Source: Arthrobacter sp. StoSoilB22
GTDB lineage: Bacteria > Actinomycetota > Actinomycetes > Actinomycetales > Micrococcaceae
NCBI RefSeq assembly: GCF_019977315.1
Contig: NZ_AP024652.1
Coordinates: 2,046,001-2,110,000, forward strand
Direction of reading: 5' to 3'
DNA length: 64,000 nucleotides
In this document: one piece after another, positions 1 through 64,000 of the stretch
How the letters are laid out: each line of letters begins with the position of its first letter
How positions within the stretch are numbered: the first letter of the stretch is position 1
The notes under the pieces: generated by a model
What the model was told of the DNA's origin: nothing
What the model saw: only the letters and a program-made list of their open reading frames with translations
The model's database searches: none
Translations under genes and position numbers: made by a program

Positions 1-1513
1 TTCCGAAGTAGTAGTCGCACTGCAGAACGAAGGCGTCCAACGGACCGTTGGACCGGCTGGGTCGCGGTGCGGGTGGACCGGGAGTTATTAGTGACACACC
101 GTACCGGAGCGCCTGCATGGCCGGCGTCGGCGCTGCCGCGGAGAGAATCCGTTCCACTTCCCGGAGTCGCCCAGTCGTGGAGTAAACCCATCCGAGCAAC
201 TGGGCTGCCCTGTCCGACTCCTTGACAAACTGTTCCAAGGTTCCGGCACGCTCCAGTCGATCTCCGACAGCGAGGGCGTCGCTCACCCTGTCGCCAGCAA
301 GGGCAAGCGCCACTTCGGCAGCTGTGAAGCTGGTGGGGTTTCCGGCAATCTCATAGTCGGACCAACGCTCAAGCCAAACTCCAACCAGCGCCATGTCGCC
401 TCGGTCCAGGAGTCCCTCAATGCACTTTCGAGCACACTCGACGGCCCGCTTGTCATCACCTGCTTTATGAAATTCCTCCACAGCACTTTCGTAGTCGCGA
501 TGCCTGGTGAGCAACTCCGCGTAGTCCGACCGTAGTTGGCGCTGTTCGTCCGAAGGCAGGCGGGAGAAGGACTCCTGCAAGTGTTCCCGGAACTTTGGGT
601 GAATTCGAAGCGAGAAAGCGTCCCTGTCCCAAGCAGCAGGCAGATGAAGTTCCCGCAGGCTTCGCATACGATCCAGCGCATCCAGGAGCCCTAAGGCCTC
701 CGCTTGGCGAACATCGACGTCAGGAAGGATAGATGTGCGGATGAGAAATTGTTGGTCTGCCGCGGTCAGCCCAGACATGATGTGGTCGCTCAAGAAGTCT
801 TTTAGTGGGTCATCGCCCCCCACAACGGTGGCTTTGAGGGATTCGGGAGCGAAAATCACACCAGCAACCCATCCATCCACCGATCTAACCCGCTCTGAAA
901 CATCGGTGACATTCCGGCCCCACCGGGCTAACACGTCGGTGGCCTCGTCCAAGGTCAGAGCCAGAAGTTCCGGTCCGACACGGCCTATGGAAGACCCCAG
1001 GGGCAGATTCAGCGCCCCCGCAAAGAGCGGCTCCCGTCCGATCAAGACGACATGCGTGTCGTCGGGTAGAAAGCGGACAAGTGCATCGATCACTGCCCAC
1101 GCATCCGAATGTCTCTGAAGACGTTCAATGTTGTCCAGAACCAGGACAACATTCTTGACCTGCAAGGACTCGGCGAGAAGCCCTGCAACTTCGGTGTGCG
1201 GCAGTCGGGCGGCCAAGGCCTCACTCACCAGACCGTCAGATTCGCGGATGTAGTCCGCCAGTGCGGCCTCCAGATATGTCAAAAGCCGGCCGGTCGCTTG
1301 ATCCGATTTATCCAACGAGACCCAGGCGACCGGGCAACCGCCGTCAAGCAGAGCCTCCGCAACCGCTGTCGTCTTACCCGAACCCGCAGTTGCCGACACC
1401 GTCGTGACTCGATGAGATACCACGGTGTCTAGCAAGAATGCCCGCAACCTTGGACGCGGGCTATGCCCGGACTGAAGTTCTGGAACGGATAGCTTGCGTT
1501 TGATGAGCGGCAT
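1..1513 (-). CDS. MalT/LuxR-type STAND ATPase transcriptional regulator, 3' end beyond the window
   Basis: An open frame without stops runs from ATG at 1513 to the left edge (504 codons). The N-terminus (MPLIKRKLSVPEL) matches the opening of MalT-like regulators, followed by a P-loop SATAGSGKTTAVAEAL near residues 38-53, a Walker B-like VVLVLDNIERL near 125, and a winged-helix/helical region (FREHLQESFSRLP) typical of the NACHT/STAND arrangement. Tetratricopeptide-like helices follow (DYESAVEEFHKAGDDKRAVECA). The DNA-binding C-terminus would lie outside the window. An AGGA Shine-Dalgarno sits about 5 bases before the ATG. It is divergent from the small gene and RFK fusion at 1542-2668, with only 28 bp between. 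Family: signal-dependent ATPases that oligomerise on inducer binding; the inducer is unknown here. Confidence 0.8.
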   Translation of the reverse strand, partial: MPLIKRKLSVPELQSGHSPRPRLRAFLLDTVVSHRVTTVSATAGSGKTTAVAEALLDGGCPVAWVSLDKSDQATGRLLTYLEAALADYIRESDGLVSEALAARLPHTEVAGLLAESLQVKNVVLVLDNIERLQRHSDAWAVIDALVRFLPDDTHVVLIGREPLFAGALNLPLGSSIGRVGPELLALTLDEATDVLARWGRNVTDVSERVRSVDGWVAGVIFAPESLKATVVGGDDPLKDFLSDHIMSGLTAADQQFLIRTSILPDVDVRQAEALGLLDALDRMRSLRELHLPAAWDRDAFSLRIHPKFREHLQESFSRLPSDEQRQLRSDYAELLTRHRDYESAVEEFHKAGDDKRAVECARKCIEGLLDRGDMALVGVWLERWSDYEIAGNPTSFTAAEVALALAGDRVSDALAVGDRLERAGTLEQFVKESDRAAQLLGWVYSTTGRLREVERILSAAAPTPAMQALRYGVSLITPGPPAPRPSRSNGPLDAFVLQCDYYFG

Positions 1514-1541
1514 CGAATTCCTAAGTCGTCATTGACGAAGA

Positions 1542-1775
1542 GTGAAACTTACAACATTCTCTTACCCGACAGAACAATCTGCCACCAGTCTTCCCGAAAG
1601 TTGGCGCAGCATCGAACACCTCCCGCGCACCATCGCGTTGGAGGAGACGACTCTCCCACGTGGTCGTGAATCACTCGTGATCATTAAGCAGGGCTTACGG
1701 TTTGTGGGGCTGTCCGACGCCCGAGCAAGCGATCACGCGACGGTCACGGACCCGGGAGAGGGTGAGACTGCATGA
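1542..1775 (+). CDS. small hypothetical protein upstream of the RFK fusion
   Basis: GTG-started 77-residue frame whose stop overlaps the ATG of the next gene (ATGA, 1772-1775), the usual sign of translational coupling. No family is recognised. The middle of the protein (TIALEETTLPRGRESLVIIKQGLRF) has plausible mixed strand character. No strong ribosome binding site is visible, so it could also be untranslated leader. Confidence 0.35.
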   Translation: MKLTTFSYPTEQSATSLPESWRSIEHLPRTIALEETTLPRGRESLVIIKQGLRFVGLSDARASDHATVTDPGEGETA

Positions 1776-2668
1776 ATCAGCATCCACTCGAGGAGGAGCG
1801 GAAATTGACTACATCAACCGGCGCAACCGGAAACCGTTTGAATCCCAACGCCCCAGGAAGTAAGTCGCCTCGGGGATCGGCAGTGGGTGAACACGGTGGG
1901 GCCACCGAGCCTGAAGTCACTAAATCACCTGATCTCATGACGAGAGCCCTGAACCGAAAACTGCAGCTTACTGGCGTCGTTGAACGGGGAGACCAGCGGG
2001 GGCGCTTACTGGGCTTTCCAACCGCCAACCTCAACATCACCGGTTTAGAAGTCGAGGACGGCGTTTGGGCCGGGACCATAGAAATAGATCCGTATTCCCA
2101 TGGGTCAAACTACTTGGCCGCCATATCTGTTGGTCGGCGCCCGACGTACTATCCCAGGGGGAAGCGCCTGCTCGAAGCCAATCTCATAGACTTCGAAGGT
2201 GAGTTGTACGGGCTGAGGATCAAGGCCGTACTGCACGCTTACATCCGGCCGCAGCGCCAATTTCCTGACACCTACGATCTTGTGATGCAGCTCCAAAACG
2301 ACATCGCCTGCGTCCGTGCTTGGGGCATTGGGGCAGGCCTTTTGCGTCCGCTAAACGATTCGAATCATAGCGATCGTGCGCTTTCTCGGCCTCACTCAGG
2401 CCGCCGGCCCTACTCCATATCGCGTAAGCGCCCTAAACGAAGTCCCCATGACGTGGACATGATGAAAAAGGCAAGAGCTGAAAAACGTCTCACGGCTATT
2501 AGGGAAGCCGTCATGCAGCTGAAGGACTTCAGAAGTCCGCTCCATGAAGCCGTGGCGGAACAGACTGGCATACCTTTGGGGTACTTGCGTTGGGCATACC
2601 CGACCACCGAATCCTTGCTCGCCGTAGCTTCGTCGCATTCTCATACCTACGGGCTGGAAGATGAGTAA
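1772..2668 (+). CDS. riboflavin kinase-domain protein with a C-terminal TetR-like helix-turn-helix
   Basis: 298 residues. After a polar N-terminal ~60 residues comes a bacterial flavokinase domain (RFK, as in the C-terminal half of RibF). It has GRLLGFPTANL (the conserved FPTANL substrate/Mg loop), GVWAGTI, an ISVGRRPTY strand and LLEANLIDFEGELYGL, which keeps the Glu that acts as base in flavokinases; the usual His two residues on is Asn. The FAD-synthetase half of RibF is absent. After a basic linker, the last ~70 residues (helix AIREAVMQL, then AVAEQTGIPLGYLRWAYP and TTESLLAVA) follow the TetR HTH pattern, including the aromatic after the recognition helix, but no TetR ligand domain follows. 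I infer a flavin-linked DNA-binding protein or a regulator using the RFK fold as sensor. ATG at 1772 has GGGAGAGGG upstream; a start at 1937 would remove the polar leader. Confidence 0.75.
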   Translation: MNQHPLEEERKLTTSTGATGNRLNPNAPGSKSPRGSAVGEHGGATEPEVTKSPDLMTRALNRKLQLTGVVERGDQRGRLLGFPTANLNITGLEVEDGVWAGTIEIDPYSHGSNYLAAISVGRRPTYYPRGKRLLEANLIDFEGELYGLRIKAVLHAYIRPQRQFPDTYDLVMQLQNDIACVRAWGIGAGLLRPLNDSNHSDRALSRPHSGRRPYSISRKRPKRSPHDVDMMKKARAEKRLTAIREAVMQLKDFRSPLHEAVAEQTGIPLGYLRWAYPTTESLLAVASSHSHTYGLEDE

Positions 2669-3025
2669 GACAGGACGTCCCCTTTTGGACCCGCCTCAAT
2701 GGCCAGCTGCCGCCATTCTGACGCCCTCGTCGCACCCGGATCAGGGCCAGGTCTGATGAAATTGAGCGCGTGCCAGGTCGCTGCCGACCGGGCACAGTGT
2801 GTTTCCGGCAGGGGGTCCAAAGGGTGAAAACAGATGAACCCTGCGTTCGTTGGAGTGACTTTCAACCGGCCATTCGGACAGGTCCGAACGCTCGATGTAG
2901 CAGATCACGCAGTGTTCACGACGGGGGCGGATAGTGATGACTATCACTAAAGAGTGGGTGCTTCAAAGAAGAAGAACAGCGTTGAGTTCAAGTTCTCCGC
3001 AACCACATCCCCGAGAGGAAATGCC
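2669..3025. other. intergenic region without a convincing gene
   Basis: Between the RFK fusion and the next small gene I see only short overlapping frames on the minus strand with poor codon use. GAGAGGAA just before 3026 is the ribosome binding site of the next gene. No clear terminator hairpin. Confidence 0.5.
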
Positions 3026-3280
3026 ATGACCATCCTGGAACGTCAGCAGCACTCCGCCAGCATCAGCGACGGACCCTCTGCTCCGAGGTCCGCAGCTGCC
3101 GCGTCAACCCGACCCGATTTCTCGTGTTTCTGGAACGGAGCAAACGGCCACTTCACGGCGTCTCCGTGGGAGGGGTTGATTTGGGAAGCTGATCCCGAGG
3201 ATTACCCGACTGCTGAAGATCCGAAGGTGGGTTACACGGAACTGGGGCGCTTCCTGATGAGCGCCATGTACGGCGAATAA
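3026..3280 (+). CDS. small hypothetical protein
   Basis: 84 residues from ATG 3026, preceded by GAGAGGAA at good spacing; an in-frame start at 2954 is less likely because it lacks a site. The N-terminal 30 residues are Ser/Ala-rich and probably disordered. The C-terminal part (FSCFWNGANGHF, WEGLIWEADPEDYP, LGRFLMSAMYGE) is aromatic and acidic like a small folded domain. No family recognised. Confidence 0.5.
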   Translation: MTILERQQHSASISDGPSAPRSAAAASTRPDFSCFWNGANGHFTASPWEGLIWEADPEDYPTAEDPKVGYTELGRFLMSAMYGE

Positions 3281-3317
3281 CGTCGGCTGAAACAATAACA
3301 GAAACCGTTGTAACCGG

Positions 3318-3554
3318 GTGAGTCAGATGAAGAAGATTCAGCTCGTTCGTGACCGTCGTAACGAATGGCAGCCTAAAGGCCATTTCCTGCAGCTTGGAAA
3401 CGCGCCCGTCCAGGGTGAGGAGTCACTGATTCTTCCCCAGCGACTTCGTGCGCAGCATGGGCGCCGTGAGCCGCGGCCAACGGAATGGCAGGGAGCTCTG
3501 AGTTCAGCCGGGACACCGGCATGGAAGACAGTGGGCCGAAAGCCGTCCATCTGA
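3318..3554 (+). CDS. small basic hypothetical protein
   Basis: 78 residues, either from GTG 3318 or more simply from ATG 3327 (MKKIQLVRDRRNEW). Basic, no Cys, no recognisable domain. It lies 37 bp after the previous small gene in the same direction. Coding status is uncertain: the next 200 bases carry a better-looking frame in another phase, so this may be part of a frameshifted gene. Confidence 0.35.
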   Translation: MSQMKKIQLVRDRRNEWQPKGHFLQLGNAPVQGEESLILPQRLRAQHGRREPRPTEWQGALSSAGTPAWKTVGRKPSI

Positions 3555-3562
3555 ATGGCTAA

Positions 3563-3748
3563 GGACGACCCGGCTCAGAATACGATTATGATGACCTGGC
3601 TAAGTGCTGGCAGTGGTTCTCCACCCCATGCACGACACCGAAAAACCCTTGGCTCGCATGGCCCCGTGAATGCGAGCAGCACCCGGTTTCCTTTGAATCG
3701 GCATGCACGGCAGCTCATGCGACAGTCGAAGTCAGCGCGACCAAGTAA
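3563..3748 (+). other. open frame without a start codon, Cys/Trp-rich, possible 3' part of a broken gene
   Basis: The frame from 3563 to TAA at 3746-3748 has no ATG/GTG/TTG but looks coding: SEYDDLAKCWQWFSTPC, PWLAWPRECEQHP and ESACTAAHATVEV. Four Cys and several Trp are spaced as in small metal-binding or DNA-associated proteins. It may be the continuation of the preceding small gene after a frameshift near 3550. Confidence 0.3.
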
Positions 3749-3848
3749 GGCGGGATTTGTCGATTGCGGGAGCTGAATCCCCTGCCCCACTTCTTGTTGC
3801 GCAGGGCGCGGCCTACTTTCGCACTACGGCCCATCGGATCCTACGCCG

Positions 3849-4425
3849 CTACCAGTGCCCTCCACTGCACTTCACGGAGCGCACCACGGGGATCAGGATC
3901 CGTGGGGTCATCGCTGGGGTGCTGGCCCAGAAGAGCGTCAGGTGACGAGGCGGGTTGGCAGTCCCACGGCCCGGGAGGGGTAGTGCGTTCGACTTGTCCC
4001 AACAGTTGCTGGACTGCATCGCGTCCCTGCGCCGCAAAGTCAACGCGCAACGTGGTCAGCGCGGGAGAGAAATATCCGGCTTCGGGAATGTCGTCGATCC
4101 GGTGACGCTGACATCTCCGGGAACGTTGTAGCCAAGTTCGCTCAGTGCCAGCATCGTGCCAAGGGCCATCTGGTCATTGGCGGCGACGATCGCTGTGGCG
4201 TCGAGTTTGCCCTTCATCTACATCACGGCGTCGTAGCCGGACCTCGCGGACCAGTCGCCATGAATTATGCCCTGCGACGACAGGGAAAGCCCGGCGACCG
4301 CAGAGTCGTAGGCGCGGATGCGGTTCCGGGCAGCAGTCCACGTGGAAGACCCGGCTATATGGAGCAACTTTCGGTGCCCGAGTTCTGCGAGGTGTCCAAC
4401 CAATGCAGAGATGGGTCTTGGACTC
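3849..4425 (-). pseudogene. LacI/GalR-family regulator remnant (ligand-binding domain only)
   Basis: Reading leftward, [17 protein letters not shown], then IVAANDQMALGTMLALSELG and SPALTTLRVDFAAQGRDAV are the conserved blocks of a LacI periplasmic-binding-like domain. An in-frame TAG stands at about 4216-4218 between DAVM and MKGKLDATA. The phase changes near 4105 (GDVSVTG must be joined to DDIPEAGYFSP in another frame) and again near 3920. The DNA-binding half is missing; the fragment is fused at about 4410-4425 to the PntB remnant. Not functional. Confidence 0.8.
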
Positions 4426-4960
4426 CTGCGTAGCCGGCGGCCATGGACCTTTTGAACACCACAACGTTTTCCGCTTCCCAGACGCGGAGGACGGGCGTAC
4501 CGGCGATCGGGCTGCCGTGGTCTTCGGCGGAGGCGGGATTGACGGTGTCGTTGGCGCCGATGACAAGGACCACGGAAGTGTCGCCGAGATCATCGTTGAT
4601 TTCGTCCATTTCCAAGACGATGTCATAAGGGACTTTAGCGTCAGCGAGGAGAACGTTCATATGGCCTGGGAGCCGCCCGGCGACTGGGTGGATGCCGTAC
4701 TTGACGTTGACGCCACGTTCGCGGAGTTGGTGGGCGAGTTCAGCGACAGGGTACTGGGCCTGGGCGACAGCCATTCCGTAGCCGGGGGTGATGACGACGC
4801 TAGAGTCGTTGGTGAGCATCTCCGCTGTAGCTTCGGCGGTGATCTCGCGGTGCTCCCCCTGGTCCGTGTCCCCTTTCCTGGCGGGGCGGCGATGCCGAAG
4901 CCGCCTGCGATCACCGAGATGACGGACCGGTTCACGGCCTTGCACATGATGTAGGACGGC
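4411..4960 (-). pseudogene. pntB: NAD(P) transhydrogenase beta subunit (PntB) C-terminal remnant
   Basis: [21 protein letters not shown] (about 4960-4890) is the entry to the NADP-binding domain III of PntB. A phase change follows, then [54 protein letters not shown] and [20 protein letters not shown], all classical PntB domain III motifs. The end is replaced by the LacI remnant just after GYAGVQ. All transmembrane segments are missing. At its 5' side it abuts an aldehyde dehydrogenase fragment on the other strand. Confidence 0.85.
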
Positions 4961-5404
4961 CCGCGCTGCCACCCTCGCCCAACAGAAATGGGCCGCACGC
5001 AGACCGGAGGAACGCGCCGCGGTGCTGCGGCGGGCAGGCCTGCTCTGGGAAGAACACGCCGCCGGAATCCAGAACTGGATCGTCCGTAAGTCCGGGGCCA
5101 TTCCCCGAAGGCCGCACTCGAAACCCACCTTGTCGGGAACGAATGCTACGAAGCGGCGGCCCTGCCATCGCATTCGCACGGTGAAGTGCTGACATCAAAC
5201 GAAGATCGATGGTCAGTCGCACGGCGCCGCCCAGCTGGGGTCGTCTCAGCCATTGCACCGTTCAACTTCCCGCTGATCCTCTCCATCCGGTCGGTCGCCC
5301 CTGCCCTGGCACTGGGCAACGCTGTACTGCTCAAGCCCGACCCGCGTACCGCGGTCTGTGGCGGTGTGGTACTGGCACCAACTACTCTTACTCCCGTACT
5401 TTAA
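4961..5404 (+). pseudogene. aldehyde dehydrogenase remnant (benzaldehyde/vanillin dehydrogenase-like)
   Basis: From 4961 a frame reads [20 protein letters not shown] and [20 protein letters not shown] phase change near 5108 continues as [18 protein letters not shown] and then RRPAGVVSAIAPFNFPLIL and APALALGNAVLLKPDPRTAV, the NAD-binding part of ALDH-superfamily enzymes. The catalytic Cys/Glu half is absent and the frame stops at 5404. There is no start codon at the left junction with the PntB remnant. Confidence 0.85.
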
Positions 5405-5508
5405 CGCCGATTAGCGGATCATATGTTCGGGCTGCCCGCGCCGGAGGGGTAGTCCTCACGTCCCGGCAGGGATAATCTCATGAACTGTCTGGGCCGCTGG
5501 CGGGGCGT

Positions 5509-5540
5509 AGGAGCCCCTCGGTTATCGTGGGCGGGCTCCT
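5509..5540 (-). terminator. hairpin downstream of the DUF4192 gene
   Basis: Inverted repeat AGGAGCCC (5509-5516) / GGGCTCCT (5533-5540) lies 26 bp past the stop of the minus-strand gene. There is no U-tract, so it would be a weak or factor-dependent terminator. Confidence 0.3.
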
Positions 5541-5565
5541 GCCTGAACATCACGGTTGGGAGTCC

Positions 5566-6597
5566 TCATGGCATGTCGAGACGGGTTTTGTTGGCGGTGT
5601 TTTTGTTGGTGTTCCAGCCGGCGATGATGCCCGCTCCGAGCATTTGGTCGGTGAGCCTGGCGAAGCGGTAGCCGGGGTCGGTGTCGAGGGCAAGCTGGAG
5701 GTATTGGTGTGCTTTGGAGCCTCGGCCTTCCCACCAGTTGATGTAGCCGATGGTGGTGAGGATGGGTGCTGCGTGTTGTGGGCTGGTTCTGGTGTAGGCG
5801 TGGATGAGGAGTTGTTGTGCCCATTCGATGCGTGACCATATGGGCGCGGTCTGGGTTTGGGCGAAGAGGATGTGTTGGGGTGGTTCGTCGATGCCGGGGA
5901 TGTCTGCCAAGAGCCGGTCGCGGATGTGGGGGAATTGGAAGTTCGCGATGAGCGTGGTGCAGTCTTCGTCGGTTGGGAAGTCGTTGCTGTCGAGCATGCC
6001 TGTCCAAAGTTGGCTGGCTTGTAGCGCTGCTTGATGGGGTGTCTGGTTGCGGATGGTGTTGATGCGGTTTTCGACGGCGGTGGCGTGGGCTGCTACCTGG
6101 GTCGGTGTGGGGAGGATGATCTGGTTGGTGGGTTCGATGGTGCTGCCGCGGTAGATGAATTCGGCGTTGACTCGGCTGTATTCGGTGGTGCTGATGGGCA
6201 GGCTGATATCTTGTCCGGGTTCGCTGTCGTAGGGGGAGTAGGTGTCTTCGTTGACGAAGATCCCGTCGCGGATGGTGATGCTGTTTTCGGCGAGGACTCC
6301 GGTGAGTGCGGCGATGGTGGCTGCGTGCGGTTTGGGCTGGCCGGGTTCGCAGTGCTGGGAGGTGTAGAGGGCGAAGACGATGCTCGTCGCGCTGGTGTCA
6401 CTGGTGAGATAACTGCTGACAGTCCTAGCGTAGGGGAGTTCCGTTCCGGGCTGCCGGGGGAGGTCGACCCGGAGGGTGGCTCCGACCTTGCCTTTGTCCA
6501 GGGTGATACAGACCAAGCTTTCCTTGGGCCAGAAACCTAGAGTGTGCCCGATGAAGCTCAGCAAGTCTGCCGGATCTTTGATGGTGAGGGCATTCAT
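5566..6597 (-). CDS. DUF4192 domain-containing protein
   Basis: 343 residues from ATG 6597, which has AAAGGAAATGGACA in front of it; an upstream in-frame ATG at 6660 has no ribosome binding site. The N-terminus MNALTIKDPADLLSFIGHTL and FWPKESLVCITL are the hallmark of the actinobacterial DUF4192 family. The C-terminal half (INWWEGRGSKAHQYLQLAL, DTDPGYRFARLTDQML) is the helical part of the family. Function is unknown. It stands alone between decayed regions, is intact, and its codon use (many Thr/His/Pro) is ordinary for the family. Confidence 0.85.
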   Translation of the reverse strand: MNALTIKDPADLLSFIGHTLGFWPKESLVCITLDKGKVGATLRVDLPRQPGTELPYARTVSSYLTSDTSATSIVFALYTSQHCEPGQPKPHAATIAALTGVLAENSITIRDGIFVNEDTYSPYDSEPGQDISLPISTTEYSRVNAEFIYRGSTIEPTNQIILPTPTQVAAHATAVENRINTIRNQTPHQAALQASQLWTGMLDSNDFPTDEDCTTLIANFQFPHIRDRLLADIPGIDEPPQHILFAQTQTAPIWSRIEWAQQLLIHAYTRTSPQHAAPILTTIGYINWWEGRGSKAHQYLQLALDTDPGYRFARLTDQMLGAGIIAGWNTNKNTANKTRLDMP

Positions 6598-7194
6598 TGT
6601 CCATTTCCTTTGTGCGTGCGTTGTGTCTTTGGCCTTTGCGCCGTTCTGATCGGAACTCATGCGCTAGTTTGGGGGCTGCGGTGCAACGCGGTGCCCGGGG
6701 CAGGTCCTAGGAAGGGACCGAGTGGCGTGAAAGCGCCTAGCGAAAGTTTCCAGGGTTCGAAATCGGCGCGGTGACGCAATGGTTGCGGAGGCCCATCCAG
6801 CGATGATCGGGATATCAGAATGACAAACAGCGTTGTTGCTTCTGGCTATTCATGGGCAGGCCGATGTGCGCCGTCATGACGCGAGCGGCCCTAGTCTTCG
6901 GCATGTGGCATCGCTTAGCGGGATCGCTGCGCCGGATGTGGCCGGGGGACTGCTTCCAGTGCCGACATATGGGTGCTTATCGGCGTTGATTCAGCGGGCG
7001 TAGAGGTGACTGCGACCGGCGTCCGACTCACTTGCAATGCAGCCGGTTCTGGCATTGTTGGCTGTCGAGATGGCCCAGACTGCCGGTCGGTTGGAGCTGC
7101 ATACGAAACTCCGATATAGTCGAAGCACTACGACCGGTTCCGCCTACTTCGGTAGGTCCAGGGCCGGTCTTCACTTTCTCTAAGAGGAGGTCAG
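6598..7194. other. intergenic region with two adjacent small hairpins
   Basis: No gene seen in about 600 bases. At 6709-6760 two short stem-loops lie side by side (GGTCC..GGGACC and GGCGTGAAAGCGCC). The last bases carry AAGAGGAGG, the ribosome binding site of the Abi gene. The rest looks like decayed coding sequence without recognisable blocks. Confidence 0.4.
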
Positions 7195-8100
7195 TTGCCC
7201 GCGTCCGTAAAGGCCTACAAGACCTACGACGAGCAGGTCGATCTCCTAGCCTCACGCGGGATGAACATCGGGGACAGGGATGCTGCTATTAAGCAGCTGC
7301 AGCGCATCAACTACTACCGGCTAAGCGGGTACTGGTATTCCTTCAGACGCCAGGGAACCTCGGACCGTGAAGATGACTTTTACGTCGGAACGTCTTTCGC
7401 CGATGTTGTCCGGCTTTACAGCTTAGATGCGAGTCTCCGAACTGCAACCTTTGCCGCGCTCACGCCGATAGAGCTGGCGCTGCGAGCCCTTCTCGGGCAT
7501 GCCCTCGGAACAATCGACGAATGCGCCCACCTAAAGCCAGCGCTTCTGGGACCGCGGGCGGCCTAGAGTGCCTCCTACGCCACATGGATGCAGCGCTACA
7601 ACAAGGGCCTCGCTGATTCGAAGGAAGACTTCGTCAAGCACCACCAGGCAAAGTACGCCGGAACGCTCCCTGTTTGGGCTGCGGTAGAAATCCTCGACTG
7701 GGGAGCACTTACGTACCTATACGGCTTCTCGCCTCGGCAGATTCAAGACGGCATCGCGGACAAGTTCGGCCTGACCGCCCCACAGCTGGAGTCCTGGATG
7801 AAGTCGCTCAACGTCGTGAGAAACATTTGCGCCCACCACGGAAGACTCTTCAACAAGGTCCATGCCATAAAGCCTAAACTTCCCAACGTCGGGCAACTCC
7901 CTGAGATCGACCGGGCCCGCCAAGAGATGAACAGAACCTTCGGGCAACTAACTCTCATCCAGCACATGCTTCGGAGCCTCGATGTGGGGCGGCCACAGCT
8001 TCTTCCCGCGGTTCTTCGCTCGTACCCGGACGTAAAGCTACTGCCAATTTCGCATATCGGAGCTCCGGCCCATTGGGGCACATCCACACTCTGGAACTAG
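7195..8100 (+). pseudogene. Abi-family (AbiD/AbiF, Abi_2) abortive infection protein with an in-frame amber stop
   Basis: TTG start at 7195 behind a strong AGAGGAGG site. MPASVKAYKTYDEQVDLLAS, QRINYYRLSGYWYSFRR and TPIELALRALLGHAL are the N-terminal blocks of Abi_2 proteins. A TAG at 7564-7566 interrupts the frame; directly after it, in the same phase, the protein continues (YATWMQRYNKGLADSKEDFV, LPVWAAVEILDWGALTYLYG) to a natural end at 8100. The C-terminal part carries VVRNICAHHGRLFN, the R-x4-H motif of HEPN-type RNases, which is the presumed toxic centre. One nonsense change therefore cuts off the catalytic half. Readthrough or restart at 7588 is possible but unproved. Confidence 0.85.
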
Positions 8101-8256
8101 CTGCTCGAACCCATCCAAGAGCATATGCAGCTGGAGCGATGGCAGCTTGACGGAATCTTCGTTATCGGCGTTTAAAACCACGGGAGTGCGGACAAGAAGG
8201 GGCTCGCGACCGGTAAAGCTGCTGATCTGCTTGAGCCTGGATAGCACGGAGCAATT

Positions 8257-8610
8257 TTTGGCGGCAACCCAATCAGCGCGGCAGCAGCACTCGCAGTGCT
8301 CCAGCAGATAGACGAGAACCGGCTTGGTGATCACGCAGCAGAGCTCGGCGCTGCCCTTGCTTCGGCTGTTGAGGAGTTGTCCCACGCCCTCATTTCCCAG
8401 GTCCGAGGTGCGGGTCTACTTATTGGCGTAGTTCTGACCTCTCCTGTATCCAAGATCATTGAGAGCGCAGCGCGTGCAGCCGGGTTCCTCGTCAACGCTC
8501 CTGCACCCGACGTGATCCGGCTGGCCCCACCGTTGATCCTTACTCAGAGCCAGGTCACGGACTTCAGCGGCGCATTGCCGACGATTCTCGACTTCGCAAC
8601 GCCCAAATAG
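8257..8610 (+). pseudogene. argD: acetylornithine aminotransferase (ArgD) C-terminal fragment
   Basis: An open frame begins without a start at FGGNPISAAAALAVLQ (the region after the PLP-lysine in ArgD) and runs through VRGAGLLIGVVL and GFLVNAPAPDVIRLAPPL to a stop at 8610. It is about the last quarter of ArgD. The PLP lysine and the whole N-terminal domain are missing; the left junction is about 150 bp from the Abi gene. It could only be expressed as a 104-residue piece from 8296. Confidence 0.85.
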
Positions 8611-8833
8611 TAGGAAATTATCGCTGCCAAGCCCGTCCGATTATCTCGTCCTTGGCGTACCTCGAATATTTGGCGCGGGCTCTCGCCGTCAGCAGCGAGC
8701 CAGAACGCGGAGGATTCTGGCATGTCGTCGTCCACCAGGTCGGTGGGCTGGCACCGTCACTGGTGGTGTCCGTACCCATTGTTCATCCTTACCGAAGATC
8801 AATATCGGCGGGGAATCCAAGCTTGTGGATTAA

Positions 8834-9547
8834 TTATGGGCGCTCCACGTGCTGGCCCTCGAACGGTCGTTCGGACTTCAGCGATGCACGCTGCGCGGAA
8901 AGAATGTGCACGTGCATGATCATGGATGCCGCCTCACTGTCGTGGTCACGCAACGCTTCGACGAGCTGACGATGGTGCTCGTAACTCCGCTGCAGGTCCC
9001 TTGGGGAGTAACGCAGGAACGTCCTGCGAGCCAGTGGGTTGTTGATCACTCCTGATGCGAGGTTTGTTAGTGTCTCGTTGCGGGCAGCTGCGACTACTGT
9101 CGCATGAAACTCAGCATTGAGCGCTGCAGCCCCAGATCGTCCAACGTCGCCCTCTTGGATCATTCGGGCGTACTGGTCGAGGTTTACCTCGAGCTTGTCT
9201 AACGTGTCGTCGTCAATTTTCTGGGCGGCGACAGAGGCGATGAATCCCTCCGTTGCCGCCCGAAGGCCGTAAATCTCGGTGATCTGCTCGCTAGTCCACT
9301 CCACCACCTGCGCTCCCCGATTGCGTTCCAACCGCACCAAGCCCTCGGCGGCCAGCTTATTTAGCGCCTCGCGCACGGGAGTGCGGCTTACGCCCATTGC
9401 CTCGGCCAGACTGCGTTCACGAACCCATTTTCCCGGGGGGAGTTCTCCCGAAGCGAGCCGATCTGACACGTCGAGATAGACGCGCTGGACGGCCGAGTCC
9501 ATGTTGATCATCGGTATCCTGTCATCTTCCTTTTTCTCACGAGCCAC
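8834..9547 (-). CDS. GntR-family transcriptional regulator, FCD (FadR C-terminal) subfamily
   Basis: 237 residues. The winged HTH (GELPPGKWVRERSLAEAMGV then SRTPVREALNKLAAEGLVRL) is canonical GntR. The FCD ligand domain follows, with the metal-site pattern D...H (NAEFHATVV), then HHRQLVEALRDHDSEAA. ATG 9547 is used; it may restart at MINMDSAV. It is divergent, across about 550 bp, from the dehydrogenase-PPOX-ProC-MHS genes, so I infer it controls them, probably responding to an amino or keto acid. Confidence 0.88.
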   Translation of the reverse strand: MAREKKEDDRIPMINMDSAVQRVYLDVSDRLASGELPPGKWVRERSLAEAMGVSRTPVREALNKLAAEGLVRLERNRGAQVVEWTSEQITEIYGLRAATEGFIASVAAQKIDDDTLDKLEVNLDQYARMIQEGDVGRSGAAALNAEFHATVVAAARNETLTNLASGVINNPLARRTFLRYSPRDLQRSYEHHRQLVEALRDHDSEAASMIMHVHILSAQRASLKSERPFEGQHVERP

Positions 9548-10095
9548 ATCCTGAGTATGGCATCTGCGTAAGACCCAACGAATTGCACCGACGGGAGCGT
9601 CGAGCGTAGGTCAAAGGTTCACTAGGACTGGGAGAAGGCCGACTGCCCGGGACTTGTGCACTATGTGACTTAGGCCACTCGATCGCGGCACGATGAGTAA
9701 ATAGTATGCCATCCAGACCTAAGGTGCAGAAGTGATCCGCCCGTGATTTCTCGCCGACCAGGCGATGGGTGCTGGATTTATTGAACCCTGAACGGTATCT
9801 GAAACCCCTTATATTGGACCGTTTTGCGCAAGATAGAGCTAGTAACACAGCGGAAATGAGAAGGAAACCTCGAAGACGCGCTGAGCCACTATGGTTGACT
9901 TCCAAGAAGTAGAGATCTGGGCCCTGAAGAGTTGGCTCTTCACAAATGGCATGCAATCTGTTTTCATCGTTAGACAGGACATTCCGTTCGGATCGGGGCG
10001 GTGCTGATCAATATGCGCACCGGGTGGCCCCTTTGAAGACACCTGCTTCCCCTCATATAACTGACAACATGCGCTACCCAGATAGGAACCGAATT
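9548..10095. other. long divergent promoter region between GntR regulator and dehydrogenase
   Basis: No convincing gene in about 550 bases. It must hold both divergent promoters and the GntR operators; I could not single out a palindrome with confidence. TAGGAACC before 10096 serves as a weak ribosome binding site. Confidence 0.45.
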
Positions 10096-11163
10096 ATGAC
10101 CAACGACGTCAAGCTGACGCTCGAAGAGGTGCACGCGACGACGACCGAGGTGCTGAAGGCTCAGGGCTTCAACGCAGCTCATGCCAATGCGATCGCGAAC
10201 ACCGTGACAGCTGCTGAACGAGACGAGTGTCGTCATCACGGTTTGTTCCGGTTGTCGTTCTACGTCAACGGGCTGCACTCCGGGATGGCCTCAGGAAACG
10301 CGCAGCCGGAACTGTCCCAGCTGGCACCCTCGGTGCTCCGGGTGGACGCCAAGTACACGTTCTCGAACCTCTCCATCGCCATGGGGTTGGAGCCACTCGC
10401 TAAGCTCGCGAAGGAGCAGGGAATCGCGGCCCTCTCCATCAACAATGCGCTGAGCGTCGTCGCGCTATGGCCGGAGGTCGAGCAATTGGCTGAGCAGGGG
10501 CTCGTAGGCTTCTCGTTCGTGGCGGCAGCACCTTACGTAGCGCCGGCTGGTGGGTCCCGGCCGTTGTTCGGCACCAACCCGATGGCGTTCGCGTGGCCTC
10601 GTAAGGATCGTCCGCCGCTCGCTTTTGACCAGGCATCGAGTGAGATGGCGCGCGGGGAGGTTCAGCTGCGCCTCCGGGACGGGCGTCTGCTGCCCGAAGG
10701 CGCAGCGATCGGACCCGACGGGCAGCCCACCCGCGATCCCGCAATGGCATTGGTCGGCGCCCAGTTGCCGTTTGGAGGAGCGAAAGGCTCGAACATCGCC
10801 CTCATGATCGAACTGCTCACCGGGCCCTTGCTCGGCGACCTCCTGAGCTTCGAGGCCGGCGAACGAGACACCGCGAACACGGGAGCACCGTGCGGCGGGC
10901 AGTTGATCATCGCGATGGACCCCGCCCGATTCAACCCGACCGGTGACCCGGATGCCCACCTCGCACACGGCGAAAAGCTGTTCGAGAAAATCCTTGAACA
11001 AGAGGGCACACGCCTGCCCTCAGACCGCCGGTACGAGGCTCGCGGACGGACACCTTCCGAAGGGGTAACCATCCCCCGGTCCCTTTTTGAATCCCTGGAA
11101 AGTCTGCGCCAGGGGCACCGGCCCGAACGTCACGACTATGAGGGCGACCAGGTCCTCGTATGA
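10096..11163 (+). CDS. Ldh/malate-dehydrogenase-2 family oxidoreductase (likely delta1-pyrroline/piperideine-2-carboxylate reductase)
   Basis: 355 residues from ATG 10096. Family marks: TLEEVHATTTEVLKAQGF, ECRHHGLFRLSFYV with the catalytic-region His, RPLFGTNPMAFAWPR and GGAKGSNIALMIELLTGPL. Members use NAD(P)H to reduce 2-oxo acids or cyclic 2-imino acids (DpkA/Pyr2C reductase), ureidoglycolate or sulfolactate. Here the proC gene and an amino-acid-type MHS transporter follow, so a cyclic imino acid (proline, hydroxyproline or pipecolate route) is the best guess. Its stop overlaps a possible ATG at 11160. The long in-frame extension back to 9946 is not supported. Confidence 0.82.
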   Translation: MTNDVKLTLEEVHATTTEVLKAQGFNAAHANAIANTVTAAERDECRHHGLFRLSFYVNGLHSGMASGNAQPELSQLAPSVLRVDAKYTFSNLSIAMGLEPLAKLAKEQGIAALSINNALSVVALWPEVEQLAEQGLVGFSFVAAAPYVAPAGGSRPLFGTNPMAFAWPRKDRPPLAFDQASSEMARGEVQLRLRDGRLLPEGAAIGPDGQPTRDPAMALVGAQLPFGGAKGSNIALMIELLTGPLLGDLLSFEAGERDTANTGAPCGGQLIIAMDPARFNPTGDPDAHLAHGEKLFEKILEQEGTRLPSDRRYEARGRTPSEGVTIPRSLFESLESLRQGHRPERHDYEGDQVLV

Positions 11164-11222
11164 GCTTGCCCCGGCCCGCGACCGCGGAGGATGTAATCGA
11201 TACGAAACAAGGAGCCACTTTG

Positions 11223-11864
11223 GTGACCGACTACAAACCCACTGAACGAACTCGGATCCGACGCAGGCCCGAGCGCGGATCCTACGACCGCGACCTGGTC
11301 TACCGCATCATCGATGAGGCGCTGCTCTGCCATGTGGCCTTCGTCCTCGACGGTGAACCCCATGTGCTGCCTACAACGGTCACCCGGATCGCTAACGACA
11401 TCTACATCCACGGCAGCAACAAGAACGGCCTGCTCACCGCCCTCGCACAGGGAGCGACGGCATCGATCGCCATCACCCACACAGACGGAGTCGTCGTAGG
11501 CCGGTCCGGATTCGGCTGCAGCCTCGAATACCGGTCAGTTGTCGCCTTCGGCACGGCAACCCTGGTCCCGCCGGAGGACAAGGAACGGATCATGAACGAG
11601 GTCCTGCAGGACATCATCCCCGGTTTCGGCGGCCGGCGCCTCAAGCCCTCAGAACTGGCCACAACACAGATCCTTAAGTTTCCCCTGGACGAGGTCTCGG
11701 CCAAAGTCCGCAACCACGGCAATTCCGACGTTCAGGGCGACTACGAGCTGGATCTATGGGCAGGGGTCATCCCCCTGTCAATTGTCGCCGGCGAGCCGGT
11801 CAGCGACCAAAAACTCAAAACGGGCATCCCCGTGCCGGAGTACGCACAGACCTATCACCGCTAG
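11223..11864 (+). CDS. pyridoxamine 5'-phosphate oxidase-fold (PPOX/NimA-type) protein
   Basis: 213 residues from GTG 11223 with AAGGAG nine bases before. The in-frame ATG at 11160 would add 21 residues that do not look like the family. RRRPERGSYDRDLVYRIIDE, then CHVAFVLDGEPHVLPT, IYIHGSNKNGLLTAL and FGCSLEYRSVVAFGTATLV are the split-barrel flavin-binding fold of the NimA group. Members bind FMN, F420 or heme; the substrate is unknown. Same operon direction as the dehydrogenase and proC. Confidence 0.8.
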   Translation: MTDYKPTERTRIRRRPERGSYDRDLVYRIIDEALLCHVAFVLDGEPHVLPTTVTRIANDIYIHGSNKNGLLTALAQGATASIAITHTDGVVVGRSGFGCSLEYRSVVAFGTATLVPPEDKERIMNEVLQDIIPGFGGRRLKPSELATTQILKFPLDEVSAKVRNHGNSDVQGDYELDLWAGVIPLSIVAGEPVSDQKLKTGIPVPEYAQTYHR

Positions 11865-12077
11865 GCCCGCGACGGACAGGGGACGGGCACACTCCGCCCG
11901 CCCCCTGTCCGCCACCCGCGTACGAAATCCGGCAGCCGCGCCCCTGACCGAACACGGCTGACATTAGCTGGCCCTAATCAATTTCCGCCAGCCTCGAGAC
12001 CCCATCGAACAGTACCCCCGCATACGCCAGCGACCTTTCCCCAAGACAAGAGTTTCAAGCGAAGAAAGAAAAATGTC

Positions 12078-12926
12078 ATGACCAGGAACCATCTCGAAGA
12101 CCTGCCACCTCTTGCCTTCATTGGAGCGGGCGCCATGGGCGGGGCAATCGTCCGGGGTCTGCTTAACGCCGACGCGAAACTCGGAGTAAGAATCCGCATC
12201 ACCGGGGAATGGAGCACCCAGATGCAGGAACTCGTGGACTTGTACGGAGTCGAAGGCTTCGATTCCTCCACCGATCCGGAAGCCAACATCAAAGCCGTCA
12301 AGGACGCAGGAATCGTCGTCCTTGCCCTCAAACCCGGCATCATTCCGGACGTCCTCAAGGAGATTTCTGAATACGTCGAAGACGGAGCCGTCATCATCAG
12401 CATCGCCGCAGGTGTCACAATCGCCACCATCGAGTCAATGCTGCCGGACACCGTTTCGGTCATCCGCGTCATGCCCAACACTCCCGCTCTGGTTGGCAAA
12501 GGTGTCTCGGGCATCAGCCCTGGCAGCCGGGGAACGATTGCCGAGGTTGACCTCGCCGAAACGCTGTTCCAGACGGTGGGCTCCGTGCTCACCGTCCCGG
12601 AAAGTCAGATCGACGAGGTCACGAGCATCTCCGGCTCCGGACCCGCATACGTCTTCTACCTCATCGAACAGCTCACAGCCGTCGCGGAACATAAAGGCTT
12701 CACACCTGAACAAGCGGCACTGCTGGTCAACGGAACCTTCCGCGGCGCCTCCGAACTACTCGCCGGATCGGATAAATCCCCCCAGGAACTGCGCCGGCTG
12801 GTCACCAGCCCCAACGGAACGACAGCTGCAGCCATCAGTGTTCTTGAACAGGGCGGCATCGGCGCACTCTTCGAGAAAGCCACAGACTCCGCCGTCCGCC
12901 GAGCCAAGGAGCTGGCCAGCCGATAA
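12078..12926 (+). CDS. proC: pyrroline-5-carboxylate reductase
   Basis: 282 residues, usual length 265-280. Rossmann P-loop LAFIGAGAMGGAIVRGL (residues ~12-28), VLALKPGIIPDVL, VIRVMPNTPALVGKGVSGI, the ProC dimer domain SISGSGPAYVFYLIEQL and the signature LRRLVTSPNGTTAAAI. It reduces P5C to L-proline with NAD(P)H. As this is in a catabolic-looking locus next to a Ldh-family imine reductase and an FCD regulator, it may be a paralogue serving a side route rather than the housekeeping copy. About 210 bp separates it from the PPOX gene. Confidence 0.93.
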   Translation: MTRNHLEDLPPLAFIGAGAMGGAIVRGLLNADAKLGVRIRITGEWSTQMQELVDLYGVEGFDSSTDPEANIKAVKDAGIVVLALKPGIIPDVLKEISEYVEDGAVIISIAAGVTIATIESMLPDTVSVIRVMPNTPALVGKGVSGISPGSRGTIAEVDLAETLFQTVGSVLTVPESQIDEVTSISGSGPAYVFYLIEQLTAVAEHKGFTPEQAALLVNGTFRGASELLAGSDKSPQELRRLVTSPNGTTAAAISVLEQGGIGALFEKATDSAVRRAKELASR

Positions 12927-13217
12927 AGATTAATAACTATTGAACCAACCCCTGGTCCCCCCCGAGGGTTACAACGTAGACATCGTGTGCATCACCCGGC
13001 GACCGCCGTGACGAGGGACAGGCCAACGAACAGGGACCGGCACAACTTTGCGAAGCCCTAACGTGGCGGCTCAGCAGAACCCGTTGACCTGGGCAGGAGC
13101 ACATAAGAATGCCACCCACAAAAAACCAAAAAACAAGAGGATAGGGCGCGGGTCTTCAATGCAGCAGACAGCACGCCATACCTACCCATCGACCCCAGCC
13201 AGTGAGGCCCAAAGGCT

Positions 13218-14609
13218 ATGACCGTTAGTAATTCAAAATCCACTCCAGATACAGCAAACGCGCTGCGAGCACCTGCTCCATCTCGCGTCACCGCTCGTCG
13301 TGTTCTGCTGGGCAGTCTCAGCGGCAGTGCGATCGAGTGGTTCGACTTCTTCCTGTACGCGACTGCGGCAGCACTCATCTTCGACAAGCAGTTCTTTCCA
13401 ACAAATGATCCGGCGCTGTCGCTCATGCTGTCCTACGTGACGGTGTCGCTCACGTTCTTCATTCGACCTTTCGGTGGCGTCCTGTTCGCACACATCGGCG
13501 ATCGGGTCGGGCGGAAAAAGACCCTCGTCATCACGCTGTCCTTAATGGGCGGAGCAACTGTAGTCATCGGACTGCTGCCGACCTACGGCCAGGTCGGAGT
13601 CCTGGCTCCGATTCTCCTGCTCGCCTGCCGCGTCATTCAGGGTCTGGCCATCGGCGGTGAATGGGGCGGTGCTCTGCTGCTCGCCTTCGAGAACGCTCCC
13701 GCGCGCCGGCGAGGGTTCTACGGGTCCGTGCCACAGTCCGGGGCCACGATCGGGATGCTCCTCGCGACCGCCGCCTTCGCCGTGGTGAGCCAGCTGCCGA
13801 TGGGTGCCTTCGAAGCATGGGGATGGCGGTTGCCGTTCATCGCCAGCATCGTGCTCGTCTTCGTCGGACTCTGGATCCGCAATGGCCTGGGGGAAACGCC
13901 GGCGTTCCAGGATGCTAAGAAGGCCGGCGACGTCGCGAAGCTGCCCATCGCGGAAGTGCTTCGTGACCACTGGCGTTCGGTGCTCGTCGCGATCGGCGGG
14001 AAAGCGTTCGAAGTCGCGCCCTTCTACATCTTCGCCACCTTCGTCGTGAGCTATGCCACGGGCACCCTTGACTTCTCCCGTTCCACCGTCCTCAACGCCA
14101 TTACCGCCGGCGCCTTCGTCAGCACCTTCGCGATCCTGCTGTCGGGTGCTCTCTCCGATCGTTTCGGACGTCGACGGACGTTTCTCTTCGGCGTGATAGC
14201 CACCGGCGCCTTTATGGTTCCATTCTTCCTGCTTCTGGACATCGGGATGGACTGGGCTGTGTACGTCGCCGTCATCATCGGGCTCGGAGTGGTTTGGCCG
14301 CCAGTGACTGCGACGTTCGGCACCTTCTTGTCCGAACTCTTCCCCACTCGAGTCCGTTACACAGGCATCAGCCTTTCCTCTCAGGTCGGTAGTGCACTTG
14401 CGGGCGGTACGGCGCCGCTGATCGCCACGTGGATGCTGTCAGCATTCGGCGGGTCGTGGACTCCTATCGCGGCCTACCTCGTCGGCCTGGCCCTGATCTC
14501 GATCGTCTCCGCGCTGATCGCTCCATCTGTGACCCGGCGTGAGACACGACGTCTCACTCATCGTGTCGCCGGGGACCGTTCCACCGACGCCACCGGGACC
14601 CGGGCGTAG
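13218..14609 (+). CDS. MHS-family MFS transporter (metabolite:H+ symporter)
   Basis: 463 residues, 12 hydrophobic segments. MHS marks: GSAIEWFDFFLYATAAALIF in TM1, FFIRPFGGVLFAHIGDRVGR between TM2 and TM3, RVIQGLAIGGEWGGALLLAF, and LSELFPTRVRYTGISLSSQV. Relatives import proline/betaine, alpha-ketoglutarate, citrate or shikimate. Context (proC, imine reductase) suggests an imino or amino acid. About 290 bp separate it from proC; no strong terminator is seen, so it may have its own promoter. Confidence 0.9.
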   Translation: MTVSNSKSTPDTANALRAPAPSRVTARRVLLGSLSGSAIEWFDFFLYATAAALIFDKQFFPTNDPALSLMLSYVTVSLTFFIRPFGGVLFAHIGDRVGRKKTLVITLSLMGGATVVIGLLPTYGQVGVLAPILLLACRVIQGLAIGGEWGGALLLAFENAPARRRGFYGSVPQSGATIGMLLATAAFAVVSQLPMGAFEAWGWRLPFIASIVLVFVGLWIRNGLGETPAFQDAKKAGDVAKLPIAEVLRDHWRSVLVAIGGKAFEVAPFYIFATFVVSYATGTLDFSRSTVLNAITAGAFVSTFAILLSGALSDRFGRRRTFLFGVIATGAFMVPFFLLLDIGMDWAVYVAVIIGLGVVWPPVTATFGTFLSELFPTRVRYTGISLSSQVGSALAGGTAPLIATWMLSAFGGSWTPIAAYLVGLALISIVSALIAPSVTRRETRRLTHRVAGDRSTDATGTRA

Positions 14610-14646
14610 CCCCAACGTGCTTCATCTAAATAAGGGAAACACTCAA

Positions 14647-14718
14647 ATGGCTGACAACATCGTCTTCGTGGCCGGCTATACCTGGGTCGTCCAGGCTCAG
14701 AAGCACTTCGCCGGATAG
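14647..14718 (+). CDS. very short reading frame, possible truncated gene
   Basis: ATG 14647 with AAGGGAAA upstream gives a 23-residue peptide (MADNIVFVAGYTWV...FAG) ending directly before a hairpin. The start resembles the first strand of small alpha/beta proteins, so it may be what is left of a longer gene. Confidence 0.25.
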   Translation: MADNIVFVAGYTWVVQAQKHFAG

Positions 14719-14731
14719 CAAATGATACACC

Positions 14732-14766
14732 GGGTGTGGGCCAGGCAAGATTGCCGGCCCACACCC
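14732..14766 (+). terminator. strong hairpin between the MHS and CynX-type genes
   Basis: GGGTGTGGGCC (14732-14742) pairs with GGCCCACACCC (14756-14766), loop 13 bases. There is no U-tract, but stem length and position between two co-directional genes fit a transcript end. Confidence 0.5.
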
Positions 14767-14881
14767 TTGCTCTCGACCAGGGCACGCGCGGGAGTCCGAT
14801 CCAAGGGGCGTGCCACAATGAAGTCGACCGCGATTACAGGCGAAAGCGTGGATACACAATCTGGAAGCAGGAGCAGGGCGC

Positions 14882-16078
14882 ATGCCGGTGGCTGAACGGG
14901 TAGTAACAATACGCAGGGCACGGGTTGGTGCCGCATTCCTCGGCATCCTGCTCATCGCTGTGAACCTGCGGGTCGCTTTTGTGATCGTGGGTCCGGTGCT
15001 CTCCGATATCGGTGCAGAATTCGCCTGGTCCGGCAGCACCGCAGGCCTGCTGACCGGGCTGCCGTTGATTTCTTTCGCCGTCTTCTCCCCTGTCGCCCCG
15101 GCCCTGGCACGCCGGATGGGTCTGGACCGGGCGCTGGGGGTATCGCTGTTGCTGCTTTCGGCAGGAATCATCGGCCGATCCACTGGGGTGGAAGCGGCGG
15201 TTTGGACCGGTACCGTGTTGATCGGTACTGGCATCGCCTTCCTGAATGTATTGCTGCCCTCGCTGGTGAAGAGGGACGTCCCTGCGCGTGTCAGCCAGGT
15301 GACCGGAATTTACACTGCCGTCCAAGGTGCCGTCGCCGCGTCCGGTGCCGCCGTCGTCGTTCCTATTGCCCAGGCCGGCACGTACGGGTGGCGGTTGGCA
15401 CTGGGGATTTGGGCAGGGTTGGCGTTGATCGCCCTGGCCATTCTGTTCCCGAAGCTGTTGTCCCCGAGGCCGATCGCGGCGAAGGTCCAAGGCCAGACCA
15501 TTGAGCTTCGCTCCCCGTGGAGGTCAGCGCTGGGCTGGCAGGTCGCGCTCTTCATGGGGCTGCAGTCGCTGGGGTTCTATGTCATGGTCGCCTGGCTTCC
15601 CAGCATCGAGCATGAACAGGGGATTTCTGCGGCCACCTCCGGCCTGCACACCTCGGTGTTCCTGCTGGTTGGCGTGCTGGCAAGCCTTGCCGCAGGGGCG
15701 GTGCTGCACCATACGTCCGATCAGCGTCCGATCGCCGTTGGCAGCAGCCTGCTCGCGTTCTGCGCGTATGCCGGGCTCTGCCTCGCACCGCAACTCACAC
15801 TTCTGTGGGTGGTGGTCGGAGCCTTGGGCAGCGGGAGTCTCATTGTGATTGCGCTGTCACTATTCAGCCTTCGGACGGGGAACCACCACCAGGCCGCCTC
15901 GCTTTCGGGAATGGCCCAATCCGTGGGCTACGCGATCGCCGCCGCCGGGCCGGTGGCATTCGGTGCCCTCCGCGATCTCAGCGGCAACTGGACACTCCCG
16001 CTATCCGTCACCGCCATGCTAATGCTCGTTCTGTGCGTCGTGGCCGTACTTTGCGGGAGGAACCGTATCATCAGGTGA
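14882..16078 (+). CDS. CynX/NimT-family MFS transporter
   Basis: 398 residues with 12 membrane segments. FLGILLIAVNLRVAFVIVGP in TM1, AGLLTGLPLISFAVFSPVAP in TM2, GTGIAFLNVLLPSLVKRDVP and GIYTAVQGAVAASGAAVVVP are typical of the CynX (cyanate) / NimT (2-nitroimidazole) group, in which R at the end of TM1 (NLR) is conserved. Substrates vary and cannot be read off. Start ATG 14882 follows GGAGCAGGGCGC. Confidence 0.85.
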   Translation: MPVAERVVTIRRARVGAAFLGILLIAVNLRVAFVIVGPVLSDIGAEFAWSGSTAGLLTGLPLISFAVFSPVAPALARRMGLDRALGVSLLLLSAGIIGRSTGVEAAVWTGTVLIGTGIAFLNVLLPSLVKRDVPARVSQVTGIYTAVQGAVAASGAAVVVPIAQAGTYGWRLALGIWAGLALIALAILFPKLLSPRPIAAKVQGQTIELRSPWRSALGWQVALFMGLQSLGFYVMVAWLPSIEHEQGISAATSGLHTSVFLLVGVLASLAAGAVLHHTSDQRPIAVGSSLLAFCAYAGLCLAPQLTLLWVVVGALGSGSLIVIALSLFSLRTGNHHQAASLSGMAQSVGYAIAAAGPVAFGALRDLSGNWTLPLSVTAMLMLVLCVVAVLCGRNRIIR

Positions 16079-16262
16079 GTTTGGCCGTTTAGGTGTGCAA
16101 CAGATCCCCCTGCAGGAGTTATTGAGTCCGACCCGCAGGCATCCGCTCCGGGAGAGAGCCGCAATGAGGGCGGCACCTTCTGAACAACTAAAACCAGGAC
16201 GCAAAAGGGGGCGGTGTCAGTGAACACGGTCCTCCAATCAAGAGAAAAGGATTTCTACTCAA

Positions 16263-16988
16263 ATGAACGAAGATGCACAGCCCATCGGCCAGCCTGTGCC
16301 CGGCTGGACCACTCGTCCGGTACCCGCGCGGGTCACGCTCGAAGGAAGATTCTGCCGCGTGGAGCCGCTCAGTGCTGACCACCACGCGGACGACCTGTAC
16401 GCGGCCTACACTCTTGATGCTGATGGCAAGGACTGGACCTACATGCCCGCCGGACCGTTCGCTAACCGAGAGGACTACAAAAACTATGTAGTGACCATGA
16501 CGCAAGCGGACGATCCGATGCACTTTGCAGTTGTCGACCCCAACACCGACAAGGCGGTGGGGTCGCTTGCGCTGATGCGTCAGGATCCAACCAACGGCGT
16601 CGTCGAAGTTGGTTACGTAGCATTTTCGCCGCGGCTCAAGCAGACCCCACTGTCCACCGAGGCACAATTTCTGTTGATGTCCTACGTGTTCGAGGGGCTC
16701 GGCTATCGACGCTATGAATGGAAATGTGACAGTCTCAACGCCCCTTCGCGACGCGCAGCACAACGACTCGGCTTCACCTTCGAGGGCATTTTTCGGCAGG
16801 CTGTTGTGTACAAAGGGCGCAGCCGGGATACTGCCTGGTATTCCATCATCGACTCCGAATGGCCCCAGCTCGGCAAGGCATTCCGGGACTGGCTCGAACC
16901 CGGCAATTTCGACGCCGACGGCCGTCAAAGGCGCTCCCTGTCAGACATGCGCTCCCCCAGGGAGATCAGTACAGGCAGTCGTGAATAA
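16263..16988 (+). CDS. GNAT-family N-acetyltransferase (RimJ/RimL-like)
   Basis: 241 residues. LEGRFCRVEPLSADHHADDL opens the fold. The acetyl-CoA part is VVEVGYVAFSPRLKQTPLST followed by YEWKCDSLNAPSRRAAQRLG and FEGIFRQAVVYKGRSRDTAW, as in RimL-type enzymes. The usual Q/RxxGxG/A loop is replaced by LKQTPLST, as in many long RimL homologues. The substrate is unknown (amino-acid or peptide N-terminus likely). Stands alone; ribosome site AGAGAAAAGG is about 15 bases off. Confidence 0.85.
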   Translation: MNEDAQPIGQPVPGWTTRPVPARVTLEGRFCRVEPLSADHHADDLYAAYTLDADGKDWTYMPAGPFANREDYKNYVVTMTQADDPMHFAVVDPNTDKAVGSLALMRQDPTNGVVEVGYVAFSPRLKQTPLSTEAQFLLMSYVFEGLGYRRYEWKCDSLNAPSRRAAQRLGFTFEGIFRQAVVYKGRSRDTAWYSIIDSEWPQLGKAFRDWLEPGNFDADGRQRRSLSDMRSPREISTGSRE

Positions 16989-17700
16989 CGCTGCGCGCCT
17001 CAGGTGAGGGCCTAAAGCGCCTTTGCGGACAGCGGGGCAATAAGCTCTTGAAACAAAACTTGACAGATTGGGCGCATCAGCGCGACATATGATCCGATAT
17101 CGGCGTTAGAGTGGGACGAGTAGAAGTCGATGAGAGAACTCGTCTCGATCTGCTTTCGTAAGTTTCCGCAGGTCAGAGCCATGTTTCGACGACCAAGTGC
17201 CGATCATCCGTAGCGGGCGACTGTGCGCCACGGCGCGGCGTAGCGACTTAATCTCTCATTAGATGAGAGTTTTTTGCGTGAGTGCCAGTCACTGCTTTCC
17301 TTCAGACCTTTAGCCTGTGGTCATCAAAGGGGCGCCGGAGCTCGGCCCGGCTGGGCGGACGCATGTGGAGCCGCGATTACGGGTTATGTATCGAGCGGGT
17401 CCATCTGATTGCGCGTCCAACTCGTAGTTGACTCGAGTAGAGCAGCGGCTTGCGGTTGTACTGATGAGAGGATTCCATGAGGATCCGCTAGACCTAAAGC
17501 AATGCGCAACCGAAGCTGGGTACCAGCGGGCCGAAGGACCAACAGTCAGACTCCCTTGGCTGTCCTCGTCCCAGGAATTGGCGTTACAACAATCCTGTCT
17601 TTGCAGCTGACGATCTAGGGGTGGAAGGAGATCTCAGTGACGACCTTCCTCCACCCCTGCGATCTAAGCCAGCGGTAGACTTCTACCGTGCGGCCTACAT
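16989..17700. other. gene-poor stretch with a terminator, before repeat copy A
   Basis: About 700 bases with only short frames of uncertain meaning (for example 17428-17610). The one clear signal is the terminator at 17253. Some blocks after 17500 read through without stops but match nothing I recognise; probably decayed sequence. Confidence 0.4.
17253..17275 (+). terminator. rho-independent terminator
   Basis: CTCTCAT (17253-17259), loop TAG, ATGAGAG (17263-17269), then six T. No intact gene lies upstream on this strand closer than the GNAT gene, 265 bp away, so it may mark the end of a lost gene or small RNA. Confidence 0.65.
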
Positions 17701-17701
17701 T

Positions 17702-17838
17702 AGAGTGTGGACAATGTCCACACTCTCCACCCTGGACTGGCTCGTACACCTACCGGTCTGGCCCGGATTCCGCATGTTTCCGCCACTTCCTCGCGATTTC
17801 AGGGCCTGGAATCCCGTTCGAGTCCCACCTCGGGCACA
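17702..17838 (+). repeat. repeat copy A: palindrome, CGGAA/GGGCCAG motifs, tRNA-3'-end-like core
   Basis: It opens with a perfect 25-bp palindrome (17702-17726, arms AGAGTGTGGACA). TGGCCCGGATTCCGCATGTT and the TCC of TTTCCG follow in the 17760s to 17780s, and it closes with CGTTCGAGTCCCACCTCGGG plus CAC (17815-17837), which looks like the T-arm and acceptor end of a tRNA. Copies B (45763) and C (21941) are its relatives; A and B share the whole layout including the final 23 bases. On the complementary strand the spaced CGGAA..GGGCCAG units resemble the multiple transposase sites at ends of IS21-family elements. Confidence 0.7.
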
Positions 17839-17840
17839 GC

Positions 17841-17866
17841 AAACCCCCTCGTCAGAGGGGGTTTTT
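17841..17866 (+). terminator. rho-independent terminator after the tRNA-like core of repeat A
   Basis: AACCCCCT (17842-17849) pairs with AGGGGGTT (17856-17863), loop CGTCAG, with TTTTT at the end. This is where a terminator stands behind a real tRNA gene, which supports the core being the relic of a tRNA 3' end. Confidence 0.8.
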
Positions 17867-18145
17867 GCTTTAATGTGTGTACATTCTGTACGGTCAGGTC
17901 CCTCTGACACGGGCCGCGGGGTGTGCCTGGCGCCGCGGGTCGCCTGTTTTCTTGTGGGGGAGCGGGGTCATGGTCGTGGCTGGTGGACCCTGCGCGTGCG
18001 GGGTGGAAAGATCATTTGACCTCCTTTCTTAGGTGTTCCATTGGCGGTCGTTGGCCTCTCGCTATATGAGTGACCCCGTAGATCGGATCGGACGGGGCGG
18101 AGACCGTGCCGCGCCGCAATTTCAATCGGGCAGAACGGCCTTCCG

Positions 18146-18361
18146 TTAGTCCCTTTGGTTCCTCACGATGAGTGATGCGAAGAGTGCAGCGATCACTGGG
18201 ATTAGCACAGTCAGCGTCGCACTCGGAACATTCTGGGAGTCTCCGAGCAGGCTTCGGATCCCGAGGGTTGTCAGCCCTACAAGTAGCCCGAGACTAAGCC
18301 AAAGCACTGGCCGCTTCATGACGGTCGGGTTTCGTTCCGGCATTTCAGCAGCTGGTTGCAC
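18146..18361 (-). CDS. small two-helix membrane protein, candidate immunity partner
   Basis: 71 residues: polar N-terminus, two hydrophobic segments (RPVLWLSLGLLVGLTTLGI and TLTVLIPVIAALFASLIV) and a charged RNQRD end. It overlaps the 3' end of the secreted-protein gene by 17 bp, so the two are co-transcribed and probably translationally coupled. No family recognised. Small membrane proteins in this position often give self-immunity to a secreted toxin; this is inference. Confidence 0.55.
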   Translation of the reverse strand: MQPAAEMPERNPTVMKRPVLWLSLGLLVGLTTLGIRSLLGDSQNVPSATLTVLIPVIAALFASLIVRNQRD

Positions 18362-18929
18362 TCTGAATTCCCGAGAAGATGGCGCCGGTCAGACCACCGA
18401 TAAAGATCCCACGAATGCCCGCCCCGGCCCCGGTGAGCGCCCCAGTCCCCAACCCCCAAAGGAGATTGTTAAGCGCACACCCTTGGTTTATCATGAGCCT
18501 TGGGACCACGGTGGATGCATCACCGGCGGGCTGAAAGTAGACGTCTACCTGTTTTCGGTTCGAAGAGACTTTGAACGACAACGTGTAATCGACGCCTCCA
18601 ACACTGGCCTTGGCAGGTGCCGTCTCCAAGACGTTGCCCCGGACGTCTCTGGCGCTGAGCGTCCCATCCGCAGCGACTTCGAACTTTGCACGGACAGCGC
18701 TCAATCGGATGACCTTCTGCCCTTGGATCGTTTCCAACGACGAGGAGACGAATGCTCCATTAGCGTCGGATGTGTTGGCTTGCAAAATTCCCTCAGGTAC
18801 GGCCTGGTGCGAGGCAGCCATTGCCGGTACGGGTGCCATCAGCGTAGAGACCAGCCCCAAACCCAAGACGGCAACAACACGTTTTTTGCGATTCATCTTC
18901 TCCCAAATCTGCTCGATCTGCGCATTCAT
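18345..18929 (-). CDS. secreted protein with a C-terminal Gly-zipper hydrophobic segment, bacteriocin-like
   Basis: 194 residues. A Sec signal peptide is clear: basic NRKKR, hydrophobic VVAVLGLGLVSTLM, then AMA|AS near residue 39. The middle is a polar beta-rich region (DGTLSARDVRGNVLETAPAK, VDYTLSFKVSSNRKQVDVYF). The last 44 residues run from Cys151 to the final Cys194 and are a Gly/Ala-rich hydrophobic helix pair (LLWGLGTGALTGAGAGIRG and IFIGGLTGAIFSG), as seen in pore-forming class II bacteriocins. A disulphide between the two Cys would bracket it. Start 18929 has GTGAGGAA; an inner start at 18896 is also possible. No homologue recognised. Confidence 0.6.
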   Translation of the reverse strand: MNAQIEQIWEKMNRKKRVVAVLGLGLVSTLMAPVPAMAASHQAVPEGILQANTSDANGAFVSSSLETIQGQKVIRLSAVRAKFEVAADGTLSARDVRGNVLETAPAKASVGGVDYTLSFKVSSNRKQVDVYFQPAGDASTVVPRLMINQGCALNNLLWGLGTGALTGAGAGIRGIFIGGLTGAIFSGIQSATSC

Positions 18930-19420
18930 TCCTCACTAGGTGTTTTGTTTGATTTCCGGGACGCCACCGTACTGACCTCAGAACCGACAGTCGGCGTGGT
19001 GGATAGCATCATCGGTATCTCCGGCGGCGAACATTGGTAGTTCGCTATCTGTTAGTGCACTTAAGGACGTTTTCGTGACACGTCAAGGGCAGGTTTGAGG
19101 GAGCCCAGTGTTCCGTTTGGGCCAAATGCGACGACTTCCTGTCGGTAGAGTGCTCTTGCTATCCAGTCCGCAAGGTCGATCCTTCCGGACCATCACCACT
19201 GGCAGATGCGCAAGGACATCCCTGGGCAGTACAGCTAGGGAGCACCCATCAGAACCGCGGCTGATGTCGTCATGCCGTTGCGATATTCGCTCGACACGGG
19301 CAGGTGATCCCTTCTAGGGGCTGTCTAGAAACACGGGGGATGGCTGTCGTGGCCTCAATATCTGAACTGAATGCGGACGCAAGCGGTGAATCGTAAGCCC
19401 CTGTGCCGACGTCGAGCGTT
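18930..19420. other. intergenic region, no gene recognised
   Basis: About 490 bases between the secreted protein and the ArdC-like remnant. Short frames only, no hairpin with U-tract noted. The upstream regulatory region of the secreted protein must lie at its left side. Confidence 0.4.
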
Positions 19421-19928
19421 TGACTGTCGCCCGAGGAGCGCATAGCCCAACTGACCAAGGGACTTCACACAGCGCTCGAGGAAGCATCGAGTCGCCCATG
19501 CGTTGGCAGGTTCTGCTCGACGACTCCGCAACCTGTGGCGCTGTTCCGGGGGCAATGTCGCCCTGCTGATGATGCAGATGGCGCAGCGCGGTACCCAAGA
19601 GCCGACGCTGGTGGCCGGCTACAAAGAGTGGGTCAGGCATGGTCGGACGGTTCTGCGTGGAGAGCACGCACTCTGGGTGATCGCGCCGCGGACGGTCTCG
19701 ATGCAGGAACTGATTTTGGCCGACGGACAGCGCAAGCTCCTGCCAGCGAATCAGACTGCACCTGCTGATGCTGGCAGCAGAGGCAAGAAGACGTGGTCAC
19801 TGGTTGGCGAGCATCGTGGCGAGTCCGAGCTAGGCCAGCGTCCCAGGACCGAACGCGTCATTGAACGGTCCCGAGATAGCTGGGCCATGAGCATCGCAGA
19901 TGTCCGTCGGGAGAGGCCCGTCGACTAA
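19421..19928 (+). pseudogene. ArdC-like antirestriction protein N-domain remnant
   Basis: SPEERIAQLTKGLHTALEEA (from about 19427), after a phase change RNLWRCSGGNVALLMMQMAQ and then PTLVAGYKEWVRHGRTVLRG and EHALWVIAP match the N-terminal ssDNA-binding domain of ArdC and related plasmid proteins (pattern: YSFxNxLLI...GYxxWxxxGRxVxKGExGIxILAP). The metallopeptidase domain is missing; the frame ends at 19928 with unrelated residues. ArdC proteins protect incoming conjugative DNA. It lies 15 bp before an ssb gene, a usual plasmid or ICE neighbour. Confidence 0.65.
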
Positions 19929-19943
19929 GGAAGGTAACCCATC

Positions 19944-20450
19944 ATGAACACAAAGATCCCTATCACCTTCGCGGGGAAGCTGGTCGCAGATCCCGAACTG
20001 ACCATCGGGGAATCCGGAACTCCGCACGCGAAGCTCCGCGTTGCCGTGAACCAGCGAATTCCCAACCCAGATGGCACCTGGCGAGATGGCGAGCCGGTCT
20101 TCCACAACGTGTCTGCGTTCCGGATGCTCGCGGAGAACGCTTCTACTTCTCTGAAGAAAGGCGACCCTGTGACGGTGTCGGGAGAGCTTGAGTTCCGTGC
20201 GTACGACAAGGACGGCGAACGGCGTGAGGCACGGCGGATCATTGCTGACACTATTGGACCGGACCTTCGCTTTGGCACCGCGACGTATCAGCGCTCGGCC
20301 CGTGCAGTCTCCGAGCCCGAGGCGGCTGTGGAAGCGACGGGTCCACAAGCCACGACGGCGACTGGCTGGCCCGCGTACAACGTCACCACCAAGGGGCCAG
20401 TGGTCGCGTCCCCTTTAGGCGGAGCTCGGGTGAATGACATGACGGTTTGA
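19944..20450 (+). CDS. ssb: single-stranded DNA-binding protein, mobile-element type
   Basis: 168 residues from ATG 19944 behind AAGGAAGG. The OB fold is clear: TFAGKLVADPELTIGESGTP, AKLRVAVNQRIPNPDGTWRD, FHNVSAFRMLAENASTSLKK and GDPVTVSGELEFRAYDKDGE. The tail does not end in the acidic DDDIPF-type tip that chromosomal SSBs use to recruit partner proteins; it ends ARVNDMTV. With the ArdC remnant just upstream, it is most likely a plasmid or ICE accessory SSB left in the chromosome. Confidence 0.88.
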   Translation: MNTKIPITFAGKLVADPELTIGESGTPHAKLRVAVNQRIPNPDGTWRDGEPVFHNVSAFRMLAENASTSLKKGDPVTVSGELEFRAYDKDGERREARRIIADTIGPDLRFGTATYQRSARAVSEPEAAVEATGPQATTATGWPAYNVTTKGPVVASPLGGARVNDMTV

Positions 20451-20468
20451 CCTGTCTTCGCCGTACAG

Positions 20469-20506
20469 GCCCACGGCCCGTTCGTCGAGGCGTGGGCTCT
20501 TCTTTT
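20469..20506 (+). terminator. rho-independent terminator after ssb
   Basis: GCCCACG (20469-20475) pairs with CGTGGGC (20491-20497), followed by TCTTCTTTT. It is 18 bp after the ssb stop. Confidence 0.75.
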
Positions 20507-20852
20507 GTGAGTGGGATCCACATTCGAACATATGTATTGGGTATCTGCTTGGCTGAAGGCGCAATGGTGCTCCTGCACCTGTGCGAGGTGTTTAGAAGAT
20601 CGTAAACTGGGCTGACGCGCCACTCAGGGGTGGGTGGCTGGGCTACTCAGCCCAGTGGCTGAACATGGGACCGCTCGCAGGACGATGGTAATCGCCAACC
20701 CGAACAGAACTGGCATGGCTAGAGGTGTTCGATAATTCGAATGGGTGCCGCTCTGCGGTCCGTTCAATCGGCCACGACCAAGGACATCGCGACCCCTGCA
20801 TCCGAGACCGCGGAGCTGACCTTCGTCGTGGTACCTCTTCGCCGACCAGGGT

Positions 20853-21383
20853 CTACTGGGCGGTGACCTTCTTGAGCCGAAGGATGCCGATGGTCCAGAG
20901 GCTGACTACCGCGTGCAGGAAGGTCCATCCGATTTTCACCGGATCGAACGGGGACCCGTCGATGAAGACCATCGCCAGCACGATTGACGTCGCGGAGACC
21001 AATATGGCCGCGATCAGTGGCGATCGGGCCGTTCTTCTTAGGGTGGCGAGGTTCCAGATCCCGATGACCACGCCCGCGATGGACACCACGCCGAAGCCCA
21101 AGGTGACGGCGAAGACGTACGCGATCCACTCTGCGGGGGGTTCTACGCCTGAAGCCGCCATGTCCTGTAAGTGTCCGATACCCGTTGCGGCGCTCGTAAC
21201 GGTGACCCAGCAGGTGAGCAATCCCGAGAGTACCTCGAAAAGCCCCAACCAGAAGCGCCAATGCCGTGATCTCATCGCGCCGTGGCGGGTAAGGACAGGC
21301 ACGCCCGCCGATCGCGACGGACGCACGTAGAGCCGCTCTACTATACCGGACTGGTCGGTCTGTGGCTGCGGTTCTTGGCCCAT
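20853..21383 (-). CDS. hypothetical four-helix membrane protein
   Basis: 176 residues. After a 45-residue hydrophilic N-terminus (MGQEPQPQTDQSGIVERLYV...) come four hydrophobic segments: FWLGLFEVLSGLLTCWVTV, WIAYVFAVTLGFGVVSIAGV, PLIAAILVSATSIVLAMVFI and FLHAVVSLWTIGIL. A later start at MRSRHWRF (about 21272) would give the bare membrane domain. No family recognised; the region to its right (20510-20850) has no gene. Confidence 0.5.
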   Translation of the reverse strand: MGQEPQPQTDQSGIVERLYVRPSRSAGVPVLTRHGAMRSRHWRFWLGLFEVLSGLLTCWVTVTSAATGIGHLQDMAASGVEPPAEWIAYVFAVTLGFGVVSIAGVVIGIWNLATLRRTARSPLIAAILVSATSIVLAMVFIDGSPFDPVKIGWTFLHAVVSLWTIGILRLKKVTAQ

Positions 21384-21474
21384 GTGGCGTGCCCCCTAGC
21401 GTGCGGCGGAGGCCGTCCCCGCGCGTTTCCAACAGGGAGTCTACCCCGGGCCCCGTTTGCCTTCGTCCCGGCGT

Positions 21475-21880
21475 TCATTCGGGCATGATCGGCTGGGCTG
21501 GGAAGTGGATGACGAGGTTCTTCAGGGTTGCGGGGTCGGTGTTCGTGCACTGTTGGAGGAGCCGGTAGAACAGCAGGCCTCGGCTTCTAGTTGTTCTTCG
21601 GTTGAAGCGGAAGGTGAACTCGTCGAGGTAGTAGGCCAACTGTTCCCGTGAGATGCCCTGCTGGAGGCTACCGTCGATCCAGCGCTTGAGCTGGGAAGCG
21701 GCCATGTGGACCGCCGGCATTTTGACGTGAGCCGGGATATCCGAGCCGAGCTGGGTGAAGTACTCATGCTGGTAGCCGAGGTCGGCGAAGCGCCTCAACT
21801 GCCTCGCCCCGTCGGTTAGGATGGTCGCTTGAGCCGGGTGAACAGGTCGGGAGCAAGCTTTAGCCGGTGCCTTCATGCCA
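21475..21880 (-). pseudogene. IS1595-family transposase C-terminal remnant
   Basis: TILTDGARQLRRFADLGYQH, then VHMAASQLKRWIDGSLQQGI, REQLAYYLDEFTFRFNRRTT and RSRGLLFYRLLQQCTNTDP are the end of an ISXO2-like DDE transposase (the pattern FNRRxSRSRGLLFYRLL is diagnostic). The N-terminal zinc-finger and first catalytic Asp are missing. Upstream (minus-strand sense) it runs into repeat copy C within about 60 bases, so element and repeat may have been joined by the same event. Confidence 0.85.
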
Positions 21881-21940
21881 AGTAGGCTGGGTAGGCCGTT
21901 GGGGGCTCGGCGCCGAGTTGAGGAATGGGCAGAAAAGAAC

Positions 21941-22040
21941 TGTGGACAATGCCCACACTTTCGGTCGCCGGCTGCCTCGTACACCGACCGGATTGGCCCG
22001 GAATTCGTATGTTTCCGTCACTTCTCAGTGTTTCCAGAGG
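21941..22040 (+). repeat. repeat copy C (partial, no tRNA-like core)
   Basis: CTGTGGACAATGCCCACACT then, 40 bases on, ATTGGCCCGGAATTCGTATG and TTTCCGTCACTTCTCAGTGT align with copies A and B. The palindrome is degraded, and similarity ends after about 100 bp so the tRNA-like core is absent. Confidence 0.65.
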
Positions 22041-22112
22041 TGACACGCCATCAGTGCTCGAAACAGCCGGCGAAGTGTGGTGATCAATCTGCGGAACCAT
22101 GCGTACGGCCCG

Positions 22113-22355
22113 CTAAGTACCTCGTCCTGCTTCTGCAAGGAATCTAAAGGCGCTCCACGGCCTGGCAACCAATCGGCAGTCCTGCCGGTGCCGGGCTGCG
22201 AACGACGGCTGACGCTGCTGTCCCGCTCGGAACACGGCCCGTCCGTCACAAGAAAGGCATGCCAATTCCTGACGGGTGGCATTCTGCTCTTCCGGAAGAA
22301 GCCCGGCAAATTCTGTTGCGGTCCATTCCGTGCCATCCAATATGCTTTTTGCCAT
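22113..22355 (-). CDS. small hypothetical protein with C-x2-C / H-x4-C pattern, possibly truncated
   Basis: 80 residues from ATG 22355, which has a strong AGGAGG ten bases upstream. MAKSILDGTEWTATEFAGLL and ACLSCDGRAVFRAGQQRQPS lead to FAARHRQDC. The CxxC...HxxxxC spacing looks like a zinc ribbon of the kind at the N-terminus of CoiA-like or other nuclease-linked proteins, and the body one would expect after it is missing. Likely the surviving N-terminus of a longer gene; the sequence before 22113 leads to repeat C. Confidence 0.5.
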   Translation of the reverse strand: MAKSILDGTEWTATEFAGLLPEEQNATRQELACLSCDGRAVFRAGQQRQPSFAARHRQDCRLVARPWSAFRFLAEAGRGT

Positions 22356-22589
22356 ATACAAGGTGCCTCCTCGTGTATTGCTAACTGAAGTTCGAACGGC
22401 CATCAATAAGCTCCGCCGCCGGCCACCTCGCGAACGCCGGTATCCCGCGAGCCACTGTCAGTCACCAGCCGGGGCGGGATAAGTTTCGGCACCTCATTGC
22501 CTGCCGTGTTTGTTCTGGAGACGATTCGGCCGTCTGAAGGTCATGGGCCGCAGGTAGCCACTGCGGGCCCATGACCGCCTTCAGGCCTG

Positions 22590-23378
22590 CTATTTCGAGC
22601 TGGGTCGTCCGGGGATATGGCTAAGAATGGACTTGGAGAAGCCGCCATCGACGCAAATATCCTGACCGGTGACGTAGCCGGATAGTGGGCTTACGAGAAA
22701 TTCGATCACGTTGGCGATGTCCATCGGATCTCCTATTCTTGCGAGAGGGATAATTTCCTCCCGTGCCTTCTTGATTTTGGGATCTTCATACATTTTTTCG
22801 GTCATCCGGGTATGGGTCATGCCGGGGGAGACTACGTTGACGCGGATGCCGTCGGGTGCCCATTCCAATGCCAGTGTCTGGGCCAACATTGTCAGCGCGG
22901 CCTTGCTTGGGCTGTAGGCACCGGATCCCGCGTGTGGTTGTTGACCTGACATTGACGAGGTGAAGCAGGCGGCGCCGTGGCTGTCCTTCAGGTGCTGGTA
23001 GCTTGCTTTGGCGAGAAGCCATGGGCCGCGCAGGTTGACGGAGAACATTGCGTCCCAGTCTTCAAGGGAGACGTCGCATATGGGTCCAGGGTTGGCGATT
23101 CCGGCATTGGCTACCAACGCGTCCAGGCCACCGAATTCTGCAACGGCAGCTTTGACCAGCTGGCTCGGCACGTTGGGGTCGCCGAAATCACCTGCCAGTG
23201 CGATGGCGGTGCCTCCCACAGCCTGGATTGAACGAACAACACGCTCTTGGCTGCTGTTTGATTCGTGTCCGCAGACTGCAATCATTGGCTGCTCCCCGCG
23301 CGCAAGGGCTGCCTCCGCGAGTCTCAGGGATGCTGCAGCGCCGATTCCGCTGCTTCCGCCACTGACCAAAGCCCTCAT
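22590..23378 (-). CDS. SDR-family NAD(P)-dependent oxidoreductase
   Basis: 262 residues. ALVSGGSSGIGAAASLRLAE (cofactor TGxxxGxG variant), ALVANAGIANPG (NAG motif), catalytic Ser in CFTSSMSG and YSPSKAA (YxxxK), then VNVVSPGMTHTRM and the C-terminal GYVTGQDICVDGGFS. Last gene of the minus-strand set MHS transporter - TIM isomerase - SDR (25862 to 22590), which I infer is under the LacI operator at 26042. Substrate likely a polyol or keto sugar. Confidence 0.9.
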   Translation of the reverse strand: MRALVSGGSSGIGAAASLRLAEAALARGEQPMIAVCGHESNSSQERVVRSIQAVGGTAIALAGDFGDPNVPSQLVKAAVAEFGGLDALVANAGIANPGPICDVSLEDWDAMFSVNLRGPWLLAKASYQHLKDSHGAACFTSSMSGQQPHAGSGAYSPSKAALTMLAQTLALEWAPDGIRVNVVSPGMTHTRMTEKMYEDPKIKKAREEIIPLARIGDPMDIANVIEFLVSPLSGYVTGQDICVDGGFSKSILSHIPGRPSSK

Positions 23379-23491
23379 TACACAAACTCCTCTTTCAGGT
23401 TTTTTCGCATTGATAAATTAGACCTCAATAATGCTGGTTTCTTCCGTGCTCGAATAAATTCTTGGTGGAGCCCGGTTTCCGGCGGAAGGAG

Positions 23492-24313
23492 TTAACTCTC
23501 CAGTTCCCATCCGTGGTTCTTGAGGTCCTGCATCGCTTTCGCAAATTCGTGGACTGGATTGTCCTCACGGATGATCTCCAGAACGACATTCCCGACGCCG
23601 CATGTGTCCTTGACGGCATCGCCCAGCCCAGCCCAGTCAATGACTCCCGTGCCGATGGGGTCGTGACCCCAAGTGTCCACGCCGGTGTCGGAAATGTGCA
23701 CCAGTCCGATGGCCTGGTGATGCTCCCGCAGACTGGCGACGGGATCTTCTCCGATGAAGGCGGCGTTGGCGACGTCGTAGACGATCTTGACAGAATCGTC
23801 GTTGATCGTGCTGACGACACCTGCCAAGTCCTGGATTGTGGGAGTGAAGCAGTAGGGGGTGTTTTCGAAGAGCAATCGTGTGCCAGCCTGCTTGGCCACC
23901 GGGATGAGACTTTCCAGGCTTTCATACATCCATGCGTGGACGCTTTCGAGCGAGGGCGAGATCATAGGACGGCGGGTGCCGGGGGAAATCACGACCTCAG
24001 CGACGTCCCAAGCGGCCGCCAAGTCAATTACCGACTTGATGTGATCAATACTTTTGCGGCGCATGCTGGCCCCGGGGCTGGCCAGGTTGATGTCATATCC
24101 GCCAGCGTTCAAGGACCGTATTTCCGCACCGTACCGGCTGAGCCTGTCTTGGATGGCCATGCGTTCGGAGGTTGCTAACTCATCCGGCCAGCAGTGCGGA
24201 GAACTGACTGGAACCTCGAACGTTTTGTAGCCGTTGTCGACAAGCTCGGCTATCGCATCGATCGCCGTCGCTGACCAAAGATATGAAAACGTATTGATAA
24301 TCATGCTGTTCAC
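23492..24313 (-). CDS. sugar phosphate isomerase/epimerase-type TIM barrel (AP endonuclease 2 fold)
   Basis: 273 residues. The xylose-isomerase-like barrel shows metal and active-site strands VVISPGTRRP, GTRLLFENTPYCF (Glu ligand), VKIVYDVANAAFIGEDP (Asp), GLVHISDTGVDTWGHDPIGT (His, Asp) and NVVLEIIRED (last Glu). These divalent-metal enzymes isomerise, epimerise or dehydrate keto sugars and cyclitols. Middle gene of the MHS-TIM-SDR set; about 113 bp before the SDR. Confidence 0.88.
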   Translation of the reverse strand: MNSMIINTFSYLWSATAIDAIAELVDNGYKTFEVPVSSPHCWPDELATSERMAIQDRLSRYGAEIRSLNAGGYDINLASPGASMRRKSIDHIKSVIDLAAAWDVAEVVISPGTRRPMISPSLESVHAWMYESLESLIPVAKQAGTRLLFENTPYCFTPTIQDLAGVVSTINDDSVKIVYDVANAAFIGEDPVASLREHHQAIGLVHISDTGVDTWGHDPIGTGVIDWAGLGDAVKDTCGVGNVVLEIIREDNPVHEFAKAMQDLKNHGWELES

Positions 24314-24431
24314 GTGTGAGAAGTCCTCTCAGTTCCGCGCCATGGAGAAAGAAGCTTCCCTTCATAACTCACTATAAATTCTGAGCTGCCGCGGAGCTGC
24401 GGCCGAACTGCCGCAGCTCCGAACCGACCGT

Positions 24432-25862
24432 CTATTTGGAGTGCCGGGAGACGTCGACCATCGAGGTCGTGCCCGAAACCAACTTTTCGCCTTCGAGTAC
24501 CTCAGGGTCTGCCAGTGCCACAGTGGAACGGTCACCGCGGTTGCCGGTCTCCGGCAGTGTGAAGTAGACGACAAGGCACAATGCGACGACGACGATCATG
24601 TAGACAGCGACGAGCATCGGCTGCCCGGCTCCGACAAATGCGGCAGCGATCAGAGGTGCGGTTCCACCAAAGACGGCAATCACGATCTGATGCGCGAAAC
24701 CGATGCCTGATACCCGGACGGAGGCCGGGAACAATTCGGCCTGGATGGTCGGATAGACCGACTGCCAGATGCCGAGAACTACCCACCCGGAGGCCGATAC
24801 CAGGACGTATACCCAGAATCCCGGCTGGTTGAGGAGCAGGAGCAAGGGGTAGAAGAGAACGATCATGCCGATGGCGCCGATGATTGGGAAGATTTTGCGC
24901 CGGCCGAGTCGATCAGAGAGTGCGCCGCATGTCGGCACGATAACCACCAGCAGGGCCAGCCCGATAACACTTCCGGCGAGTGTGGAGGAGAGGTCCCGGC
25001 CGCTGGTGAGTTTGGCGTACGTGGGAAGGAAGGTGGCCCAGGTGTAGTAGGCCACGGCTGGTGCGGAGAGTGCTGCTGCCTGAAGCAGGGCCTTCGGGTG
25101 CTCGCGAAGCAGATCCATCAGGCGCGCCGCAGCGGACTTCTGGTCGACAAGGGCTTCTGCTTCGAATTCGGGGGTCTCTTCAGCCCGGGCCCTCAGGATC
25201 AGGCCGACGATGCCGAGGAAGCCGCCCACAACGAAGGGGATGCGCCATCCCCATGCGGCGAGATCGGCGGTGGAGAACGATGACGTCACCATCGCTGCGG
25301 CGCCCGTAGCTGCCAGGGTTGCAAGGCCACTTGCCATATTGGTGAAGGAACCGAACAAGCCTCGCCTGTTCGCTGGAGCGTGTTCGACCATGAACGCGAT
25401 GGCACTTTGGCCCTCGCTGCCGGCCGAAATGCCCTGGATGACGCGGGCAACCAGGAAGAGGACGGGTGCCGCATAGCCGATGCTCGCAAATGATGGTGTG
25501 AGGCCGATGATGAGTGAGCCGAGCGCCATCCCGGACACGGATAGAGTCAGGATGAGCCGCCGTCCAAAACGATCAGCCAGTGGCGAGATGATGATGCCGC
25601 TAAGAGGCCGTACAACAAACCCGACGGCGTACGTCAGGAGTGCGGCGATCAGGGAGGCGAACGGGGAGTCGCTGGGGAATATCTGCGACGAGAATACCGC
25701 TGCGAGCAGGCCGTAGATGTACCAGTCGTACCACTCAACGAAGTGGCCGATCGTGCCTGCAATCAGGTTCAGGGTGCGGCGCGGATGTTTGGACGTTTCG
25801 GGACGCCCCGAAGTGTCGGGACTGCCGACTGCTTCTTTTGAGGTCTTCATTGAACTCTCCAT
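24432..25862 (-). CDS. MHS-family MFS transporter
   Basis: 476 residues, 12 membrane segments. TIGHFVEWYDWYIYGLLAAV, FVVRPLSGIIISPLADRFGR, LFLVARVIQGISAGSEGQSA and IQAELFPASVRVSGIGFAHQ are MHS marks. First gene of a three-gene minus-strand unit; the tandem LacI-type operator lies 180 bp upstream. Probably the H+-driven importer for the regulon's substrate, parallel to the ABC importer at 35.8-38.9 kb. Confidence 0.9.
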   Translation of the reverse strand: MESSMKTSKEAVGSPDTSGRPETSKHPRRTLNLIAGTIGHFVEWYDWYIYGLLAAVFSSQIFPSDSPFASLIAALLTYAVGFVVRPLSGIIISPLADRFGRRLILTLSVSGMALGSLIIGLTPSFASIGYAAPVLFLVARVIQGISAGSEGQSAIAFMVEHAPANRRGLFGSFTNMASGLATLAATGAAAMVTSSFSTADLAAWGWRIPFVVGGFLGIVGLILRARAEETPEFEAEALVDQKSAAARLMDLLREHPKALLQAAALSAPAVAYYTWATFLPTYAKLTSGRDLSSTLAGSVIGLALLVVIVPTCGALSDRLGRRKIFPIIGAIGMIVLFYPLLLLLNQPGFWVYVLVSASGWVVLGIWQSVYPTIQAELFPASVRVSGIGFAHQIVIAVFGGTAPLIAAAFVGAGQPMLVAVYMIVVVALCLVVYFTLPETGNRGDRSTVALADPEVLEGEKLVSGTTSMVDVSRHSK

Positions 25863-26041
25863 GTTTTCACGTTTAGCGCTGTGGTTATAGTGCTGGATCT
25901 GGGCACCTGGTGTGCGGGGCCGGGCCGCCTGTTAGTGCGTCCGACCGGTTGACGAAATGCCAGGGGAGGCGGCCGGTGCGGGGCGGGCGGCGCTGCTTGC
26001 CAATAAGCGAAGAAAGCTTTCACAAACCTCCAGGCTCCGAA

Positions 26042-26068
26042 TGAGATCGGTTGCTGAGATCGGTTGCA
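26042..26068. promoter_or_regulatory. tandem LacI-type operator, site pair a
   Basis: TGAGATCGGTTGC immediately followed by TGAGATCGGTTGCA. Each unit fits the LacI-family form TGnnAnCGnTnnCA with central CG. It lies upstream of the MHS-TIM-SDR genes. The same unit recurs at 27449-27475 and 39012-39068. Confidence 0.8.
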
Positions 26069-26162
26069 TTCAACAATACGGATGGAATGTGATCTTTGTC
26101 AATGCACAATAGCGACGTTTCGTCCCATGCCAACGCCACTCAGGGCCCGTCGCGAGGCTGCG

Positions 26163-26705
26163 TCAATCGAGGGAAAGCGGTGCCTCGTTGTCGAAGTCCT
26201 GAAACTCCACACCTGACCAGGTGCATTCGAGGCGGCCGTACGTGGCCCAGTAGTCATCCCAGTGTGCGAGCTTCCAGTTATCGCGCTCCAAAGCACGCTT
26301 GATGAGTCGCGAACGCAGGACGTCTTGGGGCACCCGGACTCGTATCACGGTGATCTCGGGAGAGGGCCAGTGGAAGTCATTTACCGCACGGGTCAGGTAG
26401 CCCGGATCGTCAAAATAGGCCCCGAAGGGGGCATCGAGGACTACGGAGCGGCCGAGGCGCAGGTTTACTCCTGCCACATCCATGAGGGTCTCGTACTCAA
26501 GGGGCAGCAGATTGGCGCGATAGTAGTCGTTTGACTCGCGGTCGGTTGGGTCATGCCCCGTGGCGGTCAGTGCGAATTCGACGAAGCGGCCGCTCACCCG
26601 GTCCTTGTCCAGGTAAGCCGCTTGATGCTTCTCAGCCGTTTGTTGCGCGATGGTTGTTTTCCCTGAGCCGGCTGGTCCAATGACGATGAAGACCTGGGGA
26701 GACAT
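26163..26705 (-). CDS. P-loop small-molecule kinase-like ATPase
   Basis: 180 residues. Walker A VIGPAGSGKTTIAQQTAEKH (residues 8-27), DKDRV after strand 2, SVVLDAPFG, and basic LID-like RSRLIKRALERDN. The layout is that of gluconate/shikimate-kinase-like P-loop kinases or AAA_33 proteins. It starts within TAATG at the end of the aldolase gene, so the two are coupled. A kinase producing the aldolase's phosphorylated substrate is the natural inference, but it is not the usual PfkB-type KDG kinase. Confidence 0.8.
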   Translation of the reverse strand: MSPQVFIVIGPAGSGKTTIAQQTAEKHQAAYLDKDRVSGRFVEFALTATGHDPTDRESNDYYRANLLPLEYETLMDVAGVNLRLGRSVVLDAPFGAYFDDPGYLTRAVNDFHWPSPEITVIRVRVPQDVLRSRLIKRALERDNWKLAHWDDYWATYGRLECTWSGVEFQDFDNEAPLSLD

Positions 26706-27352
26706 TATCCGCGTGCCTCTGCTACTGCTGCGAGGAAGGCTCGGGCTGCTTCGGTGACGCGGGTGAAGTCCCCGTCAGGCTGCCATGCCTTGGTAACGTA
26801 ACTGCCCACGCCGACGCCCGCCACGCCTGCGGCGAACCACTCGCCAACATTTTCCAGTGTGACGCCACCTGCAGGCATGATCGGCAGGTGCGCCAGAGGT
26901 GCGAGCACTGCCTTTGCGTAGGCCACCCCGCCGGCCTCGGTGGGGAAGAGCTTGAGGATGTCAGCTCCTGCCTCGGCGGACTCAACGAATTCCGTGGGTG
27001 TGAAGGCTCCGCTGATGGTTGGCACCTGATAGCGGTTCGCGGTCCGGATCATCGCAGGGTTCAACTGGGGGCTGACGAGGAACTCGGCGCCAGCGCGGAT
27101 GCATTCGTACGCGGAGTGCTCGTCAAGAACCGTTCCCGCACCAACCGCCACTCCGCTTGGTCCATGCTTTGCGGCCAGGCGCCGGATCACCTCGACGGCC
27201 CCGGGAATCGACAGGGTGATCTCCAATGCCCGGAAGCCACCCTCGATGGCAGCCTCCGCGACCTTCTCGGCAACCTCGGCGCTCTCAAGCCGCACAATAA
27301 GGACAGCACCGGACTCGTCGATGGTCTGCAGGGTACGAAGTTTCTTATTCAT
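26705..27352 (-). CDS. KDPG/KHG-family (2-keto-3-deoxy-6-phosphogluconate type) aldolase
   Basis: 215 residues from ATG 27352 (MNKKLRTL, behind GAGAGAGG). The in-frame start at 27466 would run through the operator and is rejected. Class I aldolase marks: AVLIVRLES, ALEITLSIPGA (catalytic Glu), VGAGTVLDEHSAYECIRAGA, LVSPQLNPAMI, ADILKLFPTEAGG with the Schiff-base Lys, and MPAGGVTLENVGEWFAAG. It cleaves a 2-keto-3-deoxy sugar acid (phosphate) to pyruvate and an aldehyde. The operator pair at 27449 stands between it and the divergent Gfo operon. Confidence 0.9.
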   Translation of the reverse strand: MNKKLRTLQTIDESGAVLIVRLESAEVAEKVAEAAIEGGFRALEITLSIPGAVEVIRRLAAKHGPSGVAVGAGTVLDEHSAYECIRAGAEFLVSPQLNPAMIRTANRYQVPTISGAFTPTEFVESAEAGADILKLFPTEAGGVAYAKAVLAPLAHLPIMPAGGVTLENVGEWFAAGVAGVGVGSYVTKAWQPDGDFTRVTEAARAFLAAVAEARG

Positions 27353-27448
27353 GATGGCCTCTCTCTGGCCGGGTGGCTCTTTTGCTCCAGCCAAACCCGG
27401 CTCTATTGATGTTTCGTTGACAAACTCTCCCACCATCCATAGTGTTAT

Positions 27449-27475
27449 TGCAACCGATCTCAGCAACCGATCTCA
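27449..27475. promoter_or_regulatory. tandem LacI-type operator, site pair b, divergent promoter
   Basis: TGCAACCGATCTCA followed by GCAACCGATCTCA, the reverse complement of the pair at 26042. It sits between the aldolase-kinase unit (minus) and the nine-gene plus-strand unit that contains the LacI gene, so autoregulation is expected. Confidence 0.85.
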
Positions 27476-27487
27476 TACAAGGGGGTA

Positions 27488-28480
27488 TTGCGGTTGACTA
27501 AAGTACGAACAATTATTCTTGGTGCATCCCATTGGCATGTTCCACTCTGCGCACAGGCCATGGCCGAAGAACACGACATGATCGCAGTAGGCGACGATGA
27601 TGTCTCCCGTGTGCAGGTGCAGAAACTGGCAGACGGCTGGGGAGCGCCGGTTGAAGCTGACTGGCAGAAACTGGTGGATTTGCCCGACGTCGGACTCGCC
27701 TATGTGTTTGGTCCCCACGAGGGAATGGCAGAAAAGTGCATGGCCCTGATCGAGCGGAAAATTCCGTTCGTCGTGGAAAAGCCATTGGGCACCTCCCTTG
27801 GCGAGCTGGCCACCGTGCGTCAGGCCGCCGAAGCAGCTGGCGTACCGGCCACGGTGCCCCTGGTGCAGCGTGGCGGCCCGACGGACCAATGGCTCGCCAA
27901 GGCAGGCCGGCCAAGTTATCAACGGTCCTCGTTCATTGCTGGTCCGCCATCCCGGTACCTCCACAATGCCAATCCCTGGATGCTCGATCCTTCCAAGGCT
28001 GGGGGAGGCTGCCTGGCCAACCTGGCCCCTCATTTTGTTGACCTGTTTCTACGGGGCACCGGCGAATCAGAGCTGCAGGTGCAATCCCGGCTCTCATCGG
28101 TTCTTCACGGCCAGGATATTGAGGATCACGCAAGCCTTATCCTCACTACGCCCGAGGGCCGCGAAACCATCGTGGAAGTCGGCTACGCATTCCCGGGCTC
28201 GCCGCTGAAGCGGTACTGCAGCTTCACATCGGTCGGCGAAGCGGGATTTGCCGCCGTTGATTCCGACGGCACAGCTACTTTCACGTCGACGGACGGCACC
28301 ACGGTAGTCGACAAGATTAATGTCGACAGCGACCCACTCTACGATCCTTTTGTCAGAAGTGTCGCCCGGACGCTGGAAGATGGATTCCAGGGCCTGACAA
28401 CGCTGGCCCAGCTCGAAGATGTCATGCGCCCCATTTGGCAGGCCTATGACGATCAGCACGGAGGAAGGGAACATGCCTGA
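27488..28480 (+). CDS. Gfo/Idh/MocA-family oxidoreductase
   Basis: 330 residues, TTG start at 27488 (a second TTG at 27494 is equally possible). N-terminal Rossmann IILGASHWHVPLCAQAMAEE, then DVGLAYVFGPHEGMAEKCMA and the family signature VVEKPLGTSLGELA (EKP with the catalytic-zone Lys). C-terminal alpha/beta domain with GGGCLANLAPHFVDLFL (the GxxxDxxxH equivalent, catalytic His). First gene of the operon; its stop overlaps the LacI start. Confidence 0.85.
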   Translation: MRLTKVRTIILGASHWHVPLCAQAMAEEHDMIAVGDDDVSRVQVQKLADGWGAPVEADWQKLVDLPDVGLAYVFGPHEGMAEKCMALIERKIPFVVEKPLGTSLGELATVRQAAEAAGVPATVPLVQRGGPTDQWLAKAGRPSYQRSSFIAGPPSRYLHNANPWMLDPSKAGGGCLANLAPHFVDLFLRGTGESELQVQSRLSSVLHGQDIEDHASLILTTPEGRETIVEVGYAFPGSPLKRYCSFTSVGEAGFAAVDSDGTATFTSTDGTTVVDKINVDSDPLYDPFVRSVARTLEDGFQGLTTLAQLEDVMRPIWQAYDDQHGGREHA

Positions 28481-29468
28481 CTTGAGTATCGACGTCGTCG
28501 CTAAAGCCGCCGGGGTTCACCGGTCAACGGTCTCCCGGGCGTTCTCACGCCCTGAGGCAGTGAAGAGTGAAACGCGCGAGCATATCCTTCGGGTCGCCGA
28601 GGGACTTGGCTACACCATGAGTCCGCTGGCACAGGCGCTTCGTCGCAAGACCAGCAACATCATCCCTCTGATCGTTCCTGACATTACGAACCCGTTCTTC
28701 GCGGAACTTGCCAAGACGATGACACAAGCAGCTGACGAGCGCGGCTACCAACTCATGCTCTGCGTCACCAACGGCGACCCTGCCAAATCCGACGGTTACT
28801 TCACGGCCATGCAGGCGATGTACGCCCCGTTCGGGATTGTGGCCCCCTCCACAAAGGTCGATACCGAGGCGCTGAAGCGATTTGCCTTCGGCCACAGGGT
28901 CGTGGTGATTGACCGCGTGGAAGGCGACGACTCCGTTCCAACGGTTACCGTCGACAGCCGCAAAGGAATCATGCTGGCGTTGGATCACCTGCATTCCCTG
29001 GGGCATACCTCGATCGGATACGTATCCGGTATCGCCGGGACACACACGGCCCAGGACCGGATGGACGCCTATCTGGAGCTCACCGCCCAAAGCGGCAGCA
29101 CACCTGTGGTGCTCGACAGCGGGTCAGACCTCGATGCGGGCACGCGCGGTGCGGAGCATTTCCTGGCTATGGACCATCCACCCACAGCGATCATTGCAGC
29201 CAACGACATGGTGGCTTTCGCGGTGATTTCGGCGCTCGGGCGAAGTGGCCTTCGGGTACCGGAAGACGTGTCGGTCATCGGGTTCGATGGGCTCGCCCTA
29301 GGTGCCCGCTTCAACCCACCACTGACAACTGTGCGGCAGCCAATCGCAGACATGGGACACATCGCCATCGAACTGGCTGAAAAACAAAATGTTGACGGTT
29401 CCGTGGACCATATCGTCCTCGAACCCGAACTTCTGGTCCGCGGCTCCACCTCGGAGCTCCGCAAATGA
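28473..29468 (+). CDS. LacI/GalR-family transcriptional regulator of the catabolic regulon
   Basis: 331 residues from ATG 28473 behind GAGGAAGGG. HTH: IDVVAKAAGVHRSTVSRAFS, hinge helix LAQALRRKTSN, then IIPLIVPDITNPFFAELAKT, IGYVSGIAGTHTAQDRMDAY, TAIIAANDMVAFAVISALGR and VSVIGFDGLALGARFNPPLT. Complete, no defects. Seven matching 14/13-bp operators in three promoters of this cluster make it the obvious regulator; the inducer is presumably the pathway substrate or an early product. Confidence 0.92.
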   Translation: MPDLSIDVVAKAAGVHRSTVSRAFSRPEAVKSETREHILRVAEGLGYTMSPLAQALRRKTSNIIPLIVPDITNPFFAELAKTMTQAADERGYQLMLCVTNGDPAKSDGYFTAMQAMYAPFGIVAPSTKVDTEALKRFAFGHRVVVIDRVEGDDSVPTVTVDSRKGIMLALDHLHSLGHTSIGYVSGIAGTHTAQDRMDAYLELTAQSGSTPVVLDSGSDLDAGTRGAEHFLAMDHPPTAIIAANDMVAFAVISALGRSGLRVPEDVSVIGFDGLALGARFNPPLTTVRQPIADMGHIAIELAEKQNVDGSVDHIVLEPELLVRGSTSELRK

Positions 29469-30031
29469 GCGGGGCGCAGGAGCAGAGGCTTCGGCGCCTG
29501 CCGGGGCTCCAGCACACGGACCACGTCGGTTTGACGGTTCCCAACCTTGAAGAAGGCATTCGCTTCTTCGTAGACGTTCTTGGAGCAGAAGAGTTATACC
29601 GCTCCGAACGCGGGCCGGACGAAGAGTTCATGCCCACGAACTTTGAAGTCCCGGCAGATGCCAAGCTCACGCTCGCCATGTTGCGGCTGCCACCGAATCT
29701 CAATATCGAGCTTTTCGAGTGGAGCAGTGCTGAGCGGCGGGAGACGCCACCGAGGCATTGCGACGCCGGAGGGCACCACCTGTGCTTCGTTGTGGATGAC
29801 GTCGATGAAGCCATTGCCGTGCTGCAGGAGACGCCTGGAGTACGTGTGCTCGGTGAGCGCAAGGAAGTTGCCGGCGATAGCCCGCGCGTAGCCGGCAACC
29901 GCTGGACCTATTTCGTAACCCCTTGGGGCCTGCTGATGGAAATCGTGGATCGATCCCGCGTCCCGGCCCCTCCCCGGCTGGTCGGTCCCACGGACTGGAC
30001 AGCACCTCCAAACACTTCAGAAAGGACATAG
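29465..30031 (+). CDS. VOC-family (glyoxalase/dioxygenase fold) protein
   Basis: 188 residues, overlapping the LacI stop by 4 bp. LQHTDHVGLTVPNLEEGIRF (metal His of the first beta-alpha-beta module), LNIELFEW (Glu), GGHHLCFVVDDVDEAIAVLQ (second module His) and WTYFVTPWGLLMEIVDRS (second Glu). All four metal ligands appear present, so it is probably a metal-dependent isomerase, epimerase, lyase or dioxygenase. Reaction unknown. Confidence 0.82.
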   Translation: MSGAQEQRLRRLPGLQHTDHVGLTVPNLEEGIRFFVDVLGAEELYRSERGPDEEFMPTNFEVPADAKLTLAMLRLPPNLNIELFEWSSAERRETPPRHCDAGGHHLCFVVDDVDEAIAVLQETPGVRVLGERKEVAGDSPRVAGNRWTYFVTPWGLLMEIVDRSRVPAPPRLVGPTDWTAPPNTSERT

Positions 30032-30035
30032 AACA

Positions 30036-30935
30036 ATGCGGCTAGCGGGTCACACACTCGGCACCCCGAACCACACGGTTCCCCAAGCACTTAGTCTCTT
30101 CCGGGCCGCAGGGCTCGATGCGGCCGAAGTCATCTACCAGGACGACTACAAGTCCGGCTTGCCCTTAGGGGACCGGCACTCCGCGACGGAGGCACTCAAA
30201 GCGTCCGAAGGCGAAGGCATACCCATCGTGGGACTAACGCCGTACACCACCGCCATCAACTCACTGGACGATGCCGAATGGCGCAAAGCTGTCGACGAAT
30301 TCCGTGGAGCCATAGATGCCGCACAACTCCTCGGGGCTGACAGGGTCCGCGTCTACGCCGGCTCCTGGCACCCCGGAGACACCGACCACGCTGCGCGGTG
30401 GGGGCAATTGCGCAAAGCCTTGGAGACCCTCGCACCCGAAGCCCATCAAGCTGGCGTCCGCCTTTGCGTAGAGAACCACTTCGGCACGATGACCCAGACC
30501 GCAGCTGACACCGCGGCACTCGTCCGGGAAATTGCCCAGCCGTCCGTCCGCGTGCTCTACGACCAGGCCAACCTGACCTTCACGCACGACGAAAGCTACG
30601 AAGAAGCCTTCGCCGTCCAAGGTGACCTGATCGGCCACGTTCACGTCAAAGACCTCGTCTTCACCGACCCGACGGCGACCTTCCGAGCCTCGGAGACGGC
30701 CAGGGTCAACGCCTCAGAGCGTGCAGTCCGGTCACGTGTGGTCGGAAGCGGCGTTGTACCGTGGTCCCCGATTCTCGCCGCACTGCTGAAGCACGGCTAC
30801 GACGATGTACTGAGCATTGAACTCGAATACCGCTGGCACCCGCAAGATCTCCCCACCCCCGAGGACGGATTTCGGGAATCCGCCGCGGTCCTGCGCTCAA
30901 TGCTCACTGATTTGGCCCAAGTAAGGAACGCCTGA
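30036..30935 (+). CDS. sugar phosphate isomerase/epimerase-type TIM barrel
   Basis: 299 residues from ATG 30036 behind AGAAAGG. Barrel strands carry AAEVIYQDDYKSG, RVRVYAGSWHPGD, VRLCVENHFGTM (Glu), VRVLYDQANLTFTHDESYEE (Asp), IGHVHVKDLVFTDP (His, Asp) and DVLSIELEYRWHP (Glu), the AP_endonuc_2/xylose isomerase metal set. Shares little beyond the fold with the barrel at 23492, so the two act on different steps. Its stop overlaps the next gene's ATG. Confidence 0.88.
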   Translation: MRLAGHTLGTPNHTVPQALSLFRAAGLDAAEVIYQDDYKSGLPLGDRHSATEALKASEGEGIPIVGLTPYTTAINSLDDAEWRKAVDEFRGAIDAAQLLGADRVRVYAGSWHPGDTDHAARWGQLRKALETLAPEAHQAGVRLCVENHFGTMTQTAADTAALVREIAQPSVRVLYDQANLTFTHDESYEEAFAVQGDLIGHVHVKDLVFTDPTATFRASETARVNASERAVRSRVVGSGVVPWSPILAALLKHGYDDVLSIELEYRWHPQDLPTPEDGFRESAAVLRSMLTDLAQVRNA

Positions 30936-31927
30936 TGAACACCAACCGCCTCCGCGTCGGAGTTATCGGCGCCGGCAACATCGCCACCATCGCGCAACTG
31001 CCCACCCTCGTCCAACGGGACGACGTCGAGTTGGCCGCCTTGGTCTCCCGGCGCGAAGATCCCAGCAGCCTGGTGCGGCGCTGGGGCTTCAACGCCGCCT
31101 ACAAGACAGTGGAGGAGATGCTGGCCGCGCAGGAACTGGATGCAGTGTTCGTGCTGACCCCGCGCTCCGAGCACGCCCACGCCGTCGAGCTTTGCCTCAA
31201 CCGCGACGTGGACGTGTTCTGCGAGAAACCGCTTGCCCCAGCGACAGATGAGGCAGAACATCTGGCAGACCTCGCCGACGAGCGGGGACGGATACTCATG
31301 GTTGACTTCAATCGGCGCTATGCACCCGTCTACACGGCCGGCCGGGAGGCTTTTGGCGACAAAGGCGCCACCTTCTGCGTAGCTCAGAAGAACCGCCCTG
31401 GATCCGAATACCGTGCAACGTTCGAGAACGCCATCCACATGGTCGATCTCCTGCGCTGGTACTGCGGGGGCGAACCTGAGCACGTGGCCGCCCACGCTGC
31501 TGGTGAAGATCCTTGGGAAGAAGACGGAATCGCAGCGACTATCCGCTTCAGCACCGGTAACACCGGTGTCCTGATGGCAGCCCGAACAGCGGGAGCATGG
31601 AACGAGAAACTGGACGCCTACGGTGACGGGAAGACCGTCGAAGTCAGGGCGCCCGAAACAGTTTCCACCACCATCAACGGCGTCACTACCTCACGGGAAC
31701 TCAGCGCCGAAGCGTATGGCTGGGCTACTGCGACAGACACCCTCGGATTCTCAGCCGCCGTTCACCATTTCCTTGACCGGGTGGCCGACAGGGCCCAGCC
31801 GCTGACTTCAGGCCGCGAAGCAGTACGCACCCAGCGCCTGCTGGACCAGATCCTCGCCGCGGCCGGCCTGCCCACAGAGGAGCAAACGGGGCGCGAATGG
31901 GCGAGCCACGCAGTCAACGCAAGCTGA
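30935..31927 (+). CDS. Gfo/Idh/MocA-family oxidoreductase
   Basis: 330 residues. RVGVIGAGNIATIAQLPTLV (GxGxxA Rossmann), DAVFVLTPRSEHAHAVELCL, VDVFCEKPLAPATDEAEHLA (EKP), GRILMVDFNRRYAPVYTAGR, then FENAIHMVDLLRWYCG with the conserved DxxxH-type helix read here as IHMVDLLRW. Second of three oxidoreductases of the family in the operon; they probably act at different positions of a ring or oxidise and re-reduce the same position. Confidence 0.88.
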   Translation: MNTNRLRVGVIGAGNIATIAQLPTLVQRDDVELAALVSRREDPSSLVRRWGFNAAYKTVEEMLAAQELDAVFVLTPRSEHAHAVELCLNRDVDVFCEKPLAPATDEAEHLADLADERGRILMVDFNRRYAPVYTAGREAFGDKGATFCVAQKNRPGSEYRATFENAIHMVDLLRWYCGGEPEHVAAHAAGEDPWEEDGIAATIRFSTGNTGVLMAARTAGAWNEKLDAYGDGKTVEVRAPETVSTTINGVTTSRELSAEAYGWATATDTLGFSAAVHHFLDRVADRAQPLTSGREAVRTQRLLDQILAAAGLPTEEQTGREWASHAVNAS

Positions 31928-31955
31928 ATCTTTACTCACGTAAGGAGGTGTCACC

Positions 31956-33242
31956 ATCGCTCTCCTTCGTGCTCGTAGGGATGCATCGGATGTCTTCGGA
32001 GCGGGGAAGCGGCCACTTCGTGGGCGTTTCACCGCCCTTGCCGGCATCCTGCTGGTTGCTTTTAGCGCTCGCGAAGCGGTTTCGGCGGCGTCTCCGCTCT
32101 TGGGCCGAATTGGCACGGACCTTCCCTTTGACGCCCTGACCACAGGAATTCTCGGAATGCTGCCGACCGCCAGCTTCGCAGTGGTGGGCTTCGCTGCCCT
32201 TCCGCTCCTGCGGCGCCTCCAGCTGGAGCACCTCCTGGTGATTGCGATCCTGCTAACTACATTGGGTCAGCTAGGCCGCGCAGTGGGATGGAATGTCCTG
32301 GCATTCCTGGTGTTCACCTGTGTCGCCATGCTCGGGATTGGTCTGGTCAATGTCGTGGCTCCACCTCTCCTGGCGAAGTACTTCCCAGACAGAATCGGGC
32401 TTCTCGCAGCGATCCACGTCACACTCCTGGGTGTCAGCACGGCAGTGGCCGCCCAATTCGCCATTCCCTTGGACGCTCTTTATGGCTGGCGTTTCTCCAT
32501 CGGTATCTGGGCTGCCCTCAGCGCGTTGGCTGCGGTCCCGTGGCTGATTCTTCTTGTGGCCAGAAGGACCGCCGTTGCCCGCTCGGGGGACTATGCAGCG
32601 GAGGGCAGGCAGTTGCCTTCTGCGAATGGAGTCAGACCGTGGCGATCAGCTATCGGCTGGGGCACAGCATTGGTTTTTGCTGGTTGTTCCAGCAATACTT
32701 TTGCGGCGCTCACTTGGCTCCCGGCTGTCCTCGTTGACAGAGGACTGAGCCAGGAAACTGCCGGATCCATGCTGGCGCTCTATTCAATTCTTGCTCTGCC
32801 GGTCGCTTTGATTGTGCCCATGGTTGTTGTGAGGATGTCCCGGCCACTACCTGTTGCCGTCCTGTTTGTCGTAGCTTTCGCCTTAGGCTACGGCGGAATC
32901 ATGATGGCGCCGCCAGCTTCGGCAGCCTTGTGGGTCGTCATTGCCGGGCTGGGCCAGGGCGCCTATTCCTTTGCATTCATCATGATCAATAAGCGAACAC
33001 GAACGCAGTCCGGTTCAGGAAGTCTGTCTGCGTTTTCCCAAGGAACCGGCTATGCCCTCGCAAGCGTCGGCCCGTTCCTTTTCGCGCTCCTGCACACTCC
33101 CGGGGATGGTTGGCTGCCCTCGTTCGGCATGCTCGGTGTCTGGCTCCTGGTGCTTGTGGCAGGGGCCATCATGGTCAACAAACCACGCATGCTTGAAGAC
33201 ACCACAGTCTGGTGCCGCCGTTCCAAGCAACCGATTCACTAA
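31956..33242 (+). CDS. CynX/NimT-family MFS transporter with an unusual (ATC) apparent start
   Basis: About 428 residues if started at 31956. The family N-terminus is clearly coded upstream of the first usual start: RFTALAGILLVAFSAREAVS and AASPLLGRIGTDLP match TM1 of the CynX group (compare the R after TM1). A perfect AAGGAGGTG stands seven bases before ATC at 31956; no ATG, GTG or TTG occurs in this phase between the stop at 31941 and TTG at 32100. Other marks: TCVAMLGIGLVNVVAPPLLA, LLGVSTAVAAQFAIPLDALY. Starting at 32100 would remove TM1. Imports or exports a pathway compound. Confidence 0.78.
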   Translation: MALLRARRDASDVFGAGKRPLRGRFTALAGILLVAFSAREAVSAASPLLGRIGTDLPFDALTTGILGMLPTASFAVVGFAALPLLRRLQLEHLLVIAILLTTLGQLGRAVGWNVLAFLVFTCVAMLGIGLVNVVAPPLLAKYFPDRIGLLAAIHVTLLGVSTAVAAQFAIPLDALYGWRFSIGIWAALSALAAVPWLILLVARRTAVARSGDYAAEGRQLPSANGVRPWRSAIGWGTALVFAGCSSNTFAALTWLPAVLVDRGLSQETAGSMLALYSILALPVALIVPMVVVRMSRPLPVAVLFVVAFALGYGGIMMAPPASAALWVVIAGLGQGAYSFAFIMINKRTRTQSGSGSLSAFSQGTGYALASVGPFLFALLHTPGDGWLPSFGMLGVWLLVLVAGAIMVNKPRMLEDTTVWCRRSKQPIH

Positions 33243-33271
33243 TTTCCGAACCAACTCAAAGGAGAGATTAC

Positions 33272-34306
33272 ATGAGCACCGCTTATGGCCCTGGGCCTGA
33301 TCTTTGCGCCTCCGACATCATGACGACGGCGACACGGCCCCCGCGCGTCGCCGTGGTGGGCGCGGCCGGGTGGGCAGGATCCCGTCATGCCCGGGCTTTC
33401 GCCCAGGTGGGCGCCAACGTCACCCACCTTGTGGAGAAGGACGAACGGGCGGTTTCATTGGCTGACGAGCTGGGCGCGCGCGTGGTGCCCGGCATCCAGG
33501 ACCTTCATTCTGATCAACTGGACTTGGTCGTCGTCGCGCTACCCACCACTCTGCAACCGGAAATCTGTGCAGATTTGCTGAACAGGGGATTCCGGGTGCT
33601 GACGGAAAAGCCCGTGGCGGCAGATACAGCAGGTGCCGCCGTCGTGTCCGCCGCCACAGGAGTGAACGAACGACTCATGGTGGGGTATACACTCCATCAG
33701 CACCCCGCCGTCGAACTCCTTTCCGAGTGGATCCGAGACAACGACGTGATCGCTGTCAACGTTCGATCGGTCGCCCACAAGGAGACCATCGACTCATGGC
33801 GCGCTGATCCGGGTGAGGGCGGCGTTGCGGTGGTAAACGGCATTCATGCCATCGAACTGGTCTCTTCGTGGTTCGAGGGTGACCCAAAAGTCCTTGCCAC
33901 AAGCGTCAGCAGCAGCCTGTACGGGTCTCCGGTACCGGAACACGTCCTTTCCACGCTCGAATTCCCGTCTGGCGTGGTGTTCACTCTGCAGACTTACTGG
34001 TCTCCCTGGCAGGAACCCCAAGGGCTCAACCAGGGAGATTGGAGCCTCACCGTGGATGTTCTGGCCACTGGCGGCCGTATGTTGTGGTCAAACGATTCCC
34101 TTCACGTGTGGAACCGTGACGGCGGACAACAGGAGAAAAACTTCGAGCCCTCGGACCTCTTCCTGCGCCAGGCAGCAGCAGCCGTGAGGTTCTGCAGGGG
34201 TGACGCGCCTGCCGTTACGTTTGCCCAGGCGCTCCGCGCCACGGAAATCGCCGACGCCGTTCAGGCGGCCTCGGCCTCCGGCGCTCCGGAGGTGCCAGCC
34301 CCCTAA
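33272..34306 (+). CDS. Gfo/Idh/MocA-family oxidoreductase
   Basis: 344 residues from ATG 33272 (AAAGGAGAG before it). After ~22 extra residues: RVAVVGAAGWAGSRHARAFA, DLVVVALPTTLQPEICADLL, FRVLTEKPVAADTAGAAVVS (EKP), LMVGYTLHQHPAVELLSEWI, and GEGGVAVVNGIHAIELVSSW with the conserved His in the NGxHxxEL helix. Third family member of the operon. Confidence 0.86.
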   Translation: MSTAYGPGPDLCASDIMTTATRPPRVAVVGAAGWAGSRHARAFAQVGANVTHLVEKDERAVSLADELGARVVPGIQDLHSDQLDLVVVALPTTLQPEICADLLNRGFRVLTEKPVAADTAGAAVVSAATGVNERLMVGYTLHQHPAVELLSEWIRDNDVIAVNVRSVAHKETIDSWRADPGEGGVAVVNGIHAIELVSSWFEGDPKVLATSVSSSLYGSPVPEHVLSTLEFPSGVVFTLQTYWSPWQEPQGLNQGDWSLTVDVLATGGRMLWSNDSLHVWNRDGGQQEKNFEPSDLFLRQAAAAVRFCRGDAPAVTFAQALRATEIADAVQAASASGAPEVPAP

Positions 34307-34365
34307 GCACCAATCGAACCGATCGAAGGTCGACCCGCCGAACCGAGCATTATCGAGTAAGGAAA

Positions 34366-34446
34366 ATGAACATGAAACCAGCACCTCACACTCCGACCGC
34401 ACGAGCACTGCGCTCGAGCTGCACCCGGAACGGAGAGAACCGATGA
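34366..34446 (+). CDS. 26-residue reading frame overlapping the SDR start (leader peptide candidate)
   Basis: ATG 34366 has TAAGGAAA before it and the stop overlaps the start of the SDR gene (ATGA). The peptide is basic, with several Pro, Thr and Arg (MNMKPAPHTPTARALRSSCT...). It may serve translational coupling; no stem-loop pair typical of attenuators is evident. Confidence 0.3.
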   Translation: MNMKPAPHTPTARALRSSCTRNGENR

Positions 34447-35192
34447 GCCTCAAAGACCAAGTGGTCCTGGTAACCGGATCAAGCGGAGGAATCGGCGACG
34501 CCGCGGTCACCGCACTCATAGCCGCCGGAGCCAGGGTCATCGGCGCCGATCGTTCACCCAAAGAGGACCAGTCCTTGGAGGCGTTTTACCCCCTCGACAT
34601 CACCTCGGAACAACAATGCGCTACGGTCATCCAGGACATCCAAGCCCAACACGGCCGTGTTGATGTCCTCATCCATGCAGCAGGAGTGCTCGGCCCCACC
34701 CCGGACATCATGGAAACAACCACCGAAGAGTTCGACTCCATCCTGAGGATCAACGCCACCGCGACCTTCACCATGGTCCGGGAGACCGCAAAATCCATGC
34801 TTGAGACCGGCACGGCCGGCTCCATCGTGGTCCTGTCCTCAGTTGCGGCCAAAGAATCACGCCTCAACTACCTGCCCTACAACGCGAGCAAGCTCGCCGT
34901 CCTCCACATCATGTGGTCCTTTGCCGAACTGCTCGGACCCAATGGAATCTCTGTAAACGCGATCGCACCAGGACCGGTGAACACACCCATGTGGGCACAA
35001 TTTGCCCGGGATTCCGGTCCGGACGCTGCAGCCAACCGAGCGAAGAGGGCAGCGCAGCTGCCGATGCGCCGGTTCGCTGAACCCGATGAAGTAGCCCGGG
35101 CCATCCTGTTCCTTTCAGATCCCGACAACCGCTACATCACGGGGGTGTCCTTGGACGTGGCCGGCGGGGCACATCTGGGAATAGGAACCTGA
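34443..35192 (+). CDS. SDR-family oxidoreductase
   Basis: 249 residues from ATG 34443 behind GGAGAGAAC. VVLVTGSSGGIGDAAVTALI (TGxxxGxG), DVLIHAAGVLGP, SIVVLSSVAAKESRLNYLPY and NASKLAVLHI (Ser, YxxxK), VNAIAPGPVNTPMWAQFARD and the C-terminal YITGVSLDVAGGAHLG. The D after strand 2 (IGADRS) suggests NAD. Eighth gene of the plus-strand operon. Confidence 0.9.
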   Translation: MSLKDQVVLVTGSSGGIGDAAVTALIAAGARVIGADRSPKEDQSLEAFYPLDITSEQQCATVIQDIQAQHGRVDVLIHAAGVLGPTPDIMETTTEEFDSILRINATATFTMVRETAKSMLETGTAGSIVVLSSVAAKESRLNYLPYNASKLAVLHIMWSFAELLGPNGISVNAIAPGPVNTPMWAQFARDSGPDAAANRAKRAAQLPMRRFAEPDEVARAILFLSDPDNRYITGVSLDVAGGAHLGIGT

Positions 35193-35237
35193 AACACCCG
35201 ACAGAGACGGGTCCCTGACCTACGAAGGAGACACTTA

Positions 35238-35690
35238 ATGCGACATCACCACACTGCCCTGCACGTCACGGATATGGAGCAGAGCGAGCGATTCTACGTG
35301 GATGGCCTCGGACTGGCCCGTTTGGATGCCTGGACGTCGGGACCATATATCGGAGAACTTTACGGCCGTCCTGACGTGACCGTCAGAGCCATGCTTCTCG
35401 CTACCGGCGACGGATCCTTCAGGCTGGAACTGGCACATGCCGAGCCGCTATTGCCAGCAGTCGATCCATCACGGGCGCAACCGGGCACAGCTCACCTGGC
35501 CTTTACAGACATTGACGTTCGAGAGGTTTACGCCAGGATGACGGCGCTTGGTTACAGCGCGGTATCCGAACCCGTTGCCCCGACCTCGGGCCCCATTGCC
35601 GGCGGGTGGTTGGTTTACCTCCTCGATCCTGACGGAAATCGCGTTGAGTTGATTCAGCCGCCAGAATGGCGCCCAAGCCAGGACACGTAA
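35238..35690 (+). CDS. VOC-family protein
   Basis: 150 residues, AAGGAGACAC before ATG 35238. MRHHHTALHVTDMEQSERFY (His ligand), GSFRLELAHAEPL (Glu), GTAHLAFTDIDVREVYARMT (His) and GWLVYLLDPDGNRVELIQPP (Glu). A complete type I VOC dimer subunit. Last gene of the plus-strand operon, followed by a terminator. Confidence 0.86.
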   Translation: MRHHHTALHVTDMEQSERFYVDGLGLARLDAWTSGPYIGELYGRPDVTVRAMLLATGDGSFRLELAHAEPLLPAVDPSRAQPGTAHLAFTDIDVREVYARMTALGYSAVSEPVAPTSGPIAGGWLVYLLDPDGNRVELIQPPEWRPSQDT

Positions 35691-35708
35691 GTCGCTCGCT
35701 GGCAGAGA

Positions 35709-35755
35709 AGCAGGCCCCGTGAGCCGTCGGTGACGGTCACAGGGCCTGCTTTTTG
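35709..35755. terminator. terminator between convergent operons
   Basis: GCAGGCCC (35710-35717) pairs with GGGCCTGC (35742-35749) followed by TTTTTG on the plus strand; on the minus strand it can also end the ABC operon, though with few T. Confidence 0.8.
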
Positions 35756-35792
35756 TATGTTGCGGGAGAGTGCGGCGGATTGGTGCGCCGGG

Positions 35793-36653
35793 TTACCCCT
35801 TGACACCACCGGAGGTCATGCCGGCCACAAACCAGCGCTGGAATGCCAGGAAGATTGAGAGAACAGGGATGAAGGCAACGACGATGAATGCGGCGAAGAG
35901 TCCCCAGAAGCTCCCGAAGCCTGTGGTTATGTATCGCACTATGCCGTTCTGGACTGTTTTCATGTCTTCTGTGGTGGCCAGTACAGTGCCGACAAGGAAG
36001 TCATTCCAGACGAAGACGAAGATGAAGATGGCCACGGCGGCGATACCGGGGCGGATGAGCGGGAGAATGATCCGCCACAAGATCTGCATGCGGGAGCAGC
36101 CATCGATGGCCGCCGCTTCCTCTATTTCGACGGGTATGTTCTCAATGAAATTTCGTAGAAACAGGATGGTTTGTCCGCAAATGATTGCCGTGTAGACGAT
36201 GATCATCATGGGGTAGGTGTTGATCAAGGCGGTTTTGACGAACATGGAGTACAGCGCGATAAAGACCACGATCGCCGGGACCATGGACAGGACCAGAATC
36301 CCAGTCATCAGAGTTTCCATGCGGCGGCTCCGATACCTTGTGGCTACATACGCTGCAGGGATGCAAATGGCCAGAGCAAGAACGATCGAGCCGCCAGCAT
36401 AAATGAGGGAGTTTGCGAAAAAGCGGATGTTGGTCGAGGTCAGAAGGCCGACATATCCCTCGGATGAGAATGGGGCCGGTATCCATCTTGGCGGGAATTC
36501 CAGTGTGCCTGAACCGGTCTTGAGTGACGTGGACACAATCCATGCGACCGGGGGGAGTACCACCGCTGCGGAGAGGATGATGTACGCCCAAGCCGGAACG
36601 GCCTTAATGAAACTGGCCAGGCGTCGTTGGCGGCGCGGAGTTGTGATGCTCAC
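35793..36653 (-). CDS. carbohydrate ABC transporter permease, MalG type
   Basis: 286 residues, six membrane segments. The permease EAA loop is EIEEAAAIDGCSRMQILWRI (conserved EAAxxDGaxxxxxxxxIxlP). The N-terminus is basic (TTPRRQRRLASF) before TM1. Its start overlaps the stop of the partner permease by 4 bp. Works with the partner, the lipoprotein at 37638 and an ATPase not found in this window, probably a shared MsmK-type ATPase. Confidence 0.92.
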   Translation of the reverse strand: MSITTPRRQRRLASFIKAVPAWAYIILSAAVVLPPVAWIVSTSLKTGSGTLEFPPRWIPAPFSSEGYVGLLTSTNIRFFANSLIYAGGSIVLALAICIPAAYVATRYRSRRMETLMTGILVLSMVPAIVVFIALYSMFVKTALINTYPMMIIVYTAIICGQTILFLRNFIENIPVEIEEAAAIDGCSRMQILWRIILPLIRPGIAAVAIFIFVFVWNDFLVGTVLATTEDMKTVQNGIVRYITTGFGSFWGLFAAFIVVAFIPVLSIFLAFQRWFVAGMTSGGVKG

Positions 36654-37582
36654 AAGCTTTCCTTCCGTCGGAAGCGAATGGCGACGAGGGTCAGGGCGAT
36701 ATTGACGGCGAATAGCAGGATTGCCGTTGCTGAGGCTCCCGAGAGGTCAAACTTGTCGAACATCTGGTTGTAGACCCGCATGGACAAGGTTTCTGTAGAC
36801 CCGATGGGGCCTCCTCGTGTGGTGACGAGGATGATGGTGACCATCTGCACATAGAGCATGAGAAGGACGATCACGACGGAGACGATGGTGTTGCGCAAGT
36901 AGGGCAGCGTGATGTTCACGAACTGGTGCCAGATGCCGCCGCCGTCCATTTTGAGGCTTTCCCGGAGCTCCTCCGGAATCGTTTGAAGGGCGCCCAGGAA
37001 GAGGAGCATGGCTTGCGGATAGGACCACCAGGCTGTCATGAGAGTTACTGCAACCAACGCACTGGTGGGAGATGAGAACACGTCAGTGGGACCGAACCCG
37101 AGGGACTTGGTGATCGCTGATGCCGGACCATAGTTGGGGTTGAGGAACCAGAGCCAGATTGTTCCTGCAGTGGCCTGTGACATCAACCAAGGCAGGAGGA
37201 AGAGGCTCCGGACCGAACGCTTGAAGCGGTGGAGGTTGTTGAGCACGATGGCAGAAAGCAGCCCCGCCGGGAGTGCGATAACCAAGGCTCCGAGCGAGAA
37301 AACCAAGGTTGTCCAGATGCGGCTTGGCAGATCGGAGTCTGAGAACAATCGGACAAAGGAATTCAGTCCCGAGAATTTGCCAATCTGGTAATACGACGTC
37401 TCGTGTAGGGCCGTCCACGCTGTGTAGATGAGCGGCCCCACGAACACAAAGAGGAAGACGGCGCTGACTGGCAGGACGTAGAGCCATACCATTCGATCCC
37501 GACGGACCCGGCGAAAACTTGGGGCGCCCAAGGGAGACGTTGCGGTATTGCGTGGGCTGCGGGTGGGGCTTTCGGTTGACAT
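36650..37582 (-). CDS. carbohydrate ABC transporter permease, MalF type
   Basis: 310 residues, six membrane segments after a 30-residue cytoplasmic leader. VWLYVLPVSAVFLFVFVGPL is TM1; the EAA loop is PEELRESLKMDGGGIWHQFV; and FNLVIS-like end segment ILLFAVNIALTLVAIRF. About 55 bp behind the lipoprotein gene, overlapping MalG-type gene. Confidence 0.92.
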   Translation of the reverse strand: MSTESPTRSPRNTATSPLGAPSFRRVRRDRMVWLYVLPVSAVFLFVFVGPLIYTAWTALHETSYYQIGKFSGLNSFVRLFSDSDLPSRIWTTLVFSLGALVIALPAGLLSAIVLNNLHRFKRSVRSLFLLPWLMSQATAGTIWLWFLNPNYGPASAITKSLGFGPTDVFSSPTSALVAVTLMTAWWSYPQAMLLFLGALQTIPEELRESLKMDGGGIWHQFVNITLPYLRNTIVSVVIVLLMLYVQMVTIILVTTRGGPIGSTETLSMRVYNQMFDKFDLSGASATAILLFAVNIALTLVAIRFRRKESL

Positions 37583-37637
37583 TATCTGTCCCTTCCAGGG
37601 GGAGCCTGATTTCCCAGACTCCCCCTATTTCGGGCGG

Positions 37638-38894
37638 CTACTTCTTGTTGGCCGCGTCCTGGGCGGAACGAATAAAGTCGCTGCCTGATGAGCCGTTGAG
37701 AGTCAGCTTCTGCCCGGCTTGGGAGAGGCCAGTGGCAAGCGCGGTCCATGTGTTGGAATACGTGCGTGGTTCACTGTTGGTCTTGACGTAGGCCGCGATG
37801 TCGTTGACGGTCTTGGCCTCTGGAGTGGAGAAGAACGGTTGCTGGTAGGTGGCGGCACGGGTGGGTACCTCACCGCCGGTTGCCATCAGCGCACCGGCTT
37901 CCGGCCCGGTCATGTACTCGATAAACTTCCAGGCAGCTTCGGTGTTTTTACTGCCGTTTCCGATGCCCAAGGTCCATCCAATGGTTGTCCCTGTCGTGTC
38001 GCCGGTACTCGCCATCGGCAGGGCCGTCCACTTGAGGTCCTTGTTCTGCGAGCCGAAGGAAACCGCTCGTTCTGTGCCCAGGACCGCCATCGCGACAGTG
38101 CCGCTCGCCATGCCGTCAGCTACCGTGCCGTACGTGTCAGAAACGACGTTGCTACCAAGAGCCTTTGCGTCCCTGAGCTTGGCCAGGAAGTCACCGAACT
38201 CGTTGCCTTTGGCTGTCGCGAAATCAGCTTGACCATCCTTGTTCCAGATTTCCTGATCCACCTGGGACATGAAGCAGTTAAAGAAGGTACTGATGATGGC
38301 CGAGTTATCTGTGTCCGAAAAGCCCGTCCCGAATCCGGTAAAGCCAGCGGCAGCAGCCTTCTTGGCAACTTCAACAACCTCGTTGTATGTGGTCGGGACG
38401 GTCGCGCCGATCTGGCTAAGGATCTTTTGGTTGTAGTACAGGGCACAGGTTCGGTATTCGTACGGCACGGCAACCGGCTTGCCGTCGGGCCCCGCAAGAG
38501 TGTCGGTGGGACGAAGCCAATCAGTTACCTTCGAGGCGGCTTCAGGCAGAGGGGAGTAGACGCCGGCAGATGCCATCTGCGGAACGACGGGAGTGAACAT
38601 CTTGAAGACATCAGGGGCCTGACCTGCTGCCGCTGCCTGAGGCAGTCTGTTCAACATGTCGCCCAACGAAACGACGGAGAGGTTGATCTTGATGTCCGGG
38701 TTGGCCGCCTCAAACTTGGCAATGTTTTCCTTCAGTGCCTTTGAACGCGGATTAGCCTGGCTGGGATCGAGGAAGTCCCAGTAGTTCAGAGTCACGGGAC
38801 CTTTGGGTTCCGAAGCTGACGGTGAACAGCCACTGAGGGCAAGGCCGGCCACAACGGCTGTTACGAGCGCCAAGCCCCATCGCTTTTTGATCAT
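37638..38894 (-). CDS. ABC transporter sugar-binding lipoprotein (family 1)
   Basis: 418 residues from ATG 38894 (AGGAGAAAC before it; the in-frame 38933 start has no site). Signal MIKKRWGLALVTAVVAGLAL and lipobox LSGC give a lipoprotein anchored outside the membrane. VTLNYWDFLDPSQANPRSKA and APDVFKMFTPVVPQMASAGV are typical of COG1653 binders, as is the WKFIEYMTGPEAGALMATGG region. First gene of the ABC operon, whose promoter carries three operator units. Confidence 0.92.
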   Translation of the reverse strand: MIKKRWGLALVTAVVAGLALSGCSPSASEPKGPVTLNYWDFLDPSQANPRSKALKENIAKFEAANPDIKINLSVVSLGDMLNRLPQAAAAGQAPDVFKMFTPVVPQMASAGVYSPLPEAASKVTDWLRPTDTLAGPDGKPVAVPYEYRTCALYYNQKILSQIGATVPTTYNEVVEVAKKAAAAGFTGFGTGFSDTDNSAIISTFFNCFMSQVDQEIWNKDGQADFATAKGNEFGDFLAKLRDAKALGSNVVSDTYGTVADGMASGTVAMAVLGTERAVSFGSQNKDLKWTALPMASTGDTTGTTIGWTLGIGNGSKNTEAAWKFIEYMTGPEAGALMATGGEVPTRAATYQQPFFSTPEAKTVNDIAAYVKTNSEPRTYSNTWTALATGLSQAGQKLTLNGSSGSDFIRSAQDAANKK

Positions 38895-39335
38895 GAGTTT
38901 CTCCTGTGAATGGGTGTGCTGATGTGGGAGCATGCCGTGCTCAAGCGACGCGTGCTAAATGCGGGACTTCGACGGTGGGGAGAATCCGATTGGTTCATCG
39001 AATCTCTCCTTTGAGATCGGTTGCATTTTCAGAAATAGAACTGAGATCGGTTGCTGAGATCGGTTGCACTAAATTTAGGGCCGCGGGATGGCTCTGTCAA
39101 GGAAAGATTCGATATGGATCTGGAACGGACTACCCCGGCTCAATCTGGGCTGCCGTTACCCATGGCACGGGACGTCACCTTCCTGATCAACACCGTTGGC
39201 ATCAGGATTGAATAGGGCGCCTTGCCGACGTGCAGAAGTTCCAGCCGGAAGTGCCGTCACCCATGGTGAGCATCGGGGCTCTGACCTGGGATCCTCCGCC
39301 TGCCGTCGATCCGTCAGGGGAGGCCACTGCGGGCC
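38895..39335. other. promoter region of the ABC operon plus possible decayed coding sequence
   Basis: The left part carries the operators at 39012-39068. Between about 39163 and 39354 two short frames look coding (MARDVTFLINTVGIRIE and, in another phase, VQKFQPEVPSPMVSIGALTW) and the second overlaps the end of sdaA; they may be the tail of a lost gene. Confidence 0.4.
39012..39068. promoter_or_regulatory. LacI-type operators, site group c (one single, one tandem pair)
   Basis: TGAGATCGGTTGCA at 39012-39025, then the tandem TGAGATCGGTTGC/TGAGATCGGTTGCA at 39042-39068, about 120-175 bp upstream of the binding-protein start. The single copy shows that the 14-bp unit, not the tandem, is the basic site. 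Confidence 0.85.
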
Positions 39336-40706
39336 TTAGCAAGCGATCACGTTAACGGCGAGGCCGCCGCGGGACGTTTCTTTGTACTTGCTTTTCATGT
39401 CTGCTCCTGTCTCGCGCATCGTCTTGATGGCGGTGTCAAGCGAGACGTGGTGGACGCCGTCTCCGCGCAGGCTGATCCGGGCAGCGTTGATGGCTTTGTT
39501 GCTGGCCATGGCGTTGCGTTCGATGCACGGGATCTGGACCAGGCCACCAACGGGGTCGCAGGTCAGCCCGAGGTTGTGCTCGATTCCAATCTCGGCGGCG
39601 TTCTCCACCTGCTGGGGTGTGCCGCCCAGGATTTCGCACAGTGCGCCCGCTGCCATGGAACAGGCTGAGCCGACTTCCCCTTGGCAGCCCACTTCGGCGC
39701 CGGAGATGGAGGCGTTCTGTTTAAACAGGACACCTATGGCAGCTGCGGTGAGGAGGAATCGGATCACTGCTTCTTCCTTGGCTCCGGGTGTGAACATCAT
39801 GTAGTAGTGCAGCACCGCTGGAATGATTCCGGCAGCGCCGTTGGTGGGGGCGGTGACGACGCGCCCACCCGTGGCGTTCTCTTCGTTCACCGCCAGGGCA
39901 AACAGGTTCACCCAGTCCACTGCACGCAAGGGATCGCTGGTGTCGTCTTTCGCTTGCAAGTCCGCCAGCAGCCGGGGCGCACGACGGCGGACCATCAGGT
40001 TCCCGGGCAGGTGTTCTTCCGTTCGGCTACAGCCGCGTGACACGCACTCTTTCATGGTTTCCCAGATGTGCATCAACTGCGCGCGGGTTTCCTCCTCGCT
40101 GCGCCAAGCGCTTTCGTTGGCGAGCATGATCTCGCTGATGGAAAGGTCTTCACGGTCGCAGTGGGCCAACAGTTCCTTGGCGTTGGAGAACGGGTAGGGG
40201 AGTTGTATCGTCTCGGGATGCGAGTTCCCAACGTCATTCTCGTCAACGACGAATCCGCCGCCCACGGAGTAGTAAACGCGTTCGCTCAGCAGTGTTCCCT
40301 GGTTGTCGGAAGCCTGGAACCGCATTCCGTTGGGATGCGCCGGCAATGACTTGCGCAGGTGGAGCACCACGTCCTTGGTTCTGTTGAACGTGATCACTCG
40401 GCGCCCTGCAAACAGTATCTTCCCGGCCTCAGTAGCTTCGTTCACCACATTGTCTGCCGTCGTCGTGTCGACGGTTTCCGGCGACTCGCCCATGAATCCC
40501 AGGATGACCGCCTTGTCCGAGCCGTGCCCGCGCCCGGTAGCCCCCAAGGAACCGAACAGTCCGGCGTGAACGCGGTCAACGGCGTCGAACTTTCCTTCCC
40601 TCTCCAGTTCTTCGACGAACGAGCGGGCGGCGCGCATCGGCCCCACAGTGTGGGACGACGAGGGGCCGATTCCGATTGAGAAAAGGTCAAGGGCACTTAA
40701 AGCCAT
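39336..40706 (-). CDS. sdaA: L-serine ammonia-lyase, single-chain iron-sulphur type
   Basis: 456 residues. Beta domain: SALDLFSIGIGPSSSHTVGP (the GPSSSHT substrate loop). Alpha domain: TAPTNGAAGIIPAVLHYYMM, the Fe-S cluster Cys in GCQGEVGSACSMAAGALCE, CDPVGGLVQIPCIERNAMAS. It deaminates serine to pyruvate with an oxygen-sensitive [4Fe-4S] cluster. Length is normal for the fused form. A LysR gene lies 130 bp upstream in the same direction. Confidence 0.95.
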   Translation of the reverse strand: MALSALDLFSIGIGPSSSHTVGPMRAARSFVEELEREGKFDAVDRVHAGLFGSLGATGRGHGSDKAVILGFMGESPETVDTTTADNVVNEATEAGKILFAGRRVITFNRTKDVVLHLRKSLPAHPNGMRFQASDNQGTLLSERVYYSVGGGFVVDENDVGNSHPETIQLPYPFSNAKELLAHCDREDLSISEIMLANESAWRSEEETRAQLMHIWETMKECVSRGCSRTEEHLPGNLMVRRRAPRLLADLQAKDDTSDPLRAVDWVNLFALAVNEENATGGRVVTAPTNGAAGIIPAVLHYYMMFTPGAKEEAVIRFLLTAAAIGVLFKQNASISGAEVGCQGEVGSACSMAAGALCEILGGTPQQVENAAEIGIEHNLGLTCDPVGGLVQIPCIERNAMASNKAINAARISLRGDGVHHVSLDTAIKTMRETGADMKSKYKETSRGGLAVNVIAC

Positions 40707-40836
40707 GGCATACCTCCGGAGCAGGTTTGGTGTGGGTCTGCTACCAGCTTGGGTGCGAATGCGGTCAGCGTCTATCGGAAACTTTTGAACAAAACGTCAA
40801 GCACAACTTAACAATTTGCCTAATCGCCGAGGCGCG

Positions 40837-41730
40837 TCAAGCTTTCGGGCGGGCGTCGGTCGCTTTCCGCAGCTCGTCGACGACGGCGGCTACCGCCGGC
40901 GATTCCCGGCTGGCCGCCCGGTGCAAGACAATGATGTTGCGGCCGCAGCTTGGATGCACGCGACGCACCACCAGGTCGTCCGTTTCCCGGCCGAGGTTCA
41001 ATTCACTCATCAGTGCGACGCCGAGGCCGCCACGCACCAATCCCAGGGTTGCCATCAGGTTCCGACAGTGAGCTACGACGTTTGGCTCGAATCCGGCGTC
41101 GCGGCAGGTTCGAAGAACGAATTGCTCAAAAACGCTGCCTTCCTGGTCAAGGATCCAGCGTTCATCGGCGTAATCGGCCAGTGTCGCTGCCTCCGGCGCC
41201 TCCCGATCCTGGGGCAGGCAGAGGATAATTTCATCGCGGCCCAGCACAGTCTTCACGAGCCCCTCATCCTGGATGTTGTGCAGGTCATCGACCACTGCGA
41301 CATCGATGTGCCCTTCCCTCAACTCGGCCACACTCTCGAACGGCTCGAGGTCGGACACGGTAACGTCGAGACGCGGGTAGCTGGCCTGAAGGGACATGAC
41401 GGCGGCAGGCAGCACCGTGCTGCAAAAACTGGGGAAGGCGCTGATGGCGAGGTGTCCGCGGACATCTGTTTGAAGCTTCTTTAAGTTTGCCTCGGCCGCC
41501 TCAACTTCCGCCGCAATCCGGCCAAAATGCTTCACCAACATGACCCCGGCTTCCGTCAGCCGCACCTTACGGCCGGCGCGGATCAGGAGCGCCAGTCCGG
41601 CCTCCCGTTCCAGCACGGCCAACTGCTGGCTGACCGCCGACGTTGTCATATGGAGCTTGGCGGCAACGGCCGTCATGGTTCCCTCAACCTCAAGGGTTTT
41701 GAGGATTTGCAAGCGTCGGATATCGAGCAC
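40837..41730 (-). CDS. LysR-family transcriptional regulator
   Basis: 297 residues. HTH: LDIRRLQILKTLEVEGTMTA and MTTSAVSQQLAVLEREAGLA, then the substrate domain opening GHLAISAFPSFCSTVLPAAV and GLVRGGLGVALMSELNLG. It is upstream of and co-directional with sdaA, so it may be read into that gene or control it. Target not shown by the sequence. Confidence 0.9.
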   Translation of the reverse strand: MLDIRRLQILKTLEVEGTMTAVAAKLHMTTSAVSQQLAVLEREAGLALLIRAGRKVRLTEAGVMLVKHFGRIAAEVEAAEANLKKLQTDVRGHLAISAFPSFCSTVLPAAVMSLQASYPRLDVTVSDLEPFESVAELREGHIDVAVVDDLHNIQDEGLVKTVLGRDEIILCLPQDREAPEAATLADYADERWILDQEGSVFEQFVLRTCRDAGFEPNVVAHCRNLMATLGLVRGGLGVALMSELNLGRETDDLVVRRVHPSCGRNIIVLHRAASRESPAVAAVVDELRKATDARPKA

Positions 41731-41775
41731 GGGACCTCCCGGAGTTTAGGACCACTTAACTGTAGAGCCGATACA

Positions 41776-42780
41776 CTAGCTGCTTTCCGAGGACGGGTGG
41801 ACGAATCCCCGCGTCGCGGCCCCTTGTTCATCAATGAGCCGGCCGAGGTGCTTGCTCATCCTGAATACCACGCTGCGGTCAACGATGCGGGCGCTCGGCA
41901 CAGCAGCTTCCATGGCAGCCTCGAAGCGCAAGACATCGGACATTTCCTTCAGCCAGACCGCCACCACCAAGTTGTACTGGCTCGCGACGGCCAGCGCCGT
42001 TCGGGCTTCAGGAATCTTAGCCATAAGCCCTTTCATCTGCTGAACGTGCTTGGCGGCGGTTTGCATGAAGTACCAGGCGTAGACAGGCCAACCCGTGACC
42101 GTGCGTGCGACGTCCGTGCGTATCCGCAGCATGCCATCGGCGCGCATGCGGGCCAGCCCATCCGCGACGCGCTGTTCGCTGAGTCCATGTTCTGTGGCAA
42201 TCCGGCTGACGGGGCGTCGCCCATCTTCGGCCAGGCAATGGCGTAGCGCTGCCTCGACGTCCGGGTGCACGGTCCGAGGCGCTCTTGCCCGTGGTGGGCG
42301 GGGGCGGGGGACCCTTGCTGCCTCTTGCGGTGTGAGGGCGCGGAGTCTCCAGTCGGAGGCCTCCATGACTACTTCGGTAACGAGATGCGTCTGGGTGTTC
42401 CTGACGCCTTCCAAGCCTCCGATGCGGTTGGTGACTGAGTCCCAGATGGAGAGTGGGGTGTCGGCGAGGACCGTGGCCAACAGATCCCGTCCGCCGGAGG
42501 TGTGGTCGAGGGTCAGCACTTCCGGGATCTGTGCCAATTGGCGGGCCACTTCGCCGGTTTGCTGGGGTTTGCACGTGATGTCCACCAGTGCCGATGCTCC
42601 GCCGGGGAAGATTCCGGTGACCCATGCGAGCCCGCGTTCCCTCAGGGAGTCCCAGCGTCTGGCGAGCGTTACGGCGTCGACTCCGATCACGGGCGCCAGT
42701 TCACTCCATGGCGCCCGGCCTTCGATCTGAAGAGCATGGATGAGACGCTCCTCGAGGGGATCAAGCATGTTTTCCGGCAT
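41776..42780 (-). CDS. Lrp/AsnC-family regulator with duplicated HTH halves
   Basis: 334 residues from ATG 42780. A much longer in-frame extension to 43263 would lie antisense to the MFS gene and is rejected. Two Lrp units in tandem: DPLEERLIHALQIEGRAPWS ELAP..VTLARRWDSLRERG, then HPDVEAALRHCLAEDGRRPV, LSEQRVADGLARMRADGMLR, each followed by a ligand/oligomer-type half. This double form is common in actinobacteria. Divergent from the MFS-M20 pair with 102 bp between, so it is the likely regulator. Confidence 0.87.
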   Translation of the reverse strand: MPENMLDPLEERLIHALQIEGRAPWSELAPVIGVDAVTLARRWDSLRERGLAWVTGIFPGGASALVDITCKPQQTGEVARQLAQIPEVLTLDHTSGGRDLLATVLADTPLSIWDSVTNRIGGLEGVRNTQTHLVTEVVMEASDWRLRALTPQEAARVPRPRPPRARAPRTVHPDVEAALRHCLAEDGRRPVSRIATEHGLSEQRVADGLARMRADGMLRIRTDVARTVTGWPVYAWYFMQTAAKHVQQMKGLMAKIPEARTALAVASQYNLVVAVWLKEMSDVLRFEAAMEAAVPSARIVDRSVVFRMSKHLGRLIDEQGAATRGFVHPSSESS

Positions 42781-42882
42781 AGACAACAGAATATCCACGA
42801 AAAGCTGCAATTTCATCAAGTGGAAACACGGAACTTCCATGATGTTGTGATCCCGTTCACTTCTCATCACATCGGAGCGCAC

Positions 42883-44337
42883 ATGCGTACAACAGCGCAG
42901 AAATCCACCACCGCGGCAGGAGCCGTCGGTTTCCTGGTGGTCATGGAGCTTGGCAGTGGCATTCTTCAGGGCTGGCTGAATCCTCTGTTCTCTTCCATTG
43001 GTGAACACCACAGAGTCTCGGCAGCATCGCTGAATTGGATCAGCGCCGCCTACTTGCTGGCGACAGTGTTGGTGGTCCCTTTGCTGTCCAAGCTCGGTGA
43101 TATCCACGGCCACAAGCGGATACTCATGATCTCCACGGCTATTGTTGCCGCGGCTTCCGTTTTGGTTGCCTTCGCCCCAAACTACGAACTGTTCCTTCTG
43201 GGGCGTGCTATCCAAGCACCGCTGGCCGTTTTCCTCCCCTTGGAATTCGCCATCGTCCATCAACGCGACTCTGAACGCTCCGGGCGAAGCATCGGCAGGC
43301 TCGTGGCCGCGCTGACCCTCGGCGCAACCATCGGCGGTTTCCTGGCCGGATTTGTCCTCGACGCGACGGACAGCCTCTCCATCACTCTGCTGATGCCAGC
43401 GATCTTCATGGCCCTGTGCGTCCCCGGCATCGCGTTCTTCGTCAAGGAAAGCCCGCTGCGGAGCAAAGGCCGCGTGGATTATCTCGGTGCTGCACTGCTT
43501 GGCGGTGGCTTGGCTGCTCTCCTGGGAGGCGCTTCAAATCTCTCAACGTGGCCCCCGATGAACACGGCCCTCGCGATGGCGGTCGGCATCGCCCTCCTCG
43601 CCGGCTGGGTGGTGTCAGCCCGCAGGACAGAACACCCGCTGGTAGACCTCACCATGCTCCTTCGTGGCGGCATTGGTCTCCCGATTGTCGTCGCCTTCCT
43701 TTATGGCGCGCAACTGTTCGGCGCGCAAGCACCCATCTCCGTCTACCTGCGCTCCGATCCGGCCACGCTGGGATTCGGCTTCGGTGCTGCGGCATCTGCC
43801 GCGGGAACAATGCTCAGCATCATGGCGCTTGCAGCCTTCCTGGGTGCCTCATTCAGCGACCGGGCATCCCGCCTGATCGGCGGCCCACGGAGTGTCGCGC
43901 TTGGGGGAGGGCTCAGCGCCATCGCATATGTCCTGATGATCCTTGCGCCGGGTACCTTGGTGACCTTCGCGGTATGGCTCGTCATGGCCGGGCTCGGCTC
44001 CGGGCTGGTCAGCGGTACGCTCCCCACATTGGTGGTCCAGCGCGCAGCAACCGATTCAGTAGGTATCGCCTCGGGACTATACAACACGGCCCGCACCGCC
44101 GCCGGAGGAGTCGCCGGAGCACTTTTCGCGCTGCTGATGGCAGCACTCACCACACCAACTGCAGCCGGAACGCGGGCGGCCACCGAACTCTCCTTCCACG
44201 CCGTTTGGTGGATCTGCGCTGGAGTCTGCGTCCTCTTCGCCGTGGCCGTTCTGTTCATCCGCCAAGCCCCGACCACACCGGTCGAATCAACCACATCGTC
44301 ATCGAATGCCGACGACGTCCTCGAACCTGCCAACTAA
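42883..44337 (+). CDS. MFS transporter, 14-helix drug/metabolite exporter-like
   Basis: 484 residues from ATG 42883 (CGGAGCGC before it); an in-frame extension back to 42502 overlaps the Lrp gene and is rejected. WISAAYLLATVLVVPLLSKL, GDIHGHKRILMISTAIVAAA (motif A region) and LLGRAIQAPLAVFLPLEFAI belong to DHA2-like carriers. A His/Arg-rich loop is absent. 25 bp before the M20 hydrolase gene, so carrier and hydrolase probably handle the same conjugate. Confidence 0.85.
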   Translation: MRTTAQKSTTAAGAVGFLVVMELGSGILQGWLNPLFSSIGEHHRVSAASLNWISAAYLLATVLVVPLLSKLGDIHGHKRILMISTAIVAAASVLVAFAPNYELFLLGRAIQAPLAVFLPLEFAIVHQRDSERSGRSIGRLVAALTLGATIGGFLAGFVLDATDSLSITLLMPAIFMALCVPGIAFFVKESPLRSKGRVDYLGAALLGGGLAALLGGASNLSTWPPMNTALAMAVGIALLAGWVVSARRTEHPLVDLTMLLRGGIGLPIVVAFLYGAQLFGAQAPISVYLRSDPATLGFGFGAAASAAGTMLSIMALAAFLGASFSDRASRLIGGPRSVALGGGLSAIAYVLMILAPGTLVTFAVWLVMAGLGSGLVSGTLPTLVVQRAATDSVGIASGLYNTARTAAGGVAGALFALLMAALTTPTAAGTRAATELSFHAVWWICAGVCVLFAVAVLFIRQAPTTPVESTTSSSNADDVLEPAN

Positions 44338-44362
44338 TTCACCTCGACACGAAGGATCAACA

Positions 44363-45592
44363 ATGACCGTTTCCATCGACACCACCTCCCAGGAGACCCT
44401 GCGCGACACCGTACGCGAGTCCGCTGCCGCCGTCGGGCCTTCCATCCTTGAACTTAGCCACAAGGTCCATGCACTGGCAGAGATCTCCTGGGAAGAACAT
44501 GAGTCAGCAGCGGCCGTGGCCGCTGTCCTCCGCGACGGCGGCTTCGGGGTGACCGAACGCGCCTATGATGTTCCGACGGCGATCGAGGCCGTCTACGGCA
44601 CCGGCGAACTGACCGTGGTCATCTGTGCCGAATACGATGCCCTCCCCGAAGTCGGCCATGCGTGCGGGCACAACATGATCGCAGCAGCCGGCGTCGGCGC
44701 TGCGCTGGCCCTTAAGCCCGTGGCCGACGCCGCCGGACTGCGGATCAAACTCCTCGGCACTCCCGCTGAGGAACACGGCGGCGGAAAAGTCTCGCTGCTT
44801 CAGGCCGGAGCGTGGGAGGACGCCGCGTTCTCCCTCATGGTGCATGGCATGACGGGCACTGAGCGGAGCGCGGCGGCCATCGGCATGGCCGCCGTCGAGC
44901 GCTTCGAGGTGCAGTTCAAAGGCAGCGAAGCCCACGCAGCCGGAGCCCCGGACAAGGCCATCAACGCAGGCGCGGCGGCGAGTCTGGCGCTGATGAACAT
45001 GGCCGTCCTACGGCAGCACCTGCCGGAGAACGCAAACACCAACGCGTTCATCTCGCACGGCGGCGGCGCCACCAACGTCATCGCCGGCGACTCCACCGTC
45101 CAGGTGGAAGTCCGCGCGGGAGACGTGGATGTGTGGCGGGACCTCAAGCGGCGCGTCCTCGCGTGCTTCGAAGGTGCAGCCATCGCCACCGGCTGCACAT
45201 GGACGCACCGGCAGACCGAACACCCCTACGCCCCGCTCAATACCCACGTCGGGCTGGGCAAAGCATGGGACGCCAACATGGAAACCGTCGGAAGGCCCGT
45301 GGACACGACGCCCATCTTCGGGGGCGGTTCCTCCGACATGGGCAACGTTTCCCAGGTAGTCCCGTCCGTGCACGGCATGGTGGTGGTCCGCAACAGCGCC
45401 GCGGTCCCGCACCACCCGGACTTCACCGCCGCCGCCATCTCACCCGAGGCGGACGAAGCCATCCTCGACGGCGCCACCGTCCTGGCACTCACGGTTCTGG
45501 ATGCGGCTCTGGACACCTCACTCCGGGCAGAACTGCTGGAACTCCAGGATGCGCGGGTCCCCGGGGCCACGAGAGTGACGCTGGAAGCCTGA
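44363..45592 (+). CDS. M20-family amidohydrolase/peptidase
   Basis: 409 residues from ATG 44363 behind GAAGGATC. Metal-site blocks: TVVICAEYDALPEVGHACGH with the family's Asp/His and HN, then LLGTPAEEHGGGKVSLLQAG (Glu pair), and FGGGSSDMGNVSQVVPSVHG near the end. Closest in pattern to AbgB/p-aminobenzoyl-glutamate hydrolase and other amidohydrolases of the M20D group. With the adjacent MFS carrier it probably splits an imported N-acyl or amide conjugate. Confidence 0.9.
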   Translation: MTVSIDTTSQETLRDTVRESAAAVGPSILELSHKVHALAEISWEEHESAAAVAAVLRDGGFGVTERAYDVPTAIEAVYGTGELTVVICAEYDALPEVGHACGHNMIAAAGVGAALALKPVADAAGLRIKLLGTPAEEHGGGKVSLLQAGAWEDAAFSLMVHGMTGTERSAAAIGMAAVERFEVQFKGSEAHAAGAPDKAINAGAAASLALMNMAVLRQHLPENANTNAFISHGGGATNVIAGDSTVQVEVRAGDVDVWRDLKRRVLACFEGAAIATGCTWTHRQTEHPYAPLNTHVGLGKAWDANMETVGRPVDTTPIFGGGSSDMGNVSQVVPSVHGMVVVRNSAAVPHHPDFTAAAISPEADEAILDGATVLALTVLDAALDTSLRAELLELQDARVPGATRVTLEA

Positions 45593-45762
45593 TTTCCGAA
45601 GGCTGACCGGTGGCGTCTCTTAGTCGAAACGCTAAGGGGCGCCACCTCGTCGCGGTCGGGCCGTGCTCAGCGCAACGGAGGGGCGGCTTCGTTTGACGCA
45701 AGATGTACGAAGTTGCCGCGCCCTGCTACCAGACCCCGGGCTAATCGGATGTAAATGAGCAG

Positions 45763-45894
45763 TGGGGACAATCTCCACACTTTCCGCCACGGGCTGGCCC
45801 GTTCTTCCGCCGGACTGGCCCGGATTCCGCATGTTTCCGGCACTTCCCAGCGTTTCCAAGCCCCGGAATTCCGTTCGAGTCCCACCTCGGGCAC
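45763..45894 (+). repeat. repeat copy B with tRNA-3'-end-like core
   Basis: GTGGGGACAATCTCCACACT, spaced TTCCGCC..GGGCTGGCCCG and CCGGACTGGCCCGGATTCCG, CATGTTTCCGGCACTTCC, and the core CGTTCGAGTCCCACCTCGGG plus CAC at 45872-45894, identical over 23 bases to copy A. It lies 28 kb to the right of A in the same orientation. Confidence 0.7.
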
Positions 45895-45950
45895 GTGTTT
45901 TCCCTGCTCAGGGCCTTGTTGGCTGCGGAGTGTGGACGGATTATTCACTG

Positions 45951-45975
45951 AGAGGGCCCCTTAGGGGCCCTCTTT
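45951..45975. terminator. hairpin after repeat B
   Basis: AGAGGGCCCC (45951-45960), loop TTA, GGGGCCCTCT (45964-45973), then TT. A 10-bp perfect stem, placed as the terminator is in copy A though further from the core. Confidence 0.6.
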
Positions 45976-46144
45976 CGGTTCCGGGTGCTAAGTTTTCGTG
46001 GGCTGGTTGGGTCCCGTGGTTTTGCTTCTTCAAGGAGGGATCAAGTCTGAACCACATGACATCTGCCCGTAGTCCGTGATGTGGGTTGCCAACTGCCATG
46101 GCGAGGGGCCCCAGGTACTGAGCGAGCACTTGGCCGCCCGACGA

Positions 46145-47494
46145 CTAGGCTAATGTTCCGGCGCTTTCGTGTGGGGTATCGCCCAGAGGGCGGGAGGGTG
46201 GTCGCTGGGCTGGTAATCCCGGAGTGGTGAGGTAAACCGCTGTGGTGTCAGTGAGGTGGAAGGTTACGTCTTGGTTGAAGCGTCGCAGTGCGCCGTGCAG
46301 TCGCTGAACAGCCAAACATGTGGTCGCGGGTTGCTGATTATTGCTTTGCGCGTCGACGCGGATGGAACCGGTATGAGCGGTCTCTTGTCCGCTGGCTGAA
46401 GAGATGTGTAGGAAATCCTGCTCTAGGCGCACTCTCACGATTCCGTTTTGATATCCGGTTCGCGAGGACTCGGCTAGGCGTTTTGCCTCGGAGAGGTAAG
46501 AGAGGACTTCCTTGCTCTTGAACGTCGCCGACGCGGTGATATTGCAGTCGGCAGGATTATGGGTTGCTTTCCAGGGAGCGATCTCGCTTGTCCAAGCGGC
46601 CCAGTGGCTTCCACCAATCATGACGAGCTTCTTGCCTGTCGGCGTTGTTGTTTCACCGAGGTGGATTTCGCCGCTGCTGATCGCTCGGGCGACGTCCTGA
46701 AGCCAGCGGTTATTCAGCGAGCTGGTGAAGGGTGAGTCGTGGCGGGCGAGGACGGCGGACTGGGCGTAGGAGTACTGGTCGATGGCGTCCAGGATGAGGC
46801 AGTCATCCACAGTTCGGATAGCCACTTGATTTGGTTCCCGGGGGTCCGGACCGGTCGTGTTGCTCCCAGCAGAAGCTGATGCGAAAGGCACCGCTTGCTT
46901 GAAGGCTGCAACTGAATGCACCCTCACCGAGGCATCCGCTCGCGGGGGGGATCTCAGGTTCGTCAATGGTGCGGGGCGGCATTGCAGCCAGGTGGGACCG
47001 TCCACCAACGCTGATGCGTGCTCGCATTTCTCCGTCACGCTCGATCGTTGCTATTGCGGATGCACGCGCGGCCGGAGGCAGCCCTTTCCGAAATGCATCG
47101 ACAATCTGCCAGAACTCGCGTGAGTCATGACAGCAGTTCCTGGGACGTCAACGGTTGCTTCAAGGTCGCAGGTGGCTGCGGTGAAGTCGTTGCTTGAACA
47201 CATTCTTACGCCGTCTTGAAGGTGTTGCAGCCAGATGCCGCCTTTGATGGCGCCTGTGTAGTAGGAGTAGTCCGCCCCCGTCCTGACCAGATCGAGTGCC
47301 GAGACGAGTCGCATCAAGGGGATATGAAATCTGAACGGCTCGGCTGGTTTTGGATCGATCGTCGGGCTGAGGCGGTCGGTCCAGCCCGGCCATGTCAGCC
47401 CCGCGTCCCGAAGTGCTTGAATGACCAAGCGATACTGTTCATCTGAGAGCTCGTCAAGCAGCCGCTTGAATTCCCACTTCTTTATCGTTGGCAC
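46145..47494 (-). pseudogene. DNA polymerase III sliding clamp (DnaN-like) paralogue, two frameshifts
   Basis: Three segments in three phases together give the three clamp domains. Domain 1 (47494-47115): GGIWLQHLQDGVRMCSSNDF and CDLEATVDVPGTAVMTH, then after a missing base near 47112 REFWQIVDAFRKGLPPAARA and DGEMRARISVGGRSHLAAMP. At a run of seven C/G (about 46951-46957) one base too many moves the phase again to VRVHSVAAFKQAVPFASASA, IRTVDDCLILDAIDQYSYAQ (domain 2), and domain 3 ending with LHGALRRFNQDVTFHLTDTT. Order, spacing and end fit actinobacterial DnaN, but residues are very divergent. Decayed, or split by assembly errors. Confidence 0.65.
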
Positions 47495-47646
47495 AGTGCT
47501 ATCGTCCCTCGTCGCATGAGTGCAGAACAGGGTTGCAACCGAGCCGGTACGGTGCCGTTATGACGCTAAAGAGGCCGACGGCGGGAGGTACCGTCCCGCC
47601 GTCGTCCTCGTTCAACTTAATGCGCGCCACATGGTTGGCGCGGCGC

Positions 47647-48219
47647 TCAGCCGTCGTGCCTGGAGTGCTCGCCCAGACGGTGCCATGTGCGGTTGTGGTA
47701 GACCAGAGCGTCGCCGGGTTCGCCCGCTTGGACTTCACGCATCACGCGGGACTCCAGGGCATGAACGGCGATGATGGTGGAGGTCCCCACCTCCATGCGA
47801 TTGATGACGGCGCAGCGCACCCAGGCGCGGACATCGTCATACACCGCCTCGCCGGTTGCAAGGGTCGACCAGCGGTGCGTCTGGTCAAAGCGGTCGACGC
47901 CGGGGGTCGCTCCGAACTTGGCCAAGTCGACGTCGTGCGCGTCCAGCAGGTGCACGACGACGGTTTCGGCGCGTGAAAGCGCCTCGGATGCAGAGGACAG
48001 TGCCGAGACCGAGAAGATCAGTAACGGAGGTGCCGCGCTGACTGACACCACCGACGATACTGTCAGTGCCACGGGTCCTTCGCCGGCATCGGCCGTGATG
48101 ACGGCGACACCTCCCGGGTGGCCACGGAACAGGGCTTTGAAGTCGTCGGCCGAGAGGGAGGACGGGAAGCTTTGCGCCGGAGCCTGGACCCAAGTGTCTG
48201 GGGGGTAGGCGTGAAACAT
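47647..48219 (-). CDS. flavin reductase-domain protein
   Basis: 190 residues. LSADDFKALFRGHPGGVAVI, then ADAGEGPVALTVSSVVSVSA and PLLIFSVSALSSASEALSRA are the FMN-binding split barrel of HpaC-type flavin reductases; HNRTWHRLGE closes it. It starts 2 bp after the stop of the MetE-like gene, so it is the third gene of the operon. I infer it supplies reduced flavin to the DUF1852 protein MesX. Confidence 0.88.
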   Translation of the reverse strand: MFHAYPPDTWVQAPAQSFPSSLSADDFKALFRGHPGGVAVITADAGEGPVALTVSSVVSVSAAPPLLIFSVSALSSASEALSRAETVVVHLLDAHDVDLAKFGATPGVDRFDQTHRWSTLATGEAVYDDVRAWVRCAVINRMEVGTSTIIAVHALESRVMREVQAGEPGDALVYHNRTWHRLGEHSRHDG

Positions 48220-48221
48220 GG

Positions 48222-49268
48222 TTATGACACCTGGGGGGCGGAACGTGTGAGCTCCTCGCGAACGATGTTCGTTCCTGCGCTGAGGGCGCTCAGTTTGGCC
48301 AGTGAGACGTCGCGGGGGAACGGTGCCATGCCGCAGTTGGAGCTGGGGATGAGCTTGTCCGCATCGACGAACTGCAGGGCTTTGCGGAGGGTGTCGGCCA
48401 CCTCCTCCGGCGTTTCAATGGTCTCGCTTGCGACGTCGATTGCCCCGAGCATGACTTTCTTGCCGCGGAGGAGCTCGATGAGGTCCATGGGCACGTGGGA
48501 GTTCTGGGATTCCAGCGAGATGATGTCGATGCTTGAGCTCTGAAGCAGCGGGAATGTTTCCTCGTACTGCCGCCACTGTGAGCCGAGCGTCGCCTTCCAG
48601 TCAGTGTTCGCCTTGATCCCGTAGCCGTAGCAGATATGCACGGCGGTCTCCGCGCGCAGTCCTTCTGCCGCTCTCTCGAGCGCAGCCACGCCCCAGTCTT
48701 TGACCTCGTCAAGGAAGACGTTGAACGCGGGTTCGTCGAACTGGATGATGTCCACCCCGGCCGCCTCCAGTTCTTTCGCCTCCTGGTTCAGGATCGTGGC
48801 GAACTCCCAGGCCAGCTTCTCGCGGCTCTTGTAGTGGTCATCGAAAAGAGTGTCCACCATGGTCATTGGACCGGGGAGGGTCCACTTGATCGGCTTGTCG
48901 GTGGTTGCGCGGAGGAACTTCGCGTCGTCGACGAATACCGGCCGCTCGCGGCGCACGGGTCCGACGACGGTCGGCACACTCGCGTCGTAGCGGTCACGGA
49001 TGCGCACGGTCTTGCGCTGTTCAAAGTCGACCCCGCTGAGGTGTTCGATGAAGGTGGTGACGAAGTGCTGGCGGGTTTGCTCGCCGTCGCTGACGATGTC
49101 GATGCCGCGTCGGGTTTGTTCGTGGATGGCAATGCGCAGCGCATCCTGCTTGCCCTCGAGCAGCGTATCTCCGTCCAGCTTCCACGGAGACCACAGAGTC
49201 TCCGGCTGTGCGAGCCATGATGGTTTCGGCAGGCTTCCCACAAGGGTTGTGGGCAAAAGTGTGTTCAT
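48222..49268 (-). CDS. mesD: MetE-core folate-independent methionine synthase, MesD type
   Basis: 348 residues from ATG 49268 with GGAG 11 bases before it, half the length of MetE: only the C-terminal catalytic barrel. LLPTTLVGSLPKPSWL, IDIVSDGEQTRQHFVTTFIE, IKWTLPGPMTMVDTLFDDHY, VDIIQFDEPAFNVF, VHICYGYG (Zn His-x-Cys), SQNSHVPMDLI and SNCGMAPFPR (last Cys of the Zn site). Such core enzymes that lie beside a DUF1852 gene are known as MesD and need MesX and oxygen; the methyl donor is not folate. 20 bp behind mesX. Confidence 0.87.
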   Translation of the reverse strand: MNTLLPTTLVGSLPKPSWLAQPETLWSPWKLDGDTLLEGKQDALRIAIHEQTRRGIDIVSDGEQTRQHFVTTFIEHLSGVDFEQRKTVRIRDRYDASVPTVVGPVRRERPVFVDDAKFLRATTDKPIKWTLPGPMTMVDTLFDDHYKSREKLAWEFATILNQEAKELEAAGVDIIQFDEPAFNVFLDEVKDWGVAALERAAEGLRAETAVHICYGYGIKANTDWKATLGSQWRQYEETFPLLQSSSIDIISLESQNSHVPMDLIELLRGKKVMLGAIDVASETIETPEEVADTLRKALQFVDADKLIPSSNCGMAPFPRDVSLAKLSALSAGTNIVREELTRSAPQVS

Positions 49269-49288
49269 GATTGGCGATTCTCCGTGGG

Positions 49289-50281
49289 TCAGTTGACGAG
49301 GGCGGGGTATTTTGCGGTCCACTGGTCCAATAGATCCTTGTGGGGCGTGATGAAGTGTTCCTCCGTGTACTTCGCCTGGGTGATCGCGAGCTGACTGCGC
49401 TCGACGCGGTCGTAGGCGATCTGGGTCCGCGAGTAATCCTGTTCGCCCAGGCTGGGCTGATATACGACGGCGGCGGCGGAGTTCGCGTTGTAAATCTCCG
49501 GGCGGTAGATCTTCTGGAACGTCTCCATGGTGCTGATGGTGCCGATCAGCTGCAGGTTGGAGTAGTCGTTGAGAAGGTCGCCGCGGAAATAGAAGGCGAG
49601 CGGCGCAACGCTGCCGCGTGGCATGAAGTAGCGAACCTGCAGTCCCATCTTCGCGAAGTACGCGTCCGTCAGCGAGAACTCGTCCTGCTGGTACTCAACG
49701 CCCAGGACGGGGTGACGGTTCTCGGTTCGCCGGTACGTCTTGCTGGTGGAGACGCTGATGCACACCACTGGCGGTTGCGGGAAGCGCTCCTGGCATGCCG
49801 GGGAATCGAGGAACTGCTGGAAGAGTTTGCCGTGAAGATCGCCGAAGTCCCCGGGGACGGTGGGCTTGCCTGCCTCGGCTGCTGCCGCTGGCAGTACAAC
49901 GCTGAAGTCGAAGTCACGGACGTAGGAGGAGAAGTTGTTCCCGACGATCCCTTGGTGGCGGACCCCGTTCAGTTGGTCGACGATCTGGATGTCGAGAACC
50001 TCGAACAGCGGGAACTGCTGATCCGTACCTTCCGCCGTGAATTCTATCTGCACGGAAACGATCTGAAGCTCCAGCGTGTAACGGTCCCGGTCCGGGTTGT
50101 CCCAGCTTGCGAGGTCGTTGAAGCGGCGCCGAATCATGGTCAAGGCGTTGCGGAGGTTCTCCTGGCGGTGCTCGCCCCGTGCCAGGTTGGCGAAATTCGT
50201 CGTAATCCGCGAGCCTTCGGACGGTGAGTAGTCCTCGTCGAAGGGAGTCGTGGTGATGCTGAAGGTGAAGTCGTCTGCCAT
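49289..50281 (-). CDS. mesX: DUF1852 protein MesX, partner of MesD
   Basis: 330 residues from ATG 50281 (MADDFTFSITTTPFDEDYSP); the extension to 50347 has no support. ARGEHRQENLRNALTMIRRR, FPLFEVLDIQIVDQLNGVRH, QGIVGNNFSSYVRDFDFSVV and the long EQDYSRTQIAYDRVERSQLA end are the DUF1852 pattern. Known role: required with oxygen for methionine formation by MesD. First gene of mesX-mesD-flavin reductase, divergent from a LysR gene. Confidence 0.85.
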   Translation of the reverse strand: MADDFTFSITTTPFDEDYSPSEGSRITTNFANLARGEHRQENLRNALTMIRRRFNDLASWDNPDRDRYTLELQIVSVQIEFTAEGTDQQFPLFEVLDIQIVDQLNGVRHQGIVGNNFSSYVRDFDFSVVLPAAAAEAGKPTVPGDFGDLHGKLFQQFLDSPACQERFPQPPVVCISVSTSKTYRRTENRHPVLGVEYQQDEFSLTDAYFAKMGLQVRYFMPRGSVAPLAFYFRGDLLNDYSNLQLIGTISTMETFQKIYRPEIYNANSAAAVVYQPSLGEQDYSRTQIAYDRVERSQLAITQAKYTEEHFITPHKDLLDQWTAKYPALVN

Positions 50282-50361
50282 GTGCTGCCAATCCGTTGAT
50301 GGCCGGAGACGGCCTTTCAGAAGGTGATGTATCCATGGTGCAATCATCCCGAGGGTATCGG

Positions 50362-50376
50362 GTAACTAGGCGTTAC
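50362..50376. promoter_or_regulatory. candidate LysR operator in the mesX/lysR divergent promoter
   Basis: GTAAC-TAGGC-GTTAC is a perfect 5-bp inverted repeat; a second symmetric stretch CTATGCGTTCATATAG follows at 50377-50392. The position, 25-40 bp before the LysR start and 80-95 bp before mesX, suits a LysR activator and autorepressor site. Confidence 0.45.
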
Positions 50377-50400
50377 TATGCGTTCATATAGACTTTTCCT

Positions 50401-51342
50401 ATGCCCCAACTCTCGAGCGGACTGACCCTGCAGCAACTCCGCTATTTCATTGAAGTTGCAGCCGAGGGTTCGATCTCCGCGGCTGCAGATCTTCTTTATG
50501 TAGCGCAGCCGACCATGTCAGCAGCGATGAAGGACCTCGAGGCCCGGGTGGGCCGTGAGCTCCTGGTCCGCTCCGCCCGCGGAGTCACGCTCACCGCCGA
50601 CGGGGTGGAGTTCCTGGGCTACGCGAGGCAGGTGGTGGAGCAGTTCGCTCTCCTCGAGCAGCGCTACCTTGGTAGGCCACCGCGGCGACGTCTGCTCGGG
50701 GTGTCGACGCAGCACTACTCGTTCGCGGTGGACGCCTTCGTCCGGATGGTCAAGGCCTCCGATGTGGCTGAATACGAGTTTTCCCTGCGTGAGTCCCGTA
50801 CCTGGGACATTATTGAGGATGTCCGGACGCTCCGCAGCGAGATAGGCATCCTCTACCGGAACGAATTCAACCGGAAGGTCATCGACAAGCTGCTCCGGGA
50901 ATCCGGGCTCGCGTTCACACCGCTCTTTCTTGCCGATCCGCACATCTTCATTTCACGGAAAAACCCGCTGGCCTTAAAGAAGCGTGCGACTCTGGATGAT
51001 CTCGCCGGTTTGCCGCGGCTGACCTTCGACCAAGGTGCGAACAACTCCTTCTATTTCGCCGAGGAGATTCTCTCCACCTTGTCCAGTAAGCAGGAGATCC
51101 GGGTCTCTGACCGTGCCACGATCTTCAACCTCATGATCGGGCTCCACGGCTACACGATCTCGACGGGCATCATCAGCGGGCAACTCGACCCGGAGATCGT
51201 CGCCATCCCGCTGGATGTTGACGAACGCATCGAGATCGGCTGGATCGGCCACGCTGCGATTCCTCTCACCGACCAAGCGCAGCATTACCTCAGGGAGTTG
51301 CGGGCCGTCGTCGCTGAGTTTGGCGTCGCGCTGATCGACTGA
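50401..51342 (+). CDS. LysR-family regulator of the mesX operon
   Basis: 313 residues. GLTLQQLRYFIEVAAEGSIS, AADLLYVAQPTMSAAMKDLE, then the substrate domain LLGVSTQHYSFAVDAFVRMV and HGYTISTGIISGQLDPEIVA. Divergent from mesX with 119 bp between. By position it should sense sulphur or methionine status; the CysB-like long regulatory domain fits but does not prove this. Confidence 0.9.
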   Translation: MPQLSSGLTLQQLRYFIEVAAEGSISAAADLLYVAQPTMSAAMKDLEARVGRELLVRSARGVTLTADGVEFLGYARQVVEQFALLEQRYLGRPPRRRLLGVSTQHYSFAVDAFVRMVKASDVAEYEFSLRESRTWDIIEDVRTLRSEIGILYRNEFNRKVIDKLLRESGLAFTPLFLADPHIFISRKNPLALKKRATLDDLAGLPRLTFDQGANNSFYFAEEILSTLSSKQEIRVSDRATIFNLMIGLHGYTISTGIISGQLDPEIVAIPLDVDERIEIGWIGHAAIPLTDQAQHYLRELRAVVAEFGVALID

Positions 51343-51575
51343 CCGCTGTTGAGCGGGTGAGTCTTTGCCACTTAGCTCTTTGCCACTCAGTGACTGGACG
51401 TAGTTGTGGGAACCGGGGGTGCTGGTTTTGGCGTAGGGCGCGTTCAATGACCTTTCATTACATGCATTCTGTGTTGTCCTTGTCACATCCATTTGCAGGG
51501 TCGGTCATAAAGCAGCGAGCCTTTCCATATCGACATTCACGCAACGACGCGTGTGTCAACTAAGGAGCACGACCT

Positions 51576-53978
51576 ATGACTGATGTTCTCTGGTTTTCTG
51601 AGCTTGGCCTGTCCGACCTCGACCAAGTCGGAGGCAAGAACGCATCCCTTGGCGAGATGGTACGCAACCTCGCTTCCGCCGGCGTCAAGGTTCCGGACGG
51701 TTTCGCTACGACGGCCGATGCGTATCGCCGGTTTCTGAGCGAATCAGGCCTGGATGCCCGCATCGAAAGCATCCTGGAGGGTCTTGACAGCGACGACGTC
51801 GTCGCGTTGGGGCGGGTAGGGCAGAAGATCCGCGACCTGATCCGGCAGACGCCTTTCCCTTCCGCTTTCGAGACGGGCATCCGCACCGCGTTTGATCGCT
51901 TGACCGCGGAGCACGGTGGGGATGTTTCGTGGGCGGTGCGCTCAAGTGCCACAGCCGAGGACTTGCCGGATGCATCGTTTGCCGGCCAGCAGGAGACCTT
52001 CCTCAATATCCGTGGCGTGGAGAATATCCTGGTCGCCATTAAGGACGTTTTCGCGTCGCTGTACAACGACCGGGCCATTGCCTACCGCGTCCACCACGGG
52101 TTCACCCACGCGGAGGTGGCACTCTCGGCCGGAATCCAGCGCATGATCCGCTCGGACATTGGCGCCTCGGGGGTGATGTTCACGATGGATACTGAGACAG
52201 GGTTCAACGACGCCGTCTTCATCACTTCCTCGTACGGACTTGGCGAAGCGGTGGTCCAGGGCGCGGTGAATCCTGATGAGTTCTATGTGTACAAGCCTGC
52301 CCTTGCGGCGGGTCGGCCGGCTGTGCTGAAGCGGGGCCTGGGGGAGAAGGCTGTGCAGATGGTCTACACCGACTCGGGGGAGGTCGGAAAGACTGTGGAC
52401 TTTGTACCTGTGCTGCGGGATCTGCGGAGCCGCTTCAGCCTGACGGATGCCGAGGTGGAACTGTTGGCGAGCCACGCACTGGCCATTGAAGCGCATTATG
52501 GGCGTCCCATGGACATCGAGTGGGGCAAGGACGGAGCCGACGGGGAACTCTATATCCTTCAGGCCCGCCCGGAAACGGTGGAGTCCCGCAAGGCTGCCGG
52601 GACGACGTCCCGGTACACCCTCGCCGAACGCTCGACGGTTCTGGTGGAGGGCCGGGCCATTGGTCAGCGGATTGGTGCCGGCCAGGTCCGGGTACTGAGC
52701 TCGATTGATCAGATGGCATCTTTCCAGGAGGGCGACGTCCTGGTGGCGAACATGACTGACCCTGATTGGGAACCAATCATGAAGAAGGCTGCCGCGATTG
52801 TCACTGATCGTGGCGGGCGGACCTGCCATGCTGCCATCATCGCCCGTGAACTTGGCATCCCCGCCGTCGTGGGGACCGGTTACGCATCCCAGATCCTGAA
52901 GGACGGAACCCCGGTGACGGTATCCTGCGCCGAAGGCGAAGCCGGCTTGGTGTACGAAGGCCTGCTGGACTACACCCTGCATGAAACCAGCCTGGACACC
53001 ATGCCCGAAGCGCCGGTGAAGATCATGATGAACGTCGGCACACCGGAGCAGGCCTTCAGCTTCGCCCGCCTCCCTCACCACGGGGTTGGATTGGCCCGGC
53101 TCGAATTCATCATCAACCGCCAGATCGGGATCCACCCGAACGCGCTATTGGCTGTTGCCGGAGAAATCGAGCGCCCGGCAACACTCGATGACTTCACGGT
53201 GCGCCAGATCCAGGAAAAGACGGTCGCATATGCCGGGCCCCGAGACTACTATGTGCAGCGCCTTGCCGAAGGCATCTCCACCATCGCGGCTGCCTTTGCT
53301 CCGGAACCGGTCATCATCCGGCTTTCCGACTTCAAGTCCAACGAGTACGCCAACCTCTTGGGCGGGCCGGCGTTCGAACCCGAAGAGGAAAATCCGATGA
53401 TCGGGTACCGGGGCGCATCCCGGTACCTGTCCGAGTCCTTCCGGCAGGCTTTCGAACTCGAGTGCGAAGCCCTGAAATACGTCCGCAACGACATGGACCT
53501 GACCAACATCAAGCTCATGGTCCCGTTTGTGCGTACTTTGGACGAAGCCAGAGGTGTGACTGAGCTCCTCGCTGCCAACGGGCTCAGCCGGGGCGAGAAC
53601 GGGCTGGAGATCGTGATGATGTGCGAACTTCCAGCCAATGCCCTTCTGGCCGATGAATTCCTGGAGTACTTCGACGGTTTCTCGATCGGTTCCAACGACC
53701 TGACCCAGCTCACACTCGGGCTGGACCGGGACTCCGCGCTGGTCGCTGAAGGCTTTGATGAGCGCAACCCCGCAGTCACCAAGCTTCTGGAAATGGCCAT
53801 CACTGCCTGCCGCGCCCGGGGCAAATACGTTGGCATCTGCGGGCAGGGACCCAGCGACCACCCGGACTTCGCCGAGTGGCTGCTGGATCAGGGTATTAGC
53901 TCCATTTCGCTGAACCCCGACGCCGTTACCGAAACCTGGCTTCGCCTGGCACGAACCAGCAGCGAGACCTCCGTCTAA
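51576..53978 (+). CDS. ppsA: phosphoenolpyruvate synthase
   Basis: 800 residues, usual length. Nucleotide-binding domain: [20 protein letters not shown] and [23 protein letters not shown]. Swivel domain with the phospho-His: [20 protein letters not shown], His at residue 418, flanked by the regulatory Thr-Cys. PEP-binding barrel: [40 protein letters not shown] and [20 protein letters not shown]. Converts pyruvate and ATP to PEP, AMP and Pi. The stop is directly followed by ppsR. Confidence 0.97.
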
Positions 53979-54827
53979 ATGGAGGATCTGCAAAGAAACA
54001 CCGTGGGGGAGGACCACGCGTCCAACCCCACGGTGTTCTTCCTCTCGGACAGCACCGGCATCACCGCCGAAACACTGGGAAACACGCTATTGAGCCAGTT
54101 CCCGGGCCAGCGGCTGGAGCGAAAAACCATCCCGTTCATCACCACCGTCGAGCAGGCGCGCGAGGTGGTGGCAACGATCGACAGGATGGCCGGCTCGGGG
54201 CCTCGGCCGATCATCTTTTCAACGGCGGTTGGCCAGGACATCCGTGCCGTGCTGGCCCAAAGCCGGGGCCTCTTCTTCGATCTGTTCGGCACACACATCG
54301 GCCAACTCGAGACGGCACTGGGCGCGTCCGCGAGCGGACAGCCCGGACAGGCCCACGGGCTCGGTGACGCGGTGCGGTACCAGTCCCGCATGGCAGCTGT
54401 TGAGTACGCAATAGAGCACGACGACGGTCAGTCGCTTCGGGCGCTCGAACGCGCCGAACTGATACTCATCGCCCCGTCGCGGTGCGGTAAAACTCCCACC
54501 ACCATGTACCTGGCCCTCCAGCACGGCATCCTCGCCGCGAACTTCCCCCTGGTGGAGGAAGACTTCGACACCATGACCCTCCCGAAACCGTTGCTGCCTT
54601 TCGCGAGCAAATGTTTCGGGCTGACCTCACAGCCCGTCCGCCTCAGCCAGATCCGGCAGGAACGCCGCCCGGGCAGCAACTACGCCTCACTGAATCAGTG
54701 CGCCTTTGAGCTGCGCAATGCCGAGGACATGTACCAGGCCAACAACATCCCTTACGTCAACTCCGCGTCCATGTCCGTGGAAGAAATATCAGCCACCGTC
54801 CTTCAGCGCATGCAGTTGCATCACTGA
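53979..54827 (+). CDS. ppsR: PEP synthase regulatory protein (bifunctional kinase/pyrophosphorylase, DUF299)
   Basis: 282 residues. TVFFLSDSTGITAETLGNTL at the N-terminus, P-loop LIAPSRCGKTPTTMYLALQH near residue 167, NFPLVEEDFDTMTLPKPLLP and RRPGSNYASLNQCAFELRNA are the PpsR/RP1 pattern. It phosphorylates PpsA with ADP on the Thr next to the catalytic His (seen as Thr-Cys-His in PpsA here) and reverses this with Pi. Starts on the base after the ppsA stop. Confidence 0.96.
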   Translation: MEDLQRNTVGEDHASNPTVFFLSDSTGITAETLGNTLLSQFPGQRLERKTIPFITTVEQAREVVATIDRMAGSGPRPIIFSTAVGQDIRAVLAQSRGLFFDLFGTHIGQLETALGASASGQPGQAHGLGDAVRYQSRMAAVEYAIEHDDGQSLRALERAELILIAPSRCGKTPTTMYLALQHGILAANFPLVEEDFDTMTLPKPLLPFASKCFGLTSQPVRLSQIRQERRPGSNYASLNQCAFELRNAEDMYQANNIPYVNSASMSVEEISATVLQRMQLHH

Positions 54828-54841
54828 GTGGCGTTACTGCG

Positions 54842-55210
54842 CTATGCCGCCTCAAAGGCCTCCCTGATCCACTGCCTCACCTCGGCATCAACCATGCTTG
54901 GATCGTGGAGTTCCAAGTGATGCATCCACACGGAAGGAGCGGGATGAACGATTTCTTTGAACCGTGGGGAGCCGAGCTCGTAGGGCAAAGCCAACGACAA
55001 CACCGCCGGTACCCTCGAATGGACGTACTTGTCAGGCCGCCACAAGGAGGCGAATCCACGATGCCGCCGAAGGGCGATCTGGCTCTTGGATACGTTGACC
55101 CGAAAATCACCGAGTCCACCCACAACGGCAAGGACGGCCCGGCAGATGGCGAGGCCTTGAGGAGATCCATCAAAAAACGACTCTGCGTCCGTGGGCAAAA
55201 CTGGTCTCAT
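54842..55210 (-). CDS. DUF5655 domain-containing protein
   Basis: 122 residues from ATG 55210; a long upstream frame to 55576 is antisense to nothing but lies inside the permease gene and is rejected. FRVNVSKSQIALRRHRGFAS, LWRPDKYVHSRVPAVLSLAL, HHLELHDPSMVDAEVRQWIR follow the DUF5655 pattern (VSKSQIAF..RRxFAxxW), a small domain of unknown function. Starts inside the stop of the upstream permease gene (ATGA). Confidence 0.82.
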   Translation of the reverse strand: MRPVLPTDAESFFDGSPQGLAICRAVLAVVGGLGDFRVNVSKSQIALRRHRGFASLWRPDKYVHSRVPAVLSLALPYELGSPRFKEIVHPAPSVWMHHLELHDPSMVDAEVRQWIREAFEAA

Positions 55211-56373
55211 AGCGCCCTTTGGAGGCTGCGTCGTAGGAGCCACGCGCCAAACATAAGGAAAATAGCGGCCATCGCTGCCAGGATGCCGAGAGCGGGAAGG
55301 ATGTCCGTGAAGGAAGCGTCCCGCCGTTGGATGGCGGCCAAGGCGTCGTAGGCCCACCGATGTGGAGTCAGCCACGAGATGCTCTGAAGGGGTTCGGCGA
55401 AGAACTCGGGTGGCACCATGCAGCCTCCCAGGCCAGCCAGCACGAGACCTGCACCTATTCCGATACCTGTTGCGGCGCCGTCGTGATCCAACAGTGAGCC
55501 GATGATCATGGCGGCTGCCGCGGCGACGGCGCTGAAGGCTATCAAGACCATTGCCGTGAGCCAGAGGTTGCCCCAATCAACGCCGAAGAGCAGGGCCGTA
55601 CCTACCAGGATGTACGCACCTTGGACTGATGCAATCCCGAATCTTCCCACTGCCTGCCCGGCAATCGTTTGGCCGCTGGATACGGGTGCTGACATGGTAC
55701 GCGGGATGACGCCGTAACGGCGGGCCTGGATCAGCGTGGCGGCACCGGTCAGGGAACTGAGGAAGATGAACAGCAGCAGCTGCTGCACCGCTCCGAGTTC
55801 GAAAACCCCAAGTCCACGGAACTCCTGCGCGGTGTTGTCGGTGTCGAGGATCTCTACGCGGGGTGGCTGGAAAGCTTCCTGCGCCTGCGCCACGGCAGCC
55901 TCCGCTGCCTCGGCCGGCAGTCCGGCCTGCTCCAAAGCTGCGAGCTGGCTGTGCCGCATGCTGATGGCGCCCAGGGAACCCCTGACTTCCTGTAGTGCTG
56001 CTTGGGCTGATGCTTGCGACGCAGTGAGAATCTGCAGCTCCGCACGGCGTCCGTCGTCGAACGCGGCGGCGGCTTCGTCGCGGATGACGAGCCCGACGTC
56101 GGCCCTTCCGCGCGCCAGCTGTTCGTGCATCACTTGGGCGGTGACAGATTCCACCTGCAGGCCGTCGGCTTCCAATTGTTCCGTCACAACGGACTCAAGC
56201 GCCGTCCCGGATCCACCAGTGAGGCTAACCCGGGTTTCCGCGCGGCTCGAACCGAACTGGGTGCCCAATAACAGAATCAGCAGGAGCGGGAAGGTAAAGA
56301 CGAAAAAGATGTTGGAGCGGTCCCGCAGGAAGCGCCGCACCTCCACGCCGGCGATGGCCAGGATCGCTTTCAT
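55207..56373 (-). CDS. ABC-2 type exporter permease
   Basis: 388 residues from ATG 56373 (overlap ATGA with the previous gene). TM1 IFFVFTFPLLLILLLGT, then a large extracytoplasmic domain (about residues 45-190, Ala/Gln-rich helices), then five membrane segments including QQLLLFIFLSSLTGAATLIQ, GRFGIASVQGAYILVGTALL and the family block SWLTPHRWAYDALAAIQRRD. Partner of the permease at 56370 and the ATPase at 57545. Confidence 0.9.
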   Translation of the reverse strand: MKAILAIAGVEVRRFLRDRSNIFFVFTFPLLLILLLGTQFGSSRAETRVSLTGGSGTALESVVTEQLEADGLQVESVTAQVMHEQLARGRADVGLVIRDEAAAAFDDGRRAELQILTASQASAQAALQEVRGSLGAISMRHSQLAALEQAGLPAEAAEAAVAQAQEAFQPPRVEILDTDNTAQEFRGLGVFELGAVQQLLLFIFLSSLTGAATLIQARRYGVIPRTMSAPVSSGQTIAGQAVGRFGIASVQGAYILVGTALLFGVDWGNLWLTAMVLIAFSAVAAAAAMIIGSLLDHDGAATGIGIGAGLVLAGLGGCMVPPEFFAEPLQSISWLTPHRWAYDALAAIQRRDASFTDILPALGILAAMAAIFLMFGAWLLRRSLQRAL

Positions 56374-57542
56374 GCCTTGGCTCCGCGGTCCGGCAGGAAG
56401 AGGGAGACCATGACGCAAATAACCGCGAATCCCCACATCGTCACCAAAGGCACGGCGATTTCTGCGACGCCGCCGCCACCGGCAGAGATTCCGAGGCCCC
56501 GGATGAATGCACCCACCGGGTTCAAATCCATCAGGACCGCCATGAAACCTGACGCTTGGATGGGGAAGAAGGCGCCTCCCGCGATACCCAGCACCATGGC
56601 AACAATGGATTGCGCCACATTGGCCTGTTCTGCTGTCCGAACCATTTTGGCCACGACAAAGGTTAGGCTGGTGGCCGCCGCCGCTGCCCCGAGGACTAAC
56701 AAGCCCACAACGGCCGGGGAGCCGAAGTTAACGCCGAAGAGGAGCGTGCCGCTGGCAAGCAGCACGCCACTTGCGACGACTCCCAACGAGAAACCGACAA
56801 GAGCTTTGGCGGCGACGACGGTCCACTGCGGTGCGGCGGTGGATCTGATCCTGGCGAGTGTTCCCTGTTCCTTTTCCGCCAGTAGTCCTAGGACCCCGAA
56901 CCCCACCGTGAACAATAGAAACAAGCCCGTTTGACCGGCCACCAAGCCGGCCCGAAGCGACAACTGCCCGGCTGGCGCGATTCCTTCCGTGACATGGAGG
57001 ATCGGGTCGCCGGTCACCGCGATTCGTCCAATGCCTGCCGCAGCATCAGGGGGGACTCCACCCAGTCTCGCCGCTGCCTCCGTTACCGACGCAGCGGTGA
57101 ACTGGTCCACGATTCCGGTCACGATTGAGATCAAAACACTCGTCTCGAGGACGGACCCGCTGCCTTCGATAAGTTGCAGGGCGGACGGTTGCCCGGTAGC
57201 CAAGGCTGAACTGAAGCCGGCCGGGATGACGATGCCCAAGGCGGCACCGGTAGTGCGGGTTTCCGGGCCCACGGCCTCCGATGACACCTGACGTACGGTG
57301 ACCTTCATGGATTCGACTGAAGCCAGCGATTCGAGCAACGCAGCACCGAGTGGGCCGGAGTCTTCGACGCTTGCTATGACAGTGGCTGGTTGCAGGTCGA
57401 CGCTGCCGGTACCCAGTCGACCGAAAGCCAAGCTCAGCACGCCCATCAATGCCAAGGGGACGATCAGCGAAAAGATGAGCACCGACTTGTCCCTCAGCCG
57501 TTGACGTAGATCATTGCCGACCATGGTCCATAGTGCTCGCAC
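56370..57542 (-). CDS. ABC-2 type exporter permease
   Basis: 390 residues. LRDKSVLIFSLIVPLALMGV is TM1 followed by an extracytoplasmic domain (ASVEDSGPLGAALLESLASV) and five membrane segments with LFTVGFGVLGLLAEKEQGTL, ARIRSTAAPQWTVVAAKALV and QANVAQSIVAMVLGIAGGAF. Related to its neighbour in layout, forming a heterodimer. 2 bp behind the ATPase gene. Confidence 0.9.
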   Translation of the reverse strand: MRALWTMVGNDLRQRLRDKSVLIFSLIVPLALMGVLSLAFGRLGTGSVDLQPATVIASVEDSGPLGAALLESLASVESMKVTVRQVSSEAVGPETRTTGAALGIVIPAGFSSALATGQPSALQLIEGSGSVLETSVLISIVTGIVDQFTAASVTEAAARLGGVPPDAAAGIGRIAVTGDPILHVTEGIAPAGQLSLRAGLVAGQTGLFLLFTVGFGVLGLLAEKEQGTLARIRSTAAPQWTVVAAKALVGFSLGVVASGVLLASGTLLFGVNFGSPAVVGLLVLGAAAAATSLTFVVAKMVRTAEQANVAQSIVAMVLGIAGGAFFPIQASGFMAVLMDLNPVGAFIRGLGISAGGGGVAEIAVPLVTMWGFAVICVMVSLFLPDRGAKA

Positions 57543-57544
57543 GG

Positions 57545-58513
57545 TCAGTCCCTGAGCGCTTTGCCGGTCAAATGCAGGAAAACCGATTCGAGGTCCGGAC
57601 GTGTCACGGATACCGATGCCAGGGTCATTCCTGATCGGGCTGCGGTAGTTACTATGCCTGCGAGGAGAGCTGCACCGTCCGTGACGGTGAGTATCAGTTC
57701 GGTTCCTCCGTAATCAGTGACGCGGTGAACACCGTCGAGCGACGTCAGTGCTTGAGCTGCTGCCGTGGTCCGGCCGGTCCCCATGAGAGTAATCCGGTCC
57801 ACTCCGCCGGTGAGCGTGATGAGCTCGTCCCTGGTTCCTTCAGCCTGGACCTGGCCTTGGTCCAAGATGGCAATCCTGTCACATAGGCGCTCTGCTTCTT
57901 CCATGTAATGGGTGGTGTAGAGGACCGCGGTGCCCTCCGTTGAGAGGTTTCCCACCGCTTCAAGAATTGAGTTGCGTGACTGTGGGTCAACTCCCACCGT
58001 CGGTTCGTCAAGGATCAGCAGACCGGGGCGGTGGAGCAAACCGATACCAATATTCAGACGACGCTTCATGCCACCGGAGTACTTTTTGGTTTGTTCGCCG
58101 GCACGCTCAGTCAGGCCAAGGAGATCCAAAACCGTGTCCACTCTGGAGGACAACTCCTTACGGCCAAGACCCTGGAGCCGGCCGAAGAAATTCAGGTTCT
58201 CGCGTGCCGTCAGATCCGGATAGATAGCGAGCTCTTGGGGGACCAGCCCCAGGTTGCGTTTCGCGGCGACACTCCCTGGGTCCATCCTGATACCGGCCAC
58301 ATCAACTGATCCGGAATCGGCAGGGATCAGACCGGCAACCATGTTGATGATGGTGGTCTTCCCGGCACCGTTCGGGCCAAGGAGGCCGTAAGTCTCACCG
58401 GGGCCGATGGCGAAGGAGACGTCGTCGACGGCGGTCAGGTCACCGAATTTCTTGACGAGCCGGTCTGCTGACAAGACTGTTCCGGTGCGAGGCGGTGCCA
58501 CCTGATTCTTCAA
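57545..58513 (-). CDS. ABC exporter ATP-binding protein (DrrA/CcmA group)
   Basis: 322 residues. Walker A LLGPNGAGKTTIINMVAGLI, Q-loop VPQELAIYPDLTARENLNFF, signature YSGGMKRRLNIGIGLL, Walker B LLILDEPTVGVDPQSRNS and H-loop TTHYMEEAERLCDRIAILDQ. The C-terminal extension (~70 residues) is typical of the ABC-2 exporters for drugs or lipids. Ordered ATPase-permease-permease, then DUF5655. Confidence 0.94.
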   Translation of the reverse strand: MKNQVAPPRTGTVLSADRLVKKFGDLTAVDDVSFAIGPGETYGLLGPNGAGKTTIINMVAGLIPADSGSVDVAGIRMDPGSVAAKRNLGLVPQELAIYPDLTARENLNFFGRLQGLGRKELSSRVDTVLDLLGLTERAGEQTKKYSGGMKRRLNIGIGLLHRPGLLILDEPTVGVDPQSRNSILEAVGNLSTEGTAVLYTTHYMEEAERLCDRIAILDQGQVQAEGTRDELITLTGGVDRITLMGTGRTTAAAQALTSLDGVHRVTDYGGTELILTVTDGAALLAGIVTTAARSGMTLASVSVTRPDLESVFLHLTGKALRD

Positions 58514-58525
58514 GGGCGCACCGCG

Positions 58526-58996
58526 CTATTCCAAGCCGGCCCGTGGTGCGTCGTTGAGTGGAGTTTGAAGCGACATCGGCGCTGAAAGGTCGAATCGTCT
58601 CCCGGTTACCGAGGCCGGAACAATTCTGAAGAGGTGGTCCTGACCCACTCCCTGCCACGGGAAAAGGGCGCGCCTGATCTCATCAAGTCGAGGGCCTTCG
58701 GACCCTGCATCCTCAGCTGTGCCCTTCACCACCACACTCCACGCAATTCCGAATTCGGCACTGACGGAGTCTGCCTCCATGGCTACCACGGCGTCATCCT
58801 CCATGGCCCACTGCTTGGTTCCCGGTCCGGTCCTGAAAACCACCGTGTTGTTTTCTACGGCGAAGTTCACGGGAAAGATATCCGGGTGGCCGTCGACGAT
58901 CACAGAAAGCCGCCCGACGTTGGCCTCACTTAGGAGCCTCCAACAATCGTCCCATTCAAGTACTTCTGCCTCAGGCACTAGGTTTTTGTCGGTCAT
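58526..58996 (-). CDS. pyridoxamine 5'-phosphate oxidase family protein
   Basis: 156 residues. WRLLSEANVGRLSVIVDGHP then IFPVNFAVENNTVVFRTGPG and MEDDAVVAMEADSVSAEFGI are the split-barrel fold; WSVVVKGTAEDAGS completes it. Members of this type (Rv2074/Rv1155-like or the DosR-regulon Rv3131-adjacent kind) bind F420 or FMN. A DosR-like box lies 36-49 bp upstream of its ATG. Twelve bp after it begins the ABC ATPase gene, so the exporter may be co-expressed. Confidence 0.85.
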   Translation of the reverse strand: MTDKNLVPEAEVLEWDDCWRLLSEANVGRLSVIVDGHPDIFPVNFAVENNTVVFRTGPGTKQWAMEDDAVVAMEADSVSAEFGIAWSVVVKGTAEDAGSEGPRLDEIRRALFPWQGVGQDHLFRIVPASVTGRRFDLSAPMSLQTPLNDAPRAGLE

Positions 58997-59031
58997 GGGG
59001 AGATCCTAGGCCCGGCGCCAGGCCCCCAACA

Positions 59032-59045
59032 GGGCACAAAGGCCC
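59032..59045. promoter_or_regulatory. weak DosR/DevR-like box upstream of the PPOX gene
   Basis: GGGCACAAAGGCCC, a G/C-ended imperfect palindrome resembling the GGGACnnnnGGCCC boxes; it is less good than those at 61896 and 63443. Confidence 0.4.
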
Positions 59046-59199
59046 GAGTGATCCCGGAACGTCTGCGGCCGTCCTCGCGGCGGCTATTAGCGAAAGCCGT
59101 ACAGCGGACACCGCCTTGGCTGCAAAACCGCGACGGCGACCACTCGCCGTCGTGCGTTTCCTCGCGACGCCGGTGCTACCGCGGCGATGCGGCCGCCAA

Positions 59200-60663
59200 T
59201 CACGGCAGGTCGGCCCTTCCGTCAGCATTCGGGGGCTGCAGTGGCTCGGGATCGTAGGCACCCTGGTCCAGGCGGAAGTGCGGATACTCGTCGCGCAGGA
59301 GGGCTCCGTAGATGAGCACACGGTAGACCCAGCGGTTGATGCCCATGGTAAGGCCGAACAGGGGGCGCGGATAGCTGCCGGTGAACAGCAGGATTACCAA
59401 GGCGATGAGCACCAGCAGACTCAGCAAGGACAGTCCTCCGCCGCGATCATTGATCACGCCGGCGGGGCCGTCCTCGGTCCTCCAAGCCCACGTCCCCGTT
59501 CCCGTGAACGCCCCCACGATCAGTAGGTGCGGTATGAGCAGCAACCAGGACTTGACAAGTACCAGGCCCCGGGAGAGGCGCGCCGGATAATCCACCTCCA
59601 AATTCGCCGGGTAGTTCGTCCTGGAGAGGCTGAACGGGGGATAGCGATCGGTTCCACCTACGCCGTAGGCATAGAAGGCCACACGCCAGTTCCATCGGAG
59701 GACGCCGACGTTGAAGTGAAAGAGGGATAGCGGGTAGCGGCCCGTGAAGAGGATGGCGAACCAGGCAATGATGCTGGTGACAGCGAACGCGAACCAAAGG
59801 AAAAACAGCACAAAGAAATGGGGGATGGCGAGGAACCATTTCACCAGCCACATCCATGGAGACAGGGCGGGGTCCAACTGTCCGGTGAACTGAAGCGGTG
59901 AGTTCATGGCGCTCGCCGGTGCAGAGTCTGGTGCTGCCGCAGATCTCGAGGGGGGCTGGCCCGGCGATCCGCCGCCACGGCCCAGACCTACGGCGCCCAA
60001 CACCAACAGCGGCACGCCGACCAGGATGGCCAGGATGCCAGCGAACAGCAGGCCCATTGCTGCGGGTTTGATGAGGTCGGAACGGAAGCCGGCTTGCAGG
60101 TCCGCGGATACCCCGAGGCTGGCGTCGGCTTTCATCACCACCACCGTCCAATTGCCGGGGGCTATGTTCCACGTGAGCTGTTGCTCACCCGGGCCGGAAG
60201 CCGATGCTGCCCAGAACTGCTGGGCACCGGGTACTGCGGGAGTGGATGAGCCTGGGACTTCCCTGTAAACAGGCCGGAAAGGCTGGAATTTCACGTCACG
60301 CAACTCGGTGCGGTGTACCCCTTCAAGGTACGCGCCCACGTCGGTTTGGGGTGCAATGCCGATGAACACTTCGCGGCTTGCCTCCGTCGCGGTGGCCCGG
60401 AGCCTGAGGGTTCCGACGTCAAAGGGAAGCCTTTGGGGCGTACCCTCGCCCACGGCATCGAGTTGGGGGGAGACCAATGCTCGTGACGAAACCGTGTACC
60501 GCTCTGTTGGGGAGGTGAAGAAGGCTTCGTCGTCTTGGGCAGAAGCGAGCCATGCTGCCGGTCGCCTGGAGCTGCCGGGATGGACATCTGCCCAATAGTC
60601 ACTCAAGAGCCCTTTTCGGGGGAGTGAACCACCAGGACAGGGCAGTGCGCGTGCGCAACGCAA
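59200..60663 (-). CDS. DUF4389 membrane protein, N-terminus apparently truncated
   Basis: Open frame of 487 residues; the true start is unclear because the 5' end lies inside the preceding USP gene (60603-61052). Two DUF4389 units are clear: WLVKWFLAIPHFFVLFFLWF with LFTGRYPLSLFHFNVGVLRW, and SWLLLIPHLLIVGAFTGTGT with LLFTGSYPRPLFGLTMGINR. Before them is an extracytoplasmic beta region with GNWTVVVMKADASLGVSADL. The family usually has a first membrane helix before AWLASAQDDEAFF; here that helix is missing and TTG near 60606 or ATG upstream would have to serve as start. Confidence 0.75.
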   Translation of the reverse strand: MRCARALPCPGGSLPRKGLLSDYWADVHPGSSRRPAAWLASAQDDEAFFTSPTERYTVSSRALVSPQLDAVGEGTPQRLPFDVGTLRLRATATEASREVFIGIAPQTDVGAYLEGVHRTELRDVKFQPFRPVYREVPGSSTPAVPGAQQFWAASASGPGEQQLTWNIAPGNWTVVVMKADASLGVSADLQAGFRSDLIKPAAMGLLFAGILAILVGVPLLVLGAVGLGRGGGSPGQPPSRSAAAPDSAPASAMNSPLQFTGQLDPALSPWMWLVKWFLAIPHFFVLFFLWFAFAVTSIIAWFAILFTGRYPLSLFHFNVGVLRWNWRVAFYAYGVGGTDRYPPFSLSRTNYPANLEVDYPARLSRGLVLVKSWLLLIPHLLIVGAFTGTGTWAWRTEDGPAGVINDRGGGLSLLSLLVLIALVILLFTGSYPRPLFGLTMGINRWVYRVLIYGALLRDEYPHFRLDQGAYDPEPLQPPNADGRADLP

Positions 60664-61052
60664 GCCGAACTGACCGAGCCCAGGAGAAGTCCCCCAAAAC
60701 CACCGTGACCGCGCCTGCCTACTACAAGAAGCGACGCATGCTTGCTGCCTTCAACCAGCCCGGCACGGGGTGAACTTTGAACAAGTCGGGAACTGACGTT
60801 CCGGGGCTTTTCAGCACCAAACGCCTCCAACACTGCCTTGTTGAGTCGATCCTCCGCATCATGGGCGAATCCATCAATTCCCAGCGCAAGATATCCTTCG
60901 TATCCCAGCGGCATCTCCCAGCAACCCCACGCTTCAAGCGGTGCGTCAAGAGCCAGGGCAATGCGCTGTCCTTGGCGTAGCGCTTCCACCGAGGCTTGGG
61001 ATCCGTCGACGCCTACAATGATCTTGCTCGGGTCAAGCCAGCTTGCCATCAC
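60603..61052 (-). CDS. universal stress protein (UspA family, ATP-binding type)
   Basis: 149 residues. SKIIVGVDGSQASVEALRQG opens the fold; the ATP loop is VVGRRGHGGFGGLLLGSVSS followed by ACVAHAHCPVLVVHSPEKG (G-x2-G-x9-G-S pattern). Start overlaps the flavodoxin stop (ATGA). Closely similar to the USP at 63555, to the point of the same loop and end, so they are recent paralogues. Part of the DUF3040-flavodoxin-USP unit behind a DosR-like box. Confidence 0.94.
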   Translation of the reverse strand: MMASWLDPSKIIVGVDGSQASVEALRQGQRIALALDAPLEAWGCWEMPLGYEGYLALGIDGFAHDAEDRLNKAVLEAFGAEKPRNVSSRLVQSSPRAGLVEGSKHASLLVVGRRGHGGFGGLLLGSVSSACVAHAHCPVLVVHSPEKGS

Positions 61053-61516
61053 GCGCTCCTCTGGCTTCCATGGGCTTTGGCAACTGCCAGGAGTTCTTTA
61101 CCCCACGCCGTTGCCCGGGACGTCTCTCCATCAAGCAGGGGCCCTTCGGTTCCCTTGACGTAGAAGGCCATTGGTTTGGCAATAATGCTGGCTCCGGCGT
61201 CATGCAGGGTTTTGGTGATCTTCTTGGCCGCATCCCCATGGATGAACAACTTGACCCTCGAATCAAAGCCGACAGCAACCACTCCTGAGAGTCCATGTTT
61301 ACCAAGACGGGATAGAGCCTCGGTGGTCTTCTGAGTTGGGCGCCACCCGTTGATGGGGCTTCCCACCACCAAAAGGTCCTCTGAGGAGATATCTTCGGGT
61401 CGAAGCTGTCCGACGGGGAACACTTTCGCGTTGAGTGAGCTGAGGCCTGCTGCAATGGCCTCAGCGATCGCCTTGGTGTTGCCAAAGCCGGAATCGTAAA
61501 CGACGAGTGCTTTCAT
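61049..61516 (-). CDS. flavodoxin-domain protein
   Basis: 155 residues. FMN phosphate loop ALVVYDSGFGNTKAIAEAIA, then EDLLVVGSPINGWRPTQKTT (FMN ring loop with Trp) and VAVGFDSRVKLFIHGDAAKK. Starts within the stop of the DUF3040 gene. Similar flavodoxins stand in oxygen- and redox-stress loci of Arthrobacter relatives. Electron carrier or quinone reductase, partner not seen. Confidence 0.9.
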   Translation of the reverse strand: MKALVVYDSGFGNTKAIAEAIAAGLSSLNAKVFPVGQLRPEDISSEDLLVVGSPINGWRPTQKTTEALSRLGKHGLSGVVAVGFDSRVKLFIHGDAAKKITKTLHDAGASIIAKPMAFYVKGTEGPLLDGETSRATAWGKELLAVAKAHGSQRSA

Positions 61517-61842
61517 GACTGTTCCTTGTTCTTCTCGTGGGTGTGTGTTCGGGGGCGGGGCTTCCCGCGAAGAGGGCGGTCACCTATGAAAACGGTCGCC
61601 CAGTACGTTCCTGCACCCATGACAAGGAAGCCCAGCACTCCCAGTGCCAGACTGCCGAGTGGGAAACTCACCAGCAGGAGTCCGAGCCCCGCAAGCGCAG
61701 CGAGGAAGCCTCGCTTTATGCCCTTCCATCGGCGTCGGTTCAGATCATCCACGCTCATCAGTGCTGCCAGCCTGGGGTCCTCCTCCTGAAGGGCCTGCGA
61801 TATTTTCTGTAGTTCGAGCCGCTCGAACTCCGAAAGTGCCAT
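61513..61842 (-). CDS. DUF3040 membrane protein
   Basis: 109 residues. MALSEFERLELQKISQALQE and DPRLAALMSV are the DUF3040 signature, then two membrane helices (GFLAALAGLGLLLVSFPLG and LALGVLGFLVMGAGTYWATV). First gene of the minus-strand unit; DosR-like box 54-67 bp upstream. Function unknown. Confidence 0.92.
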   Translation of the reverse strand: MALSEFERLELQKISQALQEEDPRLAALMSVDDLNRRRWKGIKRGFLAALAGLGLLLVSFPLGSLALGVLGFLVMGAGTYWATVFIGDRPLRGKPRPRTHTHEKNKEQS

Positions 61843-61895
61843 GGTGTGCCTCCTGCTTTCCCTCCCAGCATGTGTGGTGCCGGAATCAGGAAACA

Positions 61896-61909
61896 GGGCC
61901 GAAAGTCAC
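61896..61909. promoter_or_regulatory. DosR/DevR-like box in the DUF3040/sensor divergent promoter
   Basis: GGGCCGAAAGTCAC, reverse complement GTGACTTTCGGCCC, one base from the mycobacterial-type GGGACTTTCGGCCC and one base from the box at 63443. A half box GGGACCTAAG follows at 61920. Confidence 0.6.
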
Positions 61910-62118
61910 TCCGGATTTCGGGACCTAAGACTTTGCCCGGGAGTATCGGTCCGAATTATCGGCGACTGGGCGAGACCATTGTTCAGGGCACCACCAGCCC
62001 GGACAAATACCGAGTGTTTAAACCTTTACTGGAGTCCGGCAGGGAGATGTTCTTGTATCCACAGGAGTCCCTTAGACTCGGCAAAGAAGTACTCTCGCTT
62101 GGCACAAGGGAGGCATGA

Positions 62119-63429
<1,311 letters not shown>

Positions 63430-63442
63430 GGTCCGCGCCACT

Positions 63443-63456
63443 GTGACCTTCGGCCC
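63443..63456. promoter_or_regulatory. DosR/DevR-like box upstream of the second USP
   Basis: GTGACCTTCGGCCC, 99-112 bp upstream of the USP start, near-identical to the box at 61896. Confidence 0.6.
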
Positions 63457-63554
63457 TGTTCCCCGGTAGCCGTTCACGCCATTCTGGCAAGACTGCACGT
63501 CATAAGTTCAGGAACGCCAGAGCGCGATAACACCAGAGAGTGCCGGAGGACATC

Positions 63555-63998
63555 ATGGTAGGGAACACATCGCCAGGCAGGGTAGTTGTAGGTGTGGATG
63601 GATCGGAGGCATCCATTGAGGCGCTCCGCGAGGCTCAGCGCATTGCCGTCCCGCTGGGGGCGACCGTTGAGGCCGTTGCGTATTGGGATTTCCCGCCGGT
63701 TTACGAAGGCTACGTTGCCATGGGGATCACCGGTTTTGAGGAAGCGGCCGGACAAGTCCTGAACGAGTCAGTCGAAAAGGCATTCGGCTTTGACGTGCCT
63801 GACAACGTCATTTCGCATCTGGAACAGGGCCATCCACGGCAAGGACTGATCAAAGCAAGCCGCGGAGCAGAGTTGGTAGTCGTCGGCAGGCGCGGCCATG
63901 GCGGCTTCGGCGGTCTACTGATGGGATCGGTCAGTTCGGCCTGCGTCGCACACGCACAATGCCCGGTTCTTGTGGTGCACACCCCCGAAAAGGGATGA
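63555..63998 (+). CDS. universal stress protein (UspA family, ATP-binding type)
   Basis: 147 residues from ATG 63555 (CGGAGGACATC before it; a GTG at 63540 is in frame but lies on the site). GRVVVGVDGSEASIEALREA, and VVGRRGHGGFGGLLMGSVSS then ACVAHAQCPVLVVHTPEKG, the ATP loop and end shared with the USP at 60603. Follows the DevS-like gene with a DosR-like box between. Confidence 0.94.
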   Translation: MVGNTSPGRVVVGVDGSEASIEALREAQRIAVPLGATVEAVAYWDFPPVYEGYVAMGITGFEEAAGQVLNESVEKAFGFDVPDNVISHLEQGHPRQGLIKASRGAELVVVGRRGHGGFGGLLMGSVSSACVAHAQCPVLVVHTPEKG

Positions 63999-64000
63999 TG

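Follow-up and report, generated by a model that had tools for sequence, protein, structure and literature searches.

A sugar-type catabolic gene cluster of Arthrobacter sp. StoSoilB22 is probably controlled by a LacI-family repressor of its own, which would act through pairs of operators set at a 13-bp pitch just after the promoters. The stretch of DNA that was analysed (64,000 nucleotides, called the window below) contains the following genes of the cluster:

22590..25862, minus strand: SDR dehydrogenase, TIM-barrel protein and MHS-type transporter (metabolite/H+ symporter)
26163..27352, minus strand: P-loop (AAA_33) kinase and KDPG-type aldolase, divergent from the Gfo operon
27488..28480, plus strand: Gfo/Idh/MocA oxidoreductase (Gfo1), first gene of the LacI operon
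28473..29468, plus strand: LacI-family regulator, 331 aa, with the recognition region GVHRSTVSRAFS
29465..31927, plus strand: VOC protein, TIM-barrel protein (AP_endonuc_2) and second Gfo/Idh/MocA oxidoreductase, the remainder of the conserved operon
32100..35690, plus strand: MFS, Gfo, SDR and VOC genes
35793..38933, minus strand: ABC importer, with two permeases and a solute-binding protein

PDB and NCBIfam scans for clues to the substrate gave family-level matches only, and the NCBIfam models for levoglucosan and inositol dehydrogenases scored far below cut-off for the proteins of the cluster. Literature searches for the substrate pathway or the cluster type identified no pathway and returned nothing on such a cluster.

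Exact copies of the 14-mer TGAGATCGGTTGCW are found in the window at 26042, 26055, 27449 (minus strand), 27462 (minus strand), 39012, 39042 and 39055, which confirms the seven operator copies reported in an earlier, sequence-only reading of this DNA. The whole genome (one contig of 4,554,426 bases) has the same seven copies, all at three promoters of the one cluster, and there is no scatter over unrelated promoters. About 0.07 exact copies would be expected by chance (assuming equal base frequencies), and the reversed pattern, used as a control, has no match genome-wide. A relaxed search of the genome (R at position 9, one mismatch) returns only the same seven, with one match for its control. 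The 27-base pair occurs three times genome-wide at up to three mismatches, and a search of this genome with a generic 13-bp tandem pattern of the LacI type gives the identical three pairs and nothing further. It should be pointed out that the distinctive signal lies in the exact copies and not in loose matches, a single 14-mer at up to three mismatches having 10 matches in the window versus 6.25 expected. The 14 bp of the unit TGAGATCGGTTGCA form an imperfect palindrome centred on CG, and the unit thus has the even, CG-centred form of LacI-family operators, a family rule taken from PMC4052901, where the lengths are 16-22. Within a pair, the adjacent 14-mers overlap by one base pair. The operators and predicted promoters are:

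26042..26068, minus strand: operator pair of the MHS-TIM-SDR unit, two 14-bp units with base 26055 in common
26073..26102, minus strand: predicted promoter of the MHS unit (TTGACA, 18 bp, TATTGT), ending 4 bp before the pair
27417..27445, plus strand: predicted promoter of the Gfo-LacI operon (TTGACA, 17 bp, TAGTGT), ending 3 bp before the pair
27449..27475, plus strand: operator pair between the aldolase-kinase unit (minus strand) and the Gfo-LacI operon (plus strand), facing the Gfo promoter
33226..33238, plus strand: decayed single operator unit AGCAACCGATTCA, with one base deleted, upstream of the third Gfo gene
39012..39025, minus strand: additional single operator (the third) of the ABC importer, whose start lies 30 bp from that of the nearer unit of the pair
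39042..39068, minus strand: operator pair of the ABC importer
39072..39100, minus strand: predicted promoter of the ABC importer (TTGACA, 17 bp, TAAATT), ending 3 bp before the pair

A promoter scan of 22400-39400 gave five sites, no more than shuffled sequences do (mean 4.4). Its two top sites (10 of 12) adjoin the MHS and ABC pairs, and the Gfo-LacI promoter, absent from the scan output, was read by eye. The middle pair had been proposed earlier as the operator of a divergent operon. The pair is indeed present, but each pair faces one promoter only, and a minus-strand promoter for the aldolase-kinase unit was looked for by eye with no convincing candidate.

The same arrangement recurs in relatives. 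A contig scan provided 38 loci with LacI orthologues of 63-98% identity, and at least one 13-bp array of the operator unit is present in every one of them. The orthologues come from Arthrobacter-type genera, Sinomonas, Rathayibacter, Nonomuraea, an Intrasporangiaceae MAG and Amycolatopsis, the distant ones being drawn from the contig scan and from the family search described below. With units of up to two mismatches, the 38 loci and the window together have 86 arrays (83 pairs and 3 triples; 75 distinct) in 39 of 39 sequences, and all 89 unit-to-unit intervals shorter than 26 bp are exactly 13 bp. At up to three mismatches, three units at 13+13 are seen in eight of the 38 loci, two of the eight sharing one genome.

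The position of the arrays relative to the promoter elements is nearly fixed. TTGACA starts 32, 33 or 34 bp upstream in 73 of the 75 distinct arrays, the two misses being one locus that is cut by the end of the stretch (L047) and one that has an extra 3-mismatch unit before the counted ones (L059). TANNNT ends 3-4 bp before the array in 74 of the 75, and in the 73 with TTGACA the promoter is always at the TGCAAC end of the array, that is, in a single orientation. With these elements at a near-fixed upstream distance, the pairs cover the predicted transcription start. The distance from the array to the coding region varies widely, and arrays that are fixed to the promoter elements and not to the coding start are in keeping with a repressor that blocks RNA polymerase at the start site. 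The genes downstream of the 86 arrays are Gfo1 (38), MHS (34), the solute-binding protein (8) and Gfo3 (5), with none found for one array, and a divergent aldolase gene lies within 400 bp at 37 of the 86. By promoter group, the identity of the arrays is 0.977-0.986, figures that are partly selected since the arrays were located by similarity to the consensus. The flanks have identities of 0.50-0.79 in the 36 bp upstream (-35 to -10), 0.30-0.41 farther upstream and 0.29-0.50 in the 60 bp downstream.

In the family sample, the pair is present in 9 of 295 genomes. The LacI of the window (E<=1e-60) is found in 19 of 395 family genomes, and those of the 19 that belong to the first sample are the same nine, where the larger sample is taken to include the smaller one as judged from the numbering only. 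These nine genomes are related, and the nine-of-nine match does not represent nine independent events. A 13-bp pair (units at up to three mismatches) lies near the LacI gene in 18 of the 19 genomes, some of which are the same contigs as loci from the 38-locus scan, and the remaining one (L081) has its units at a 12-bp distance. A phylum-wide search for the LacI (E<=1e-70, 396 genomes) returned only the genome of the window. In 198 phylum genomes, the generic 13-bp tandem pattern matched the three pairs already described and once each in three genomes, where the units are dissimilar (reversed control 0), and the 13-bp layout is therefore not general in the phylum under the strict consensus used. 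The 14-bp version of the pattern gave one match each in three of the phylum genomes, its reversed control matching in two.

The product of 28473..29468 has the LacI-family architecture, with scores of 38.9 bits for PF00356 (cut-off 27) and 118.2 for PF13377 (cut-off 26.5). The closest PDB relative of the 331-aa protein is CcpA and the best NCBIfam relative is RbsR. Regulators of these two types are thus the nearest by sequence, yet all 18 NCBIfam matches are under the curated cut-offs (the best with 177.6 of 382 bits), which means that no named NCBIfam subfamily applies. The recognition region is identical in nine of the ten orthologues compared, with K for R in the remaining one (L059).

The assignment of the operators to the LacI of the cluster is well supported by these comparisons of sequences. 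Namely, the LacI regulon put forward in the sequence-only reading is borne out by the genome-wide exclusivity of the operator, by its conservation together with the LacI gene across families and by the near-invariant recognition helix. In addition, the operator travels with its genes when the cluster is rearranged, as in Nonomuraea and Amycolatopsis, where a pair is placed before MHS with the aldolase-kinase unit diverging. The sites are very probably bound by the LacI encoded at 28473-29468, and its acting as a repressor at the predicted sites is nearly as probable. We also infer that the LacI operon is autoregulated.

The best overall explanation, which we consider likely, is that two dimers of this local repressor block RNA polymerase at each operator pair. 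The 331-aa protein would be the local repressor of the cluster, and one 14-bp unit, TGCAACC/GATCTCA, would be the site of one dimer. At each promoter, two such sites would be fused at the 13-bp pitch with one common base pair, 3-4 bp past the -10 element, and the two dimers, about a quarter turn apart, would cover the transcription start and the early transcribed region and exclude the polymerase. An inducer derived from the pathway would then release the dimers. It appears somewhat more plausible than the opposite that both units are occupied together and cooperatively, by way of touching DNA-binding heads or of a distortion of the DNA.

The geometry was estimated with a coarse helical model, which uses assumed head and core dimensions without coordinates and is an estimate and not a structure. 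At the 13-bp pitch the second dimer is turned by 73-99 degrees, with the heads about 25-33 A apart, while the head distance is 15-23 A at 12 bp and 33-41 A at 14 bp. On these estimates the heads should clash at 12 bp, and 13 bp would be about the tightest non-clashing spacing, with the heads near contact. The sequence-only reading had stated that two dimers could hardly bind both units at once. The coarse geometry does not support this objection, although dimers at 13 bp are, in the published view, unable to interact. Two dimers side by side is the candidate mechanism that we prefer. One relative, L081 (60% LacI identity), has its units 12 bp apart, which is a natural counter-example to the clash argument if its second unit is functional. 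A more far-reaching possibility, to which we give only tentative credence, is that the 13-bp pitch reflects a rule of helical assembly, by which LacI-family dimers, each rotated by about a quarter turn, would make contact through their heads in a cooperative array that can be extended along the DNA from pair to triple. If true, this would contradict the published view of non-interacting dimers.

Another option considered was that each pair is occupied by one dimer at a time, the overlapping alternatives raising the local site density and the on-rate. This would agree with the base pair that the units have in common, with the single units carried by some promoters and with the argument of PMC4052901 that the overlap in such pairs intrudes strongly on the specific-contact zone. 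However, mere density should tolerate other spacings than the invariant 13 bp of the 89 intervals and the 13+13 triples, and only the outermost base pair is common to neighbouring 14-bp motifs, so that we regard this option as rather unlikely. The sequence-only reading had also suggested that the pair could hold a tetramer, and a LacI tetramer could equally loop the pair to a third site or between promoters. A third site is found 26-32 bp away at 16 of 73 distinct clusters, and all three promoters fall in a span of about 13 kb. E. coli LacI (360 aa) has a C-terminal tetramer helix, and its alignment with the present protein stops at its residue 307, opposite residue 305 of 331. This end point and the length of 331 aa leave no room for such a helix, and the protein, judged by length and alignment only, is without the C-terminal extension of tetrameric LacI. 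The orthologues, with 328-336 aa (n=56 sequences, some genomes being represented twice), also do not have the extra length. Tetramer binding is moreover hard to square with structures at 13 bp according to the same paper, and we find this possibility quite improbable.

The assignment to the LacI rests on co-occurrence, and a different regulator of the genome could in principle bind the sites. This is very improbable, considering that the nine family-sample genomes with the pair are those with the LacI and that the genome has no close second HTH, the 11 matches besides the query (12 in total) being at most 49% identical. Finally, the repeat could function at the RNA level, as a leader element with which the transcript begins at its 5' end. 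The array does lie at the predicted transcription start in a constant orientation to it, but its placement is tied to the promoter elements and not to the coding start, and the unit is a CG-centred palindrome in the manner of the LacI sites described in PMC4052901. We consider this scenario the least probable of all.

The 13-bp arrangement itself is already known, and we rate the present regulon as a new, unusually regular instance of it. In Ravcheev et al. (2014, PMC4052901), the intersite distances of the LacI family peak at 13, 22 and 32 bp, and overlapping sites about 13 bp apart are described upstream of 110 operons, without a settled explanation. The experimental case named there for 13-bp sites is GntR at E. 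coli gntKU. According to the authors, dimers at this distance are unable to interact, and they propose a mode of binding that involves partial unwinding. Like those sites, the present ones are CG-centred LacI-family palindromes at a 13-bp distance that are conserved, with exceptions, in an orthologous group. The palindromes described there are of 16-22 nt, whereas here the unit is of 14 bp, one base pair is common, the array occurs in 38 of 38 loci and there are triples. The third site of the importer (30-32 bp) is near the 32-bp peak given there, while those of MHS (26-28 bp) are off it. The letters of the operator motif were not found in the literature searched.

Two other systems offer partial likenesses. 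In the excerpted account of CodY (PMC10415144), two dimers bind overlapping sites, rotated by 60 degrees and 30 A apart with their DNA-binding domains touching, and the cooperativity is lost when the overlap is shortened. The likeness consists in two dimers on overlapping sites with a rotation along the helix, together with the exact overlap that CodY cooperativity needs. CodY, however, belongs to an unrelated family, has a 6-nt overlap of 15-nt sites and a solved structure, whereas the arrangement proposed here is deduced. CytR, as described in excerpts of PMC3454398, is a LacI-family member able to use direct repeats, but it has a variable half-site spacing and works with CRP, while here whole palindromic sites stand at a fixed pitch.

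The 13-bp arrangement in a textbook repressor family was noted in 2014 without an explanation (PMC4052901), and the regulon supplies near-invariant pairs together with naturally occurring triples, single units and one 12-bp variant. All of these accompany one small, apparently dimeric repressor, which opens the 13-bp question to direct tests. The set of operators also suggests which genes of an uncharacterised catabolic pathway in soil actinobacteria are induced together.

Single units are found at several promoters of the relatives. Both Sinomonas loci (L056 and L057) have one before MHS, and L059 has a lone unit before Gfo1, with an array at the start of importer genes further upstream. The description of the regulon as complete, given in the sequence-only reading, has to be qualified in view of the decayed unit before Gfo3. 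At this position, two relatives (L026 and L027) have a single unit, three (L036, L037 and L040) have weak units 16-17 bp apart, and the arrays of five are intact pairs, in contrast to the decayed unit of the window.

Ahead of the third Gfo/Idh/MocA oxidoreductase gene in the window there is a decayed operator unit, at 33226-33238, from which one base is deleted; at the same position in relatives an intact pair, weak units or a lone unit is found. Taken together, these upstream states (decayed, single, weak and intact pair) form a short series in which an operator is gained or lost. A natural variant of the spacing is present at L081 421-446, where two units lie 12 bp apart, and the LacI adjoining them is 60% identical.

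The LacI cluster is present twice in each of three genomes (fetched loci L032 and L040, L038 and L046, L039 and L042). Both copies carry the same arrays, so that a single operator would serve a pair of paralogous repressors. The rearranged Nonomuraea cluster contains an IS4/5-type transposase (L060 14354-15196).

Elsewhere in the window, the protein encoded at 41776-43263 matches an AsnC-type HTH twice and also the Lrp/AsnC ligand domain, and its gene neighbours those of a LysR regulator and an L-serine dehydratase.
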